Source: an uncultured Bacteroidales bacterium (GTDB lineage Bacteria; Bacteroidota; Bacteroidia; Bacteroidales; Muribaculaceae). Taken from it: 64,000 bases of DNA. Both the position numbers and the translations under genes were made by a program. Under the pieces are notes generated by a model. That model was not told the origin of the DNA, searched no databases, and saw nothing but the letters and a program-made list of their open reading frames with translations. How positions within the stretch are numbered: position 1 is the stretch's first letter; the number at the start of each line of letters is the position of its first letter. This document shows positions 1 to 64,000 of the stretch, piece after piece. The stretch is taken from positions 1 through 64,000 of the forward strand of contig CACZAC010000008.1 of the NCBI GenBank assembly GCA_902779125.1, written 5' to 3'.

Positions 1-172
1 CCAATTTCTGGTGACATTGACCGATACCTTGTGCCACTACAAGTCGTCACTCCCTGAAAGGTAACCGACCAAACCAGCTCATGTTGACATCAATTATTTG
101 TCAAATATATTGCATTTTATCCTGTTTGTTGTAATTATGTGGATCAGTATCATTATTAACTTTTAAATTGTT

Positions 173-550
173 GTGAATATGGATTTCTTTGCTGTCTTAT
201 TATCAATTATCTTATGGGGCATTTATCTTGCCGTTGCCTTTTTCGTTATTGTCTTGCTATACAAGTTATGGTTCATGTGCAATGACGTCAGCAGTATCAA
301 GAAACAACTCGTCAAGAACTATGATATCGAAACCACTATTGAGTTCTTGCTGCGCATTGGGGAAAAAGAAAAAGCCAAGGAGTTGCTTCTCAACCGGATT
401 CTTACCAATGAATCGATATTCAACCGTGAGGCCGAGATGACCCAGGATGAAAAAATCGAACACGTCTTCAGAGTCTATGAAGAGGAGCTAAAGAAACTCG
501 GGTATGATGTTCCAGCGGCAACGCAAGGCAGAACGCCAACTGCAAACTAA
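173..550 (+). CDS. Small membrane protein of unknown function
   Basis: Encodes about 123-125 residues. The first 35 or so are strongly hydrophobic (a run through LLSIILWGIYLAVAFFVIVL), followed by a charged, helix-rich cytosolic-looking tail with many Lys/Glu and a Pro/Thr-rich end. The first possible start is GTG at 173; the ATG two codons later (179) is the more likely start. I do not recognise a family. The role may be membrane-anchored and regulatory, but nothing in the sequence proves that. It stands alone, with no close gene on the same strand. Codon use looks like a real gene and no other frame competes well. Confidence 0.6.
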   Translation: MNMDFFAVLLSIILWGIYLAVAFFVIVLLYKLWFMCNDVSSIKKQLVKNYDIETTIEFLLRIGEKEKAKELLLNRILTNESIFNREAEMTQDEKIEHVFRVYEEELKKLGYDVPAATQGRTPTAN

Positions 551-830
551 GGAACAAGAAACCTTTTCATTTCCATTAGCTTGTCCGGTAAACACATCGA
601 AGATGTCGTCGAGAGTGTGCCAAAACCAAAGTCCGTGGTATTGATACACTTTCCCAAGATCTGTTGCTTTCTACTCACCACGTCACAAGTACCTTCGGCA
701 CTTGCGCCATGGTGTTAATTCAAGTCAAGGCCGCTGGCCTTGTGCTGGCCTTCGACCTGCTCAAACGCACTTGAAACTCACGGCGTGTCCCAATACAGAA
801 ACATGAAAACTGAATCATCTGAATAATAGC

Positions 831-863
831 AGGCGGCGGGACCTGGATGTGGTCTCGCCGCCT
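831..863. repeat. Hairpin, 13-bp stem with 7-nt loop
   Basis: The arms AGGCGGCGGGACC and GGTCTCGCCGCCT pair over 13 positions with one G-T wobble around the loop TGGATGT. Neither side is followed by a clear T-run, so it is not a textbook terminator. It lies between convergent transcription units, where a bidirectional transcript end would be expected. Confidence 0.6.
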
Positions 864-910
864 TGCATATTGACGGGGGCTCGCAATTAAGCCCTTGATG
901 GGTTCTCTTT

Positions 911-938
911 TGGGAGACGCAAGATTTTGCGTCTCTAC
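911..938. repeat. Copy 1 of a dispersed GTAGAGACGC palindrome (degenerate)
   Basis: The core arms GAGACGCAA and TTGCGTCTC flank GATT. The 28-base block matches the perfect palindrome at 54499-54526 at about 24 of 28 positions, with the mismatches mostly in the outer left arm. It begins just past the hppA stop codon on the minus strand. It looks like a member of a mobile or dispersed palindromic repeat family. Confidence 0.75.
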
Positions 939-944
939 AATTGA

Positions 945-3408
945 TTACTTCTTCTTGTTGTAGGCGTTGATGATGTTGTCGATGGTGTCATCGATGCGCA
1001 TGCGGTAGAACGAACGCCAAACGAAGAAGATGGCAACCAGAACGAAGATGATACCTACCCAAGGAGCAAACTCGCGGAAGTTCTCGCTGATAGCCATTTC
1101 CATGGCGAGCAGACCGAACAGGGTGGTGAACTTGATGATGGGGTTCAGGGAAACTGAAGAAGTGTCCTTGAAGGGGTCACCCACGGTGTCACCGACAACC
1201 GAAGCGTCGTGCAGGTCGGTACCCTTGAGGTCGAGGTCAACCTCAACCACCTTCTTACTGTTGTCCCAGCTACCACCGGCGTTTGCCATGAATACAGCCT
1301 GGAACAGACCGAACAGGGCAATTGAGATGAGGTAGGAAACGAACAGCGAAACGGCATTAGCGCCACCCACGCTACCGGGCGATGCCAAGCAAGCAAAACC
1401 GAGGGCGAAGAAGAAGATGGCCAGGAAGATGTTGAACATACCCTTCTGGGCATACTGGGTGCAAATCTTAACCACCTCAACCGACGACTTGGTGTCGGCC
1501 TTCTTGGGGGCATTAGGATCGAGCTTGATGTGGTCCTTGATGAACGCCACAGCACGGTTGGCACCCACGGTAACGGCCTGGGTCGAAGCACCGGTGAACC
1601 AGTAGATGACACAGCCACCCAGCAGGAAGCCGATGATGGTGTAAGGATTGAGCAGGTTCAGCAGAGCGGCGGGATCGACGCCGAGGGTCTTCTGAATCAC
1701 GAGGATGATTGAGAAAATCATCGTGGTTCTCCTCGAGATAGTGCTTGGATTTCTCCCAGTCGGGCTTGAAGCCGAAGTCGCGCTCGATTTCCTCGTCCTT
1801 GTTGGGCACTTCCTCAATGAGGGAGAGCTCATAGACGCTTTGGGCGTTGTCGGTCACAGGACCGTAGCTGTCAACAGCGATGGTCACGGGACCCATACCC
1901 AGCATACCGAAAGCAACCAGACCGAAGGCGAAGATGGCAGGGAACAGCATCGAATTAAGAGCTTGATGCAATTCGGGATGTTCACTAATAAACTGGATTA
2001 AATCCTGCTCATTTGTAGGCAAATTCAAAGCCATGAGCGATGATACATCAATGGTCGGGATGCTGGTTGACAGTGCATAGCCTGCAAACATCAGCAAGGC
2101 AAACACCAGACCTGACCAGAAACCAGAATAATTACCAGCCACAAAACCGCTCAGAATGTTCAACGAAGCACCACCATGGTGAGATGCTTTCACGACCTCC
2201 TGAACATGGCCACTCTTGGGCGAAGTGAATATCTTTGTGATTTCAGGAATAATGGCAGCTCCTAAAGTACCCAACGAGATGATGCTAGCCAACTGCCACC
2301 ACAAGTTGGGATTACCCATCAGTTCACAAACTCTTCCTAATTGGAAGTAAGAAACACAATAGGTTGCTATAATACTCAGCACTGAAGCAATCCAAATGAG
2401 GCTTGTCAGCGGTTTCTCGAAGTCAAGGCTATCCTTTCCAGCATATTTTGCTTTGCAGAATGCCTTATTAATCCAATAAGCCACAACCGAAGTAATCACT
2501 AACAGGACGCGCATCGAGAAAATCCAAATGAGCAAATCCTTCTGAATCTCAGGGTTGGTTACGGCCAACAGGATGAACGACACCAGAGCAACACCGGTCA
2601 CGCCATAGGTCTCAAAACCATCGGCGGTAGGACCAACGCTGTCACCGGCGTTATCACCGGTACAGTCGGCAATCACACCAGGGTTGCGGGGATCGTCCTC
2701 ACCAATCTTGAAGACCACCTTCATCAGGTCACTGCCGATGTCGGCAATCTTGGTGAAGATACCACCGGCGATACGCAGGGCGCTGGCACCAAGGCTCTCA
2801 CCAATAGCAAAGCCGATGAGGCATACACCAGCCAGATGCACAGGGACAAAGAGCAGGATAATCAGCATGATAATCAACTCGACACACACCAGCATCACGC
2901 CGATGCTCATACCTGCATTCAAGGGGATGTTGAGCAGGCGCAGCGGGTCGCGACGCAACGAAGCGAAAGCCATGCGTGCGTTAGCGTATGTGTTCATGCG
3001 GATACCATAAGCCGCAACGGCGTAAGAGCCGAGCATACCGATTACCGTCGATAACAGGATGATGAGCACCTCACCCACCGACATGTGGCTAAGCCCACCA
3101 AAATAGAAGGCAACCACCACACCGATGAAGACAAACAGGATGGCAAGGAAACGGCCCTGCTGCTTGAGGTAGGTCGAGCAAGTTTTGTAGATGACCTCAC
3201 CAATCTCGCGCATGGCGGGATGAACGGGCAAACTCTTGGTCTTCATGAAATGATAGACACCGAACAGCATTCCCAGCACGCACACCAGGAAACCCCAGTG
3301 CAGGAAACTGATTTCATGCAGCGACTGTGGCATCACCAAGTCGGCTTCACTGGCATGCAGCCCCAGGCTAGAGGCCAAAGCCAGCAGGAAAATAAGGGAT
3401 TTCTTCAT
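945..3408 (-). pseudogene. hppA: Membrane-bound sodium/proton-pumping pyrophosphatase, disrupted by an internal deletion/frameshift
   Basis: HppA is an integral membrane ion pump driven by pyrophosphate hydrolysis. The signature region is present: GEDDPRNPGVIADCTGDNAG and the following GPTADGFETYG, in the form typical of Bacteroides-type enzymes. The gene has two overlapping frames. Codons from 3408 read correctly to a KHYLEEN motif near 1727, then go out of frame. The true C-terminal part (TTMIFSIILVIQKTLG through INAYNKKK) continues in another frame from about 1724 to 945. Between them a conserved stretch of roughly 20-25 residues, the GNT(F/T)KA-type segment known to set potassium dependence, is absent. 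So this is a deletion with a frameshift, not just one slipped base. Both flanks are otherwise intact, so the lesion is recent or an assembly error. A TATCTTTG -7 box lies at 3498-3505 (minus). Confidence 0.9.
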
Positions 3409-3702
3409 AGATTTTTTAAAAACTGTTTTTATGATAATTATTAATAATTTCGGGTTTTCATGACACTTTTGGGAGCTCGTCCCCCAAAAATCGCCCGCAA
3501 AGATACTACCATTTTTTTTAATAGGTGTTATAATATTGAGAAATTAACACTATCACAACGAAAAAAAACTTTTTCACGTCGCAAAAAAGGGCAAAAAGAT
3601 GGCAAAAAAATCGGATTTAATCATTTTTTGGTGACAAAATGCCGATTCTTTTGCCAAAATGGTGGCAAATTCCCAAATTACAATTTGTTACTTTAGCGAC
3701 CT

Positions 3703-4368
3703 TTATTCAAACACATAATTAAGGAAATCATGCAATGGTTTGAGAGGTTGTAAGTCGCTGGCGACACGCTCGACCCAGTCCTCGCAATCAAAGTAATCAT
3801 CCTGAATGTTCATGACCAGCAGATATTCCTTCATCTTAAGGTATTTTTCCATGGGGTGGTCCTTGGGAAAGCCCTTGGGCATCGTCTTGAGCGACCTTGA
3901 CATCCACTGGTAACGCGATGTGACGGCAGGATTATTGATGATGGCAAGAAACTCGTCGGGCTCGGCGTCGATGAGAGAACGCAGCCTTTCAAGGATGGGT
4001 TTCTCGGGCCACCAGATGCCGCCGCACAACATAAATTCCTCAACACCGAAGTGCACATAGTAGCAGGACTGCACCGTGTGGCGCCCGCCCTTGCCGATAA
4101 CCCCTGAGAAATAGTTCTTATAGGGTCGTTTGTCGTGTGAGAAGCGGATGTCGCGATAGATGCGGTAAACACTGTCCTTGACGTTGAGTCCTCGCGCCTG
4201 GGGGTCAAAATCGGCCACTAAGCCGATGAGGCGCTGCATATCCTGTTCCCAAGGTGCGCGCAGGGCATCAAACTGGTCCTTGTGGGCTTTGAACCATGTG
4301 CGGTCGTTATTGATAGCGAGTTGGCGTAGAAACGCCAATATCTCGTGCATATTGCTGGCTGATTTCAT
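3703..4368 (-). CDS. DUF2461 (TIGR02453) family protein
   Basis: About 221 residues, typical for the family, whose biochemical role is unknown. Features seen include an N-terminal segment NDRTWFKAHKDQFD, the central YRIYRDIRFSHDKRPYKNYF motif and a GGRHTVQSCYYVHF strand region, all characteristic of DUF2461. The frame is open upstream to 4479, but that extension encodes junk rich in Cys, Phe and Lys and overlaps the promoter region. ATG at 4368 (or 4350, next to MHEIL) is the better start. It is divergent from the tetR gene, with a shared regulatory region of about 140 bp. Confidence 0.85.
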   Translation of the reverse strand: MKSASNMHEILAFLRQLAINNDRTWFKAHKDQFDALRAPWEQDMQRLIGLVADFDPQARGLNVKDSVYRIYRDIRFSHDKRPYKNYFSGVIGKGGRHTVQSCYYVHFGVEEFMLCGGIWWPEKPILERLRSLIDAEPDEFLAIINNPAVTSRYQWMSRSLKTMPKGFPKDHPMEKYLKMKEYLLVMNIQDDYFDCEDWVERVASDLQPLKPLHDFLNYVFE

Positions 4369-4401
4369 ATGTTTAATGTAGTTATCGTTGCTTTTGATAT
4401 G

Positions 4402-4432
4402 CAAAAGTAAGCAAAAACGGCAACAAAACCAA
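4402..4432 (-). promoter_or_regulatory. Promoter of the DUF2461 gene
   Basis: On the minus strand TACTTTTG (4402-4409) matches the Bacteroidetes -7 box, and TTG (4430-4432) lies 20 nt upstream as the -33 box. The predicted transcript would start about 28 nt before the ATG at 4368. Confidence 0.6.
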
Positions 4433-4460
4433 GAAAACTTTTGGAGTTTTAAAAGTTTTC
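4433..4460. promoter_or_regulatory. Probable TetR-family operator
   Basis: A perfect 10-bp inverted repeat, GAAAACTTTT and AAAAGTTTTC, is separated by 8 bp. It covers the -33 box (4441-4443) of the tetR promoter, stops two bases short of its -7 box and abuts the -33 box of the divergent promoter. Position and symmetry fit a dimeric TetR-type repressor controlling its own operon; this is an inference. Confidence 0.55.
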
Positions 4461-4470
4461 TGTAATTTTG
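4441..4470 (+). promoter_or_regulatory. Promoter of the tetR-RND efflux operon
   Basis: TTG (4441-4443), 19 nt, then TAATTTTG (4463-4470) is an exact Bacteroidetes housekeeping promoter. The tetR ATG is at 4508. Confidence 0.75.
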
Positions 4471-4507
4471 CACCCACAAAAAATAATAGAATTACTAAGC
4501 ATCAATC

Positions 4508-5122
4508 ATGGACACAAGAGAACGTATCGTGGCAGAATGCAGCCGGATGCTCATGAGTGTTGGTCCCACATCGATGACAATGGACGATGTGGCGCGCGCT
4601 TGCGGCATCTCTAAACGAACTCTATATGAGACCTTTCCCGACAAGCGGACGCTTATCGGGGAGTGCATTCACCGCGAGCATGAGTTGAAGAACGCTGCGA
4701 TGAAAGAGATTTTCAGCACCTCGGACAACTGCTTTGAAGCAATGTACCGGGTGTATCAGCGTGCCCGCAAGATGTATGAGTCAACATCTGTGGCTTTTAT
4801 CAATGATATCAAGCGGTTGTATCCCGACATCTTTGAGAAACATGTCGAGAATGAGAAGTCAGTGATAGCCGGCATCGCGTCGGTGCTGCGTCAGGCACAA
4901 GACGAGGGGCTGGTGATCAAGCGCATCAACCCTGAGATTGCAGCCTACCTGTTCTCACAGTCGATGCGCGCACTGCACGAGAATACCAACGGTGCCAAAT
5001 ACGGCTTCAAGGAGGAGGACATGTTTGACCACGTGTTCATCAGCTTCCTGCGCGGCGTGGCGACCATCAAGGGCATCGAGATGATTGAATACCTTGAGAA
5101 CCAACAACAGCAAAATCAATAA
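4508..5122 (+). CDS. TetR/AcrR family transcriptional regulator
   Basis: The protein has 204 residues, the usual TetR length. The N-terminal helix-turn-helix is clear (DDVARACGISKRTLYETFPD, residues about 22-41), followed by an all-helical ligand-binding/dimerisation region without a recognisable specific subclass. It is the first gene of a run with the TolC-like, adaptor, pump and PII-like genes, 14 bp upstream of the TolC-like start, so it most likely represses or tunes that efflux system. A palindromic operator candidate overlaps its promoter (4433-4460). The effector is unknown. Confidence 0.92.
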   Translation: MDTRERIVAECSRMLMSVGPTSMTMDDVARACGISKRTLYETFPDKRTLIGECIHREHELKNAAMKEIFSTSDNCFEAMYRVYQRARKMYESTSVAFINDIKRLYPDIFEKHVENEKSVIAGIASVLRQAQDEGLVIKRINPEIAAYLFSQSMRALHENTNGAKYGFKEEDMFDHVFISFLRGVATIKGIEMIEYLENQQQQNQ

Positions 5123-5136
5123 AACTACATAATACA

Positions 5137-6477
5137 ATGTTCAACAAAAAGTTATTCTACATTATTCTTTTCTTGTTATCAGGCGGTGTCCTGGGAGCCC
5201 AGGCACAACTGGCATTGTCGCTCGACGAGTGCATCCGCATCGCCCTTAACGAGAATCCCACCATTAAGGTGCAGGAAATGGAGATTACGCGCGTGGACTA
5301 CAGCCACAAGGAGGCCCTTGGGCAACTGCTCCCCACCGTTAATCTGGCAGGACAGTATCAACGCAACCTGTCGTTGCAGACGATGTACATGGACACCGAG
5401 GCTGGAACAATGGCCATCAAGATGGGTAGCGACAACACCCATGCCGCTGGTTTCCAGGCGTCAATTCCCCTAGTAGTGCCCCAGCTATGGAAGTCCATCA
5501 AGCTGAGCGAGAACCAGATTCTGCAAAACGTGGAGAAGGCTCGCGCCAATAAGTTGTCGCTGGTCAACCAAGTGGAAAAAGCCTACTACGCATTGTTGCT
5601 TGCTCAAGACAGCAAGCGCGTCATCGAGGAAAATCACGCCACCGCCAAGTTGAATGCGGAAATCTTCCAGAAGAAGTATGAACTGGGCGCAGCATCAGAA
5701 TATGACGTGCTGCGTGCCAATGTCGCCGTGACCAATCTGGAGCCCTCAATTCTCGAGGCTGAGAACTCCATCACCGCCCTGTTGCTCCAATTGAAGGTGC
5801 TCATGGGAATGGACGTGCGCACCGAGATTGCACCGAGCCAGCAGTTGGACGACTTCAGGGGCGAAATGTATGCCCGTGCAATGAACAACACCCTGGGTGC
5901 TGACACCACGCTTGCCAACAACACAAGTCTCAAATCGATGGACCTGCAGACCGACTACCTGAAGAAAGCGCTCGCCGTGCAGAAGATGGCTTGGTACCCC
6001 ACCCTGACGGGAAGCGCCAGCGTGATGTGGCACTCGATGAATAACGGCAGCCCCTTCAGCGGTCTGCGCTGGAGCCGCGCCTCTAATGTGGGCTTGACGC
6101 TTGCCTTCCCCATCTTCCAGGGCGGACAGCGCTACTACAAGCAGAAACAGGCCCAAATCGCCGTTGATGAAATGAAATGGCAACGCGAGAACCTGGAACG
6201 CAGCCTGCACATGCAAGTAGAGACCCAGAACAACGTTATTGCCAAGAACCTCAAGCAGATAGAGAGCAACGAGGCTGGCGTAACCATGGCCGAAAAAGCC
6301 AACGACATCATGCAGAAGAGTTTCAAAATCGGTGCCGCCTCTTTTATCCAGTTGCGCGATACCGAGGATGCTCTGATGGCAGCCCGACTGGCTTACTTCC
6401 AAGCCATCTACAACTATCTGGTAGCCGAGAGCGACCTGGAGTTTGTACTGGGCAATACGCACTATGTCAGGAATTAA
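5137..6477 (+). CDS. TolC-family outer membrane efflux protein
   Basis: 446 residues with a signal peptide (MFNKKLFYIILFLLSGGVLG, cleavage near AQA). Two outer-membrane-efflux repeats are evident, with long amphipathic coiled-coil segments (for example around residues 140-220 and 345-420), as in TolC/OprM channels. The N-terminal LSLDECIRIALNENPTI motif is typical. It would form the exit duct for the RND pump encoded downstream, working with the adaptor at 6516. Gene order (outer membrane, adaptor, pump) is the common Bacteroidetes RND arrangement. Confidence 0.93.
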   Translation: MFNKKLFYIILFLLSGGVLGAQAQLALSLDECIRIALNENPTIKVQEMEITRVDYSHKEALGQLLPTVNLAGQYQRNLSLQTMYMDTEAGTMAIKMGSDNTHAAGFQASIPLVVPQLWKSIKLSENQILQNVEKARANKLSLVNQVEKAYYALLLAQDSKRVIEENHATAKLNAEIFQKKYELGAASEYDVLRANVAVTNLEPSILEAENSITALLLQLKVLMGMDVRTEIAPSQQLDDFRGEMYARAMNNTLGADTTLANNTSLKSMDLQTDYLKKALAVQKMAWYPTLTGSASVMWHSMNNGSPFSGLRWSRASNVGLTLAFPIFQGGQRYYKQKQAQIAVDEMKWQRENLERSLHMQVETQNNVIAKNLKQIESNEAGVTMAEKANDIMQKSFKIGAASFIQLRDTEDALMAARLAYFQAIYNYLVAESDLEFVLGNTHYVRN

Positions 6478-6515
6478 GAGTTAGAAATTAACATCAACAA
6501 CATATCAATAAAACA

Positions 6516-7529
6516 ATGAAAACAAAGAAATTTTTACCGATTGTGATGCTCATGCTGGTGCTGGCATCATGTTCCAGCAAAGACGACAAAAAGGCAACCC
6601 AAGTGAAAGAAGAGCTGCCTGTTGTCGAGGTAGTGACCATCGGTGAGGAAGCAGTCAAACAGACGAGCGAGTACACCGGCACCGTCGAAGCGTTCAAGAC
6701 CAACAACATCTCGTCGAACAGCGGTGCGCGCATCAAACGCATCCTGGTGGACGTGGGTTCACGCGTGGCACGTGGCCAGCGCCTGGTCATCCTTGACGAT
6801 GTGAACATCGCCCAGCAGCAGATTGCCCTTGCCAACACGAAGCGTGAATTGGACCGCGCCCGTGAGCTGGTAAAAATCGGCGGCGGCACACAACAGACAG
6901 TGGACCAGCTGCAGGCTCAGTATGATGCCACGGCACGCGCCATCCGCACCATGCAGGAAAACACGGTGCTCACCTCTCCCGTGAGCGGCGTGGTGACCGC
7001 CAAGAACTATGACGCCGGCGACCTGCCCGCAGGACTTCCCGTGCTCACCATCGAGCAGCAGCAGCCGCTCAAGGTCATCGTCAACGTGAACGAGAGCGAG
7101 TATCCCCACGTGAAGCGCGGCATGCCTGTGGTTGTGAAATTCGACACCTATGGCGACGAGACATTCCAGGGTCAGGTTTACCTGATTCACCCCACTGTTG
7201 ACGCCACTAGCCGCACATTCCAGGTCGAGGTAGCCATCACCAACCGCAACGACAAGGTGCGTACCGGTATGTTTGCCCGCGTGAACTTCAACTACGGCAC
7301 GACACACAGCGTTGTCGTTCCCGACCGCGCCGTGCAGAAGCAGGTGGGTTCGGGCGTGCGCTACGTCTGGGTTTACCAGGGTGGAGAAGTCGAACTGCGC
7401 GAGGTGGAACTGGGTCAGCGTCTGGAGGACCGTTACGAAATCAAGGGCGGTTTGGTGCCTGGCACACAGGTTGTTATCGCAGGAGCCTCACGTCTGCAGG
7501 ACGGAGCCAAAGTTCAACTCAAGAAGTAA
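6516..7529 (+). CDS. RND efflux periplasmic adaptor (membrane fusion lipoprotein)
   Basis: 337 residues. The N-terminus ends in a lipobox (LVLASC), so the mature protein should be lipid-anchored. Domain order follows the HlyD/AcrA family: a barrel-sandwich start (YTGTVEAFKTNNISSNSGAR), a helical hairpin (IAQQQIALANTKRELDRARE), the returning lipoyl half (SPVSGVVTAKNYDAGDLPAG), then beta-barrel and membrane-proximal domains (VRTGMFARVNF). It bridges the inner-membrane pump and the TolC-like channel. It starts 38 bp after the TolC-like gene and is followed by an intra-operon hairpin before the pump gene. Confidence 0.93.
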   Translation: MKTKKFLPIVMLMLVLASCSSKDDKKATQVKEELPVVEVVTIGEEAVKQTSEYTGTVEAFKTNNISSNSGARIKRILVDVGSRVARGQRLVILDDVNIAQQQIALANTKRELDRARELVKIGGGTQQTVDQLQAQYDATARAIRTMQENTVLTSPVSGVVTAKNYDAGDLPAGLPVLTIEQQQPLKVIVNVNESEYPHVKRGMPVVVKFDTYGDETFQGQVYLIHPTVDATSRTFQVEVAITNRNDKVRTGMFARVNFNYGTTHSVVVPDRAVQKQVGSGVRYVWVYQGGEVELREVELGQRLEDRYEIKGGLVPGTQVVIAGASRLQDGAKVQLKK

Positions 7530-7533
7530 AATT

Positions 7534-7561
7534 CAAGGTTCGCAACTGATTGCGAACCTTG
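7534..7561 (+). repeat. Intra-operon perfect hairpin between adaptor and pump genes
   Basis: Arms CAAGGTTCGCAA and TTGCGAACCTTG form a perfect 12-bp stem with a CTGA loop, starting four bases after the adaptor stop codon. It has no T-run, so it is more likely a processing or mRNA-stability element, or a partial attenuator, than a full terminator. Confidence 0.7.
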
Positions 7562-7609
7562 AGGTTTAGAGTTTAGTGTTTAGAGAGACTAAACATATAG
7601 CATTTAATT

Positions 7610-10600
7610 ATGAGTTTATATTCCAGTTCAGTAAAACGACCAGTGACCACGATCCTAATCTTCGTGGCGCTGATTGTGCTGGGTCTGTTCTCGCTTAGGA
7701 GTCTGCCTATTGACCTGTTCCCCGATGTGGAAACCAACACCATCATGGTGATGACCAGCTATGCGGGAACCAGTGCGTCGGACATCGAGCAGAACGTGAC
7801 CCGTCCGCTTGAGAATGCCCTCAACTCGGTGGAGCACCTCAAGCACATCACGTCGAACAGCCGTGAGAATATCTCGATTGTAACCCTTGAATTTGAATAC
7901 GGCTATGACATCGAAGCGTTGACCAATGATGTGCGTGACAAACTCGACATGGTGTCGAGCATGCTGCCCGACGATGCCAACACGCCCATCATCTTCAAGT
8001 TCAGCAGCGACATGATTCCTATCGTGCTGCTGTCTGTACAGGCTGGCCAGAGTATGCCGGGCTTGTATAAAATCCTTGACGAGAACGTCGCCAACCCGTT
8101 GGCACGTGTCGATGGTGTGGGTTCGGTATCCATCGCTGGTGCTCCCAAGCGCGAGGTTCACGTCTATCTGGACCCCTTGCGCATGGAAGCCTATAACTTG
8201 AGCGTCGAGACCATTGCTGCCCTTATCGGTGCCGAGAACCGCAACATTCCTGGCGGTACCTTTGACATTGGTAACGAGACCTACCCCCTGCGTGTGCAGG
8301 GTGAGTTCAGCGACCCGATGCAGATGGGTGCTATGGTCGTGGGCTTGTCACCAACGGGTGGTGTGGTCCACCTGCGTGACGTTGCCCGCATCGACGACTC
8401 GCTTGAGGAACGTGCCCAGGAGAGCTTTAACAACGGCCAGAAGGGCGCCATGATTATCGTGCAGAAACAGTCGGGTGCCAACTCGGTGGAGATTTCAGAG
8501 AAAATCTCCAAGGAGCTGCCCAAGATTCAGAAGAACTTGCCCAGCGACATCAAGTTGGGTTATATCGTCGATACGAGCGACAACATCCGCAGCACCATCG
8601 CCTCGCTGGTCGAGACCGTGCTGTTTGCACTGTTGTTCGTAGGTATTGTGGTGTTTGTGTTCCTGGGGCGCTGGCGTGCAACAGTTATCGTGCTGGTAAC
8701 CATCCCCATCTCGCTGATTGCCTCGTTTATCTACCTGTATGCAACGGGTAACTCGTTGAACATCGTGTCGCTGTCGGCATTGTCCATCGCGATCGGTATG
8801 GTGGTCGATGACGCCATTGTGGTGCTCGAGAACGTCACGACGCACATCGAGCGCGGCTCGGCACCCTTGCAGGCTGCCGTCAACGGTACCAACGAGGTGG
8901 CCCTGTCGGTAATGGCGTCAACCTTGACACTGATTGCCGTGTTCTTCCCGCTGACCCTGGTTAAGGGTATGACCGGTGTGCTGTTCAAGCAGCTGGGTTG
9001 GATGGTGACCATCATGATGGTGCTGTCACTGATTTGCGCCTTGATGCTGACGCCCATGTTGTGTAGCCGCCTGTTGCGCCTCAATGTGGGTGACACCAAG
9101 ATTTTCCAGAAGGTATATGGCCCCATTCTTAAGGTGCTGAACAAGATTGACGACTTTTATGCCAAGGTGCTTGATAAGTGCGTAGCCCACCGCTGGATTA
9201 CCACTGCCACGGCACTGGGCGTGTTTGTCGCCTCGATGTTCCTGATGAAGTTTGTGGGCACCGAGTTCTTCCCGACCAACGATAATGGCCGTTTGGGTGT
9301 CTCGCTGGAGTTGCCCATCGGTTCCCGCGTCGATTTGGCTAAAGACGTGAGCCAACGCATATATAAGGAGTGGACCGAGAAGTATCCCGAAATCAAATCC
9401 TTCAACTACACTGTGGGTCAGGCAAGCAGTGACAACACCTTCGCCTCGATGCAGAGCAACGGTAGCCACATCATCTCGATGAACATCATGCTCAGCAAGT
9501 CTAACGAACGTAAGCGTGGCATCACCGAGATTGCCGGTATGATGCGTGAAGACCTCAAGAACTACCCTGAGCTGAAAAAGGCTCTCGTTAATGTGGGTGG
9601 TGGCCGTGGCGGTGGCATGAGTGGCCAGAACACGGTTGACTATGAAATCTATGGTTACGACTTCACCAAGACCGATAGTGTTGCCCAGCGCTTGAAACGC
9701 CTGCTCGAGAAGATTCCTGGTGCTGCCGACATCAACATCAGCCGTAGCGACTACCAGCCCGAGTACCACGTGGACTTTGACCGCGAGAAACTGGCGTTGT
9801 ATGGCCTGAACCTGAGTACCGCTGCTACCGCACTGCGCAACCGCATCAACGGTACGACGGCAAGTTACTTCCGTGAGGACGGTATGGAGTATGACATCAA
9901 GGTGATGTATGACCCTGAACACCGCCGTAGCATCAGCGACATCGAGAACATCATGCTCTATAACGCAATGGGCACGGGCGTTCGCCTCAAGGAGGTGGGC
10001 ACCGTAACCGAGCAGTTCTATCCCCCCACGATTGAGCGCAAGGACCGTGAGCGTATCATCACCGTATCGACCGTAATCCAAGACCGCCCGATGAGTGAAG
10101 TCATTGCCGAGGCCCAGCCGCTTATCGACAAGATGGACAAGCCCGGTGATGTGATGATTCAGTTGAGCGGTAGCTACGAGGACCAGCAAGACTCATTCGG
10201 TGACCTGGCTATCTTGGGTCTGCTCATCATCCTGCTGGTTTATATCGTCATGGCCAGCCAGTTTGAGTCATTCACCTATCCTGGCATCATCATGACCTCA
10301 ATCATGTTCGCCTTCTCGGGTATCGTGCTTATCCTGTTGATTACACGCACCAACCTGAACGTGATGTCGATGATTGGTGGTATCATGCTGATTGGTATTG
10401 TGGTGAAAAACGGTATCGTGCTCATCGACTACATCAACCTGAACCGTGAGCGCGGCATGAGCATCCGCCGAGCCGTAATCAACGGTGGTCACTCACGTCT
10501 GCGTCCTGTGCTGATGACCTCAATGACCACTATCCTGGGTATGGTGCCTATGGCAGTTGGTACGGGTGTAGGTAGTGAGATGTGGCGCCCGATGGGTATC

Positions 10601-10729
10601 GCCGTGATTGGCGGTCTTGCCATGTCCACGTTGATGACGCTGCTGTTTGTGCCCACGATGTACACCATCTTTGCACTGACCGGCATCCGCCGCACGCGCA
10701 AGAAGATGAGCAAGGAGCACGCTAAGTAG
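7610..10729 (+). CDS. RND-family multidrug efflux pump, inner membrane subunit
   Basis: 1039 residues, the normal length for AcrB/MexB-type pumps. Twelve membrane segments are expected; seen are TM1 (TTILIFVALIVLGLFSLRSL), the proton-relay helix with paired aspartates (GMVVDDAIVVLENV) and the partner Lys helix (GIVVKNGIVLIDYIN). Large periplasmic loops follow TM1 and TM7. Substrates cannot be read from sequence. The G/R-rich segment GGGRGGGMSG in the second periplasmic loop is a little unusual. It acts with the two preceding gene products as a tripartite exporter. Confidence 0.95.
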   Translation: MSLYSSSVKRPVTTILIFVALIVLGLFSLRSLPIDLFPDVETNTIMVMTSYAGTSASDIEQNVTRPLENALNSVEHLKHITSNSRENISIVTLEFEYGYDIEALTNDVRDKLDMVSSMLPDDANTPIIFKFSSDMIPIVLLSVQAGQSMPGLYKILDENVANPLARVDGVGSVSIAGAPKREVHVYLDPLRMEAYNLSVETIAALIGAENRNIPGGTFDIGNETYPLRVQGEFSDPMQMGAMVVGLSPTGGVVHLRDVARIDDSLEERAQESFNNGQKGAMIIVQKQSGANSVEISEKISKELPKIQKNLPSDIKLGYIVDTSDNIRSTIASLVETVLFALLFVGIVVFVFLGRWRATVIVLVTIPISLIASFIYLYATGNSLNIVSLSALSIAIGMVVDDAIVVLENVTTHIERGSAPLQAAVNGTNEVALSVMASTLTLIAVFFPLTLVKGMTGVLFKQLGWMVTIMMVLSLICALMLTPMLCSRLLRLNVGDTKIFQKVYGPILKVLNKIDDFYAKVLDKCVAHRWITTATALGVFVASMFLMKFVGTEFFPTNDNGRLGVSLELPIGSRVDLAKDVSQRIYKEWTEKYPEIKSFNYTVGQASSDNTFASMQSNGSHIISMNIMLSKSNERKRGITEIAGMMREDLKNYPELKKALVNVGGGRGGGMSGQNTVDYEIYGYDFTKTDSVAQRLKRLLEKIPGAADINISRSDYQPEYHVDFDREKLALYGLNLSTAATALRNRINGTTASYFREDGMEYDIKVMYDPEHRRSISDIENIMLYNAMGTGVRLKEVGTVTEQFYPPTIERKDRERIITVSTVIQDRPMSEVIAEAQPLIDKMDKPGDVMIQLSGSYEDQQDSFGDLAILGLLIILLVYIVMASQFESFTYPGIIMTSIMFAFSGIVLILLITRTNLNVMSMIGGIMLIGIVVKNGIVLIDYINLNRERGMSIRRAVINGGHSRLRPVLMTSMTTILGMVPMAVGTGVGSEMWRPMGIAVIGGLAMSTLMTLLFVPTMYTIFALTGIRRTRKKMSKEHAK

Positions 10730-10803
10730 TTAATAGTTAATAGATAATAGTTTTTAGGCATCACATTGACAGCTGACAACTGAAAACTGAAAACTGAGAA
10801 AAA

Positions 10804-11097
10804 ATGAAAGCGATATTTATAGCCTTTGATGAGGCCTACTATGACCGCATTGTCGAGAAATTGCATCTGCTCAACTGCCGTGGTTTCACCGGTTGGCGTG
10901 AAGTGCAGGGCCGTGGCAGCAAGACCGGTGAGCCGCATTACGCGACCCACGCCTGGCCATCCATCGCATCTGCCATCCTGACCGTGGTTGATGACCGCCG
11001 CGTGGATGTCGTTCTCGACGAGTTGCACCAGATGGACCTGGCGACGCCCAAATTGGGTTTGCGAGCCTTCGTTCTCCCTGTGGAGCGCACCATCTGA
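10804..11097 (+). CDS. PII-like small signalling protein
   Basis: 97 residues with the ferredoxin-like beta-alpha-beta layout of PII/CutA-type proteins: MKAIFIAFDEAYYDRIVEKL as the first strand and helix, a loop VQGRGSKTGEPHY in the T-loop position, and the closing LGLRAFVLPVERTI strand. Members of this type are trimeric ligand sensors. It sits 74 bp behind the RND pump gene, on the same strand, separated only by AT-rich filler, so it is probably co-transcribed and may modulate or sense for the pump. The ligand is unknown. A hairpin at 11121-11157 follows it. Confidence 0.7.
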   Translation: MKAIFIAFDEAYYDRIVEKLHLLNCRGFTGWREVQGRGSKTGEPHYATHAWPSIASAILTVVDDRRVDVVLDELHQMDLATPKLGLRAFVLPVERTI

Positions 11098-11120
11098 TGA
11101 CATCATTTCCCATTTTCAAC

Positions 11121-11157
11121 ACCAGGGCTGGGCACAACAGTTGTGGCAAGCCCTGGT
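11121..11157 (+). terminator. Hairpin at the end of the efflux operon
   Basis: Arms ACCAGGGCT and AGCCCTGGT (9 bp) enclose an inner GGCACAAC/GTTGTG pairing. It lies 24 bp after the PII-like stop codon. The following tail (ATTCATTTAG) is only weakly T-rich, so this is probably an operon end but not a strong intrinsic terminator. Confidence 0.5.
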
Positions 11158-11178
11158 ATTCATTTAGAGCAGAATTAT

Positions 11179-11209
11179 TTGGCACATCAGCGGGATTCCG
11201 TTAATTTTG
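11179..11209 (+). promoter_or_regulatory. Promoter of the acyltransferase gene
   Basis: TTG (11179-11181), 20 nt, then TAATTTTG (11202-11209). The ATG at 11223 is only about 13 bases after the -7 box, so the transcript would have a very short leader. Confidence 0.65.
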
Positions 11210-11222
11210 CGGTGCTAAAGAG

Positions 11223-12284
11223 ATGACAGACCTTACAAACGACAAACTGACGATGAACGGCACCCAGCGCATCGGCTACATCGACGCGTTGCGTGGATTC
11301 ACCATGTTTCTTGTGGTGCTGAATCATGTTGCAGCCCTCTGTTGGCAGTTGTCCAGCGACACGCCCTCCTTTCATCATATTTTAACACAGGTGAGGATGC
11401 CCATGTTCTTCTTCATCAGCGGCTTCGTCCTTTACAAGGAGAATGTGGTATGGAACGGCAAACAGGTCGTGAGTTTCTTCAAGAAGAAGATACCCGTGCA
11501 ACTCCTCAGTCCGTTGTTGTTTTTCCTCGTCTATCTGCACTTTACGGGCACCTCGGTTTATGACGGTTTCATTGACAAGCAGAAATGCGGCTACTGGTTC
11601 ACCTTCGTCCTGCTAGAATACTATGTGTTCTATGCTGCCGTTAGATTCTTCGTGCGCTCCCGTTGGGCTGCGTGGATTCTAGCCGCGATAGGCATTGCCC
11701 TGTACAGCTTCTGCTGGCCTACAATGACCGTCCACAATCAAACCGCTGACAATGCGCTGGCACTAATCAGCGCACACCAGTGGCGCTTCTTCCTTTTCTT
11801 CGTGCTGGGCACCTTTGTGAAGCAGCATTATGACAAGGTACAGCAGTGGCTGGACAACAAGTGGCTGCTTGCGGTGTGCATCGTATTCTTCATTCTGGTT
11901 AACGCATTCAGGGACGTATTGCCTGTCAAGACCGTCATCATGAAAGGTATGCTGGCGCTGACAGGACTTGTCATCATGTTCACGTTCTTCCGCAACAAGC
12001 AGGCTGTGTTCTCACAAGAAACCAAGTTGGGACGCACGATGCAGTATGTCGGGCGACGGACACTTGACATCTATCTGATACACTTCTTCCTGCTGCCCCG
12101 CAGATTGAGTGAATTCACCTTCTTCAGCGACCACCCCATGCCTGTTATCGAGTTTTTTGTCTCGTCGTTGATTGCCATCATGGTGATTGCCGTTTGTCTG
12201 ATCATCAGCAACATTTTCAGGCTCAGCCCGTGGCTAGCCCATTGGCTCTTCGGGGCAAAAACCGATGTGAAACCTTCGCGCTAA
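11223..12284 (+). CDS. Acyltransferase family 3 membrane protein
   Basis: 353 residues, with about ten hydrophobic segments. The N-terminal motif IGYIDALRGFTMFLVVLNHV carries the Arg and His typical of acyltransferase_3 (OafA/NolL-type) enzymes that transfer acyl groups to surface sugars or lipids. A second in-frame ATG lies at 11253, just before the conserved motif, and is an equally plausible start. It is a single-gene unit. Its last codons and stop fall inside a short dispersed repeat (12274-12302). The acceptor is unknown. Confidence 0.85.
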   Translation: MTDLTNDKLTMNGTQRIGYIDALRGFTMFLVVLNHVAALCWQLSSDTPSFHHILTQVRMPMFFFISGFVLYKENVVWNGKQVVSFFKKKIPVQLLSPLLFFLVYLHFTGTSVYDGFIDKQKCGYWFTFVLLEYYVFYAAVRFFVRSRWAAWILAAIGIALYSFCWPTMTVHNQTADNALALISAHQWRFFLFFVLGTFVKQHYDKVQQWLDNKWLLAVCIVFFILVNAFRDVLPVKTVIMKGMLALTGLVIMFTFFRNKQAVFSQETKLGRTMQYVGRRTLDIYLIHFFLLPRRLSEFTFFSDHPMPVIEFFVSSLIAIMVIAVCLIISNIFRLSPWLAHWLFGAKTDVKPSR

Positions 12285-12302
12285 GACGCTAAGGCGCAAA
12301 GG
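12274..12302. repeat. Short dispersed repeat of the GCTAAGACGCTAAGGCGC type
   Basis: The sequence has the CTAAGNCGCTAAGGCGCAAAG pattern I associate with repeated intergenic elements in Bacteroidales genomes. It overlaps the last three codons and stop of the acyltransferase gene. Only one copy is seen in this window. Confidence 0.4.
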
Positions 12303-12343
12303 TGTTTAATCGGGCGAAAAATCAACTTAGCGATTCTGCAGCC

Positions 12344-12372
12344 TTGTGTGAAAGAAAAAAACAGTATCTTTG
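12344..12372 (+). promoter_or_regulatory. Promoter of the porin gene
   Basis: TTG (12344-12346), 18 nt, TATCTTTG (12365-12372). The ATG follows 9 bases after the -7 box, so the transcript should be nearly leaderless. Confidence 0.6.
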
Positions 12373-12381
12373 TAGGCTAAA

Positions 12382-14394
12382 ATGAAAAAGGTTCTGGTCA
12401 TATTCGCCATGATCGTGTTGGCTGCAGCGATGATACCCGCTGTGGCACAGCCGTCGTCACAGGGCAGCAGCACCAAATCAACCACCAAGTCAAAGAAACA
12501 GCGGGTAGAGCCGTCGGTGGCATGGAGCGTAAGCGAGCCACTAGGCCTGCATTATCCATCGACCATCGACACCATCCATCTGGATTATCACCGCAGGATG
12601 GTCCCCTCGATGGTGAGCGACGCGTGGTTGACAACGGGCAACTATGGAGCCCCAGGACAGAATCAGATTTTCATGGAGCGTCCTCTCTCGAGCGAATTCT
12701 TCTTTGAAGATGCAATTGAGGCGTGGATGCACAACACGAGGACCATGCGCTACTATAACACACGCATTCCCATGACCCTGCTCAGCCACTCGACAGGTGG
12801 TGACAAATACAGTAATCTGGACCGCACGCAGCTGGAATTCTCAGGCAACGTGGACCGCAAGACACAAGTAGGCGGCGGATTCGACTACATCTACAGCAAG
12901 GGCTCGTATGACGTGCAAGCCGACAAGGACTTCACATGGCGGTTATTCGGCTCACACATGGGTGACCGTTACGAGTTGCAGACGTTCTTCGACCACTACA
13001 ACTACACCACCAAGGAGAGCGGCGGCATCACCGATGACCGTTATATCACCGACCCCGCCGAGGTGCAAGGCGGTGTGACCCGTGTGGACAACAAAAGCAT
13101 TCCCACCCGGCTAAGCTCTGCCCACAGTCATCTAGAGGGCAGCCAATTATGGCTGAACCAACGCTACAAAATGGGCTTCTACCGCTACCGCCGCGACAGC
13201 ATCACTGACACGGTTATCGACCGCACCTATGTGCCCGTGACAAGTTTCATCTGGACCCTTGACTTCAAACACGCCAAGCATCAGTTCTTGAACGCCTCCA
13301 GCACTGAGGACAACGAGTTCTTTGACCACACCTATCTTTCATCAGAAGGGACCAATGAGACAACGAGTTATTGGCGGTTGCGCAATACATTGGGCATTTC
13401 ACTGCTTGAAGGCTTTAACAAGTATGCCAAATTCGGGTTTTCGGTATATGGCACCCACGAAGTGAGGCGCTATACCCAGGTGACCGATACTGTTACCGGA
13501 ACCACAATGCACGAAGGCCTTGAAACCGTGCCAGCCGTCGTGCCTCATCGCACGACCCAAAGCCTGCTGTGGTTGGGAGGCCAACTCACCAAGCAACGCG
13601 GCTCGCTGTTGCGCTACAATGCAACAGCACAATTCGGCGTGCTGGGTGATGTAGCAGGCGAAATCGACCTGAGCGGTGACGTGACGACACGGTTCAAGAT
13701 GCTGGGCGACTCAGTAAGCATCAAGGGCTATGGCTACTTCAAGAACCTGTCCGTACCCTATCTGCTCAAGAACTTCGTTTCCAACCACTTTGCGTGGGAG
13801 AACGACTTCAGCAAAACCAAGCGCGTTCGCGTGGGCGGAGAACTTGACATTCCCTTCTCGTGGACCAATGTCAACGTGGGCTATGAGACGCTGACTGATT
13901 ATATCTATTGGGATGCCGACGGCCTGCCTGCCCAGCATAGCGGCGCCATCCATGTGTTGAGCGCAAGGTTGAAGCAAGGTCTGCATTTCAAGGCCTTCAA
14001 CTGGGATAACAGCGTAACGTTGCAGACCAGCAGCAATGAAGAGGTGCTGCCGCTACCCAAGTTCGCTATCTACAGCAACCTGTATGCCACGTTTACTATC
14101 GCCCGCGTGTTGCATGTGCAGATGGGCGTTGACGGCAACTACTACACCAAGTATTACGCACCGGTCTATAACCCTGCGACCATGACATTCCACAGCCAGC
14201 ATGAGATGGAATGCGGCAACTTCGCCATTATGAACCTGTATGCCAACTTCAAGATGAAACAGGCACGGTTCTTTGTCGCCTGGACCCACTTCAACCAGAA
14301 AATCAAGAGCGGCAGTGCCTACTTCGCCACACCGCACTACCCGCTCAACCCAGCCCGCCTGCAGGTCGGCGTTTCGGTCAATTTCGTGAACTGA
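12382..14394 (+). CDS. Putative outer membrane porin (Porin_10 type)
   Basis: 670 residues with a signal peptide (MKKVLVIFAMIVLAAAMIPA, cleaved near VAQ) and a Ser/Thr/Lys-rich linker. The body is full of alternating aromatic/polar strands, and the C-terminus ends LQVGVSVNFVN, a typical terminal beta-strand of an outer-membrane barrel. The pattern fits the Bacteroidetes putative porin family (Porin_10), about 16 or more strands. It is a stand-alone gene with its own promoter. Substrate unknown. Confidence 0.8.
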   Translation: MKKVLVIFAMIVLAAAMIPAVAQPSSQGSSTKSTTKSKKQRVEPSVAWSVSEPLGLHYPSTIDTIHLDYHRRMVPSMVSDAWLTTGNYGAPGQNQIFMERPLSSEFFFEDAIEAWMHNTRTMRYYNTRIPMTLLSHSTGGDKYSNLDRTQLEFSGNVDRKTQVGGGFDYIYSKGSYDVQADKDFTWRLFGSHMGDRYELQTFFDHYNYTTKESGGITDDRYITDPAEVQGGVTRVDNKSIPTRLSSAHSHLEGSQLWLNQRYKMGFYRYRRDSITDTVIDRTYVPVTSFIWTLDFKHAKHQFLNASSTEDNEFFDHTYLSSEGTNETTSYWRLRNTLGISLLEGFNKYAKFGFSVYGTHEVRRYTQVTDTVTGTTMHEGLETVPAVVPHRTTQSLLWLGGQLTKQRGSLLRYNATAQFGVLGDVAGEIDLSGDVTTRFKMLGDSVSIKGYGYFKNLSVPYLLKNFVSNHFAWENDFSKTKRVRVGGELDIPFSWTNVNVGYETLTDYIYWDADGLPAQHSGAIHVLSARLKQGLHFKAFNWDNSVTLQTSSNEEVLPLPKFAIYSNLYATFTIARVLHVQMGVDGNYYTKYYAPVYNPATMTFHSQHEMECGNFAIMNLYANFKMKQARFFVAWTHFNQKIKSGSAYFATPHYPLNPARLQVGVSVNFVN

Positions 14395-14452
14395 TTTATT
14401 CCAGATTTTGGGCACTCAAATTCAAATTCTTGAAAAAATCCGCCCAAAAAGT

Positions 14453-14482
14453 TTGTCAGTTTTAAAAATGGTATTACCTTTG
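14453..14482 (+). promoter_or_regulatory. Promoter of tRNA-Ala
   Basis: TTG (14453-14455), exactly 19 nt, then TACCTTTG (14475-14482); the tRNA begins 12 bases later. Confidence 0.75.
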
Positions 14483-14494
14483 CATCCGCAAATC

Positions 14495-14567
14495 GGGGCA
14501 TTAGCTCATCTGGTAGAGCGCAACACTGGCAGTGTTGAGGTAAGCGGTTCGAGTCCGCTATGCTCCA
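14495..14567 (+). tRNA. tRNA-Ala (anticodon GGC)
   Basis: A 73-nt cloverleaf: acceptor GGGGCAT/ATGCTCC with the G3-U70 wobble pair that marks alanine tRNAs, D-arm GCTC/GAGC, anticodon stem CAACA/TGTTG with loop CTGGCAG (anticodon GGC at 14528-14530), 5-nt variable region, and T-arm AGCGG-TTCGAGT-CCGCT. The CCA end is not encoded, as is common in this phylum. It has its own promoter and terminator. Confidence 0.97.
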
Positions 14568-14574
14568 CAAAAGA

Positions 14575-14612
14575 AAATAAGCGACTGAATTTCAGCCGCT
14601 TATTTTTTATTT
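14575..14612 (+). terminator. Intrinsic terminator of tRNA-Ala
   Basis: AAATAAGCG and CGCTTATTT pair, with an inner CTGAA/TTTCAG pairing, followed by TTTTTATTT. It can also end transcripts of the convergent dapF gene. Confidence 0.85.
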
Positions 14613-14657
14613 CAGATGATGTTTGGGAGTTCCTTGTGAACTAGAGTTAGGGTTGGG

Positions 14658-15485
14658 CTATGGCCAAAGGATGTCGCCCTCATAGACGATTGTGGCAGGA
14701 CCCGTGAGATAGACATGGCCGTCTTGCTGGCGCCACTCAATGTCGAGGGTGCCACCGTCCATGATAACTCGTGAACGACGGCTGCTGCGTCCTGTCAGCG
14801 CTGCGGCAACCGCTGTGGCACAGGCGCCTGTACCGCATGCCATCGTGATGCCGCTGCCTCGTTCCCACACGCGCATGCGTATTGCTCCATCCTGGAGCAC
14901 CTGGGCAAACTCGATGTTACAGCGCTCAGGGAAGCGCGGATGGTGCTCAAGAAGTGCCCCCCTGGCGGCAACATCCACCTCGCTGATGTCGTCAACAAAG
15001 ATAACATAGTGAGGATTGCCCATCGATACAAAGACGCCATCGGGCAAGGGTTCCCCGTCGGCAAGGTATTGCCTCTTGTTATCGGTCTCTGGAGCCAACA
15101 TATTGACCGTCACCATCTCGACCTGACCGCAGTCATTGACCTGCAGGTCCAGTATCTTTACACCCGAAGCCGTCATCAAGCGAATTTGGGTCTTGTCGGT
15201 CATGCCGCTCTCATAGACATACTTGCCGATGCAACGGCTGGCATTGCCGCACATCATTCCTTCGGAGCCATCGGCATTGAAAATGCGCATGGTGAAGTCC
15301 GCCTCGTCGGTTGCCGAGCGTCCAATCAGCACCAGTCCGTCACTGCCGATGCCCATGTGCGGGCGGCTCCAAGCGACAGACACTTCCTGCGGATTGTCAA
15401 TAGGAAAAAGGGAGGTGTCCACAAAGATGTAATCATTGCCGACCCCGTGCATTTTCATGAAATGGATTTTTCTGGTCTTGTTCAT
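14658..15485 (-). CDS. dapF: Diaminopimelate epimerase
   Basis: Converts LL- to meso-diaminopimelate for lysine and peptidoglycan synthesis; cytosolic. About 275 residues, normal for the family. The N-terminal [12 protein letters not shown] motif is present, and both catalytic cysteines lie in the expected contexts, CGNASRCIG and ACGTGACATA. The frame extends to 15515 only with a TTG start; ATG at 15485 is preferred (an internal ATG at 15458 is the fallback). A -7 box TATCTTTG lies at 15513-15520 on the minus strand. It is convergent with the tRNA-Ala unit and divergent from the MalY-like gene. Confidence 0.95.
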
Positions 15486-15607
15486 AGCATTTCTCACGAT
15501 TAATGTTTCATGCAAAGATATAACATTTTATCTTATCTAAGCACGTCAACGAACAAAACCTGAACAAAAGCATGATTTCATGGCGAAGAAAAAAGAAGTA
15601 AGCAGTA

Positions 15608-15636
15608 TTGCATATCACAAAAATATACTAATTTTG
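15608..15636 (+). promoter_or_regulatory. Promoter of the MalY/PatB-like gene
   Basis: TTG (15608-15610), 18 nt, TAATTTTG (15629-15636). The ATG is at 15690, giving a leader of about 45 nt. Confidence 0.6.
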
Positions 15637-15689
15637 CCGCCGAGTTAAACTAATACAGACATTAATCACCTTAGATCTCATATACAGCA

Positions 15690-16880
15690 ATGGCTATATA
15701 CGACTTTGACCGCTGCATTGACCGCCATGGCACGCAATGCAAGAAGATAGAAGTACTCAAACAGGATTACGGACGCGACGACTTACTGCCGTTGTGGATT
15801 GCAGACATGGACTTTGCCGTGTGCCCCGAGATTACCGAGGCACTGGTTAGACGCTTGGCCGACCATCCAGTGTATGGCTATACCTGCCTCTATGACGGTT
15901 ACTGGCAGTCCATCATCGACTGGCAGCGTGAGCGCAATGGCTTTGAATTCACCCGCGAGGAGGTCACCTTTGTGGCCGGTATCGTGACGGGATTTGGACT
16001 TGCCGTGAACTTCTTCACCAAGCCTGGCGACAAGATTGTCATCCAACAGCCCGTCTATTACCCCTTCAAGGATGTCATCGACGGTAACGGGCGCATCACC
16101 ATCAACAATGCACTGATTCAGACCGAAGACAATTTCTACCGCATGGATTTAGAAGGTCTGGAACGCATCATGGAGCAGGAGAAACCGCGCATGATGGTTG
16201 TGTGCAACCCCCACAACCCCGCCGGCATCGCCTGGGAGCCTGAAGTGCTGCGCGAGGTCGCCCGCATGGCTTACAAGCATGGCGTCATCGTGTTCTCGGA
16301 CGAAATCTTCGGTGACCTGATGCTGTTTGGCCACAAGCATACCGCCATGGCAACGGTGAGCGACGAGGCTGCTGCCGTAACAGTGACCTGCGGTGCTCCC
16401 AGCAAGACATTCAACATCGCGGGACTGAAGAGTTCGTGGTGCGTTGTCAAGAATCCCGAGTTGAGAGAACCGTTCTTCAAGTGGATTGAAATCAACGAAC
16501 TTTGCAACGCCAATCTGGTCTCCATCATTGCTACCGAGGCAGCCTACCGCAACGGTAAACAGTGGCTTGAAGAGTGCCTGCACTATATCGAGGGCAACGT
16601 CGACTATGTAGAACAATACTGCCGCGAACACATTCCCGGAGTAGTCGCCATCAAGCCTGAGGCAGGTTTTCTCGTGTGGCTCGACTGCACGGGACTGGGC
16701 CTGAGCCATGACGAAGTGGTATCGCTGTTCCGCGACAAAGCCGGTCTTGCGATGAACGAAGGTTCGATGTTCGGTGAAGCCGGCAAGTGCCACATGCGCT
16801 TCAACATGGGCAGTCCTCGTTGCGTTCTCGAGCAGGCCATGCACCAACTCGAGGCAGCAGTGAAAAGCCTAGGGAAATAA
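15690..16880 (+). CDS. MalY/PatB family PLP-dependent aminotransferase / cystathionine beta-lyase
   Basis: 396 residues, a fold-type I PLP enzyme. Seen are LPLWIADMDFAVCPEI, the MalY/PatB subgroup start, the cofactor contact CNPHNPAG, the aspartate in IVFSDEIFGDL and the Schiff-base lysine in APSKTFNIAGLKSS. Homologues cleave cystathionine or other C-S bonds, releasing homocysteine or cysteine-derived thiols. A regulatory role like E. coli MalY cannot be judged from sequence. Its last codons and stop overlap the 5' end of a decayed tRNA (16871-16943), and a strong bidirectional terminator follows. Confidence 0.88.
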   Translation: MAIYDFDRCIDRHGTQCKKIEVLKQDYGRDDLLPLWIADMDFAVCPEITEALVRRLADHPVYGYTCLYDGYWQSIIDWQRERNGFEFTREEVTFVAGIVTGFGLAVNFFTKPGDKIVIQQPVYYPFKDVIDGNGRITINNALIQTEDNFYRMDLEGLERIMEQEKPRMMVVCNPHNPAGIAWEPEVLREVARMAYKHGVIVFSDEIFGDLMLFGHKHTAMATVSDEAAAVTVTCGAPSKTFNIAGLKSSWCVVKNPELREPFFKWIEINELCNANLVSIIATEAAYRNGKQWLEECLHYIEGNVDYVEQYCREHIPGVVAIKPEAGFLVWLDCTGLGLSHDEVVSLFRDKAGLAMNEGSMFGEAGKCHMRFNMGSPRCVLEQAMHQLEAAVKSLGK

Positions 16881-16943
16881 CTCATCCGGTAGAGTTCAAT
16901 GCCAAAATTGTGGATGCGGGCTGTTTGAGTCTCTCCACACTCC
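16871..16943 (+). pseudogene. Decayed tRNA gene
   Basis: The segment keeps a well-formed D-arm (ACTC-ATCCGGTA-GAGT, with paired changes relative to the tRNA-Ala D-arm GCTC/GAGC), a partly paired anticodon stem (CAATG/TGTGG) and a T-loop-like TTTGAGT. The acceptor stem and the middle of the T-stem do not pair, and position 33 is C instead of U. The region lines up along its whole length with the tRNA-Ala at 14495. It is followed by an intact terminator, as the working tRNA is. Confidence 0.6.
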
Positions 16944-16949
16944 GCAAAA

Positions 16950-16987
16950 AAGCAAGCAGCTGAAATTCAGCTGCTTGCTTTTCTTTT
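16950..16987. terminator. Strong bidirectional intrinsic terminator
   Basis: Arms AAGCAAGCAGCTGAA and TTCAGCTGCTTGCTT form a 15-bp stem. A T-run follows on the plus strand (TTCTTTTT) and also on the minus strand (TTTTTTGCGG). It separates the convergent MalY-like and pseudouridine synthase genes. Confidence 0.92.
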
Positions 16988-17010
16988 TATCACTAAATCA
17001 ATATCATGCT

Positions 17011-17931
17011 CTAAGGATTCTGTACCGTGTGGAGAGCTGTGCCAAAGTAACGCGGGATGGGTGTTTCAAACACCAAAGGCTCACCTGTTACCGGATGATG
17101 GAATGCCAAGCGGAAGGCATGTAAACACATGCGCGTGCCCGGGTCATCCTGATGGCCATATTTCCCGTCACCCACAACGGGATGACCAATATCAGCCATG
17201 TGAACACGAATCTGGTTCTTTCTGCCTGTGAGCAGGTGCAGGAAAAGGAGTGAACGCTCCGGTGCCTGCTCGATGAGTTCCCACTCGGTAGCCGCCCATT
17301 TGCCGCCATCATCGACGGGACTGCTCACGACCACCATGCGGTCGGTATCGTGCAACCAGCTCTCTACCTTACCCTGCGGCTCCTCCATGACACCCTCAAC
17401 GACAGCCACATAACGGCGGTCGATGATAGTGCTGTGCCAGTCGGCGGTCATCTGCTGCTGGACGTCAACACTCTTGGCATAGACCATGAGTCCTGATGTG
17501 CGGGCATCGAGACGATGTACGACATGGGCTGTGCAACGCTGACGAGTCTCGGTGAAGTGACGGTCGAGCAAAGTCTTCATGTTAAGGCTGCCTGCACCGA
17601 CAGGCATCGACAACACGCCCTGCTGCTTATCGACAACAACTACCCACCTGTCTTCATAGACAATCCGATAGTGGGGACTGTTAGCTGACGACGGGCGGGC
17701 ATGACGACGGATTTTCACGATACATCCCTCGTCAAGCGGATAGTCCACATGGGTCTGCACTTGGTCATCAACAGTGACACCGCCATGAGCGAGAATGGAT
17801 TTCGCCTTGTTGCGACTGATGCCGTCCAGGCAGTGCATGACAAATTCAAGCAGCTTAGCAGGTTGTTTCACCTCGCGGACTAGCATTTTGTCGTCATTAC
17901 GAGGCACCCGGTGATCGTGACGTCGTGGCAT
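17011..17931 (-). CDS. RluA-family RNA pseudouridine synthase
   Basis: About 306 residues: an S4-like RNA-binding region (residues about 25-75, ISRNKAKSILAHGGVTVDDQ) and the RluA catalytic domain with the aspartate in VVHRLDARTSGLMVYAKS. Target site cannot be named, as RluC/RluD-type members are hard to separate. The start may be at 17931 or an internal ATG (MLVREVKQ) at 17886. It follows dnaJ by 41 bp on the same strand, a gap filled by the tandem heptamers at 17937-17960. Confidence 0.88.
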   Translation of the reverse strand: MPRRHDHRVPRNDDKMLVREVKQPAKLLEFVMHCLDGISRNKAKSILAHGGVTVDDQVQTHVDYPLDEGCIVKIRRHARPSSANSPHYRIVYEDRWVVVVDKQQGVLSMPVGAGSLNMKTLLDRHFTETRQRCTAHVVHRLDARTSGLMVYAKSVDVQQQMTADWHSTIIDRRYVAVVEGVMEEPQGKVESWLHDTDRMVVVSSPVDDGGKWAATEWELIEQAPERSLLFLHLLTGRKNQIRVHMADIGHPVVGDGKYGHQDDPGTRMCLHAFRLAFHHPVTGEPLVFETPIPRYFGTALHTVQNP

Positions 17932-17936
17932 TCTTT

Positions 17937-17960
17937 AGTTAGGAGTTAGGAGTTAGGAGT
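17937..17960. repeat. Tandem heptamer TTAGGAG, three copies
   Basis: Three near-perfect TTAGGAG units plus a partial unit lie between dnaJ and the pseudouridine synthase gene. Similar short AT-rich tandem filler occurs at 7562-7584, 10728-10750 and 10776-10799. Confidence 0.7.
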
Positions 17961-17972
17961 TTGAAATCTCAA

Positions 17973-19148
17973 TTAATCGAAGATGTGACGCAAGCGTGAG
18001 AAAATGCGGCTCTTATCGCTGTCGCTGGGCTTGATGTGCTCACCGGCATTCTGCAGCATGGTGATAGCCTCTCTCTCCTTGTCGTTGAGCTTCTCGGGCA
18101 TATAGACCATGACATTAATGAGCAAATCTCCCATACCATAGCGTTCGGGCGAAGGTAAACCCTTGCCACGGAGACGCAAAATGCTTCCCGGCTGAGTTCC
18201 AGGCTTGATAGTCACACGGGCCTTTCCGTCAACAGTGGGCACATCTACCTTACCGCCGAGGATTGCCGTGGGGATATCCAACATGAGGTTATAAATCAAA
18301 TCATTGCCGTCACGGGTGAGTTGTGCATCGCGCACTTCCTCGATAACGACAAGGAGATCTCCTGGGATGCCACCGCCAGGGGCGTCATTGCCTTGACGTC
18401 CCATGCGCAGGGTCATACCGTCGGCAACACCAGCGGGAATGCTGATGGCCACGACTTCCTCCTTGCGCACAAGTCCCTTGCCACTGCAATGCGGGCAAGT
18501 CTCCTTAATGCGCTTGCCACTGCCACCGCAGGTGTGGCAGACGCTCTGGGACTGCATCGTGCCGAACATCGTGCGCTGCATGCGCACCTCAATACCCGAA
18601 CCATTGCAAGTGGGGCAAGTCTCCAGGGCGGTACCATCCTTGGCACCTGTACCATGGCAATGGTCACATGACTTCATGCGGGGTATGCGCAGTTTCTTCT
18701 CGGCTCCCTTGGCTATCTCGCTGAGGTTCATCTTGACACGCACACGCAGGTCGGTACCACGCTTTACGCGCTGAGACTGACCACCTCCGCCTCCGCCAAA
18801 GAATTCACCAAAGCCGCCGAAACCGCCAAAGCCGCCAAACAGGTCACCGAACTGACGCAGAATGTCATCCATAGACATGCCACCGCCATAGCCACCGCCA
18901 CCCATCTGCTCGCCGGCAAAACCGAACTGGTCGTAGCGTGCGCGCTTATCGGGGTCGCTGAGGACATTATAAGCCTCGGCTGCCTCCTTGAATTTCTCTT
19001 CGGCAGCCTTCTTCTCGGCGTCACTTTTGCCTTGCTGTTTATCGGGGTGGTACTGGATGGCCAATTTGCGATAGGCCTTTTTCAGGTCATCGGCAGTAGC
19101 GTTCTTGTCCACGCCAAGCACCTCATAGTAATCTCTCTTCTGAGCCAT
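17973..19148 (-). CDS. dnaJ: Chaperone DnaJ
   Basis: 391 residues, cochaperone that stimulates DnaK ATPase and delivers unfolded protein. Complete domain order: J domain with the HPD motif (YHPDKQQGK), Gly/Phe-rich linker ([18 protein letters not shown]), four CxxCxGxG zinc repeats ([32 protein letters not shown]) and the C-terminal substrate-binding domains. It lies 47 bp downstream of grpE on the same strand, a common Bacteroidetes pairing. dnaK is not in the window. Confidence 0.98.
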
Positions 19149-19195
19149 AGTTTTTTCTTGAGTTTCTAGTCCCTGTTCTGGTTTCTAGTTAATTA

Positions 19196-19774
19196 TTAAC
19201 TGCCGACAACCACCTTAGCGTGGCGCAGCACCTTGTCATTAATCATATATCCCTTGATAGTCGTGTCGATGACCTTGCCCTTCATCGAGGGGTCAGGAGC
19301 GGGGAACATTGTCACCGCCTCATGGACATCGGTATCAAAGTCCTTGCCTGTAGAGTCAATCGCAGTCACATGCTGACTCTCAAGATACTTTACAAACTTA
19401 TTGTAAATGAGGTTTACTCCCTCCTTGAGGCTGTCGAGATCTCCACCCTTGTTGATGGCATCAATGGCACGTTCCAAATCGTCAACCACGGGCAGAAGCT
19501 CACGCATAGCACTCTCGGCACCGTTCTTAATCAGGTCGGCCTTCTCCTTGAGCGTACGACGACGGAAGTTCTCAAAGTCCGCCATCAGGAAAAGGTATTC
19601 TTTCTTCTCATGCTCGACAGCTGCTTCGAGGTCGGCAATCTTCTTGTCAGGGTCATTTTCTTCAACGGGCTGTTGTTCGGCCTGCTGCTCGTTCAGGGCT
19701 TCATTATCCTGAATTTCTTCCATTTTAGCGGCCTTAGCCTCTTCGTTTTGATTCTTTTTGTTCTTTTTAGACAT
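19196..19774 (-). CDS. grpE: Nucleotide exchange factor GrpE
   Basis: 192 residues; exchanges ADP on DnaK. The N-terminal 60 residues are charged and low-complexity (KKNKKNQNEEAKAAKME), followed by the long dimerisation coil (DKKIADLEAAVEHEKKEYLF), the ADFENFRRRTLKEK motif, and the C-terminal beta-wing VITFKGYM-type segment (here TTIKGYMINDKVLRHAKVVV). Directly upstream of dnaJ. Confidence 0.97.
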   Translation of the reverse strand: MSKKNKKNQNEEAKAAKMEEIQDNEALNEQQAEQQPVEENDPDKKIADLEAAVEHEKKEYLFLMADFENFRRRTLKEKADLIKNGAESAMRELLPVVDDLERAIDAINKGGDLDSLKEGVNLIYNKFVKYLESQHVTAIDSTGKDFDTDVHEAVTMFPAPDPSMKGKVIDTTIKGYMINDKVLRHAKVVVGS

Positions 19775-19840
19775 ATCGTAGTTGTGTTAAATTCTATATA
19801 CCTTACTGATTCCTGCAAAAACCAGTCCAAGGTATTTAGA

Positions 19841-20659
19841 TTAAAGGTGAAGGACAAAGGTGGCGCAATCGGTAAAAGTGTCAGCCGCCGCCTCTGCCAG
19901 TTTGTCACTCCCAAACAATCCAAACACCGTTGACCCCGAACCCGACATAGCGGCATATTCAGCTCCCGCATCAAACAGTTGTGCCTTGATGAGCCATAAC
20001 TGGGGCAAAGCGGCAAACACGCTGGGTTCAAAATCATTTTTCAGCGTACCATCCCACATCTCGACAGGGCGGGCAATCGTATGTGACAGGTCCACTGTCG
20101 CCGGAGCCGGAACGACACGGCTATAGGCCGTACGGGTATCCACCCCAAACGGTGGCTTGACAAGCAACAATGACTTGCCCTGCAGATTCACCTCAATCGG
20201 TGACAACACATCACCGATGTCAGTAGCCATCATCGGGCGGTTATAGATAAAGAATGCACAATCGGCGCCCAAGGTAGCTGCCATCGCAGCCAAATCATCT
20301 TGTGGCACCCCAAGGTCAAACATACTATTGAGTATCAACAGGGTGTGGGCTGCATCACTGGAGCCACCACCTAGTCCGGCCCCGTCGGGGATGTGCTTAT
20401 AGAGATGAATTGCCACTGGCGGCAAGTCGTACTTTTCCTGCAGCAAGCGGTAAGCCTTCATCACCAGGTTTTTCTCGGGAGGGCAATCCACCTTGTTGCC
20501 GTAACAGGTGAGTGAGGTCTCACCTTCGGCAGGAACTATCTCCAGCACGTCGGTCAGTGGGATGGGATAAAAAACAGTCTCGATGTTGTGGTAACCATCG
20601 GGGCGACGTTCTACAATATTCAACCCGAGGTTGATCTTAGCGTTGGGAAATGTAATCAT
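19841..20659 (-). CDS. ispE: 4-diphosphocytidyl-2-C-methyl-D-erythritol kinase
   Basis: ATP-dependent kinase of the MEP isoprenoid pathway. About 272 residues. Start MITFPNAKINLGLNIV matches the family; the upstream frame to 20707 would run into the cls gene and is not used. The GHMP ATP loop is clear (PDGAGLGGGSSDAAH), and the C-terminal AAMSGSGSTVFGLF glycine motif is present. It begins 10 bp after the cls stop codon, so it is probably co-transcribed with cls. Confidence 0.96.
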   Translation of the reverse strand: MITFPNAKINLGLNIVERRPDGYHNIETVFYPIPLTDVLEIVPAEGETSLTCYGNKVDCPPEKNLVMKAYRLLQEKYDLPPVAIHLYKHIPDGAGLGGGSSDAAHTLLILNSMFDLGVPQDDLAAMAATLGADCAFFIYNRPMMATDIGDVLSPIEVNLQGKSLLLVKPPFGVDTRTAYSRVVPAPATVDLSHTIARPVEMWDGTLKNDFEPSVFAALPQLWLIKAQLFDAGAEYAAMSGSGSTVFGLFGSDKLAEAAADTFTDCATFVLHL

Positions 20660-20669
20660 GTTATTATGT

Positions 20670-22118
20670 TTACAGAATTGGGCTGAGAAGGCGGACCACC
20701 GACTCAAGCGCCTTTTGAATCACAGGGCGCTGTTTCCATTTGCCCATGCTCACCCGTGAGCATCGCTGCAAATCGGCCTCAAAGACATCCTTCATCTTGC
20801 GGTTAAAGTCCTTGCTGTAAACCAGCGCATTAAACTCAAAATTATGCTCGAAGCTACGGAAGTCAAAGTTGGTTGACCCCGTCGTCACAAACTCGTCATC
20901 AACAATGACGACCTTGGCATGCATCATGCCGTCTTCATAGTAATAAATCTTCATGCCCGACTGCAGGCACTGCTTGATATAAGAGCCCGTTGCCAAGCGC
21001 AACATCGTCGCGTCAGTCTTTCGCGGTATCATCAGCCGCACATCAACTCCCGAGAGCGCAGCACTCTGCAATGCCTTGAGAAGGGGATCGCTAGGGAGAA
21101 AATAAGGTGTCTGAATATACACGCAGTTCTTGGCAAGAGCGATTGCCTTGAAGAATACAAGCGAGATATTGTTCCAACGGTTAGTCGGGCCACTGCCCAC
21201 CATCTGAATCAGATAATCGGTGTTGACGAGGGGCTCGTTGTAGTGCATCGTTGGTGACGTGAGCAATTTACGTGTAGTGAAAATCCAGTCGATGGCAAAA
21301 GAGTACTCCAAAGCTGCAACCGCCTCGCCATGAATGCGCAAGTGAGTGTCACGCCAGGGCTTCCACTTCTTATCGCCAATGACGTATCGGTCGGCGATAT
21401 TCATGCCACCCACATAACCCACCTCACCGTCAATGACGACAACCTTGCGGTGGTTGCGCCAGTTGACACGGAAGGCGACATTGGTCAGCGTGACCTCAAG
21501 GAACGGGTGCACTTCAATACCCGCTTCACGCATCCGCTTCAACACGCGCGGCCTCACATAGAACGAGCCGACATAGTCATACAGCACCCTGACCTGAACG
21601 CCCTCGCGGGCCTTGCGCATGAGCAACTCAATCAGTTGCGAACCCACTTCATCATTCTCGATGATAAAATACTGCAAGTGAATGTAGTCGCGGGCTGCTT
21701 CTATATCCCGTTTCAGGCTTTCGAACTTGTCAATTCCGGTGGTAAAAATGTCAATGTCATTGCCAGCAAACATGTGCGGTGTCGTCAACTTATTGACAAG
21801 AGAAATGAGCTGATGGGACGATTCACTCAATGTGTCATTCAGTTCAATGACCTCTGAGTAGTCATTCATGCGCTGCAATTCACGCAAATCGGAACGCGAT
21901 ATCAGCTTCATACCCTTGAGGCTGCGACCGAAAATCAAGTATATCACCAGACCCAATATCGGTAGCAGCACCAGCACCAGCATCCACGCCATCGACTTCA
22001 CCGGATTGCGATTCTCACTGAGCACTACCACAATCACAGCGAGCACAGTGAGAAAATACAATACCAACAGAATATTGTATACCACATTTGCGTATGGGAA
22101 CAACTCGGCGAGAATCAT
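20670..22118 (-). CDS. cls: Cardiolipin synthase (phospholipase D family)
   Basis: About 482 residues. Two N-terminal membrane helices (VVYNILLVLYFLTVLAVIVV and the SMAWMLVLVLLPILGLVIYL region) are followed by two PLD domains with HKD motifs, NWRNHRKVVVIDGEVGYVGG and MMHAKVVIVDDEFVTTGSTN. Makes cardiolipin by phosphatidyl transfer at the inner membrane. The frame is open to 22175, but ATG at 22118 (MILAELFPYANVV) fits the family start better. Confidence 0.95.
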   Translation of the reverse strand: MILAELFPYANVVYNILLVLYFLTVLAVIVVVLSENRNPVKSMAWMLVLVLLPILGLVIYLIFGRSLKGMKLISRSDLRELQRMNDYSEVIELNDTLSESSHQLISLVNKLTTPHMFAGNDIDIFTTGIDKFESLKRDIEAARDYIHLQYFIIENDEVGSQLIELLMRKAREGVQVRVLYDYVGSFYVRPRVLKRMREAGIEVHPFLEVTLTNVAFRVNWRNHRKVVVIDGEVGYVGGMNIADRYVIGDKKWKPWRDTHLRIHGEAVAALEYSFAIDWIFTTRKLLTSPTMHYNEPLVNTDYLIQMVGSGPTNRWNNISLVFFKAIALAKNCVYIQTPYFLPSDPLLKALQSAALSGVDVRLMIPRKTDATMLRLATGSYIKQCLQSGMKIYYYEDGMMHAKVVIVDDEFVTTGSTNFDFRSFEHNFEFNALVYSKDFNRKMKDVFEADLQRCSRVSMGKWKQRPVIQKALESVVRLLSPIL

Positions 22119-22218
22119 AGCCTCATGGTGACAGTTTCTATTAAACAATAACGGACGCGACACAGTCACGTCCATTCATCTTAATGTGAAAAGCAAGAGG
22201 CAGCGTGATGCAACCCCA

Positions 22219-22530
22219 TTAACGCACGACCACCTTGCGGGACCACTGGTTACCGCATTTCACGATATAGAAGCCCTTGGGGAAGTCTACCGATGCCTTT
22301 TGGTCCGCACTGACACGCACCACCTTAATCTGCTGTCCGGTAATCGAGTAGACGTTGAATGTGGCGTCACTGTTGCCAGCAATGAAGACGATACGACCAT
22401 CAGCACCCTGCGCTGCAGGACCTTGCACAGCTGTTTCAACGCGCTGTGGCAAGAAATTGTCGGGAACCGGTATGGCATTTACCGCACCGATTGCCAACAG
22501 GCAGGTCAATATGTAAAGCATCCTCTTCAT
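22219..22530 (-). CDS. Tiny secreted protein made almost only of a T9SS-type C-terminal domain
   Basis: 103 residues. Signal peptide MKRMLYILTCLLAIGAVNA, a 25-residue linker, then a segment with the pattern of the type IX secretion sorting domain (type A): FNVYSITGQQIKVVRV, then VDFPKGFYIVKCGNQW, ending SRKVVVR. Such domains normally sit at the end of large cargo proteins. Here there is no cargo, so it may be a remnant of a larger gene or a free-standing surface peptide. It has its own promoter. Confidence 0.72.
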   Translation of the reverse strand: MKRMLYILTCLLAIGAVNAIPVPDNFLPQRVETAVQGPAAQGADGRIVFIAGNSDATFNVYSITGQQIKVVRVSADQKASVDFPKGFYIVKCGNQWSRKVVVR

Positions 22531-22556
22531 TTGCTTCTTGTTTCCGTTTCAATCTG

Positions 22557-22586
22557 CAAAATTACTACTTTTTGTCAACAAGTCAA
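22557..22586 (-). promoter_or_regulatory. Promoter of the T9SS-domain mini-protein
   Basis: On the minus strand TTG (22584-22586), exactly 19 nt, TAATTTTG (22557-22564). The ATG is at 22530. Confidence 0.7.
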
Positions 22587-22702
22587 GCATTTTGCCCATT
22601 TTTTTCGTTTTTCACCTATTAGACTACTCTTGCAGGCAAGGGTTTAATGAATGAAACCAAGAATTATCCCATGGGGGAGGTGAAACCATTCCAAGCGTAG
22701 AA

Positions 22703-23821
22703 TCACCTTTTTACTAGTCTAGAGATTAATCTTTTTGCCCGAATTATGACCTTTTCCATCGAGAGTGTACCATATCGCTTCAAAGTCCAACCAGGGCATT
22801 TGTTGTACCGCTTCCAAAATAATTCATAATCTGCAGGGCGAGAAGTACATCCACGGATACAAGGATTGTGTCTAACAACTGATTCCACATCAATTGCAGT
22901 CATGTCTATACCGCAGTGCTCCAAGAAAGAACGCCCACGGCTGCTATATACGAGTAAAGCACTGATACCCTTATCGTCATGTTTTACGCCATTTACGGCC
23001 TCAACACCCCAAAAATCCGCAATCAAGAAGTCAGCACCACTTTTTCCATTCTTTGACGGGCAGACAAAGCATGACGGCCTTAAGTTGTAATTAGCCAAAT
23101 AACTTGCCATATAGTCATCATCGTCATGAGGTTTCGCACAATCACCGATGACAACCGAATAATTGCGCCAACCGGTTGACTTGTCTCGGAAGTTGACCTG
23201 GGAAATGTTGCGGCCTCTGGCTTTCCCATCGAGATATCCTCGCCATACTTTGGGGCTTGGCACCCCATGGCAGGCGATTTCTACAGTAATCAGATTGGGG
23301 AAATCTTTACTCAAGAATCGTTTCAAACCGGCTATCTGGCACGGTGTTCCACTGAAAAGGACTTTCTTGCCTTGTTCCAGGAACTGCTTGGCATGAAGAT
23401 AGCTATCTCCCATGACTGATTGGACATATTTGCTACCGCGAAAGGCATCAATACCTTCAAGCGTATCGGCATAATCATGAACTACCGCCCACCGGTCATC
23501 AAAACGCGCACCAAACACCACACCTCCATCTTGAATCACACGACGGGCGAGAAGAGAGAACACACCACCCGATGAACTGGATAATCTCACCTTCTCATCA
23601 GGATGGATAGCGGCAAAACAATTATGCGGCTCCTGCTCTTCCCCCACATTCAGAACCGGACAAACCTGCTCACACAAACCACAATTGACACACACATCAG
23701 TATCAACCCGTGGATAAAGGAAACCGTTTTCATCCTCGTGCATGGCAATGCACGACTGAGGACAGCGCTGAACGCAAGCCCCACAACCGCAACACATTGA
23801 TTTGTCCTTGATATCAATCAT
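22703..23821 (-). CDS. Fe-S protein of the coenzyme F420 hydrogenase/dehydrogenase beta-subunit-like family
   Basis: 372 residues. Two [4Fe-4S] ferredoxin motifs at the N-terminus (CCGCGACVQRCPQSC and CVNCGLCEQVCPV), then the FrhB-type N and C domains (LSSSSGGVFSLLAR, VLFSGTPCQIAGLKRFL, CHGVPSPKVW). In bacteria of this group such proteins occur in surface-polysaccharide clusters, sometimes near pyruvyl transferases; their reaction is not established. It overlaps the upstream GT2 gene by 4 bases (ATGA), a sign of translational coupling. F420 itself is not expected in this phylum. Confidence 0.82.
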   Translation of the reverse strand: MIDIKDKSMCCGCGACVQRCPQSCIAMHEDENGFLYPRVDTDVCVNCGLCEQVCPVLNVGEEQEPHNCFAAIHPDEKVRLSSSSGGVFSLLARRVIQDGGVVFGARFDDRWAVVHDYADTLEGIDAFRGSKYVQSVMGDSYLHAKQFLEQGKKVLFSGTPCQIAGLKRFLSKDFPNLITVEIACHGVPSPKVWRGYLDGKARGRNISQVNFRDKSTGWRNYSVVIGDCAKPHDDDDYMASYLANYNLRPSCFVCPSKNGKSGADFLIADFWGVEAVNGVKHDDKGISALLVYSSRGRSFLEHCGIDMTAIDVESVVRHNPCIRGCTSRPADYELFWKRYNKCPGWTLKRYGTLSMEKVIIRAKRLISRLVKR

Positions 23822-24720
23822 CGCTTGAAAAAAGAGATAAAACGCTTGATGGCTGGTCTAATAGGGTTGGTGATAAACATCAGGTCGTTCTCTAATAATT
23901 TTCTATTATACAACTTGTTTATCTTTTTGATATACATTTGCCGTTCAGCTTCAGGCATTGCTTGCATTCTATCAAGTGTCGCAACTATCGTATTGCGGTA
24001 ACCATTAATGCGCTTTTTGACTTGCTTACGTGCTGAATACTGTCCACGGCTATGCGATGTCCAACGCATAAGGACCGAATACATCACCCGATTAACTGTC
24101 ACACAACGGTAGGAGTATAATACCGGCAACATGAGCTGCCAGTTCTGACCTGCATCATGCTCAGTATAGATTTCAAGATCAGGTATAGTCTGCTTTAATG
24201 CTTTGGTTTTCACCATATATCCCCCAGGGGTGTACCAGTAATCATCGGAGCCAAATAAGCAATCTTCGAACAAGGATTCAGAGTAACGACGATTCCGGCT
24301 CATCGAACGTTGTAAAGACAAGTCCTTATCAAACAAGTACTCCAACAGGCACCTTGACATTCCCACGGTATCATCGGTGTTCTCCAATGAGTGGACAAGG
24401 ACCTCAATGGCGTCATCGGTCTTATAAAAGTCATCAGCATCAGGCCACACAAAATACTCACCATCAATCAAGTTCAAATGGTCATTGATAGCGACCGACT
24501 GCCCCTGATTAGCCTGATAATGATAATGCAATTGATAGCCGCGCTGTTCAAACTTAGGGATATAGCTCTCAATAACAGCCTTGGTGTCATCGGTGCTGCC
24601 GTCATCAATCACGTGCATCTCGATGTCTGGATAAGTCTGCTTGAGGACAGAATCCAGCAACCGATGGATATACCTGCCGCAATTATAGGTTGGAGTCAGT
24701 ATGCTTACCAAACTTGACAT
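23818..24720 (-). CDS. Glycosyltransferase family 2
   Basis: 300 residues. GT-A fold start SILTPTYNCGRYIHRLLDSV, nucleotide-sugar motif VIDDGSTDDT and the metal-binding DxD (WPDADDF). No C-terminal membrane helix, so a soluble or peripheral enzyme that adds one sugar. The sugar is unknown. It overlaps the flippase gene by 38 bp and the Fe-S gene by 4 bp, so the three form one coupled operon. Confidence 0.9.
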   Translation of the reverse strand: MSSLVSILTPTYNCGRYIHRLLDSVLKQTYPDIEMHVIDDGSTDDTKAVIESYIPKFEQRGYQLHYHYQANQGQSVAINDHLNLIDGEYFVWPDADDFYKTDDAIEVLVHSLENTDDTVGMSRCLLEYLFDKDLSLQRSMSRNRRYSESLFEDCLFGSDDYWYTPGGYMVKTKALKQTIPDLEIYTEHDAGQNWQLMLPVLYSYRCVTVNRVMYSVLMRWTSHSRGQYSARKQVKKRINGYRNTIVATLDRMQAMPEAERQMYIKKINKLYNRKLLENDLMFITNPIRPAIKRFISFFKR

Positions 24721-26344
24721 ATTTCAAAATCCTTTTCTTGATTAACTCTCTAACTTCATTCTCGGCTGTAAAGTAAGTAATCACAAATATGACTATTGTG
24801 GATGTGGAACCCACAATAAAGAAGCGGAGAAAACCCTCTGGGAAGTACATCCTGGGGATATATCCCACCACAAAAGCCAAAAGCGTGATTGGTGCAATAG
24901 GCAACAGGACCTGCTTAAAGAAACGTCTAAGTGTAACCTGTTTCACAGTGAGGCCCAACGTGTATACATTGCTCAAACAACCGATAAACACAGCCAAGGC
25001 GTTATAGATGAATGCTACATACAAATTTCCATAATACTTATAGGCAAAGTATGTAATTGGAATCACACTCAGATACAGGGAGCCGTTTATAAAACTGATT
25101 CTCTTCATCTTACCGGTGGCATGAATTCCCATGGCCATCACAACCGACATCAAAGCCGAGAAATTGAAGAAAATCATGATTCTAACAAGCCAAACCGTGT
25201 GATCAGGCACTAACTTCAGCCATAGTTCCACGACAAAATGAGTTTCCATGAATACCGGCACCGACACAATCAAGAGCAACAGAAACAGATATTTTGCCGA
25301 CATATAAACGAGATTTGACATCCTCTCATGGTCTCCAATAGAAAAAGACTTAACAATCTGAGGCCTTACTGAAGTCGTGATGCCCGAGGTGAATTTCATC
25401 ACAATGCCTTGTACTGCAAACGCAATCGATACCGCTGCATTAGCCACAACGCCAAAAAACATGTTGACGAGGACAATCACACCTTGGGTTCTGGCCATGT
25501 CACTCAAATTGCCATAAAGGTCCCATCCCGAGAAACCGAGCATTGGTTTAAGGATGTCCTTGCGCCACACGAAATGGAAATGAGACTCAGGATAATGCCT
25601 AATACAATAAATGCGGTAAAGGCCCATCATGAAAGTACTAACCGCCAGTGATAGGATTGAAAGCAGAATCAGTTTGTCGAAATTTCCTATAACCAACAAG
25701 TATAGAATAAGCAGCCTCAATGTTACACCTAAGATATCAAAGTAGGCATAAATGCTCATCTTCTCATGGGCAATGATAACAGCATTGTATGGCACCTGGG
25801 TAATGGTCAGCATTGTGCTGATGATACTGGCTTGATATATCCATCGGGCGGCCACCATACGTTCTGGAGGAATTACCAGTTTATTCTCCAGGAACCAGAG
25901 GCCAACGGTTTCGGCCAACAACAGAATCAGCAAAGCTATGGCGATATGTATTATCATGGCGCTACAGAAGGTATCAGCCAACTGCTTCTTCTTGTTTCGG
26001 CCTAACTCAAACGTCAAGAAACGACTCGTTGCACCGCTCATCGACGCCTTGAGAAAACCCATCGATGAGATGATACTGCCCACAGCCGATTGGATACCAT
26101 AATCCACGACCCCCAAGACATTCAAGATGACACGCGAAGCGTAAAACCCCACGGCCATCGAAATGAACATCCTGATATACAGCATAACTGCATTTTTGGC
26201 AATGCGGCTACCGCTGACAATTGGCTCATCCCGCTTCTCTGCCGGTTCGTCATCATGCAGATTGCTATCAACCAACTGTTGATTTTGAGGGTCTTGATTG
26301 GTCAATCTTGACGATTGATCAGTATTATGTTCGTTATCTTGCAT
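24683..26344 (-). CDS. Wzx-type oligosaccharide flippase (MOP superfamily)
   Basis: 553 residues with about 12-14 hydrophobic helices. Features include the family start IAKNAVMLYIRMFISMAVGF, the GFLKASMSGATSRFLTFELG loop and the central FSGWDLYGNLSDMARTQGV region, all typical of polysaccharide biosynthesis flippases. The first 45 residues are unusual: a hydrophilic Asp/Gln/Glu/Asn-rich tail (QDNEHNTDQSSRLTNQDPQN) before TM1. It would flip lipid-linked glycan units made by the neighbouring glycosyltransferase. First gene of its operon, with a 587-bp non-coding region upstream. Confidence 0.88.
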   Translation of the reverse strand: MQDNEHNTDQSSRLTNQDPQNQQLVDSNLHDDEPAEKRDEPIVSGSRIAKNAVMLYIRMFISMAVGFYASRVILNVLGVVDYGIQSAVGSIISSMGFLKASMSGATSRFLTFELGRNKKKQLADTFCSAMIIHIAIALLILLLAETVGLWFLENKLVIPPERMVAARWIYQASIISTMLTITQVPYNAVIIAHEKMSIYAYFDILGVTLRLLILYLLVIGNFDKLILLSILSLAVSTFMMGLYRIYCIRHYPESHFHFVWRKDILKPMLGFSGWDLYGNLSDMARTQGVIVLVNMFFGVVANAAVSIAFAVQGIVMKFTSGITTSVRPQIVKSFSIGDHERMSNLVYMSAKYLFLLLLIVSVPVFMETHFVVELWLKLVPDHTVWLVRIMIFFNFSALMSVVMAMGIHATGKMKRISFINGSLYLSVIPITYFAYKYYGNLYVAFIYNALAVFIGCLSNVYTLGLTVKQVTLRRFFKQVLLPIAPITLLAFVVGYIPRMYFPEGFLRFFIVGSTSTIVIFVITYFTAENEVRELIKKRILKYVKFGKHTDSNL

Positions 26345-26931
26345 TAATTACTCAACAATCAGGAAGCCAAAGCTAAAACATCTTTGTTTCCATAACACTA
26401 AAAAAGTGATGCGGTATTAACCGCGAGTGGTAATAGTCTGAATATTAGCGAAATCGGTCTAATGAGATATCCTAAACTCAACAAGACGCAAAACCACATA
26501 TAAATAAAACACGACGGAGCATCCTCAATACACTGTCGCATAATAAATCATAGCCAAGCTAGTGACACACATGGGAAAACTCGCCTTCAATTCTCTTACC
26601 ACTTTTTGACTCTATACCGTGCTGTACACAATACTTGAGCCAAGCAACAAAATTAGCCACAGTCGGTGACATGACAAAATTTTTGGGTAAAAAAATCACA
26701 AGCCAGCACAGCCTCGACCATTTATAGTAAATATTATAAATTGACTTTCAGACACTTACAGAAACAAGCAAGATATTTAGGATGACAGCGATGCTGCCAT
26801 CGGAAACCATTGTTTCTCAGCAAAGCACCATGTAAATTGACAAAAAAGATGCGCCTGCTCGTCAGGCGCATCCTTTTAATGTGTTACTGATGTCTATACT
26901 GTGATAATCTGTCGTGAATGAATCTCAGATA
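26345..26931. other. Non-coding region between the polysaccharide unit and the first C10 protease
   Basis: 587 bases, AT-rich, no convincing coding frame on either strand. It holds a possible -7 box for the flippase operon (CAAAGCTA at 26368-26375, i.e. TAGCTTTG on the minus strand) and the terminator at 26842-26872. The remainder shows nothing recognisable. Confidence 0.5.
26842..26872 (-). terminator. Intrinsic terminator of C10 protease A
   Basis: Stem GATGCGCCTG/CAGGCGCATC with a 5-nt loop, followed on the minus strand by TTTTTTG. It lies 60 bp past the stop codon at 26932. Confidence 0.88.
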
Positions 26932-29355
26932 TTACTTAGCATTCATCAGAGCATCAACAAGCAGTGTAGCATCCTCGATATCAATCAAACCATCGCCGTT
27001 CAAATCGGCAGCCACAAGGTCAAGCGTTTCAGTATTGCCTGACATCAGACTATCGAGAAGGGCTGTCACGTCGTTGATGTCCACAACATTATCCTTGTTC
27101 ACATCACCGGGGATGCTCTCGCCCTGCAGGAGGACAACTTCACGAGTGTTACTCCAAACGCTCCTGGTGCCATTCACATAGAATGCCATCACACGATAGA
27201 GATAAGAAGTGCCAGGAGTCAAACCAGTTACAGTATAGAACTTGTCGGGGGTAATGCCCTCAATCAAGTTGTAGTAACCACCGTCGGCATTGAAACTTCC
27301 TCTCTGGATGAAGGGCTCAAGGTCGATAATCTCACCACCATAAATCTGGATGCTCTGAATCTCGGGATAGTAACCACAAGTGAATTTAACTGCACTAGCA
27401 TTACCTGCGTCAAGCACAACCAGATAAGTATCTACCTCCTTAGCCAGAACAATCTTCTTGGAGTCGATATCGGTAGAAACAGTCAGTTCGGTATTGGTAC
27501 CCTTGGTGTAGGACTTAGCCTTGATAATAACGCTCACCTTATTGTATCCTATCAAATCACAGTTGGCCGTAATGACAGAATTGCGGGAAGCAGAGATGAA
27601 TCCACCGTCAAGATAGAACTTTGTACCTGAGAAGGTCCAGCCGTCAGGCAGATAGTTAGTAGCGTCCGAAGCGTGGTTGGTGTCCTCTTGAGGAACATTG
27701 CTCCAGTCGGCCTCGACAATGAGATGCACATCGGGTTTTTCCTTCACTTCAAGCGAGTAGCTGACAACATTCTCGGCCGGGGTGGCGTCGGTCCAGTCGG
27801 CACGGAACGAAGTTGCAGTAACCGATGACTGGTCAACAACATCCATCATAGGTCGATACAACTCATAGACCGAAACGCCGCTCAACGAGATTTCAAAATC
27901 TTCATAGCCAGGCGTGCTGACAATAATTTTGCCAGTATAATTGCCTTCCTTAGTAGGAGAGTAGGTTACATGAACGGTTTCGCTAACCTTGGCATCGGCA
28001 TCGGGAGTGATTGTTTCCTTATCAATGCCGAACACACCGTTCTCATCGACGAGCGTCAAGGTCACATCACCTTCAAGATTGCGACCAGTGAGGGTGAATC
28101 TTGAGCTGACGGTATTATTCTTGAAGCATTCCATCGACAGTTCATGGACGTCAGACCTGAGCCTCGGAGAATTGATGGGAGGCTGGATACCGATAACCAT
28201 CTGCTGGTACTGGTTGAATACAGAGCCACCGCCGTTGAATGCGTTAAGGGCATAATAGTTATTTGATTCGCCACTCCAACCAAAGTTGATGTGATACTTG
28301 TTGGAAGAAGCATCATAGCCATCGACGTTAAAAGCATGGCCACCGCCAAAGTAACCGCCAGCGATAGCACAGAACACGATGGGACGGCTCTCGGCAAGTT
28401 CTTCTTGAATCAAAGCAGCCCACTCGGCATCAGAGTACAGAGTGGTACCACCAGAGTAGGCACTGGTCTTCTTGACAACGCGCACTGACTCCTCGTCATA
28501 ACCAAAGAACTTGAAAGCATCAGCAATCAGACTCACACTGTCGGCATCAACGCCGCTACCACCTGCTGCAGAGGTACCATAAGCCATGTGTTCGGCCTGA
28601 CCGATATAACGCATCAGTGTTGCAACCGCATTAGCCTCGGCTGTAGTGTAGTTACCACTATAGGAATCCTTCATATTGTCCCAGTCAAAATAGACAGGAG
28701 GAAGTGCCGGCACATTGACATAAGTGGCACCACCCCAATAAGAAGTACTCAACTCACAACGATATGCAGGCACCTCGGGAGTCTCGAAATCGGGATATTT
28801 CCAATAGTAGAACACCATTGCAGCCGATGTTGCGGGGCAACCCGTCAAGCACTGCTGGTTGTTGATTTTGCACATATTCCAATAGGGGGCTTCCTGATCC
28901 CAGAGAGCCGTCAACAGGGGGGGCACACTGGCAATCCTGAGTGAGGGAGCCATCATAGAGGGCGTCTCGACCTGCATACCCTCATGAGCCTGCAGGTACT
29001 CGATTTGCACCTTATAAGTTTCCAGCCAAGCCTTCATGTTGCAAGGAATCGTATTGATGTCCAACGGGCGGTCACCATAACCGAGGATTTCCTCGGCACG
29101 GTCATCACCAGAGACAATCACATAACCGTTTTCGGAATTGAAAATGTAATAAACGGCACGATCAAGCATCTTGGAATTCATTTCGGCATGCGATAACTTC
29201 ATTTCTCCTGAAATGGGAGACCTCAAGCGACCATCATACTTCTGCTCTTGAATAAATTTTTGGGCTTTGGCTTTTGCTGTTCTCACATCAACAGGAGAAG
29301 CCGACAATTGAATCGCCGCAATCAATAGTGCAGCCAACAGAAAGAATCTTCTCAT
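26932..29355 (-). CDS. Secreted C10-family (streptopain-like) cysteine protease A with dockerin-like tail
   Basis: 807 residues. Signal peptide (MRRFFLLAALLIAAIQLSA); propeptide (about 20-140, with YVIVSGDDRAEEILGYG); catalytic domain with Cys173 (CLTGCPATS) and His340 (GGGHAFNVDGYD). The motif after it reads HINFGWSG, with Phe where streptopain has Trp after the active-site Asn. Then come an Ig-like domain (about 395-495) and an Fn3 domain split by a jelly-roll-like insert (starting RADWTD, ending TGLTPGTSYLYRV). The last 60 residues hold two EF-hand loops (DVNKDNVVDIND and DLNGDGLIDIED). Such proteases are made as zymogens and act outside the cell. Single-gene unit with its own promoter and terminator. 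Host or dietary targets cannot be read from the sequence. Confidence 0.9.
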   Translation of the reverse strand: MRRFFLLAALLIAAIQLSASPVDVRTAKAKAQKFIQEQKYDGRLRSPISGEMKLSHAEMNSKMLDRAVYYIFNSENGYVIVSGDDRAEEILGYGDRPLDINTIPCNMKAWLETYKVQIEYLQAHEGMQVETPSMMAPSLRIASVPPLLTALWDQEAPYWNMCKINNQQCLTGCPATSAAMVFYYWKYPDFETPEVPAYRCELSTSYWGGATYVNVPALPPVYFDWDNMKDSYSGNYTTAEANAVATLMRYIGQAEHMAYGTSAAGGSGVDADSVSLIADAFKFFGYDEESVRVVKKTSAYSGGTTLYSDAEWAALIQEELAESRPIVFCAIAGGYFGGGHAFNVDGYDASSNKYHINFGWSGESNNYYALNAFNGGGSVFNQYQQMVIGIQPPINSPRLRSDVHELSMECFKNNTVSSRFTLTGRNLEGDVTLTLVDENGVFGIDKETITPDADAKVSETVHVTYSPTKEGNYTGKIIVSTPGYEDFEISLSGVSVYELYRPMMDVVDQSSVTATSFRADWTDATPAENVVSYSLEVKEKPDVHLIVEADWSNVPQEDTNHASDATNYLPDGWTFSGTKFYLDGGFISASRNSVITANCDLIGYNKVSVIIKAKSYTKGTNTELTVSTDIDSKKIVLAKEVDTYLVVLDAGNASAVKFTCGYYPEIQSIQIYGGEIIDLEPFIQRGSFNADGGYYNLIEGITPDKFYTVTGLTPGTSYLYRVMAFYVNGTRSVWSNTREVVLLQGESIPGDVNKDNVVDINDVTALLDSLMSGNTETLDLVAADLNGDGLIDIEDATLLVDALMNAK

Positions 29356-29465
29356 AAATAATGGTTTTTTAAATTATTGGTTATTAATATTTTAAGATCT
29401 TGCTTCTTTAATCAATTGATGATAGTTCATGACATTGCAACGCGCAACAGTACTTTAAACTTTCG

Positions 29466-29496
29466 CAAAAGTATATTAAAAACAACAAAACAGCAA
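29466..29496 (-). promoter_or_regulatory. Promoter of C10 protease A
   Basis: On the minus strand TTG (29494-29496), 20 nt, TACTTTTG (29466-29473). It predicts a leader of about 100 nt before the ATG at 29355, longer than for most genes in the window. Confidence 0.65.
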
Positions 29497-29569
29497 CAAT
29501 TTTAACCTATTTTATTAGAAATAAAAACCAAAAATCACTTCCCTATGGTTATTGGTAATAAAAATACAG

Positions 29570-29615
29570 AAAAATGGCAGGGCTGATGAGAAATAAATCT
29601 TCACCAACCCTGCCA
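29570..29615 (-). terminator. Intrinsic terminator of C10 protease B
   Basis: TGGCAGGG and CCCTGCCA pair, and the stem continues inward through TTGGTGA/TCATCAG with wobbles. On the minus strand it is followed by TTTTT. Confidence 0.82.
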
Positions 29616-29700
29616 TAAATGATAGGGTATTTATCTCGAGTGGGAACGGATTGACCTAATTGGCCGCTTTCATGTTGCCAATCCAGTCATTACCACCTTA

Positions 29701-32094
29701 TTAATCCTTCAGCATCAAGTCGATAAGGAGCGTAACATCGGCAATCGTCACGTCATTGTCACCATCGATATCGGCACAATCGGTGCAGATGCCGTTATTG
29801 CTACCCAACAGATAATCGATGAGCATCGTCACGTCGCCGATAGACAAGCCACCGTCATGGTCCACGTCACCCGGGATATGGGAAATGGCGTTGTCAAACA
29901 AAGTCACACTACGGCTCTTGCTCCAAGCGCTGCTGGTGCCATCGATATAATAGGCTTTCACCCTATAGTAGAACATGCCGCCAGGCATGAGGTCTGTTAC
30001 GGTATAATGCTTGTCGGTGAGTCCAGTGATGTATCGTGAATTGGCGTCACCCTCCTCTTGCACACCACGCAAAGTGGGTTCATCGAGTTCACCAGCATAT
30101 ACCTTGATGCTTTGGAACATGGGGAAACCACTCTTGCCCGAAATGACTACCTGTTCCAATTCATTGCAATTAAGTACAGCCACATACTGGGTCATCGGAG
30201 CACCGCCAGAAGCAGAGAACAGGATACTATCGATGCTGGTCTTCACTATAAACTTAGAACTGCTGTAGCTCATTGTCGACTTGGCATTCACCACGATAGT
30301 CATCTTTTCATAGCCAGCGATGTCATAGGTAGGTGTGATAAACGAACTCTTGTTGTTAATCGATACGCCGCCATTCTCACGCCAGAGACCAGTACCGACA
30401 AAAGCCCACTCATCAGGCAGGAGTTCGTAAGCAAAATTGGCGTAATTATCCGAATCCTCGGTAATATCGCTCCAGTCGGTTTCTCCGACAAGAGCTACTC
30501 CTGGCGTAGTGTTTACCTCAAGGTCATAGCTGGTAACATATTTTTCAAGAGTCTGGTCCGTCCAATCGGCACGGAACTGTGTCAAGCCAATATAGTCCTC
30601 GGAAGGAGGCAGCACGACAGGCCTGAAGGTTTCAAGAGATGCTTCACCCTTGATTGTGATGGTCACATTCTCGGCATCGGTACTGCTAAGCGTCATGGTG
30701 GCACTGTGACTGCCAGATGCCAGCGGGGCATAGTTTACCGTAACAAGTTTGCCAGAATCGGCGTCCTCGACACTAATCCTGCTCTCATCGACCGAGAAGA
30801 CTCCATTCTCGTCCTCAACGGTAATCGTGATGTCATCCACCAATTCTTTTCCTGTTACCAGGATTGTCGCGGTTGACGCCTGATCCACATAGGATTTCAT
30901 GTTCAGGTGGTAGGCGTTGACCCTGATGGTAGGTTGGACAATAGGAGGTTGAATGCCGATAATCATCTGCTGCTCAATGTTAAAGGAGTAATCCTTGTAA
31001 GAGAAAGCATTCAACGCATAATCGCCATTGCCGATGCCACTCCAACCCCAATTAACGTGATAGGTGTTGTCCTCGGCGTTATAACCGTCGACGTTAAAGG
31101 CATGACCACTCCAGCCGCGTTGATTATTGTAATCATAGGCACAGTAAACCACGGGGCGCCCCTCATAAAGCTCCTGCTGGAGTTTTGATGCCCACACCTC
31201 GTCGGTGAAATAGGTCTCAATCTCATTGCCAAAGTTATCGGCCATAGACTTGGTCAACAGCCTGGCCTCCTCATCGTAGCCAAAGAACTTGACAGCCCTC
31301 AGAATGTCAGAACCTTGAGCACCACTGCCATCGATGCCATAAGACATGTGTTCCACTTGCCCTACATAGCGCATCAGCCATGCCACGGCATCGGCTTGTG
31401 CCTCGGTGTACTCGACGCCCTCATACACGTCAAGCATGTTATCCCAATCAAAGGTGATGGACGGCAACGACGGCAATCGGTCACCGTTACTCAGGTTTAC
31501 GTAGCTCTCTATTTCAGGTGTGGGGTCCTTAGGATACTTCCAGTAGTAGAACACCATCGACAACGAGGTTGCAGGGCAACCCGTATAGCAACGCTCACCA
31601 CCATAAACAGGGCAGTAGTTCCAATAGGGTTCCGCCTGGTCCCATTCGGCCGAGAGCAACGGCTGAATGGTCTGCATCGTTTCCCCAGTCCGTATCATGG
31701 GTTTCTCAACTTCCAGCGAGGGATTGGCATGAAGAAACTCAATCTGGCGTTTATAGGTACTCAACCAGTAACGCATATTGTCCGGCATGCGAGTCATGTC
31801 CAGGGGACGGTTGCCGTGGGCAAGAATCTCTTGGGCACGGTCGTCACCAGCAACAATGACAAAGCCATAATCGGAATTGAAGATGTAATAGTCCGCCAGA
31901 CCAGGACGGTAATTACTCACCTCGGTATAGAGCAATTTGACGTTACTAGCGGAGGCGCCATTGATGCGCGGCACGGAGTTCACACTTTGAAGATAACGCT
32001 GAGCGTTAGCTTGAGCTGCCATAAGGTCAACGGAAGCAGCCCAGCCTTGAGCCACAGTCAACATCAAGGCTACTAAAAAGAAGATTTTTTTCAT
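29701..32094 (-). CDS. Secreted C10-family cysteine protease B with dockerin-like tail
   Basis: 797 residues, same architecture as copy A. Signal peptide MKKIFFLVALMLTVAQGWAA, propeptide (FVIVAGDDRAQEILAHG), Cys173 in CYTGCPATS, His331 in WSGHAFNVDGYN, and the streptopain-like HVNWGWSG with the Trp kept. An Ig-like domain follows (about 390-490), then the split Fn3 (RADWTDQ ... TDLMPGGMFYYRVKA), then EF-hand loops DVDHDGGLSIGD and DIDGDNDVTIAD. Extracellular protease activity is expected. It has its own promoter and terminator, so it can be expressed separately from its neighbours. Confidence 0.9.
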   Translation of the reverse strand: MKKIFFLVALMLTVAQGWAASVDLMAAQANAQRYLQSVNSVPRINGASASNVKLLYTEVSNYRPGLADYYIFNSDYGFVIVAGDDRAQEILAHGNRPLDMTRMPDNMRYWLSTYKRQIEFLHANPSLEVEKPMIRTGETMQTIQPLLSAEWDQAEPYWNYCPVYGGERCYTGCPATSLSMVFYYWKYPKDPTPEIESYVNLSNGDRLPSLPSITFDWDNMLDVYEGVEYTEAQADAVAWLMRYVGQVEHMSYGIDGSGAQGSDILRAVKFFGYDEEARLLTKSMADNFGNEIETYFTDEVWASKLQQELYEGRPVVYCAYDYNNQRGWSGHAFNVDGYNAEDNTYHVNWGWSGIGNGDYALNAFSYKDYSFNIEQQMIIGIQPPIVQPTIRVNAYHLNMKSYVDQASTATILVTGKELVDDITITVEDENGVFSVDESRISVEDADSGKLVTVNYAPLASGSHSATMTLSSTDAENVTITIKGEASLETFRPVVLPPSEDYIGLTQFRADWTDQTLEKYVTSYDLEVNTTPGVALVGETDWSDITEDSDNYANFAYELLPDEWAFVGTGLWRENGGVSINNKSSFITPTYDIAGYEKMTIVVNAKSTMSYSSSKFIVKTSIDSILFSASGGAPMTQYVAVLNCNELEQVVISGKSGFPMFQSIKVYAGELDEPTLRGVQEEGDANSRYITGLTDKHYTVTDLMPGGMFYYRVKAYYIDGTSSAWSKSRSVTLFDNAISHIPGDVDHDGGLSIGDVTMLIDYLLGSNNGICTDCADIDGDNDVTIADVTLLIDLMLKD

Positions 32095-32133
32095 TCTGAA
32101 TGTTATGTTAATGGATAATTCTGTTTATTTCCA

Positions 32134-32163
32134 CAAAATTAGTACTATTTCTTGAATAGACAA
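32134..32163 (-). promoter_or_regulatory. Promoter of C10 protease B
   Basis: On the minus strand TTG (32161-32163), exactly 19 nt, TAATTTTG (32134-32141). Leader of about 30 nt. Confidence 0.75.
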
Positions 32164-32255
32164 GCATGCTATACCAAATACCATCTGCAGTCTTCCGCAT
32201 TCAGTTTCTTTGATATCAGGACGCTGTCCCTAAACTGTAAACTGCAAGCATAAAA

Positions 32256-32289
32256 CAAGGCTCAAGAGCCGGGAAGCACTTGAGCCTTG
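32256..32289 (-). terminator. Intrinsic terminator of the C10 protease D-C unit
   Basis: Stem CAAGGCTCAAG/CTTGAGCCTTG (11 bp) with a short loop; the minus-strand side continues TTTTATGC. It lies 22 bp past the stop codon of copy C. Confidence 0.82.
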
Positions 32290-32310
32290 AAAACTTTCAG
32301 GAATTATTCT

Positions 32311-34704
32311 TTAATCATTTGATGACAAAATCAAGTCGATAAGCGCTGCAACATCGGCAATACCGATTGCATTATCACCAGTGACATCAGCATTAGCTTC
32401 ATTGATGTCACCACCGCCCAACAGGTAGTCAATCAAGGTGGTCACGTCAACAATGCCAACTACGCCATCATCGTTCACGTCACCCATAACAGCAGAGCCG
32501 CCAACGAGGGTTACCTCCTCGGTGTTGCTCCAAGCGCTCTCGGTGCCGTCGGTGTACAGGGCCTTCACCTTGTAGGTATAGGTGCTGTTCTCGTTCAGAC
32601 CAGTCACGGTGTAGAACTTGTCGGTGATACCTGTAATTACTTTATGTGCAGCATCGCCCGTCTCAACAACTCCACGAGTCTCGGGAGCGCTCACCTCGCC
32701 AGCATAAACGGTCAGGTCAAGCAGACCAGCATAACTGGAATAGGCCGAGAAGGTCACATAATCGGTCTGTTCACAATCAAGAACAATCACATACTGGGTA
32801 AAGTTTCTAGACAAGATGATAGTCTCAATTCCCTTGCTGGTAGCTACAGATGCCGATGCGTCACCATATAATCCCTTGGCGGTAAGCACTACGGTCACCT
32901 TGTCACAACCAGTAAATTCAGGAGTGGTAATGCTGGCGTTCTGGAGAGAGATGAAGTGATTCTCGGCCCACAAATTATCACCAGTGAACGACCAGCCTTC
33001 GGGAATCAGTCCTGAAGTTTCCCAAGTTGAAGCCTGATTCTGGAACACCTCAGTCGTATTGCTCCAGTCACCACTGGCCAGATAATTGTAAACGGGCTTC
33101 TCATTCACCTCCAGGGTATAGCTTACAACATTCTGGGCAACGGTCTGGTCGGTCCAGTCGGCACGGAACGAGGTAGCGGTAATCTTGCTCTCATTGGCAG
33201 GTTGCATCACGGGGTCATAAACCACGAGAGGCGCAGCCGTGGCAGTACCGTTCAGGGTAACAGTTACATCGGGAGCGTCCTGGCTGCTCAGGATGATGGT
33301 GGCAGTGTGGGTGCCAACAGCCTCGGGAGCATAGGTCACGGTGACGGTCTCGTTCATGACAGTGGCATGAGCGATTGTGTTCACGTCAATGCTGAAAGCG
33401 CCATCGGCATCACTCAAGGCCAAGGTAATGTCACCCGTCAAGTGTGAACCAGTAACATTGAACGTTGCTGTAGTTGTCTCACCAGCGTAGCACTCAACGT
33501 TAAGCACATCGGTTGAAGTGTAAATACGGGGATCGGTCGTGAGGGTGGGATCCTGCACATCGGCAAACAGGATGGGATAGAAGTCATAAACCGTCATGCC
33601 ATTGTCAAGGGTGAAGCCGTTGAGCGCATAGTAAGTGTTCTTCTCGGCGCTCATACCGAAATTCACGTGATACATATCGTTGTCGGCATCATAGCCATCC
33701 ACATTGAAGGCATGGCCACCGATGCCGGTAGAGTCGCTCGACATGTCAAAGGCACAATAGATCAGGGGACGGCCAGCAATCAGCTCAGACTGAATCAATT
33801 CACCCCACTCTTCGTCGGTATAATTAACCTCATCGGTCTGGAAATCAATCTTCTCGATGACGTGGGCATCACGATAACCAAAGATGCGGAGAGCCTGCAT
33901 AATCTCTTCACGCTCTGCACCACTGCGATCCAGACCATAGTCCATCGTCTCGGCCTGACCCACATAGCGCATGAACCAGGAGATGGCATCAATATCCGTA
34001 TCAGGAATCTGGTCGATACCGCTTGAGCTACTGGGGTAAGAATCACGCATGTGCTCCCAGTCGAAAGTGTATTCGGGCAGGGGGTCAATCACATAACCTG
34101 AAGTCGGGCAGGTGTAACCGTCCAGGGCAGGCGATGTCGTGGGATATTCCCAGTATCTCATCACCTGAGCCAGGGCTACAGCCGAGCAACCCACCTTGCA
34201 ATAGGGATCCTGACCAGTACCCTTCTTGGGGGTCTTCATGTTGTAAGGCTTGCCCTGGTTCCAAGCGGTAGTCAACAGCGGACCCACCGATATGCCACCA
34301 CGGTAAATACCCTTCTGCACCTTCAATCCAGGATGTGCCTGGAGGTACTCCATCTGCTTCTTGTACATATTCAAGAAAAGCTGCATGCCCTCGGGCATGT
34401 CATTGAGGCTCTCCAACTGGCCGTCGCCATAGGCGAGGATTTCACGGGCACGGTCGTCACCAGCCACGATCACATAACCACAATCGGTGTTGACGATGTA
34501 GTAAGCAGCCTGAGAGGCATTGCTTGAGGTCTTCACCTCCTGGGTCCACTTAACAGTGGGCGCCGAGGTCATGAAGCGTCCCTTGGCAGTTTGGCTCATC
34601 AGGAAGCGCTGGGCACTCTGCTGAGCAGTTGCCAGGTCAACATTGGCTGCGGTAAGTTGCAACGATGCAACCACCAGTGCAGCAAGTAACAAAATCTTCT
34701 TCAT
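32311..34704 (-). CDS. Secreted C10-family cysteine protease C with dockerin-like tail
   Basis: 797 residues. Signal peptide MKKILLLAALVVASLQLTA, propeptide (YVIVAGDDRAREILAYG), Cys173 in CKVGCSAVALAQ, the classic streptopain-type context, and His331 in GGHAFNVDGYD. The next motif is HVNFGMSA, so both Trp positions of the usual NWGW are replaced (Phe, Met). Activity or specificity may therefore differ. An Ig-like domain, the split Fn3 and EF-hand loops DVNDDGVVGIVD and DVTGDNAIGIAD follow; the last loop has Thr in place of the usual Asn at position 3. It begins only 51 bp after copy D with no terminator between, so the two are probably co-transcribed. Confidence 0.9.
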   Translation of the reverse strand: MKKILLLAALVVASLQLTAANVDLATAQQSAQRFLMSQTAKGRFMTSAPTVKWTQEVKTSSNASQAAYYIVNTDCGYVIVAGDDRAREILAYGDGQLESLNDMPEGMQLFLNMYKKQMEYLQAHPGLKVQKGIYRGGISVGPLLTTAWNQGKPYNMKTPKKGTGQDPYCKVGCSAVALAQVMRYWEYPTTSPALDGYTCPTSGYVIDPLPEYTFDWEHMRDSYPSSSSGIDQIPDTDIDAISWFMRYVGQAETMDYGLDRSGAEREEIMQALRIFGYRDAHVIEKIDFQTDEVNYTDEEWGELIQSELIAGRPLIYCAFDMSSDSTGIGGHAFNVDGYDADNDMYHVNFGMSAEKNTYYALNGFTLDNGMTVYDFYPILFADVQDPTLTTDPRIYTSTDVLNVECYAGETTTATFNVTGSHLTGDITLALSDADGAFSIDVNTIAHATVMNETVTVTYAPEAVGTHTATIILSSQDAPDVTVTLNGTATAAPLVVYDPVMQPANESKITATSFRADWTDQTVAQNVVSYTLEVNEKPVYNYLASGDWSNTTEVFQNQASTWETSGLIPEGWSFTGDNLWAENHFISLQNASITTPEFTGCDKVTVVLTAKGLYGDASASVATSKGIETIILSRNFTQYVIVLDCEQTDYVTFSAYSSYAGLLDLTVYAGEVSAPETRGVVETGDAAHKVITGITDKFYTVTGLNENSTYTYKVKALYTDGTESAWSNTEEVTLVGGSAVMGDVNDDGVVGIVDVTTLIDYLLGGGDINEANADVTGDNAIGIADVAALIDLILSSND

Positions 34705-34755
34705 GTAAAAAAAATATTAAAGGTTAATATAAAATGATTAGTTCAGTCACATTCC

Positions 34756-36876
34756 TCAATCTGCGCTCAGCAGGATGTCAATCAGTGCCGCCACATCGGC
34801 AATGCTGACCACCGTATCACCATTGATATCGGCATTCGCCTGGTTGATGTCACCGCCACCCACCAGGTAATCAATCAGGGCGGCCACGTCGGCGATACGC
34901 ACCTCACCATCGTTATCCACGTCACCGATTACGGCGGCGCTGCCTGTGAGCGTTACGGTCTCGACGTTGCTCCAAGCGCTCTGGGTACCGTTCACATAGT
35001 GGGCCTTAACACGATAGGTATAAGTGCCGCCCTCGGTCAGACCCGTCACGTTGTAGAACTTGTTGGTGATGTCCGTGAAAACGAGTTCGTCAACATCATC
35101 AGTCTTAGCGGGCAGGGTGAGCATCATCTTGGATGCATCGCTCGTAGCGCTGTAGATGTCCACCTGGGTAACAACCACACGCTTGGTATTGGAGCCATCG
35201 CCACCAGTGATGGTCACCTGCTGGCTGTCATCGGCCTCACATTTCAGGACAAAGGTATATATCTGCTCGGCACTGACGACCACACTTTGCATGCTGTTAC
35301 CACACGAGACAGTAACAGGTATATCGGAGTCGGCATCCAAGTAGGGTCTCATGGTGAGCTTGACAGTCATTTTGCCGCCACTCTGCGTCATGTCAAGTGC
35401 AGGCGTGGTGATAGTACCGACATTGCCGCCGCCACCCAGACGGACGCCACCGCGAGCCTCGTAGGCATTGCTGCACGTCCAGCCCGCATTTGAGGCGACG
35501 CTACTCATCTTATTGATTGGTGTTGACGAATTAGAGCTAGCATAAGGGAAGCTCTCGCTGAATACCAGCTCATAGACGCCAGGCTCACTGCCGTCGTCGG
35601 TGTTCACCTCAAGGGTGTAGCTGGCGACGTTCTCGGCAGGTGTCTCGTCGGTCCAGTCGGCACGGAACGAAGTCAAGGTGATATAGTTCTCGTTGGCAGG
35701 TTGCATCACGGGGTCGTAAGCTTCGATGGGAGCAGGCGGCTCAATGCCCAAGACCATCAGCTCACCCAGGCTGTAGCTATAACCCTGATTGTTGAATGCA
35801 CGCAGGGCGAAATAGCCGTTACCTGTTCCACTCCAACCCCAGTTGATAGAGTACAAGCCACTGGTTGCATCATAGCCATCGACATTGAAGGCGTGGCCAT
35901 AAAATGAGTTATAGGCACTGCTATAGCTGTAAGCGCAATAAACTACGGGGCGACCGGCAGCCAGCTCTTCCTGGAGCATCACACTCCAGTCAGCGTCGTT
36001 GATGAGCATGTTCTCACCATTGGTATCAAAGTTAAGCGTAGCCTTATACTCTACACGGGCATCCACATAGCCAAACAGGTGGCAAGCCCTGAGGATATCG
36101 TCCTCCCAGGCTTCGCTGCCCTCATTGGTGTAATCCATTTCCTCGGCCTGGCCAATGTAGCGCATGAGCCATGCCACGGCATTTCGCTGGACATCGTTAG
36201 CGTTGAAAGTGTACACTGGCAACATGTTGGCCCAGTCAAAGGTGATTGAAGGCAGAGGGGGGAGCACAAAATGGCGGGTGCGCGTCGTGTAACCCGGAAC
36301 CTCGGGCGTGGGCTGGACGGGATACTGCCACTTGTAGAAGATTTGGGCCAGCGAAGTGGTGGCGCAACCGGTCAAACCGCGACGGTCACCGTCCATGGGG
36401 CACTGGTTATAGTAGGGATAGCCCTGGTCCCACTTGGCTTCAAGCATCGGCTCGACGCTTTCGCCACGGTTGCCGTTCAATGAGGGTTTCTCGACCACCA
36501 TTCCAGGGTGAGCCTGGAGATACTCCATCTGTTTCCTGTAACAACCCAGCCAGAACTTCATGTTCTCGGGCAGGTTGTTCATGTCTTTCAATGTTTCGCC
36601 ATAGGCCAAAATATCCTTGGCGCGGTCATCACCGGCAACAACGACAAAGCCCTTGTCGGTATTGACCACATAATAAGCCGTCATGGCGGCATTATCGGAG
36701 TTCTTCTCCTCATGAACCCACTTGACAACAGGCCTTGAGGACATCAGTCGGCCATTCACGGCCTTACGGGACAGGAAATCACTGGCTTTGGACTGGGCAG
36801 TCTTAATATCGACATTGCCTGCCAATGCCTGCACTGCCGCTAACAAAAGAGCGGCAAGGAATAAGGTTTTCTTCAT
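34756..36876 (-). CDS. Secreted C10-family cysteine protease D (short form) with dockerin-like tail
   Basis: About 706 residues from the ATG at 36876; the longer frame to 36888 needs a TTG start. Signal peptide MKKTLFLAALLLAAVQALAG, propeptide (FVVVAGDDRAKDILAYG), Cys171 in LTGCATTSLAQ, His328 in YGHAFNVDGYD, and SINWGWSG with both Trp kept. Unlike copies A-C it lacks the roughly 90-residue Ig-like domain: the catalytic domain passes straight into the Fn3 start (LTSFRADWTDE). The jelly-roll insert within Fn3 is present but divergent. EF-hand loops are DVDNDGEVRIAD and DINGDTVVSIAD. First gene of the D-C unit. Confidence 0.9.
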   Translation of the reverse strand: MKKTLFLAALLLAAVQALAGNVDIKTAQSKASDFLSRKAVNGRLMSSRPVVKWVHEEKNSDNAAMTAYYVVNTDKGFVVVAGDDRAKDILAYGETLKDMNNLPENMKFWLGCYRKQMEYLQAHPGMVVEKPSLNGNRGESVEPMLEAKWDQGYPYYNQCPMDGDRRGLTGCATTSLAQIFYKWQYPVQPTPEVPGYTTRTRHFVLPPLPSITFDWANMLPVYTFNANDVQRNAVAWLMRYIGQAEEMDYTNEGSEAWEDDILRACHLFGYVDARVEYKATLNFDTNGENMLINDADWSVMLQEELAAGRPVVYCAYSYSSAYNSFYGHAFNVDGYDATSGLYSINWGWSGTGNGYFALRAFNNQGYSYSLGELMVLGIEPPAPIEAYDPVMQPANENYITLTSFRADWTDETPAENVASYTLEVNTDDGSEPGVYELVFSESFPYASSNSSTPINKMSSVASNAGWTCSNAYEARGGVRLGGGGNVGTITTPALDMTQSGGKMTVKLTMRPYLDADSDIPVTVSCGNSMQSVVVSAEQIYTFVLKCEADDSQQVTITGGDGSNTKRVVVTQVDIYSATSDASKMMLTLPAKTDDVDELVFTDITNKFYNVTGLTEGGTYTYRVKAHYVNGTQSAWSNVETVTLTGSAAVIGDVDNDGEVRIADVAALIDYLVGGGDINQANADINGDTVVSIADVAALIDILLSAD

Positions 36877-37200
36877 AATTGCACGCAAGTTATAGTGTTA
36901 AGGAAATATCAGTTACAAGGATTTATATCAATGATATTATGTGACAAAAGTAATACAATTATTCGTAAAACCAAAAAAAACGCCACCATTTCACACTGCG
37001 GGCTTACAAACAGCCACGAATAAAGGCCATGATTCAAATTTTTGCACACCAATTCTTGCAATAACCTGTAGAGAGATGTAAAGCCTTGACCCAATTCAAG
37101 AAGTGAAGTAACAGCCAGGGCATAAACAAAAAAATTCCATCATAATCATGATGAAATCTTTTGTACTAATCGGGTTGCTCTACCCATACTGACCAGGATT
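36877..37200. other. Non-coding spacer upstream of C10 protease D
   Basis: 324 bases with no gene. Apart from the D promoter at 36945-36974 no further structure is recognised. Confidence 0.5.
36945..36974 (-). promoter_or_regulatory. Promoter of the C10 protease D-C unit
   Basis: On the minus strand TTG (36972-36974), exactly 19 nt, TACTTTTG (36945-36952). Leader of about 60 nt. Confidence 0.75.
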
Positions 37201-37641
37201 CTACAGCCTGAAAGCAATGGGGAGGACAACGCGGACTGGAACGGCATGGTCGGCCACCTTGCCGACACTCCACTTGGGCATCTTGGAGATGACGCGAATA
37301 GCTTCCCTGTTCAGGCTCTCGTCACCAGCGCTGCGGATGACGCGGACATCACTCACACGACCATCGGTGCCGACGATAAAACTGCACAGCACGCGTCCCT
37401 GGATGTGATTTTTGTAAGCGTGATAGGGATATTCGCGGGTTTTGTTGATGAAATTGATAAGACCTCGCTCACCACCGGGGAACTGGGGCTGGATGTCCAC
37501 ATAGTCAAACTCATAGACCTCAATATGGGATTGCTTGGTCATGGGGTTGACGGTAGTGACATGACGCACCTGCGCCACCATGGGCAACGCTACGGTCAAC
37601 GTCAACAATACCAATAATCCTAAGCGTAATAGTTTGAGCAT
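37201..37641 (-). CDS. Small TonB C-terminal domain protein
   Basis: 146 residues. The hydrophobic N-terminus LLRLGLLVLLTLTVALPMVA ends in what looks like a signal peptidase site (VAQ), followed by a short linker and a TonB C-terminal domain: PQFPGGERGLINFINKTREY, then GRVLCSFIVGTDGRVSDVRV and the closing VPVRVVLPIAFRL. The classical TonB parts, an uncleaved anchor and a Pro-rich spacer, are missing. It may therefore be a periplasmic partner of TonB-dependent receptors rather than a full energy transducer. Single gene on the minus strand. Confidence 0.85.
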   Translation of the reverse strand: MLKLLRLGLLVLLTLTVALPMVAQVRHVTTVNPMTKQSHIEVYEFDYVDIQPQFPGGERGLINFINKTREYPYHAYKNHIQGRVLCSFIVGTDGRVSDVRVIRSAGDESLNREAIRVISKMPKWSVGKVADHAVPVRVVLPIAFRL

Positions 37642-37839
37642 AGGCCTTAAATCATTAACAAATGAGTTTTAAAAGTGGGAGTAACCCGCGTTTGTTGCCG
37701 CAAATATAGAGTTGAGAATGCAAACTTCAAAATGTTTTAATTTATTTTTGTAAACTGGCGGTCTTGTTTCAGTCTTTTTGACTAAAACGGGCAAAAATCA
37801 AAAAAAATGTAAATATTTTCATTTTTGGAATACCACTGG

Positions 37840-39465
37840 TCAAAATTGAGGTGGGCAGTCGAGTGTGAGCACATGGCCTGTGGCAGGATGAATCAGTGTC
37901 AACCTGCTGGCATGCAGCATCAAGCGGGTTGCTGCCCTGCCATAGAGGCGGTCGCCCACGATAGGACAGTTAAGGCCCTGAGGATGGGAGGCATGGACGC
38001 GCAACTGATGGGTACGCCCCGTGAGCGGCTCCATTTCCATGCGCGTGCGGCCATTGCTACATTCCAGCACGCGGTAACGCGTCACCGCCGGCTTGCCTAG
38101 TTCACGGTCCACCCGCTGGCGGGGGCGGTCGTCAATGTCAGGAATCAACGGCAGGTCTATCTCTCCTTCATCATGCGGCACGATGCCGTCGAGCAGGGCA
38201 ATGTAGCGTTTCTTTATCGTGTGATTCTCGAACTGCTGCTGCAGAGCCTTGTGTGTCGCCTTGTCCTTAGCGAACAGCACCAAACCAGAGGTTTCCTGAT
38301 CGAGTCGATGCACCACCACAGGCCCGACCGCTTCGGGGTGAGCAGCCAAGAAACGGCTCAACAGACTGTCCTCTAACATTTTACCAGGAACGGTAAGCAT
38401 CCCCGTGGGTTTATTGAGTACCGCGAGCCACTGGTCATCATAGATGACATCGAGCGTTTCATCAGCCATCGGCTGCCCTAGCGGATTCTCCTCGACGTCA
38501 AGCCCTTGCAGCATGAAGTCCAGAATGGGCTTGCACTTGCTGCGGCACGCAGGGTAGAAATGGCCGTGATGACGAACCTCACCCACAGGCGAACGCCCCC
38601 ACCAGAACTCTGCCATGCACACAGGGGACAAGCCATTGTTGTAAGCGTAATTGAGCAGACGCGGCGCGCAGCACTCCCCTGCCCCAGCAGGCGGCAACGT
38701 GCCCAACGGCTTGAACACCTCGACCAAATCCTGTCGCTCTCCTCGGGCATTGCTCACCACAAAGAGGCGGAAAATGCGCTCCTGCAATACCTCGCTCATC
38801 TGCTTGCGACGTGATTTCAAGACGTTGATATGGTGACGGAAATCTGCGATTTCACCGATAATCCGCTTTAGTTCTTCCTCATGGCGCTGACGAATGCGCT
38901 TCAATTCGGCTTTCTCAAATCGGCTTTGGTTCAAGAGTGCTTCCTGCTCATCGGCGGTCAAGTTTCCGTCACGGCGACGGGCATCACGTTCTTGTTTGTG
39001 CTGTGCCATCACTTCCTTGAAAAGGCCGATTTCATCATGCTTTGCCTGATTCTGCTTTGCCAGGCTCTGCACGAGTGCCTGCAGTTCTTGGGACTGTTCC
39101 AAGCGTTCCACGTCATGGTTGATGGCAGTGATTTGTGCCTCACCCTGTTTGAATTCGCCATGAGGGTCCAGCAGGTCATAAACCGGTGGCACAAAGTAAC
39201 TGTGTCTGACACTACTAGCCAGATTGCCCGAGAATGCTGCGAGATAGCCAAGGCGCCCGGCATCATCCTTAGCGACAAGGACACCGAGCATCTTGCCGGC
39301 GTCCAGTTCATCGGCCCAGTCGGTGCGGGAAGCGACATATCGCTGCACTTGCTCCACAGCCATCAGCGCCAAGGGATGCGGCTCATAGCAGAACGGGCAA
39401 GTGAATTGCAGCGGCAACTCGACCGAAGCCGCCTCTACATCAAGAAGATGGAATTTTTCATTCAT
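37840..39465 (-). CDS. Large RluA-family pseudouridine synthase with N-terminal extension
   Basis: About 541 residues from ATG 39465 (the frame to 39474 starts with TTG). The C-terminal 210 residues are a complete RluA catalytic domain: LAVLNKPTGMLTVPGK, the catalytic-Asp motif VVHRLDQETSGLVLFAKDKA, and LTGRTHQLRVHASH. The first 320 residues are not part of standard RluA. They hold a coiled-coil stretch (about 130-235, rich in Glu/Lys/Arg/Gln) and a Cys/His-rich section (GECCAPRLLNYAYNN, then HHGHFYPACRSKCKPI) that could bind metal or RNA. Such long forms occur in Bacteroidetes; the RNA target is not known to me. The TAATTTTG -7 box at 39472-39479 nearly touches the start codon, suggesting a leaderless transcript. 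Confidence 0.87.
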   Translation of the reverse strand: MNEKFHLLDVEAASVELPLQFTCPFCYEPHPLALMAVEQVQRYVASRTDWADELDAGKMLGVLVAKDDAGRLGYLAAFSGNLASSVRHSYFVPPVYDLLDPHGEFKQGEAQITAINHDVERLEQSQELQALVQSLAKQNQAKHDEIGLFKEVMAQHKQERDARRRDGNLTADEQEALLNQSRFEKAELKRIRQRHEEELKRIIGEIADFRHHINVLKSRRKQMSEVLQERIFRLFVVSNARGERQDLVEVFKPLGTLPPAGAGECCAPRLLNYAYNNGLSPVCMAEFWWGRSPVGEVRHHGHFYPACRSKCKPILDFMLQGLDVEENPLGQPMADETLDVIYDDQWLAVLNKPTGMLTVPGKMLEDSLLSRFLAAHPEAVGPVVVHRLDQETSGLVLFAKDKATHKALQQQFENHTIKKRYIALLDGIVPHDEGEIDLPLIPDIDDRPRQRVDRELGKPAVTRYRVLECSNGRTRMEMEPLTGRTHQLRVHASHPQGLNCPIVGDRLYGRAATRLMLHASRLTLIHPATGHVLTLDCPPQF

Positions 39466-39564
39466 CGTGTGCAAAATTACTGTTTTTTATCATCCAATGT
39501 AGTGATTGAGCCAAGATTTGCACTATATTTGCAACTTGATTAACAGTTTAACGACGCAATCATT

Positions 39565-39744
39565 ATGAATCTGCCACAAGACCCTTACATGAAGTCACAA
39601 TATGTGAACATGATGCTCAAGGCCAATAATATGGACCTGAAAACCTTGTGCATCAGTGCAAACATCGACATGATTGCACTATTGAACGAGTTGGGCAGAG
39701 CCGGCATCTCGTATGATTCATCAAAACGACAATTCAGAACATAA
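39565..39744 (+). CDS. DUF4250 domain protein
   Basis: A 59-residue protein too short for most gene scans. It starts MNLPQDPYMKSQYVNMMLKA and ends YDSSKRQFRT. The MNLPxDPxM start, the middle LKTLC segment and the final Tyr-(x)n-Gln-Phe pattern fit DUF4250, a family of small proteins of unknown function. A TATATTTG -7 box lies at 39524-39531. It is 18 bp upstream of the exonuclease III gene and probably in its operon. Confidence 0.8.
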   Translation: MNLPQDPYMKSQYVNMMLKANNMDLKTLCISANIDMIALLNELGRAGISYDSSKRQFRT

Positions 39745-39762
39745 ATTTATCTTCATACTGCA

Positions 39763-40521
39763 ATGAGATTCATTTCGTGGAACGTGAACGGCCTGAGAGC
39801 CGTAGTGGGTAAAGGCTTCGGGGATATCTTCAAGGAACTGGACGCCGATTTCTTCTGTCTGCAGGAGACCAAGATGCAAGCGGGCCAACTGGACCTGGAA
39901 TTTGAGGGGTACCGCTCCTACTGGAACTATGCCGAGAAGAAAGGCTACTCAGGTACAGCGATTTACAGCCGCCATGAGCCGATGAGCGTGAGTTACGGCA
40001 TTGGCATTGAGGAGCATGACCAAGAGGGGCGCGTCATCACCCTGGAGATGCCTGATTTCTACCTTGTGACCTGCTATACGCCCAACAGCCAGGACGGCCT
40101 GCGACGCTTGGACTACCGCATGACGTGGGAGGATGCCTTCCGCGCCTACCTGCTGGAGCTGGACAAGAAGAAACCCGTCATCGTGTGTGGCGACCTCAAC
40201 GTGGCACACCAGGAGATAGACCTCAAGAATCCTAAGACCAACCGCAAGAACGCCGGTTTTACCGATGAGGAGCGAGAGAAAATGACCGTGCTGCTCGACT
40301 CGGGATTCACCGACACTTGGCGTTTCTTCAACCCCGACGTGACCGATGTCTACTCGTGGTGGAGCTACCGTTTCAAGGCGCGCGAGAAGAACGCGGGCTG
40401 GCGCATCGATTACTTTCTGGTGAGCAACCGCCTGCAGGAGAAGTTGGAAACAGCTAAAATCCACACCGAGATTTACGGGAGCGACCACTGCCCTGTCGAG
40501 GTAGACATCAACCTCCCTTGA
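39763..40521 (+). CDS. xth: Exodeoxyribonuclease III (AP endonuclease family)
   Basis: 252 residues. Repairs abasic DNA sites and degrades 3' ends in duplex DNA. Motifs seen: start [17 protein letters not shown], metal-binding Glu in [21 protein letters not shown] and the catalytic [11 protein letters not shown] near the C-terminus. Length and start agree with the ExoA/Xth family. Between the DUF4250 gene and the AI-2E transporter gene. Confidence 0.96.
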
Positions 40522-40573
40522 AATCTTAAAAAAATTCAAAGCCTTACAGACCTTAATCGGCTAAGAACAGAAA

Positions 40574-41755
40574 ATGACAGAACAGAAAAAATATGATTTT
40601 GACCGCGTGGTGAGGATGGTACTCACGCTCATCAGCGTGGGCATCGGCGTGTGGCTCATCAACTACCTGAGTCCCGTGCTGATGCCGTTTGTCGTGGGGT
40701 TCATCCTCGCCTATATCATCGAACCTCTGGTCGAGTGGCTGCAACGCAAGATGCACATCAAGGCACGTGGCATTGCCGTTGTACTCGCGCTGGTTATCGT
40801 GGTCGCCGTGATTACTGGGCTATGCTGGCTGGTCATCCCCTATCTGGTTGACGAGTTCGGGGCAATGTCCAAGCAACTGGCGGCGTACGCAAAATCGTCA
40901 CTGAGGGTCCCCTACATTCCCACCGAAGTCAACGACTTCATCCAGCGCTATCTTGACATCGAGAAAATCAACGAAATTTTCTCCAAACAGCAGTGGATGG
41001 ACCTCATCAACAAGGCTGTTTCGGGCGCCTGGTCAGTGGTCGGTGGTACCATGAGCGTGATTTTCAATATCGTGTCATGGTTCATCGTGCTCCTGTATAT
41101 GTTCTTTATCCTGCTGGATTTCAACAAGCTCTCACATGCCTTCAAGGGCGCCATTCCCGCCAAATACCGCCGCATGTCATTGCGCATCTTTGGTGACGTT
41201 GCCGAGACGATGAGCCGTTACTTCCGCGGACAGGCTGCCGTATCGTTTTTTGTGGGCGTGATTTTCGCCATCGAGTTCTACATCATCGGCTTGCCCATGG
41301 CGATTGCCTTCGGTCTGTTCGTGGGAATATTGAACATGGTACCATATCTGCAACTCATCTCCATTCCCATTGCCGCTTTCCTGTGCCTGGTGGCAACTGC
41401 GGCGACGGGTGGCAGTTTCTGGGTGATGTTCGGCTGGGTCATCCTTGCCTACATCATCTGCCAAGTCATCCAGGATATGGTGCTCATCCCCACCATCATG
41501 AAAAATCAGATGGGTCTGAATCCTGCCATCATCTTCCTGTCACTGTCACTTTGGGTTTATGTGATGGGCTTTATCGGACTTATTATCGGCTTGCCGCTGA
41601 CCACACTCATCATCAGCTACTACTGTGAATTTGTACTCCACCAGCCCAACCCGCTGCACAAAACTAAGAAGAAAGAGATCACTGACCAAAAGAAGCCCAT
41701 GGCCATGACCTCATCATTTATCGCCAACTACCGCAACCAGAAAAAGAAAGACTAA
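40574..41755 (+). CDS. AI-2E family transporter (PF01594)
   Basis: 393 residues with 7-8 membrane segments, among them GVWLINYLSPVLMPFVVGFI and the VLALVIVVAVITGLCWLVIP region. The C-terminal half has the family signature PYLQLISIPIAAFLCLVATA and a conserved QVIQDMVLIPTIMKNQMGLN. Members export varied small molecules or ions (AI-2 and Na+/H+ exchange have been proposed); the substrate here is unknown. It starts 52 bp after xth and its stop lies 10 bp before miaA, so these form an operon. Confidence 0.9.
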   Translation: MTEQKKYDFDRVVRMVLTLISVGIGVWLINYLSPVLMPFVVGFILAYIIEPLVEWLQRKMHIKARGIAVVLALVIVVAVITGLCWLVIPYLVDEFGAMSKQLAAYAKSSLRVPYIPTEVNDFIQRYLDIEKINEIFSKQQWMDLINKAVSGAWSVVGGTMSVIFNIVSWFIVLLYMFFILLDFNKLSHAFKGAIPAKYRRMSLRIFGDVAETMSRYFRGQAAVSFFVGVIFAIEFYIIGLPMAIAFGLFVGILNMVPYLQLISIPIAAFLCLVATAATGGSFWVMFGWVILAYIICQVIQDMVLIPTIMKNQMGLNPAIIFLSLSLWVYVMGFIGLIIGLPLTTLIISYYCEFVLHQPNPLHKTKKKEITDQKKPMAMTSSFIANYRNQKKKD

Positions 41756-41765
41756 CGGCTAAAAA

Positions 41766-42665
41766 ATGTCCAAGACATTGATTGTCATCACGGGTCCCAC
41801 GGGAGTGGGCAAGACTGCTGCAGCCATCAAATTGGCGCAGCATCTGCAGTGTGACATTATCAATGCCGATTCTCGACAGATTTACCGTGGCATCCCCATC
41901 TGTACTGCCGCTCCCACGCCCGAGGAACTGGCAGCAGTGCGGCACCACTTCGTTGCGTTCAAGGAATTGGAAGAGAGCTACAGTGCGGCACAGTTTGAGA
42001 CCGACGTGATGGCCTTGCTGCCGTCGTTGTGGCAACAGGGCGATTATGCCGTGATGTGTGGCGGCTCGATGCTGTATGTGGATGCCGTGTGCCGTGGTAT
42101 CGACTCGTTGCCCGACATCAGCCCCGAGATACGCGCCGCCGTCAAGGAAAAACTGCACAAAGAGGGGCTGGAAAGTCTTGTCGCAGAATTGGAGCAGCTG
42201 GATCCGCAATATGCCGCGACAATCGACCGCAAGAACACCAGCCGTGTGTGCCACGGCGTGGAAATCTGCCGTCAGGCGGGCGTGCCCTACTCCACCTTGC
42301 GCACCGGTACCGCCAAACAACGCGACTTCAACATCATCAAACTGGCGCTCAACATCGAGCGTGACCAATTGTTTGACCGCATCAACCGGCGTGTGGACCG
42401 CATGATTGAGGCTGGCTTGGAACAAGAGGCGCGCTCAGTGTATCACTTGCGCCACCTCAACTCGCTGAATACCGTGGGCATGAAGGAAATGTTCGCCATC
42501 TTTGACGGCACAATGGACCGCACCACCGCCATCGAGAGGATGAAGAAAAACACGCGCGTGTATGCCAAAAAGCAACTCACCTGGTACCGCCGAGACCCCG
42601 ACATCACCTGGGTTACCCCCGACGATGCCTTCCCTACCGCCCTCAACCTGCTATCAGTCAAGTAA
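41766..42665 (+). CDS. miaA: tRNA dimethylallyltransferase
   Basis: 299 residues. Adds the isopentenyl group to A37 of tRNAs reading UNN codons. P-loop GPTGVGKTAAAI, substrate motif INADSRQIYRGI and AVMCGGSMLYVDAV are all present. The C-terminus is normal. It overlaps the convergent cutC gene by 12 bp at its 3' end. Confidence 0.96.
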   Translation: MSKTLIVITGPTGVGKTAAAIKLAQHLQCDIINADSRQIYRGIPICTAAPTPEELAAVRHHFVAFKELEESYSAAQFETDVMALLPSLWQQGDYAVMCGGSMLYVDAVCRGIDSLPDISPEIRAAVKEKLHKEGLESLVAELEQLDPQYAATIDRKNTSRVCHGVEICRQAGVPYSTLRTGTAKQRDFNIIKLALNIERDQLFDRINRRVDRMIEAGLEQEARSVYHLRHLNSLNTVGMKEMFAIFDGTMDRTTAIERMKKNTRVYAKKQLTWYRRDPDITWVTPDDAFPTALNLLSVK

Positions 42666-43406
42666 TTGGGCAATCGTATCCCTGACGCGTCGGGCTGTGG
42701 TATAGTCAAGGGCGGCCTCGTTGGCGCCCGGACGTCCCATATAGAGGTTAGGGTTAACGTATTGCATAGCGCTGGCAAAGGACTCGCGGCCCGAGAAATG
42801 GAACTCGTGCAAGCCCGTCTGTTCATGAATTTCACGGATATTTTGCTCGGTCACCCCACTGCCAGCCATGAGAATGATGCGGCCCGCCGCCTGGCGGTTA
42901 AGTCGAGCCAACAGTTCCACGCCCTCAATGGCTTTGGGGTGTTGGCCCGATGTCAAGATGCGGTTAAAACCCAGTGAAATGGCATCTTCTAAGGTCTGAA
43001 CTGGGTCGGCGGCACGGTCAAAGGCGCGATGCAGTGTCACACTCATACCATGGCTGCACTCCATCAGGTAGCGGTTCTTTTCCATATCGAGGGTGCCATC
43101 AGCATTCAGGCAACCGAACACCACACCGTCCACACCCAGGTCACGGCACACGGCAATGTCTGCCGCCATGCGTTCCACTTCCAGGTCGGAATATAGGAAA
43201 TCACCGCCACGGGGACGGATGATTACATGCAGGCGCGTTGTGGTCAACACACGTCGTGCCACCTTGATTTCGCCATAACTGGGCGTCGTGCCGCCCTCGG
43301 GGATTCCGGCGCACAATTCTACGCGGTCGGCTCCCCCTTCTTGTGCCGCCAAGCAGGATTCCACCCCGTTGGCACACACTTCTACCATAAATTCCTCACG
43401 TTTCAT
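42654..43406 (-). CDS. cutC: Copper homeostasis protein CutC
   Basis: 250 residues, TIM-barrel family named for copper tolerance, though the role in copper handling is disputed. Sequence signs: MVEVCANGVESCLAAQEGGA, DRVELCAGIPEGGTTPSYG, VIIRPRGGDFLYSD and the C-terminal LHEFHFSG segment. Monocistronic minus-strand gene, convergent with miaA. Confidence 0.93.
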   Translation of the reverse strand: MKREEFMVEVCANGVESCLAAQEGGADRVELCAGIPEGGTTPSYGEIKVARRVLTTTRLHVIIRPRGGDFLYSDLEVERMAADIAVCRDLGVDGVVFGCLNADGTLDMEKNRYLMECSHGMSVTLHRAFDRAADPVQTLEDAISLGFNRILTSGQHPKAIEGVELLARLNRQAAGRIILMAGSGVTEQNIREIHEQTGLHEFHFSGRESFASAMQYVNPNLYMGRPGANEAALDYTTARRVRDTIAQLLD

Positions 43407-43506
43407 CTGTTTATAGTCTATTTGCTGTGTTAATGGTATTCAATTACCTTGTATCGGATTCATGGGCACATTCACATCATCAGGAAAACAGCCCACAGAT
43501 TCTACC

Positions 43507-45870
43507 TCATGCGAGGATGATGCGGATGACGGCATTGATGTCGGCAACGGTGATTTCATTGTCATGGTTCACGTCGGCGGCAGGTAAAAAAACGTCCGTC
43601 AAAATAGCCTGAATAATGACATTGACATCTGCGATGGAGATTTCGCCGTCACCGTTCACATCACCCACGAGCACTTCATCTGCCGGCATACTGTCATAAA
43701 CCAGTTCCATACCGGGAACCCTGAGGCTGTATTGCCCGCCTGTCGTTACTGCGTTATAGGTGATATAGTAATACACTAGATGCAACGGGAAATTGCCCAA
43801 ATCGGCAGCGTCGCACACATCACTCACAGGCGCATCGATAGTAATTTCGCCCTCAGAGGTCTCGACGGGATACTCCACGGTGACACGTTCACCGTAAGCC
43901 GTCTCGACAAGCATCTTCACAAGTTTAATCTGCATGTCACCAGGCACGAGTCGCAAACGCAACGTGTCGGGGAGGCCCCACATCTGTACCGCCTTGGAAA
44001 TCTTGATATACGGGTTGCGGGAGCTTGCTCCAGTGAAATCAATCTTCATGCCATGGTCAAGGGCTGTAATGACCCTATCCTTGCCTCCGCTCTGTGCCAC
44101 CTGCCACGTTTCAGGGTCAATGGGGGCATTCTCGACAGTGGTCACGCGGCCCTTGGGGTTCTCAACGCGCACCAGCAGCGAGTCGGCAAGCAACGGATGG
44201 CTGGAGCCCACAAAGGTCTGGCCATCGGAAACGGCAGTGACGATGCCTCGAGAATCTACAGCGCAGACTTCCTCATCTGATGAAGTCCACGCCACTACCG
44301 AAGGGTCCACCTTATCCAATCCGTAGCCACTGATGCCGTTGATGTTGATAGCATAAGGATGAAAACTGTCAATGACCACGCTGTCGCTCACCAGTTGCCA
44401 CTGCGCCTCCATGATGGTGACAGGCTGCGAAGCGGTAATGCCATTGTAAGTCACATACAGGTTACCCGATGCGGGCTCAGAAACGGCATGGAAAGAGCCT
44501 GCCTCGTCGAAGGTGCCGACTTGGGGGTCGCACGAGAAGGTGCAGCCCTGCAAATCGCGCGTCTTGAGCACTCCGTACTGGTTGTAACCCCACACATCAA
44601 ATGCTGTGGTTGCCGAAATCGACAGGTTGTAGCACCGCGGCTCAAAACTGATGATGCCGATTTCATCGTCCTCGGGAGCCAGCGACACCAGCAAGCAGCC
44701 GTTACCCACAGCGCGAACGGGACCGTCGCTGGGGTGGTTCAGCACCTCGTCGTTGACCACCATGCACGATGAGCCGCCACCATCAAGGTTAACGGCAGTG
44801 ACAGCGCCCAGAGCATCAAAAATGCCTTTCATCTCAAGCAGGGTGACACCCACCGACGTCAAGTGTCGTCCATCGACGACAACGAAGTAGAGGCGTGTGC
44901 TGTCGGCATTAAAACCGATGGCGGTGCGGGGATGGCGCTCGGCCCAGTCCTCCATGAACTGGCCATTCTGCATGATGATGTGATTGCTACCACCGATGAG
45001 CTGACGGATGTTCACGTCTTGAGGGCCATTGTTGAGTTTGAAGCTGAAACTGATGTCCAGCACATCGCCCACGTTCATCCAATCGACCTGGTTGGCATAG
45101 GTACCCTTGAGCCACAGGATAGCCTTGCCGTCAGGGATGGTTCTTGACCCCTGGGCATCAAAGATGTCCTCGATGACACAATGCTCCACACCATTGGCAA
45201 GCCAGCGGAAATCGCCCTCGGCAGGACGCAGCAACACCATTTTACCCGAGGTAGATGCATCGTAGGTCACCGGGCCATAGCTGCGGGTGAACAGGAACGA
45301 CTGGTTGGCTGCGATGTTCTCGTAGGCATAGCGCATGCGGTTCACAAGGTTCAACGCAAATGAGTGACTGCCGGACGTTACCCGTCCCGAGAATGTCAAG
45401 CGGTCAATATAGGGACGGTTGTTCTCGTCAAGCGCAAGGCATGCACGATTATGGCCACTGAGCACCAACTCATCGTTGCGCACCTGGCCACTCAGGGGCA
45501 GACCCACCTCGTTGGTGGGCGAGGTCATGAAAAAGTCACCGTTGACGGCAGCCACCACTTCGTGACCGGGTCGTGTGTTGCGTATCGCCATGTTGACAGG
45601 CGTCTCGCACGCAACCGATTTCTCGCCGCCCAGACAGGTTTCCATCACGATGTAAGGATTGGTCAAGTCCATCTCGGTGACACTCACCTTGAGCGGCAGA
45701 GCGGGGATGTCAAACTTAGCGGCGGTCACGCCCGGTCCCACCAGATGGGGGAACACGAGCGTGTCCACGTCGTAAGCCTTATCTCCAATCACCCACTGGT
45801 CACGCGCGCTGGTCGTAACCGTGCCCAGCAACGCAAAGACTAGTGAAAGAAGAATTGTTGTCCTTTTCAT
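43507..45870 (-). CDS. Secreted phosphodiester glycosidase (NAGPA family) with dockerin-like tail
   Basis: 787 residues. Signal peptide MKRTTILLSLVFALLGTVTTSA. The N-terminal half is the phosphodiester glycosidase domain (PF09992): EVVAAVNGDFFMTSP, RTAIGFNADSTRLYFVVVDG and the closing VTAVNLDGGGSSCMVV with NHPSDGPVRAVGNGC. Family members uncover GlcNAc-1-phosphodiesters or act on related polysaccharides. Bacterial Ig-like (Big) segments, a jelly-roll segment and a C-terminal EF-hand pair (DVNGDGEISIAD and DVNHDNEITVAD) follow. Its start codon overlaps the stop of the upstream paralogue gene (ATGA), so the two are translationally coupled. Likely extracellular or surface-bound. Confidence 0.88.
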   Translation of the reverse strand: MKRTTILLSLVFALLGTVTTSARDQWVIGDKAYDVDTLVFPHLVGPGVTAAKFDIPALPLKVSVTEMDLTNPYIVMETCLGGEKSVACETPVNMAIRNTRPGHEVVAAVNGDFFMTSPTNEVGLPLSGQVRNDELVLSGHNRACLALDENNRPYIDRLTFSGRVTSGSHSFALNLVNRMRYAYENIAANQSFLFTRSYGPVTYDASTSGKMVLLRPAEGDFRWLANGVEHCVIEDIFDAQGSRTIPDGKAILWLKGTYANQVDWMNVGDVLDISFSFKLNNGPQDVNIRQLIGGSNHIIMQNGQFMEDWAERHPRTAIGFNADSTRLYFVVVDGRHLTSVGVTLLEMKGIFDALGAVTAVNLDGGGSSCMVVNDEVLNHPSDGPVRAVGNGCLLVSLAPEDDEIGIISFEPRCYNLSISATTAFDVWGYNQYGVLKTRDLQGCTFSCDPQVGTFDEAGSFHAVSEPASGNLYVTYNGITASQPVTIMEAQWQLVSDSVVIDSFHPYAININGISGYGLDKVDPSVVAWTSSDEEVCAVDSRGIVTAVSDGQTFVGSSHPLLADSLLVRVENPKGRVTTVENAPIDPETWQVAQSGGKDRVITALDHGMKIDFTGASSRNPYIKISKAVQMWGLPDTLRLRLVPGDMQIKLVKMLVETAYGERVTVEYPVETSEGEITIDAPVSDVCDAADLGNFPLHLVYYYITYNAVTTGGQYSLRVPGMELVYDSMPADEVLVGDVNGDGEISIADVNVIIQAILTDVFLPAADVNHDNEITVADINAVIRIILA

Positions 45871-47258
45871 CCCCTCAATATTATCTCGATGACAGCATTC
45901 ACGTCGGCAATACTTACCTCACCGTCACCATTCACATCACCAGCCAGGTTGTTGTTACCCGTGATAATCAGGTTAATCACGTAATTGACATCGGCAATGC
46001 TCACCTCGCCGTCGCCGTTTACATCACCCTTCAGACCAGGCTGAGGCTCAGTGCCGGCATCGACATTCCTACCAATCTTATACACAGCCATACCGTTGAA
46101 AGCCTTGAAAGTAAGCAAGGTAACCTCTTCGAAGCCATCCTCGTCAACGCCATACTCAACTGCGAAGCAGTGTACACGCAGACCGCTGTCATTGAACTTG
46201 CCCAAACTGTCGGCGGGGATTTTCCAGTACTTGGTCATGCCGGCCAGCGACTGTCCCTCACCCAACTCGCAGATGTTGGCTTGGCATCCGTGGCCATTGC
46301 CGTTCATGTCGGCATTGACATAGACCAGGAAGTGCTTGTCTTCCAATTCAAACTCCATACATCCGTTGGGGGTTGACTGGGGCCACAACGCAGGGTCAGT
46401 ATCCTCAAACGTGTCAATCACCGAGCCCGAATAGTCGTAAATCACAGGTGCGGTGTCAAAGCAATCGATATAGAACATCTCACCGCTATAGCGTGAATCC
46501 TCGTCTGGACCTTCAATCATCTTGATAACAGGAGCCAGCGAGAAGCCCGTCTTGGTTTCGGGATAGAAATTGATGACATCCATATAGGGGTCACCGTCAA
46601 AGCCGCCTTCCCAATCGCCACCCTGGTCAGCATGCATGCGATACAACGTGGGGAAACCGGGGTCGGCGGTAGAGCCCGACACGGTCATGATGTTGCACTC
46701 GGCCTGCTCCAGCGTGATGTCACCGATAACATCGAGGTAGTCAGTGCGCTGGGGAGCATCGCCCTTGTCCAACTCGACAACCAAGGTAAGTTCTCCAGTC
46801 TCGGTATCTACCAAATAAACAGGCACATACTGCTGCACGTTGCTCGTCATGGGAGCCACCCAGATGTGATGGAAACTATCCTTGCCGATGCTTGCCACAC
46901 CCAGGAAACGGCCATAAGGAGCACCATCGAGGTACAGGGGCAGGTCCTCGAGCTGACTGCCGTCAACCGCCGAGAAACGGTGAATCACCGACTGGGAGAT
47001 GGTATCGTTGCCCACGATGGTGGCAAGTTCCTCACTGCGTGACACATAGATAATGCCCTGGTCCATTGTTGCCGTGCGGGCGCGCTGGTTGCAGATGGCA
47101 TTGCTGGTATAAGCAGTGCCACTGTGCACACGGTCAAAAATCCACTTATTCACAATTTTGATGCCGTTCACCTCGGGATAAGTCTGCCCATCGGTCACTG
47201 CCATAGCAGACAATGCTGCAAATAAAGTAACGGCAAAAAGAAGTAATATTTTTTTCAT
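45867..47258 (-). CDS. Secreted protein of unknown function with dockerin-like tail (paralogue 1)
   Basis: 463 residues. Signal peptide MKKILLLFAVTLFAALSAMA. The body has repeated strand-rich motifs with aromatic and Gly/Asp turns, suggesting a beta-propeller or lectin-like fold. Conserved blocks shared with the neighbour at 47429 include VNGIKIVNKWIFDRVHSG, HADQGGDWEGGFDGDPY and NGMAVYKIGRNV. I do not recognise a named family. The tail carries DVNGDGEVSIAD twice, an EF-hand pair. It overlaps the phosphodiester glycosidase gene by 4 bases. It may bind the substrate that the glycosidase cleaves; that is inference. Confidence 0.75.
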   Translation of the reverse strand: MKKILLLFAVTLFAALSAMAVTDGQTYPEVNGIKIVNKWIFDRVHSGTAYTSNAICNQRARTATMDQGIIYVSRSEELATIVGNDTISQSVIHRFSAVDGSQLEDLPLYLDGAPYGRFLGVASIGKDSFHHIWVAPMTSNVQQYVPVYLVDTETGELTLVVELDKGDAPQRTDYLDVIGDITLEQAECNIMTVSGSTADPGFPTLYRMHADQGGDWEGGFDGDPYMDVINFYPETKTGFSLAPVIKMIEGPDEDSRYSGEMFYIDCFDTAPVIYDYSGSVIDTFEDTDPALWPQSTPNGCMEFELEDKHFLVYVNADMNGNGHGCQANICELGEGQSLAGMTKYWKIPADSLGKFNDSGLRVHCFAVEYGVDEDGFEEVTLLTFKAFNGMAVYKIGRNVDAGTEPQPGLKGDVNGDGEVSIADVNYVINLIITGNNNLAGDVNGDGEVSIADVNAVIEIILRG

Positions 47259-47345
47259 TGCTTGAAGGTTTTATTGATTGTTAAATAATTGGCTATTGAA
47301 TTTTGAGTAATCATCGGGATGGGATTTCCCGCATGGGATAGAAAA

Positions 47346-47390
47346 CCGCGGATTGTCGCGGACGTGGTTAACACTCCGTACAATCCGCGG
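47346..47390. repeat. Inverted repeat between the two paralogues
   Basis: Arms CCGCGGATTGT (47346-47356) and ACAATCCGCGG (47380-47390) are perfect, with 23 bases between. There is no T-run, so it is not an obvious terminator. It may be a dispersed repeat or an mRNA processing site. Confidence 0.6.
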
Positions 47391-47428
47391 AATATAACTC
47401 TGCTAGTGAGAATTCACCTAGCGGTGGC

Positions 47429-48823
47429 TTATTGATTCAAAATCATCGTGATGATGGCATTCACATCGGCGATACCAATCTCACCGTCACCATTCACGTC
47501 ACCAGCCAGGTTGTTGTCGCCCTTGATAATCATGTTAATCACATAGTTGACATCGGCAATACCGACCTCGCCGTCACCGTTCACGTCACCAGGCACAACA
47601 GGCTGCGGTCCGGGTTCGTCACTATAGACGTTAGGACCAATCTTGTAAACAGCCATACCGTTATAGTTCTTGAAGAAGAACAGGGTTACCTCCTCATTGC
47701 CCTCATCGTCGGTACCATAAACCACGTTCATGCTCTGGACACGCGTACCGCCGTCACTCATGGCACCCAACGCATCGGGAACCATCCAGTAACGCTGCAT
47801 GCCGGCAAGCGTCATGCCCTCGCCCAACTCGCAGATGTAAACCTGGCAAGCCTTGTTAATCATGGTAGCCTCGTCAACACCGGTGTACTGGGCAGCGACA
47901 AAGACGATAAAGTTGCGGCCGTCGAGCGTGAACTCGCACACACCGTTGGCGCCAACATCCATAGGCCAGAACGCAGGGTCAACCTCCTCGAAGTTGTCCA
48001 CCATCGTTCCCGTCAGGTCATAGAGAATAGGCGAGGTAGTAAAGCCGTCGATATAGAAGAGTTCACCACTGAAGTCATCTTCGGAATTCAGCACCATCTT
48101 GGCAACGGGAGCGTAGCCCCACTGGGTCACCGTCTCGGGGTAGAACTCAAGGATAGCGAGATAGGGATCACCATCAAAGCCTCCCTCAAAATCGCCACCC
48201 TGGTCGGCATGCCAGCGGTAGATGTATTCCGAGCTGGCGCCAACACTCATGATGTTGCACTCAGCCTCCTCACGGGTGATATCACCCATAACATCCACAT
48301 AGTCGAGACGCTGCACGGCGTCAGCCTTATCGAGGTCGGCAATCCATGTGAGCTCACCGGTATCACCGTCCAGCATATAGATTGTGTGCTGTGTTGACAC
48401 GATACTGCTGAAGGGGGAGATGTACAGATGGCCAAAATTGTCCACACCCACAGTATTGGCACTCAGGGTAGCGCCACCGTAAATTGCACCGTCGAGAGTG
48501 AGGGGCAATTCCTTCACCAACTCACCGTTAGCCGCATTCACTTTATAAACAACGCTCTGGGTGAGGGTATCGGTACCTTGTATGATGGTATTGGCATTGG
48601 AACGGGCAATGTAGATATAGCCGTCGCTCAACACCGCAGTGCGTGCATTGGTGTTGCAGTAAGGCTGGTTGCCCCACTCATTGGGCGTGTGGACACGGTC
48701 TTGAATCCACACGTTCTTGATGCCGATTCCATTCACTCGGTCATACTTCACGCCATCGGTCACAGCCCATAAACTGGCAACTGTCGATACCGCCAACAAA
48801 GCTGAAAGTAGAAATTTTTTCAT
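47429..48823 (-). CDS. Secreted protein of unknown function with dockerin-like tail (paralogue 2)
   Basis: 464 residues, closely similar to the product at 45867 along its whole length (YDRVNGIGIKNVWIQDRVHT, HADQGGDFEGGFDGDPY, NGMAVYKIGPNV). Signal peptide MKKFLLSALLAVSTVASLWA. The tail holds DVNGDGEVGIAD and DVNGDGEIGIAD. The two genes clearly arose by tandem duplication. First gene of the three-gene unit. Fold likely beta-propeller-like; function not assigned. Confidence 0.75.
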   Translation of the reverse strand: MKKFLLSALLAVSTVASLWAVTDGVKYDRVNGIGIKNVWIQDRVHTPNEWGNQPYCNTNARTAVLSDGYIYIARSNANTIIQGTDTLTQSVVYKVNAANGELVKELPLTLDGAIYGGATLSANTVGVDNFGHLYISPFSSIVSTQHTIYMLDGDTGELTWIADLDKADAVQRLDYVDVMGDITREEAECNIMSVGASSEYIYRWHADQGGDFEGGFDGDPYLAILEFYPETVTQWGYAPVAKMVLNSEDDFSGELFYIDGFTTSPILYDLTGTMVDNFEEVDPAFWPMDVGANGVCEFTLDGRNFIVFVAAQYTGVDEATMINKACQVYICELGEGMTLAGMQRYWMVPDALGAMSDGGTRVQSMNVVYGTDDEGNEEVTLFFFKNYNGMAVYKIGPNVYSDEPGPQPVVPGDVNGDGEVGIADVNYVINMIIKGDNNLAGDVNGDGEIGIADVNAIITMILNQ

Positions 48824-49025
48824 AAATAATTGGTTTTTAAGTTGTTATGCTTATTGAATTTGATTTACACATATTAATTTAGCAAAGTAACAAAAAATAT
48901 CGTTATAGACAAAATACATTGAAAAAATTATTTTCTAAAAAATACTAAATTTATGTTTACAATTCAAAAATTATACTGATGATTAAAATACAATGATTAT
49001 CTTTGTCACAATTTATGGTTAAAAT

Positions 49026-50225
49026 ATGGGACTAGACCGAAATATTATGCCAAAATTCAATCATTTACAGTTCGCTATTGATGCTGTTAAGCAGACGCGA
49101 ACACCTTTCTATTTCTATGATATAGACCTGCTGCACGAGACGCTGGAAACCATCAACCGCTTGACCGCCAACCAGCGTTGGAAAGTGCATTATGCCATCA
49201 AAGCCAATGGAAACCCACGTATTGTCAAGGAAATCGCTAATTATGGTCTAGGGGCAGATTTGGTAAGTGGAGGCGAAATTGAAGCAGCCATCAAGGCGGG
49301 ATTTGCCCCTGAGAACATAAATTATTCGGGAGTGGGAAAAACTGACTGGGAAATCAGGAGCGGACTGGAACACAATATCGGGTTCTTTAATGTCGAGTCT
49401 GTACCCGAGCTGGAGGTCATCAACCAGATTGCCGGCGAGATGGGCAAATCGGCACGCATCGCCATCAGGGTAAATCCCGACATCGACGCCCACACCCACC
49501 GCTATATCACCACCGGCACCGCCGACAACAAGTTCGGCATCAATCTCGAAATTCTGGATCAAGTGATTAAACACGCGCTCGACCTGCCACACATACTCCT
49601 GGGAGGACTGCACTTCCATCTGGGGTCACAGATTACTGATATGAGCCCCTATTCCATGCTGTGCGACACCGTCAACCGCTTGATTGACAAGTACGAAAAG
49701 CAGGATATCCAATTCAAAGTCATCAATGTGGGTGGAGGCTTAGGCATTGACTACAGCCATCCCGACGAGCATCCCCTACCCGACCTGGAAGCCTATTTCA
49801 ACACCTTCAAGCAGGGCATACGGCTCAGAGAGTACCAAGAATTGCATTTCGAGTTGGGTCGTGCTATCGTCGGCAATTGCGGCACTCTGATTTCCAGCGT
49901 AGTATATGTCAAGGAGAGCCGCAACAAGAGATTTGCCATCCTGGATGCCGGAATGAACGACCTCATCAGACCAGCCCTATATGGAGCCCATCATCAGGTA
50001 CAAAACATCACCTCACAAGAACAGGAAACCGAGAAATATGAAGTTGTGGGACCAGTGTGCGAATCCAGCGACGTATTCGCCCACGACCAACTCATGCCGT
50101 TGACCCGTCGCGGCGATATTATCGCCATCCGTACGGCTGGCGCCTACGGCGAGTCGATGGCCTCGACCTATAACATGCGTCCGCTGCTGCCCAGCGTCTT
50201 CTATTCCAGCCAGCAGTCATCATAA
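49026..50225 (+). CDS. lysA: Diaminopimelate decarboxylase
   Basis: Last step of lysine synthesis, meso-DAP to lysine. About 399 residues, PLP-dependent fold III. Seen: cofactor lysine context VHYAIKANGNPRIVKE, glycine loop VNVGGGLGIDYSHPDE (positions vary slightly), substrate segment VGPVCESSDVFAHD and AYGESMASTYNMRPL near the end. The ATG at 49047 (MPKFNHLQF) is an equally likely start. A -7 box TATCTTTG lies at 48998-49005, so the leader would be very short. Faces away from the paralogue gene upstream and converges with the CotH gene. Confidence 0.93.
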   Translation: MGLDRNIMPKFNHLQFAIDAVKQTRTPFYFYDIDLLHETLETINRLTANQRWKVHYAIKANGNPRIVKEIANYGLGADLVSGGEIEAAIKAGFAPENINYSGVGKTDWEIRSGLEHNIGFFNVESVPELEVINQIAGEMGKSARIAIRVNPDIDAHTHRYITTGTADNKFGINLEILDQVIKHALDLPHILLGGLHFHLGSQITDMSPYSMLCDTVNRLIDKYEKQDIQFKVINVGGGLGIDYSHPDEHPLPDLEAYFNTFKQGIRLREYQELHFELGRAIVGNCGTLISSVVYVKESRNKRFAILDAGMNDLIRPALYGAHHQVQNITSQEQETEKYEVVGPVCESSDVFAHDQLMPLTRRGDIIAIRTAGAYGESMASTYNMRPLLPSVFYSSQQSS

Positions 50226-50238
50226 CCACTTGGCGGCT

Positions 50239-51846
50239 TCAACCACCTAGAATAACCTTGATGATGGCATTGATGTCGCCCACGGTGATTTCGCCATCGG
50301 CATTGACATCGGCACGTTCAAGGATGTCGTGGCCCACGTCATTACCCAAAATTACTCGAATCACGGTGTTGATGTCACCCACAGTTACCTCACCGTCGTT
50401 ATTCACATCTCCATGTAGAGGAGGAAGAGGTTCTGTCGGGTCATATCCCAACTGTTCATCCATCCATTTCAGACGGGCGACCAACCACTGCTTCAGGTAG
50501 TTCAACTCATCATCAAAATTCACGGAGACATAGTAGTTGGGCCAGACATACTTGCCCCAACGCGGCCATGCACGGGTGTTGCGCGCCATCGCGCCATTGC
50601 TCGTGAGCACATAGGCCATCGAGTCCACTACGGCCATCAGCCATTCCTCCTGAAGGTTACTATGGCGGTATTGTGCCCAGCGACGCTTGAGCTGAGCGGT
50701 GTAATTAGGGTCATTGTTGAGCTTGTACCACCAAAATGGAATCAGGTAGGCATCTTTCTGATACATGATATCATTGGCCCGATAGGACCATAAATCCGTT
50801 CTCCACGCATCATAATAATCGGCATTACCGTAGGCCAAGTTCATGTCCCACACCACCATCTTGAACAACGGATTCTGGCTGTCACGACGTTTGAAGAACT
50901 TTCCGCTCAAGCGATAAGCGTCCACATTGTGGGCAAATTCCTGGGCAATCTGGTAGTCAATAAATGACATCACATCAATATGCTTGCGGTAGCCCTCAAC
51001 CAGGTCGGTATAGTTCTCTGAAGCCAGTGCGTCCTCCATCTGGTCGATACGGTTCTTTATATACTCCAGTTGGGCCGGGGTCATTTCCTCAAAGTCGGGC
51101 GACTTGTATTGGAAATAAATGTACCGGTTGTTGATGGGCTGGCCATTGTTCAAGACGGGATGATACTTTGACCGATAATAAGGCTCGTCATTGCGCTCGA
51201 CCGACAGCAGATAGCCACCAGTGAGCTCGTCGCCCTCTTCACCAGGATCGTCGAGATTCAGGCGATATTTGCCTTTGGAAACGACTTCGGTCAGAATAAA
51301 CACGCCATAGTAGGTGCCATCCAGGAAAAGTTCGCAAAAACGCCCCTGCGGTGTGTAGTCCATCCATGGCTGTGAAATCTCAAACGCCAGCAGGTCGCGC
51401 ATCATGCTCTTGTCGGAATAGGGGGCCAGCAATGCCCAGTTATTATCCTTTCCCATGCCCAAGAGGCTCACTTTCTTCTTTTCACCTCCCTGCTCGAGCG
51501 GCTTGTTGATAGGACGGAATGAATAAGGTTTCTTAGGACTGTTGTCAAAGGATGAGCCGCCACGGTAACGCAGGGCGATATATCCGTCATATTCAACGTG
51601 CTGCCCCGGATGCGCGACAGTATCGGCATAGTTGAGTTGGCCATCACCGTTATGGATAATCTTCATAGTAGCGGTAATGCGGTCAGTACGGGATATAGTA
51701 TTGCCCCCGACGTTAATCCACACAATAGGCAGATTAGTCGAGCCGATAGTCACATAGACATAATCGGGCGGATAGTTGGGCAAACGTGAGTAGGCAGCAC
51801 TCACCGTCAGCAATACCGCCGCCAACAACAACATCAATCGTTTCAT
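50239..51846 (-). CDS. Secreted CotH-kinase-domain protein with dockerin-like tail
   Basis: About 535 residues from ATG 51846; the longer frame to 51885 adds a poor N-terminus. Signal peptide MKRLMLLLAAVLLTVSAAYS. The body is the CotH kinase fold: YRGGSSFDNSPKKPYSFR, NNWALLAPYSDKSMMRDLLA, GTYYGVFILTEVVSKGKYRL, and VVWDMNLAYGNADYYDA with the metal-site Asp. CotH proteins phosphorylate secreted substrates; bacterial members are also found in cell-surface loci. The C-terminal EF-hand pair is DVNNDGEVTVGD and DVNADGEITVGD. It is the last gene of the predicted PUL. Confidence 0.88.
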   Translation of the reverse strand: MKRLMLLLAAVLLTVSAAYSRLPNYPPDYVYVTIGSTNLPIVWINVGGNTISRTDRITATMKIIHNGDGQLNYADTVAHPGQHVEYDGYIALRYRGGSSFDNSPKKPYSFRPINKPLEQGGEKKKVSLLGMGKDNNWALLAPYSDKSMMRDLLAFEISQPWMDYTPQGRFCELFLDGTYYGVFILTEVVSKGKYRLNLDDPGEEGDELTGGYLLSVERNDEPYYRSKYHPVLNNGQPINNRYIYFQYKSPDFEEMTPAQLEYIKNRIDQMEDALASENYTDLVEGYRKHIDVMSFIDYQIAQEFAHNVDAYRLSGKFFKRRDSQNPLFKMVVWDMNLAYGNADYYDAWRTDLWSYRANDIMYQKDAYLIPFWWYKLNNDPNYTAQLKRRWAQYRHSNLQEEWLMAVVDSMAYVLTSNGAMARNTRAWPRWGKYVWPNYYVSVNFDDELNYLKQWLVARLKWMDEQLGYDPTEPLPPLHGDVNNDGEVTVGDINTVIRVILGNDVGHDILERADVNADGEITVGDINAIIKVILGG

Positions 51847-51911
51847 TTGCTGCAAAAATAAGAAAAAGTTTTCAATAATGAGCAAATAGTCCTATGAAAG
51901 TCACGCAAGCC

Positions 51912-54485
51912 TTATTTGTCCAAGATAAGCTGGATGACCCGGTTGATGTCACCCACCGTCACCTCGCCGTCACCATTCACGTCAGCACGCTTGAGTATGG
52001 AGTCAGGATACTGAAGGCCCAGAATGACCCCGATAATCACATTCACATCACCGACACTCACCTCAAGGTCACCGTTCACGTCACCCAAAACCGCCTCGTG
52101 ATAGACAAACGTGCGCACATCGCAATACTCGGTGTACTGTGCAGTCGTGCCTGTGACAAGGGTGCGATAGGCATAACGGGCACGGGCGTAATAGGTCTTA
52201 CCGTCTGTCAACTTGCCGGCACCCTTGATTGTGCCCAGTTGAGGGGTCTCAAAGGTGCCTTCGAGTGTGCCGTTATAGGTCGAACGAGAGGGGAATGTCT
52301 CAGAACTGCTGACTTGCACCCTCAACGACCCTGCACCCTCGACAGGGACAAATCGCAGGACATCAGTAGAATAGAGTACCGTATCGCCCTCAGTGGGGAA
52401 GACAAATACTGGCACTGACGGGATAACTTCAATTGTGATGAACGACGAGACAGGTGTTACCACTGTTGCCGCACCACGGGTCGCGGTCACACGCACATAG
52501 TAGGTTGTAGCACCCGACAGACGATATCGGGGGACAGTCCACTGCGGCTCTTCGACAAGGACTGTATCGGGCGAGGTCATCCTCTCGCTGGATGACAATT
52601 CCAGCAGATAAGAAGTACCTGGAGCACCAGCCGTCCAAGTGATGACGGGAGTCAGCGAAACATCTGTCGCTACAGGAGCCGGCGAGGTAATGCGCATCTC
52701 ACCCAGCGTGAAATTGCGCGGCTCACTCGCGTTGTCCCACTGGTTAAGACCACGTGCTACCACACGCCACCAGTAGGTGCCGCTGGTCAGGCAAGGAATC
52801 TTTGTCAAGGGACAACTCAACGAGTCCACTTCGACCTGTGCCACGAGCGACTGCATCTGCTGGTCGGCATAAACCTGCACCATGTAAGTTGCTGCATTGC
52901 CATCCCACTGCAGGAACGAGAGTTCAGGCACCTCGGCACCGTCCTCGGGATAAAGCAGTACGGGCTGTGCAGCCTGAGTGGGTTCTATACCGGGCATCAC
53001 AGGAGCATACTCATTCTCCCAGCGGTCAAGAATCGACACGGCATAACGGTAGCCCTCACGTTTATTGGCAGGCAAGGTATAGGAGGCCCAATAGCTCACG
53101 CCATCGATATACTTGGCCTGGGCATGGAAATCATTGTCCCCTAATCCATCGGGGATGGCATAAACGACATAACGCACATTGGGGATGCTGTCCCACGATA
53201 AGATGCCGTCGCTATAGGCAAGATTGGTTACCGTGGTATAGGTTTGGGCAGGATTTAGCCACGCCGGGGCGGGATTCAGCGCTATCGTCGAGTAAAGGCT
53301 GTCCTTGAGCCAGGTGCGCAACTGACGCACCTTACCGTCAATCACCTCCTTCTTGTTGCGCCACGTGCCGTAGCGGAAGTAAACCATACCCGGATTGCCA
53401 CCAGCAGCCATCGCTTCGCGCATGACACGTCCCTGCTTGACAAACTCTGCCAGCGTCCAGCCTTCTTCATCGGGAATCCACTGGCTGATGAAGATGTGAC
53501 GGTTAAAACGGGCGGCTATCTTGCCCCACCATGTGGTGACGCCAGTAAAAGTGCCTGTAGTCTTCCAATAGACCTGTGGTGCCAGGAAATCGATTGTGCC
53601 GCGTGTCACCCATGCCATGGGGTCGCTGTAAATCTGGTTGTATTGCCAATCGCTTCCAGGGCTGGGCTCCACACCATACTGGTCGGCCACCGCCTGGGAA
53701 CTGCAGGCTACGCCAGCGGGCCCGATGCCAAAGCGCACCCACGGCTTGGTCGATTTGACCATGTCGTTCACGTCCTTGACCATCTGGTTGACGTTCTCAC
53801 GGCGCCAATCACCCTGGGACATCATGCCGCCGCCTGCCTTATAGGCGCTATACAGGTCGGCATCGAGCGTGAACGACGGATTGTCCTGATTATAGAAATA
53901 ATCGTCAAACACCAGCCCGTCAACGTCATACTTCACGATGATGTCCTTGCACACGTCCACCACGCGTTGACGCACCTCGGGGATGCTGGGATTGAGCACC
54001 GTTTCATAGCTGGTGGTCAACAACCACTCGGGATGAGTGTGGATGTAGTCACGATCGCTTTGTCCCCACAGGTTCGAGCCGTGGCCATAGCGGTAAGGAT
54101 TCACCCAGGCATAGACCTCAATACCACGCTTGTGTGCCTCCTCGACAAGAAATCCAAACGGGTCAAAGGCTGGAGCCACGCCACGCGTGCCCGACACATA
54201 GCTGGACCAGGGTTCGTAGGCCGAGTTATACATTGCGTCACACATCGCCCTGACGTGATAATACACTACATTGATGTGGTTCACGCGCATGGTGTCAAGC
54301 ATTTTGCGGCAGGCATTCTGCACGATGGGCGTGTTGCTAGCCGTGATGGCGCCGCTGGGCCAATCGCTCAGGTAGGCTGTCATCCAGATGCCGCGCTGCT
54401 CCCGTTTGGGAGGCATATCGGCTGCCATGACAAAACTGGCGACAAATGTCACCAGTAATGCCATTATGATTATATTTCTTTTCAT
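51912..54485 (-). CDS. Secreted GHL10 (family 10-like) glycoside hydrolase with Fn3-like and dockerin-like modules
   Basis: 857 residues. Signal peptide MKRNIIIMALLVTFVASFVM. The N-terminal 380 residues are a TIM-barrel of the GHL10/PF02638 family: RGIWMTAYLSDWPSG, INVVYYHVRAMCDAMYNSAY, VDGLVFDDYFY (Asp194/Asp195) and the FLAPQVYW segment. E. coli DigH, of the same family, cleaves denuded peptidoglycan glycan chains. Several beta-sandwich modules (Fn3-like) fill residues 400-790. The EF-hand pair is DVNGDLEVSVGD and DVNGDGEVTVGD. It follows the surface lipoprotein gene, with a dispersed palindrome (54499-54526) between them. Confidence 0.9.
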   Translation of the reverse strand: MKRNIIIMALLVTFVASFVMAADMPPKREQRGIWMTAYLSDWPSGAITASNTPIVQNACRKMLDTMRVNHINVVYYHVRAMCDAMYNSAYEPWSSYVSGTRGVAPAFDPFGFLVEEAHKRGIEVYAWVNPYRYGHGSNLWGQSDRDYIHTHPEWLLTTSYETVLNPSIPEVRQRVVDVCKDIIVKYDVDGLVFDDYFYNQDNPSFTLDADLYSAYKAGGGMMSQGDWRRENVNQMVKDVNDMVKSTKPWVRFGIGPAGVACSSQAVADQYGVEPSPGSDWQYNQIYSDPMAWVTRGTIDFLAPQVYWKTTGTFTGVTTWWGKIAARFNRHIFISQWIPDEEGWTLAEFVKQGRVMREAMAAGGNPGMVYFRYGTWRNKKEVIDGKVRQLRTWLKDSLYSTIALNPAPAWLNPAQTYTTVTNLAYSDGILSWDSIPNVRYVVYAIPDGLGDNDFHAQAKYIDGVSYWASYTLPANKREGYRYAVSILDRWENEYAPVMPGIEPTQAAQPVLLYPEDGAEVPELSFLQWDGNAATYMVQVYADQQMQSLVAQVEVDSLSCPLTKIPCLTSGTYWWRVVARGLNQWDNASEPRNFTLGEMRITSPAPVATDVSLTPVITWTAGAPGTSYLLELSSSERMTSPDTVLVEEPQWTVPRYRLSGATTYYVRVTATRGAATVVTPVSSFITIEVIPSVPVFVFPTEGDTVLYSTDVLRFVPVEGAGSLRVQVSSSETFPSRSTYNGTLEGTFETPQLGTIKGAGKLTDGKTYYARARYAYRTLVTGTTAQYTEYCDVRTFVYHEAVLGDVNGDLEVSVGDVNVIIGVILGLQYPDSILKRADVNGDGEVTVGDINRVIQLILDK

Positions 54486-54498
54486 AGCTCAGAGTTTT

Positions 54499-54526
54499 GT
54501 AGAGACGCAAAATTTTGCGTCTCTAC
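54499..54526. repeat. Perfect dispersed palindrome (GTAGAGACGCAAAA and its complement)
   Basis: Two 14-base arms with no gap: GTAGAGACGCAAAA then TTTTGCGTCTCTAC. A degenerate copy sits at 911-938. It lies 13 bases before the GHL10 start codon, so it forms a strong hairpin in the mRNA leader of that gene. The form and spread suggest a REP/MITE-like element. Confidence 0.85.
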
Positions 54527-54536
54527 TTTTATGTCC

Positions 54537-56267
54537 TTAGAACAGATTGGTCAGGCGCGGGTTGATGCACACACCCAAAATCCTGTCCTTGTTACCGTTG
54601 AAGTTATAAACCTTGCCGTCCTCGGGGTTGAAGTAGTAGAGTCCGGTGGTATAGGTCTTCTCGGTCGTAGCGGCACGGAAGCCGAAATAGACGTAATGTG
54701 TCTGGGCATCTACGGCAAACTGCGTGGTGTAAACACCCTCGGCATCAGTCGTGTTGATGGGATCGGCCTCCATGGTGATGAAGTGAACGTACTTGTCATA
54801 GGTCACCGTGGCATTCTCGGCAGGAATCTGATACTGGGTGAAGCCCACGCCAGGCGTGGTGCCCTTGGTCATCCACACATACAGGTAGCCCAGGTCCTCG
54901 TCGAGCGTGAAAGCGCGCGGCTGGGTGGTCTCGAGCACAATGGGATGCGGAATGGGCACGCCAGTACCGGTCTTGCCGATATCGCTCGGACGGAAGCGGT
55001 AGATACCATTACCCGAATAGTTCTTGCCCCACCAGAACATGCCCGTGCGGTCGAGGTAGAGTCCCGTGTGGATAGCACCATAGGCGATGCCCTGTCCGTA
55101 GTAACTCAACTGGTTGTTGATCACAAAGTAGCCAGCCGTGCTGGTGTAGTTGGTCTGCTCGGTCTCGCCACGTGCCGTGAGCGGGAGCGTACGGATTCCC
55201 GTATTGCGGTCGGTGTAGTAGAGGCTGGTGCCGTCGGTACAACCCTGGAAGGGGTCGTTGAAGGCGGGACCGCCCACATTGGTAACCATGACATTGGTTG
55301 TCGAGCCGTCGGCGCTCATGACGGTGATTTTGCCATCGCCCAGGTTACCGGCCTCATCATTGATGTAGTAATACTGCTTGCCGCAGTCCAGGATATAGAC
55401 GTTGTCCTGCTCAATGACATCGGTCTCGGTCACCGTCTTCTCGGTGGCAAATACCAGTGTAGTGGGCATATTGCCTGAGCTGACGCCCATATCAAACGGC
55501 AGGTTTTTGGTGCCGGGAGGCAGCTGGGAGAGGTCTACCAGTTTCACCGCCATGATATTTCCGCCCTGAGTGGCATAATAGAGCGTGGGAGCGGGAATTG
55601 ATGAGCCCACCTGCACGTTCACATAGCTATCCTCCAGACGGCGGTTCTCGCCGTTGATGTCAAACCACGTCTGCAACGTAATCTTTTGCGAACCGATGTT
55701 GCTGAAGGTCAACTTGCCGGGGTTGTCGATAGTACCGTCCTCGTGGCTGTAGCCCTCAAAGGTCGTAATCAGGTTACCCTCGGCATCGCGCGTGCCCTCG
55801 GGGAACGTCCACACATACTTGCAGGTCAAATTCTCGGGGTTGGGCAACTCGATATCGAGACTCACGTTCACATCGTTGATGACAACAGGTGTCGCACTCT
55901 GCTCAACAACGCTCAACATGGGAGCAATGTCATAGATGAGCAGCGGATAGGTGCGGCTTCCCACGCCGTCAACCGTCAGCGTCACCTGATAGATGCCAGC
56001 CTTGTCATACTTGTGAGAGGGATTCATTTCGGTGGAACTTGTACCGTCGCCGAAATCCCATCTCACTTGGCCCGACTTGGAAGAAGTGTTGGTAAACTCC
56101 ACTGTCGATACCACATAGAAGTCCAGACCATAGCGGTCATCGTCCACCCTATAGGTGAAATCCACATCCTTGGTGGCAAAATTGTCATAGTCGGGTGTCT
56201 TGTCGATACACGACACGGCAAACATCGCCATCATGATAATGAATGCTATTTTATTGAATGTCTTCAT
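54537..56267 (-). CDS. PKD-domain surface lipoprotein of the SusC/D locus
   Basis: 576 residues. Lipobox IIMMAMFAVSC; the mature protein starts IDKTPDYDNF. A PKD domain (residues about 45-115) shows the hallmark VRWDFGDGTSSTEMNPSH. After a short domain, residues about 220-570 form repeated aromatic/Gly strand motifs (LYYATQGGNIMAVKL, LYYTDRNTGIRTLPL, FWWGKNYSGNGIYRF), consistent with a beta-propeller. It occupies the SusE/SusF place in the locus and probably binds the substrate at the cell surface. Function is inferred from position and lipidation. Confidence 0.8.
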   Translation of the reverse strand: MKTFNKIAFIIMMAMFAVSCIDKTPDYDNFATKDVDFTYRVDDDRYGLDFYVVSTVEFTNTSSKSGQVRWDFGDGTSSTEMNPSHKYDKAGIYQVTLTVDGVGSRTYPLLIYDIAPMLSVVEQSATPVVINDVNVSLDIELPNPENLTCKYVWTFPEGTRDAEGNLITTFEGYSHEDGTIDNPGKLTFSNIGSQKITLQTWFDINGENRRLEDSYVNVQVGSSIPAPTLYYATQGGNIMAVKLVDLSQLPPGTKNLPFDMGVSSGNMPTTLVFATEKTVTETDVIEQDNVYILDCGKQYYYINDEAGNLGDGKITVMSADGSTTNVMVTNVGGPAFNDPFQGCTDGTSLYYTDRNTGIRTLPLTARGETEQTNYTSTAGYFVINNQLSYYGQGIAYGAIHTGLYLDRTGMFWWGKNYSGNGIYRFRPSDIGKTGTGVPIPHPIVLETTQPRAFTLDEDLGYLYVWMTKGTTPGVGFTQYQIPAENATVTYDKYVHFITMEADPINTTDAEGVYTTQFAVDAQTHYVYFGFRAATTEKTYTTGLYYFNPEDGKVYNFNGNKDRILGVCINPRLTNLF

Positions 56268-56308
56268 ATTCAGTAGTCAGCTAGATGCTAATAGCTCATG
56301 GCTAAAAG

Positions 56309-57355
56309 CTAGTTCAACGTCACTTCTTTGTTATCAGTAGTCACACCCACCTTGCCTTCGGTGTCATACACGCGGAATTGGGGTTCCAGATAGTAGGTGC
56401 GGGTGAAATTCACCGTGTAGACCTTGTCGGCCGTGTTGTAAATCCACGACGTGAAGGGAATCGTCTCGAGCATGCTCTTGAAATAGGGCATGAACTGGCG
56501 GCGCACCGTTGTAATCTTGCCACCCGTGTCATCGCTGTAACGCGAGAAGAGCCAGAATGCCGACTTGTAAACCGGCTGCACATTCACACCCGACGGGGCT
56601 TCACTCTGGTTGGCGATTTCATGGAAAATGGCTTTTCCATCATCGCCCACCGTGATGTAGTAGTAATGGTCCACTTCATCGGTGGTGAACCAGGCATTGG
56701 ACTTGTCATCGGTCGTCGTGTCGGTCGGAAAATCGATGTTGTACTGGGCATTCAACTGCTCAAACAGCTCGATAGGGAAGTTGTACTTGATATAGACGTT
56801 GCGCAGGTCGTTGTAGTAGGTGCTGTCCTTGGTCAATGCGTTGACCATGTAGGCCATGAACTCGTCCCGGAACGTCGAGGGATAATAACTGTCAAACTTC
56901 TCCTGGTCCCACTCCTCAGGATTCACCCAAGTCACAGGGGCGAGGGTGCGGGAAGTGGGGAAACTGTCGGTCAGCACATACTCGTAACCATCCCACACGG
57001 CTTTGCTGTGGGGATAAGTGGCTACCATCTGGCTGGAACGCACCGTATCGGTCAAGGAGTAGTTCTTGGTGTAAGCCAGCGACGTGGTCAACTTGCTGGT
57101 CGCCGTAGCGGTCTGCTCACGCTTGATGAGGCACCACACCTCGCTGTGGTCAATCGCTTTTTCGCTAGTGGTATAGTACTTGCCCTTGAAGGTGGCATAG
57201 CGGCCCGCCTTGACCACCGTGGAGCCTTGCTCCCAGTCCACTGTGGGCAGCACCTGACCCAGTTGTCCGTTGTCGGCAAACGGGTCATGTATCGCACACG
57301 AGGTGGTAAGCAACGCTACCAGAGCTATCAGTCCATATAATTTATATCGTTTCAT
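56309..57355 (-). CDS. Lipoprotein of unknown function in the SusC/D locus
   Basis: About 348 residues from ATG 57355. Lipobox LIALVALLTTSC, mature end AIHDPFADNG. The rest has no domain that I recognise: charged and aromatic-rich (YYTTSEKAIDHSEVW, TYYLEPQFRVYDTEG). It lies between SusD and the PKD lipoprotein with gaps of about 40 bp on each side. Probably a surface glycan-binding accessory of the transport complex, by position only. Confidence 0.7.
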   Translation of the reverse strand: MKRYKLYGLIALVALLTTSCAIHDPFADNGQLGQVLPTVDWEQGSTVVKAGRYATFKGKYYTTSEKAIDHSEVWCLIKREQTATATSKLTTSLAYTKNYSLTDTVRSSQMVATYPHSKAVWDGYEYVLTDSFPTSRTLAPVTWVNPEEWDQEKFDSYYPSTFRDEFMAYMVNALTKDSTYYNDLRNVYIKYNFPIELFEQLNAQYNIDFPTDTTTDDKSNAWFTTDEVDHYYYITVGDDGKAIFHEIANQSEAPSGVNVQPVYKSAFWLFSRYSDDTGGKITTVRRQFMPYFKSMLETIPFTSWIYNTADKVYTVNFTRTYYLEPQFRVYDTEGKVGVTTDNKEVTLN

Positions 57356-57395
57356 AATTGTTGTCAACTATTAACTGTTATCTATTAACTATTCA

Positions 57396-59309
57396 CTACT
57401 CTTGGGTCAACGAGGTGACTTCGCCGTAATTATGTGCCCATATCATGGGTTCCTGCAACCACTTGTAGTTCTTGTAGGCACCCAGACGCTCGAGTTCCTG
57501 GCGATTGTACTTTTCCTCGGTCTCGGGGTCGTAGTTGATGCGCTGAATCCAGGTGTTCTCCTTCTGCTCCTCGGTCAAGCCGTCAATCCAGTAGGCTGAA
57601 TAGAGGTTGTAGGGACGGCGCAGGGTGGGATAAACGATTTCCTGGTTGTCACCGATGCCGTAGTGGTTGCGGTTGTTACTGTAGTGGTAACGGCGCATGT
57701 CGGTCCACTGCTCGGGTTGCAGATACATGGCAATGTACTTCTGCTGCATCAGGTCGCTCAACGTGAATTCACTGGGGTTGAAGAACCAGTGCTTGTTGCC
57801 GCGGTCGGTCACCTTGTGCACAGCCACGTTCTTGCCCTTGTAGTAGTCCTCGTTGTCGAGGAATGCGGCAATCTGGCCATCCCAGTACTCTGCAGGCTGG
57901 TAGCCGGGGGCGCCGCCAGCAACCGAGTTACCGGGATACTTGTTATCGGTGTTCGCATTATAGTTGGGATTGACATACATCTTCAAGAAGGCGGCAAGAT
58001 GGCGCTGGATGTTCCACTGGGTGGCTTCCTTGGCCAGAGCACAAGCCTCGGTCTTCTTGCCCATCCAGTACATGGCCTCGGCCTTGATAAAGTAGAGTTC
58101 CTCCATCGTGAAGATGGGGTTGTAGGCATCGGCGGCACCAGCATAGGCGCCCATGTACAGGTTGGGATAGTTGGCAATCTTATAGGATGTACCCATACCG
58201 ATGTTGTTCTCCAGATAGCGCATCTTGATGCGTTCACTGGCCACCGACGGGCTCGCGGGTCCCGTGCGGGCAATCATCAGCAGGCCGCAACGCGGGTCGT
58301 TGGCAAAGCCGTCGTGGGCACCCTCGGCATTGAACATGCCGCAGGTCATCTCGTTGTCGGGCTTGCTGATACCCATCAGGTCCACCATAAAGAACTTGCT
58401 GGGGATGGCACTGCCCAACAGGTTGCCACGCGACTCCCAGGAGTTGATGACGGGCTGGGCAACACTCCAAACGGCGTTCTGCGTACCCGTTCCACCGTCC
58501 CAGTAATAACGCGGCTCGTTGCCGAACCATGCGTCACGACCGCCCTGATAGTCAAACACGTCGCCCTTGCGCCACTGGTTGATGGCGGCATCGGCAGCGT
58601 CGATAATCTTCTGGCACATCGCGGGGCTGCGGTCCACATTGGGGATGTTGCGCAACAGCAGGCGGGCCTTGATGGCATATACCAGGCCTTTCCACTTCTC
58701 CAAGTCACCGCCATAGACGCGGTCTTCCTTTGGTGTGAGCGGCTGGTTATCTGGGCTGTTGACAATGGCGGGGTCCTCATACATCTTGATGAGGTCTTCG
58801 CACTCTTGCATCATCCAGGCATATACCGAGGCTTGGGTGTCATAGGTGGGAGCGATGCTCTGATAAGCCTCGCTGCGGGGGATATCGCCAAAGGCATCGG
58901 TCGTCAACTGGGTGGACATCAGCATGATGGTGCGGCCTATCAACTCGTAGTTAGGCGAATTGATGGCCTTGGAGTTGTTCACCAGATTGACGGTGTTCTT
59001 GCCGATGTCATAGAAATGGCGGCGCCACATCGGGTGGCGGTTCATCGTCAGCATCTCCCACTCGCACTTGTAGCTGTAGGCACCCACCGAACTCTTGCCG
59101 CCGGTGGTGAGCATCTGGGAGAAGTAGGCGTAGTATTCGCTGTGGTCATAAACAATCTGCTGGGCGTAATAGATGATGACGGGCAGACCGTCCTTGGCAT
59201 CAATCACATGGGCCCTGTCGGGGTTGACGTTATCGTCGAGGACATCGTTACAGCTCACCGACACCAGGCCAACCAGCATCAATAATGCTAAAAATTTGAT
59301 CTTTTTCAT
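57396..59309 (-). CDS. SusD/RagB-family surface lipoprotein
   Basis: About 637 residues from ATG 59309. The longer frame to 59435 runs back into SusC and is not used. Lipobox LLMLVGLVSVSC, then NDVLDDNVNPDRAH. Helix-rich TPR-like layout with SusD features: TTDAFGDIPRSEAYQS, YAIKARLLLRNIPN, FTMEELYFIKAEAMYWMG and the C-terminal region around QQKYIAMYLQPEQWTDMRRY, matching the SusD-like_2 subgroup. It caps the SusC pore and delivers oligosaccharides. Starts 13 bp after susC. Confidence 0.93.
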   Translation of the reverse strand: MKKIKFLALLMLVGLVSVSCNDVLDDNVNPDRAHVIDAKDGLPVIIYYAQQIVYDHSEYYAYFSQMLTTGGKSSVGAYSYKCEWEMLTMNRHPMWRRHFYDIGKNTVNLVNNSKAINSPNYELIGRTIMLMSTQLTTDAFGDIPRSEAYQSIAPTYDTQASVYAWMMQECEDLIKMYEDPAIVNSPDNQPLTPKEDRVYGGDLEKWKGLVYAIKARLLLRNIPNVDRSPAMCQKIIDAADAAINQWRKGDVFDYQGGRDAWFGNEPRYYWDGGTGTQNAVWSVAQPVINSWESRGNLLGSAIPSKFFMVDLMGISKPDNEMTCGMFNAEGAHDGFANDPRCGLLMIARTGPASPSVASERIKMRYLENNIGMGTSYKIANYPNLYMGAYAGAADAYNPIFTMEELYFIKAEAMYWMGKKTEACALAKEATQWNIQRHLAAFLKMYVNPNYNANTDNKYPGNSVAGGAPGYQPAEYWDGQIAAFLDNEDYYKGKNVAVHKVTDRGNKHWFFNPSEFTLSDLMQQKYIAMYLQPEQWTDMRRYHYSNNRNHYGIGDNQEIVYPTLRRPYNLYSAYWIDGLTEEQKENTWIQRINYDPETEEKYNRQELERLGAYKNYKWLQEPMIWAHNYGEVTSLTQE

Positions 59310-59322
59310 AGTCGTTGGCCTT

Positions 59323-62300
59323 TTAGAATGTTGCTTTAAGCGTGAAATTGAAACTGCGCGTGCTGGGCACGTTGTAATTGTCGATGCCGGCGCTACCCGT
59401 ACCGCCACCAGTACCTGCAAGCACGGCGGGGTCATTGCCGCGATATTTGGTCAACAGGAACAGGTTGCGCGCTGTAGCCGTCAACGACAAGCCCTTGACG
59501 GGCCAGGTGCGCTTGAAGTGCTTGCCGAAGTCATAGCTCAGCGTCACATAACTCAAGCGGATATAGGAACCGTCCTCGATAAAGTTGGACGATACAGTCG
59601 AGTAATAGGTGTTGATGAAATATGAGTCAAGCACGATGGGCGTCGTGTTCTTGACATAGGTCGTTGTTCCATCGGGGCCGGGGACAGCCTGCACACCGTC
59701 GATGATATACTCGCGGTTGCGATACCTGTCATAGAGGCTGCTCATGCCGTTGGTGATCTGGCTGCGGCCAGTGACGTTGACCACGTCACCGCCCTTGCGG
59801 CCGTCGAACAGGAACGACAGCGTGGCGTTCTTGTAACGCAATGTGCTGCCCACACCCAGCAGCCAGTCGGGCTCGCGGTTACCGATGTAGAGGCCCTTGG
59901 CGGCATCGATGATGGGATAACCGTTCTCGTCACACACGACGCGGCCTTCGGGGTCACGCACGTAGTCTTTACCCGAGATACCCGTCGATGACTCGTGCAA
60001 TCGGGCAACGGGGAAGATGTCGCCATACTGGGTGCCCTGGATCTCAGTCAACTCGTTGGGCAGGTAGAGCACCTTGCTGCGGTTGAACGAGAAGTTGGCC
60101 AGAGCGGTCCATGAGAAGTCGCTGGCCTTGATAATGTCCTGGTTCAACGAGATTTCCATACCATGGTTCTTCAGGCTACCCTCGTTGCGGGTCTGGAGAA
60201 TCACACCCGAGGCGGGCGACACACGCACCGTCACAATCTGGTTATCGACCGTCGTCGAGTAGTAGGCAATGTCGAGACGTGTCCAGTTGTGGAAGAAGCG
60301 CAAATCAGCGCCAATCTCCCACGACTTGGTCATCTCGGGAACGAGGTCAACGGCGCGCGATGTGGTGGGATCCACACCATAGCCACCATCGGGGAAAAGG
60401 GTCCACTGCTTGTAGGTGTCGGTGAACAGGAAGGCCTGGCAGTCTTTACCCACCTTGGCCCAGTTGCCACGCAACTTGCCGTAACTGAACCAATCGTTGC
60501 TCAAGTTAAACAGTTCGCTGAAGATGACACCGGCGGTGATCGACGGATAGAAGAATGTCGTCTGTGTGGACTGCCTCAAGGTCGATGAGCCGTCCATTCG
60601 GGCGGTAGCCGAAATCTGGGCCATACCCTTGTAGTCAAATCGCAGTTCACCGAAGTGTCCGTAGATGTTCCTCTTGCTGTGGTAGAGCGTGGGATGGTTG
60701 CTGATGAGCAGGTCGCCGTTAGTGAAGTCGGTGTTGTTGAAGCTGTAGAACTCACCACCCAGCTGGAAGTGCTCGTTATACATCGAGGCTTCCACTCCAC
60801 GTGTTTCCTTGTATTCCAGACCATAGAGAGCACTTACCGTATAATCCTCGGCAAAGGTGTGCTGATAGGTGGTCAGGAACTGCATGTTCAGCAATGAGCC
60901 ACGTGAGGGCTGGAAGCTGTATGAACCGAATTTGGACTGCATGTCCGAAAGCTTGGTCTGTACATCATCGGCCATGGGATCGACCAGGTCGCCGTCATAG
61001 ATGCGGGGCACCGTATAGGAGTCATACATCGAGTAGCTCTTGTCATAGCCCATCTTGCCGGTGAACACCAGGTTCTTAATCGGCTCATAACTGATTTGGC
61101 CATTGATGACGAAACGGTTGCCTTCGGTCTGGCTCCAGTCCATGTAACGGCCAAAATAGGGTGACACGGCACCATTGATGCGCTCGGTGTCGAGCAGGTT
61201 CTCCCAGTGGTCATAGTAGGCCCACCAGTTCACATGGCCCTCAAGGGTGCGGTAGTCGCTCATGTTCTTGTTGATACCCCAGTTGTAGATGGTGGACATC
61301 GAGTTGCCGAAGCCGCGTGACTTGCGGTTCATGAAGTTGGCGCTCAACTGCACCGTCACTTTATCGCTGGGTTTGTATACACCCTTGATGAGGGCATTCA
61401 CCTGTTTGCGGTAGTCCTTGGGGACAATACCCTGATTGTCATAGTAAGACACCGAAGCATAAGACGAGAACTTCTCGGAACCACCGCTCACGCTCACGTC
61501 ATATTTCTGGAGAATACCGGTCTTGAGGAAATCCTTCAAGTTGTTGTAATAGGTGTCATTCTCGTTCATGTAGGGGCCCCAGCCGCCGCTGCCCATGTTT
61601 TCCTTGTACATACCCTTAGCACCGGGTATAAAGGTGCTCTGAATCTTGGGCAATCGGTAGGGAGTATTCAACTCGAGCGAGGCCGAAGCCGAGACAGTGA
61701 CCTCGCCATTGGTACCGCCGCTTTTGGTGGTGACCATGATGACGCCGTTTGCCGCCTCCTGGCCATAGAGGGCCGATGCGGCAGCACCCTTCAGCACCGT
61801 GATGTTGTCGATGTCGTTGGGATTCATGTCGGCGAGCGTTGAAGCACCACCGCGAATGGCCATACCATCAATGATAATCAGCGGCTCGTTGTTCATCGAG
61901 TTGTTCATCGACGAGATAGCGCGGATGATGACCTGGGTTGAGGAGTTGGGCGAACTGCCGCCGGTGCTTACCTGCAGACCGGCGATCTTGCCCTGCAGCG
62001 AGTTGGCGAAGTTGGTGGAACCGCCAGCGGTCACCTGTTCCTCGTCGAGGGACTGAACGGCAAAGTTCAGTTTCTTCTTCTCCTGGGTCTGGCCCATGGC
62101 GGTCACCACGACCTCGCCCAGCACTTGAGCATTGTCTTCAAGGGCGATATTGACCACCGATTGCCCGGCGCCAATCTTTACGCTCTTGGGATTCATGCCC
62201 ACGTAGCTCACGTCGAGCACGTCGCCGTCGCCTGCCTCAATCGAGAAACGGCCGTCTAAGTCGGTCGCCGTGCCTCGCGTCGTACCGTGCACCTTGACCG

Positions 62301-62418
62301 TCGCGCCGATAATCGGCTCGCCGTCGCTCGACTGCGTCACCACGCCTGTCACCACACGGGCCAATCCCGGCAGCGACAAGAGGCTCAACAGCAGTAGCAA
62401 TAGTAACTGTTTTCTCAT
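59323..62418 (-). CDS. SusC/RagA-family TonB-linked outer membrane transporter
   Basis: 1031 residues, normal length. Signal peptide MRKQLLLLLLLSLLSLPGLA; a carboxypeptidase-regulatory-like domain (VTGVVTQSSDGEPIIGATVK, about 22-95); a plug domain with the SusC pattern GEVVVTAMGQTQEKKKL, LQGKIAGLQVSTGG, PLIIIDGMAIRG and SALYGQEAANGVIMVTTKSG; a beta-barrel ending in RSFNFTLKATF. It imports large oligosaccharides with the SusD partner. A -7 box TAAGTTTG lies at 62480-62487 (minus). Confidence 0.96.
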   Translation of the reverse strand: MRKQLLLLLLLSLLSLPGLARVVTGVVTQSSDGEPIIGATVKVHGTTRGTATDLDGRFSIEAGDGDVLDVSYVGMNPKSVKIGAGQSVVNIALEDNAQVLGEVVVTAMGQTQEKKKLNFAVQSLDEEQVTAGGSTNFANSLQGKIAGLQVSTGGSSPNSSTQVIIRAISSMNNSMNNEPLIIIDGMAIRGGASTLADMNPNDIDNITVLKGAAASALYGQEAANGVIMVTTKSGGTNGEVTVSASASLELNTPYRLPKIQSTFIPGAKGMYKENMGSGGWGPYMNENDTYYNNLKDFLKTGILQKYDVSVSGGSEKFSSYASVSYYDNQGIVPKDYRKQVNALIKGVYKPSDKVTVQLSANFMNRKSRGFGNSMSTIYNWGINKNMSDYRTLEGHVNWWAYYDHWENLLDTERINGAVSPYFGRYMDWSQTEGNRFVINGQISYEPIKNLVFTGKMGYDKSYSMYDSYTVPRIYDGDLVDPMADDVQTKLSDMQSKFGSYSFQPSRGSLLNMQFLTTYQHTFAEDYTVSALYGLEYKETRGVEASMYNEHFQLGGEFYSFNNTDFTNGDLLISNHPTLYHSKRNIYGHFGELRFDYKGMAQISATARMDGSSTLRQSTQTTFFYPSITAGVIFSELFNLSNDWFSYGKLRGNWAKVGKDCQAFLFTDTYKQWTLFPDGGYGVDPTTSRAVDLVPEMTKSWEIGADLRFFHNWTRLDIAYYSTTVDNQIVTVRVSPASGVILQTRNEGSLKNHGMEISLNQDIIKASDFSWTALANFSFNRSKVLYLPNELTEIQGTQYGDIFPVARLHESSTGISGKDYVRDPEGRVVCDENGYPIIDAAKGLYIGNREPDWLLGVGSTLRYKNATLSFLFDGRKGGDVVNVTGRSQITNGMSSLYDRYRNREYIIDGVQAVPGPDGTTTYVKNTTPIVLDSYFINTYYSTVSSNFIEDGSYIRLSYVTLSYDFGKHFKRTWPVKGLSLTATARNLFLLTKYRGNDPAVLAGTGGGTGSAGIDNYNVPSTRSFNFTLKATF

Positions 62419-62614
62419 TTGTTAAAGGTTTTTATTGATTAGGTAAATTTGATTCCAGTGTTGGATATATAATGAACTACAAACTTACACATTATTTTTC
62501 AATCTTTAAAAGCATTCCCTATTTTTAACACACCAAATTCAAAATATTTTATATTCAACAACATTTTTTCAATAATTTTCACAGATTAAACAAGCATACG
62601 AATACACCAAAAAA
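62419..62614. other. Promoter-containing spacer between GH20 and susC
   Basis: AT-rich, no coding frame. It holds the susC -7 box (62480-62487, minus) but no clear -33 TTG at the expected distance. The GH20 terminator lies further right. Confidence 0.5.
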
Positions 62615-62697
62615 AGACAATAAGTGCAATAAACACAATGCTATCCAGCTCGCGTCTACCGCCGAGCCACAATTGTGCTTATTGTACTTATTGTCTT
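62615..62697 (-). terminator. Long-stem terminator of the GH20 gene
   Basis: Arms at 62615-62638 and 62673-62696 pair over 24 positions with two G-T wobbles (key blocks AGACAATAAGT and ACTTATTGTCT). The loop is about 34 nt. On the minus strand the second arm runs into TTTTTTTGG, the T-run expected of an intrinsic terminator. It begins 22 bp past the GH20 stop. Confidence 0.8.
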
Positions 62698-62718
62698 CCT
62701 TCTATCAGTAGTCTGGTG

Positions 62719-64000
62719 TTACTTGAACAGATAGGTGGTGACGCTCTCGTGACCTAAGTAGAACGCTTTGGCCTTGATGACCTGGGGCTGCGTTTTGATG
62801 GTCACAGGTGCCGTCCAGCGGGGCGAGTCGATAGTGGGCTCGCTGCCGTCGAGGGTATAGGTCACCAGCTCATCAGGATACTGGGTGTTAATCAGCAATT
62901 TACCGTCAACCAGCTTGATGCCCGGAGGTCCCACGCGGAAGTTATAGCCCATGCCCTTGAGCAGAGGCAGTTCACGGGTACCAATCTTGAGGTTATATTG
63001 GTGTCGAGCCTCGTTATAGGATTTGGTGTCGGTCAGGTCCTTGCTCCACTCGGGAATGGCTGTCCAGGCGCGCTCGCTCACGCCCATCATCTTGGGCAGC
63101 AACAAGTATTGCACCTCATCAAAGGAGCGTATTGTCTCGCTCCACAACTGTGCCTGTACGCCGATGATATTCTCAGATTTTTCGAGTTTGGCTTTACTAT
63201 CACCAGCAGTAGTGATGTTGATGGGTGTGCCGTCAACGGCAGTGCGGGCACTGGCATAGATATTGGCTGGCAAAGCGCTCCACGCGTCGAACTCGTCCAC
63301 CTTGCCGCCCCAGTGCAGTCCCTGTTCATTCTGGTGCCAACTGTAGGCCATATCCATGTAGAAGTTGGTCACATTGGACAGAATAACAGGATAGCCGTCG
63401 TTAGCGAGGCGATAAGGCACGTCAGCACGCGAGCCCACTGTACTCCAAGCATTCACACCAGCCACACGGGGAGCCACCACGGCGTTGAATTCAGGTTTAT
63501 GGTCAAGCGCCACTTCCTGCCATCCCTCGATGCGGATTTTGCGGGCAGCAAGCAATTCACTGATACGCTTGATGTAGTATTCACTCACCTCGTGTTGCGT
63601 CTTTAAGCCTTCACGCTGCATGAGCGCCTGCACATCAGGGCTCTTGGACCAGGCATTGCTGGGCACCTCGTCGCCACCCAGATGGACGACTTCGAGTTTC
63701 AGGCCAGCCTCCTTGTACATGAGCTGTAACTCGCCCACAACGCGGTCGATGAGGCGGTAAACATCATCGCTGGCGACATTGAGCACATTATCATGGAAGC
63801 CCTGTGCCGACGTATAGACCGAAGTGTTTTTATCGTCCCACAGGCGAAACTGCTCGGCAGTGGGATTATTGATTGAGCGGCTCTTCATCGCCACGATGAG
63901 AGCACGTGCATGGCCTGGGGTCTCAATCTCGGGGATGACACGCACACCATGGGCCCAAGCATATTTCAGGAAATCAATGAATTCGGCACGCGTGAGATAA
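62719..64000 (-). CDS. GH20 beta-N-acetylhexosaminidase (5' end cut by the window edge)
   Basis: The frame is open to base 64000, so the start is outside the window; the apparent GTG at 63945 is internal (upstream codons read YLTRAEFIDFLKYAWAHG). Seen: VIPEIETPGHARAL, the catalytic Asp-Glu pair in VVHLGGDEVPSNAW (codons near 63670) and the C-terminal VTYTLDGSEPTIDSPRW, a chitobiase C-terminal-like domain. It removes terminal GlcNAc or GalNAc from glycans, probably in the periplasm or at the surface. Next to susC, from which it is separated by a terminator. Partial, so its signal peptide cannot be checked. Confidence 0.93.
   Translation of the reverse strand, partial: YLTRAEFIDFLKYAWAHGVRVIPEIETPGHARALIVAMKSRSINNPTAEQFRLWDDKNTSVYTSAQGFHDNVLNVASDDVYRLIDRVVGELQLMYKEAGLKLEVVHLGGDEVPSNAWSKSPDVQALMQREGLKTQHEVSEYYIKRISELLAARKIRIEGWQEVALDHKPEFNAVVAPRVAGVNAWSTVGSRADVPYRLANDGYPVILSNVTNFYMDMAYSWHQNEQGLHWGGKVDEFDAWSALPANIYASARTAVDGTPINITTAGDSKAKLEKSENIIGVQAQLWSETIRSFDEVQYLLLPKMMGVSERAWTAIPEWSKDLTDTKSYNEARHQYNLKIGTRELPLLKGMGYNFRVGPPGIKLVDGKLLINTQYPDELVTYTLDGSEPTIDSPRWTAPVTIKTQPQVIKAKAFYLGHESVTTYLFK

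Follow-up and report, generated by a model that had tools for sequence, protein, structure and literature searches.

The stretch of DNA analysed here (the window, 64,000 nucleotides) covers positions 1-64000 of contig C8 in a genome of 97 contigs, 3.35 Mb and 90.7% completeness, whose bearer probably belongs to Sodaliphilus, a ruminant-gut genus of the Muribaculaceae; the Muribaculaceae member C941 we likewise take to be Sodaliphilus. The genus name is based in part on published dockerin counts and on G319, a closed genome with 55.2% GC over a 120-kb sample, against 54.4% given for S. pleomorphus (PMC7738495). Two minus-strand clusters, 26932-36888 and 43507-54485, hold nine proteins, whose number, strand and types, as given in the first-pass annotation, were borne out by the reading frames and by Pfam (T and N denote two dockerin classes defined below):

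26932..29355, minus strand: C10 protease with I69 propeptide (Pfam); T-class dockerin at 26947-27111
29701..32094, minus strand: C10 protease with I69 propeptide (Pfam); T-class dockerin at 29719-29874
32311..34704, minus strand: C10 protease with I69 propeptide (Pfam); T-class dockerin at 32329-32484
34756..36888, minus strand: C10 protease with I69 propeptide (Pfam); T-class dockerin at 34768-34926
43507..45870, minus strand: phosphodiester glycosidase (NAGPA; Pfam); N-class dockerin at 43513-43665
45867..47258, minus strand: secreted protein with no Pfam family besides the dockerin; N-class dockerin at 45879-46031
47429..48823, minus strand: second protein without a family except for the tail, resembling the preceding protein at both ends by eye; N-class dockerin at 47438-47593
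50239..51885, minus strand: CotH-kinase protein (Pfam); N-class dockerin at 50248-50415
51912..54485, minus strand: GHL10 hydrolase (Pfam); N-class dockerin at 51921-52088

All nine proteins end in a Pfam match to Dockerin_1 (PF00404) that lies above the curated cut-off and far beyond chance, scoring 28.4-38.8 bits with Pfam on the proteins and 30.4-44.9 bits in the genome-wide search, and only 1-5 residues separate the Pfam match from the stop; the tails, recognised at first sight as dockerin-like, are Pfam type I dockerins. The notion of a single shared tail holds in so far as all nine are type I dockerins, but these fall into two classes, T on the four proteases and N on the five other proteins. 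A T9SS-type end had been described as missing from the nine, and indeed none of them matches TIGR04183, the model of the T9SS tail; the sole match on the window's contig lies in a 109-residue frame on the minus strand (22225-22392). Directly upstream of the N-class cluster, SusC-like and SusD-like genes, two lipoprotein-like genes and a hexosaminidase-like gene (54537-63945, minus strand) probably constitute a polysaccharide utilisation locus, as judged by eye.

The first-pass annotation had proposed listing all tail-bearing proteins of the genome, which yielded at least 148 dockerins (PF00404, E <= 0.001), a lower bound because the best 150 of 235 candidates were scored; one further dockerin, on a C10 protease (L269), was met by accident. 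Most of the 148 (126) are located within 20 residues of the stop, 10 are near the N-terminus and 12 mid-chain, all read in frame, and 142 of the 148 proteins have a signal-peptide-like N-terminus according to a simple hydropathy rule. Export as lipoproteins was rejected, as the lipobox-like patterns present in 5 of the 148 all look like ordinary signal peptides by eye. The Pfam families on the 148 proteins include LRR_5 (30), C10 protease (20, with 27 C10 matches in the genome), CotH (11), M6 (6), alpha-amylase and FGE-like (5 each), S8 (4), GHL10 and endonuclease I (3 each), GH53, NAGPA and Omp28 (2 each) as well as GH123 and BNR (1 each); split cargo lists left out the four window proteases and three scaffolds. 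Cellulase families are absent from the Pfam listing of the 148 proteins, seven one-member families being outside this listing. In two proteins (C9:75294 and C35:2894) the dockerin is followed by a TIGR04183 match, i.e. dockerin and T9SS tail are not mutually exclusive.

In the 144 dockerins that were aligned, i.e. leaving out those on contigs C47, C65, C69 and C81, the aspartates of the first loop (positions 2 and 13) are invariably present, and those of the second loop are found in 139/144 (position 35) and 141/144 (position 46). Class T (DVTxLIDxLL) has 98 members and class N (DVNxVIxxIL) 35, and 11 dockerins, among them three half matches and three scaffold dockerins, are intermediate. As the scoring rule was devised after viewing the columns, this split is descriptive, and the stronger point is the agreement between the repeats: at the key position the repeat pairs are T,T in 64, N,N in 34, N,T in one and T,N in none of the 144 dockerins, the remainder showing a different residue or a gap. 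That the repeats match within two sets of residues suggests, at the level of sequence, two partners and thus two docking specificities.

Cohesins had been reported as not visible, which is true for the window, both with Pfam Cohesin (PF00963) and with a lineage profile termed A1, but not for the genome, which has 11 of them elsewhere. In the whole-genome cohesin search that had also been proposed, Pfam scores three weak matches at 24.7-27.4 bits, and each has a dockerin next to it within its own frame. A1, a profile of 16 rows made from these three matches, their neighbours and relatives, finds 11 domains in 8 frames, several of which are rows of A1 by construction and three of which are recovered by Pfam; a genome devoid of cohesins is thereby ruled out. 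Two more partial matches (L070), obtained with a locally iterated profile only, are left out of the counts. Nine of the 16 rows match Pfam Cohesin at E <= 0.1. Among PDB sequences, the eleven top places for A1 are taken by cohesin, scaffoldin or NagJ chains; 5n5p is matched with E 7e-6 in two short stretches and 6kgc with E 7e-4 over the whole domain, and the 21 matches up to E 1 also include an IgA Fc receptor and an endonuclease. For a Coh-Doc homologue from L151, AlphaFold gave a model with a pLDDT of 91.4 and a pTM of 0.67 (0.67 and 0.62 for the two single-chain Coh plus Doc models), and in a Foldseek search with the L151 model 49 of the 50 listed places are taken by cohesin, cohesin-dockerin or cellulosomal-component entries, the match with the best E value (3.5e-8) having a TM score of 0.74 by target length and the lone exception being a copper protein at rank 46. 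The A1 domain has, by prediction, a cohesin fold.

The proteins of this genome that contain A1 cohesins (Coh) are of the following kinds (Doc, dockerin):

Coh-Doc, 224 residues
Coh-Doc-FGE
Large N-terminal part-Coh-Doc-Coh-tail, three proteins
LRR-Doc-Coh-tail, two neighbours, one with a T dockerin and one with an N dockerin
Short cohesin frame after a dockerin gene, on contig C5

Ten of the 11 cohesins share a protein with a dockerin and the eleventh, the short frame on C5, comes just after a dockerin gene, so some of them may pair in cis. No protein with more than two cohesins was found in this genome at its 90.7% completeness on 97 contigs, including none like the 919-residue protein of two genomes of the same genus (G206 and G281), which has six cohesins followed by a dockerin. 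At L171 and L172, in two species of the genus, such 919-residue six-cohesin scaffolds are much alike and have a Doc-Coh gene directly upstream. Scanning named genomes for those that have two Coh-Doc proteins provided 20 related loci, 19 of them from genomes whose title names a ruminant or carries an RUG number. At 11 of these loci a Coh-Doc-Coh gene is followed immediately downstream by a gene for Coh-Doc(-) or Coh-Coh, two more have a Doc-Coh gene before Coh-Coh or Coh-Coh-Coh, and the other seven differ or are cut. In three proteins (L197 on C14, L152 and L159) Coh-Doc runs on into a domain that by eye resembles formylglycine-generating enzyme.

Of the 20 scaffold tails, TIGR04183 picks out only five at E <= 0.01 (best 9e-5), the others being T9SS-like by eye only, and T9SS tails on all scaffolds were therefore rejected. 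In this genome one scaffold tail reaches a TIGR04183 match, at 16.4 bits and thus below the cut-off of 23, and a profile made from nine scaffold tails (A9) meets the genome's TIGR04183 matches at C26, C34, C9, C27 and C15. A large scaffoldin was also looked for among seven stretches picked by TIGR04183 (L124-L130), and no A1 cohesin was found there.

Dockerins and cohesins occur together throughout the sampled part of the genus: all 16 members have at least 30 dockerins (69-299 candidates) and 3-18 A1 cohesins. In a family survey of 198 genomes (these 16 and 182 others), 181 of the 182 others have 0-9 dockerins; 67 of the 182 have a dockerin, 45 an A1 cohesin and 37 both, an association (Fisher 6e-13) that is inflated by two-domain proteins and kinship. 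The remaining genome (G149, another genus, 85% complete) has at least 30 dockerins (43 candidates) and no A1 cohesin. Across the order (149 genomes), dockerin matches occur in 56, Pfam cohesins in 45 and SprA of the T9SS in 140; as SprA is also full length in our genome, loss of the T9SS as reason for the dockerins was rejected. Other dockerin-rich Bacteroidales have cohesins as well: at L133 (G003) five stand in tandem, and G094 shows several Pfam cohesin matches in frames of 8081 and 6522 residues.

The first-pass annotation had the shared tail gather unlike enzymes into a surface or extracellular complex. A shared docking tail is well supported, as this genome and all 16 sampled members of the genus encode the divergent cohesins, whereas complex formation and surface location are what we infer from it. 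The numbers might also be read differently: 11 cohesins face at least 148 dockerins, ten of the 11 are in the same protein as a dockerin, and G149 is rich in dockerins without having an A1 cohesin, all of which would fit dockerins that bind another partner, e.g. an unrecognised receptor, exopolysaccharide or the cohesins of other cells, with the A1 cohesins serving neighbouring dockerins only. We regard this as rather unlikely, since A1 cohesins accompany the dockerins in every sampled genome of the genus, two genus genomes encode six-cohesin proteins, and the dockerins of both Coh-Doc adaptors of our genome are of the T class, as on the enzymes.

Dockerin and T9SS-like tail are exchanged in C10 proteases. 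A search for relatives of one window protease covered 71 genomes from other genera of the family and found one in 62 of them, and 30 sister-genus loci (the best-scoring, one per genome) were read. Among the 26 readable ends 25 are T9SS-like by eye and one is a dockerin; TIGR04183 recognises 14 and Pfam 9 of the 26, the other tails being called by eye. In the genus itself, where 41 genomes were searched and the 30 best loci read (one per genome), there are 23 dockerins, two T9SS-like tails and five unreadable ends. Fisher tests of genus versus sisters result in 4e-11 (23:2 versus 1:25) or, with the recognised tails only (1:14), in 7e-8, ignoring kinship and using best-scoring rather than random loci. 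On a tree of 83 C10 catalytic domains (quick search, SH-aLRT support only), in which C35:2894 was scored as dockerin despite the TIGR04183 match behind it, five changes of tail state are needed, or six with two more proteins of our genome added; the tail state is strongly clustered, i.e. changes are rare but repeated. Within a clade of the genus (99% support) L254 and L263 carry a dockerin and L257 and L264 a T9SS-like tail, and these four proteins can be aligned through the pre-tail domain and diverge at the tail. A T9SS-like tail is also found on a C10 protease of our genome (L128), and a further C10 protease (L270, G000:C13:21200-24600) has an FGE-like end and neither of the two tails. T9SS sorting domains (TIGR04183, PF18962) resemble the dockerin in being a C-terminal add-on of C10 proteases (in sister genera), but they are unrelated to it in sequence and missing from the nine window proteins.

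Taken together, we consider it fairly probable that the tails are type I dockerins of a cellulosome-like surface assembly, which is non-cellulolytic by its listed cargo and in which docking takes the place of a T9SS tail on the enzyme itself. The dockerin would be carried by secreted proteases, BspA-type LRR proteins, CotH proteins, amylases and further proteins, which would leave by Sec and then reach the surface, presumably across the outer membrane; there a few scaffolds with divergent cohesins, some of which end T9SS-like, would hold them; most of the scaffold tails may be true T9SS tails. The enzymes would dock on the scaffold cohesins by class (T or N), with presumably calcium-dependent binding and class-specific pairing, and the two window clusters would represent one class each. 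In C10 proteases the dockerin occupies the place at which most relatives from sister genera have a T9SS-like tail, so docking to a scaffold may stand in for the enzyme's own tail. One may go further and speculate that the dockerin is a ticket for export and display, i.e. that the enzymes bind scaffolds with sorting tails already in the periplasm and ride with them through the T9SS. Such carriage would explain why the dockerin replaces the T9SS tail and, if true, would mean that one T9SS substrate exports many passengers, yet we think it unlikely.

Two further explanations were weighed. EF-hand pairs can serve as stability modules, and the tail might be a partnerless, calcium-stabilised cap for folding or protection from proteases; however, both repeats keep the same class, the dockerins expanded in a genus that also has cohesins, and the tail is exchanged with a sorting-tail-like domain, all of which suggest a partner and render a cap highly improbable. 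Equally hard to credit is that the T9SS itself recognises the dockerin in place of its usual sorting signal, whether cohesins take part or not: the dockerin does occupy the position of the T9SS tail in C10 proteases, SprA is full length and no other outer-membrane route is evident, the five lipobox-like patterns among 148 being unconvincing by eye, but ten dockerins are N-terminal, the signals known for the T9SS have a beta-sandwich fold, and dockerins function in organisms without a T9SS.

The surface assembly that we favour shares with the cellulosomes of Clostridia and Ruminococcus the duplicated calcium-loop dockerins on secreted enzymes, partners of the cohesin fold, scaffolds with dockerins of their own and several dockerin classes. 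Unlike in cellulosomes, the listed cargo consists of proteases, LRR proteins, CotH proteins and amylases and includes no cellulase family, the cohesins are mostly below Pfam's reach, the host is Gram-negative, and the scaffolds have LRR_5/Big2 parts and in some cases T9SS-like tails. For Ca. Stygibacter (Cloacimonadota) a cellulosome-like complex with a surface-attached scaffoldin bearing a T9SS-type end has been proposed, which has, as in our case, dockerin-tailed proteases and glycosidases together with a cohesin scaffoldin with a C-terminal surface-attachment domain (PMC8542988). The scaffoldin described there is, however, a single protein of 3,755 residues with CBM2/CBM3, whereas our genome has at least 148 dockerins, small paired-gene scaffolds, two dockerin classes and a dockerin in the place of the T9SS-like tail. 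A further relative, from another phylum, is the planctosome of the Nemodlikiaceae, a cellulosome-like structure said to serve polypeptide degradation (cited in PMC8542988).

The abundance of dockerins in this lineage has been published before. Sodaliphilus MAGs with 63-107 dockerins were read as degrading cellulose (PMC10872696, in the main text of which the word cohesin is absent), and dockerins without cohesin in Muribaculaceae C941 were read as non-amylosomal starch degradation, Prevotella spp. with dockerin and cohesin being named as possible cellulosome producers (PMC9863278). Both organisms probably belong to the same genus as ours or to a close one. To call the system a poorly described non-cellulosomal assembly, as the first-pass annotation tentatively did, is therefore fair, its dockerins being in print under other readings; our searches of the open-licence literature, a scope that mostly leaves out subscription papers, turned up no earlier account of either these cohesins or the exchange between dockerin and T9SS tail.

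Our findings offer an answer to the printed puzzle of a Muribaculaceae genus full of dockerins 'without cohesin': the cohesins exist, and most of them are too divergent for the Pfam model. The likely role of the dockerins thereby shifts from cellulose to surface proteolysis and adhesion. Moreover, the C10 proteases, as one and the same enzyme on which sorting tail and docking domain take each other's place, amount to an experiment of nature. This exchange raises the testable question of how proteins that lack a T9SS tail get through the outer membrane when their host has a T9SS.
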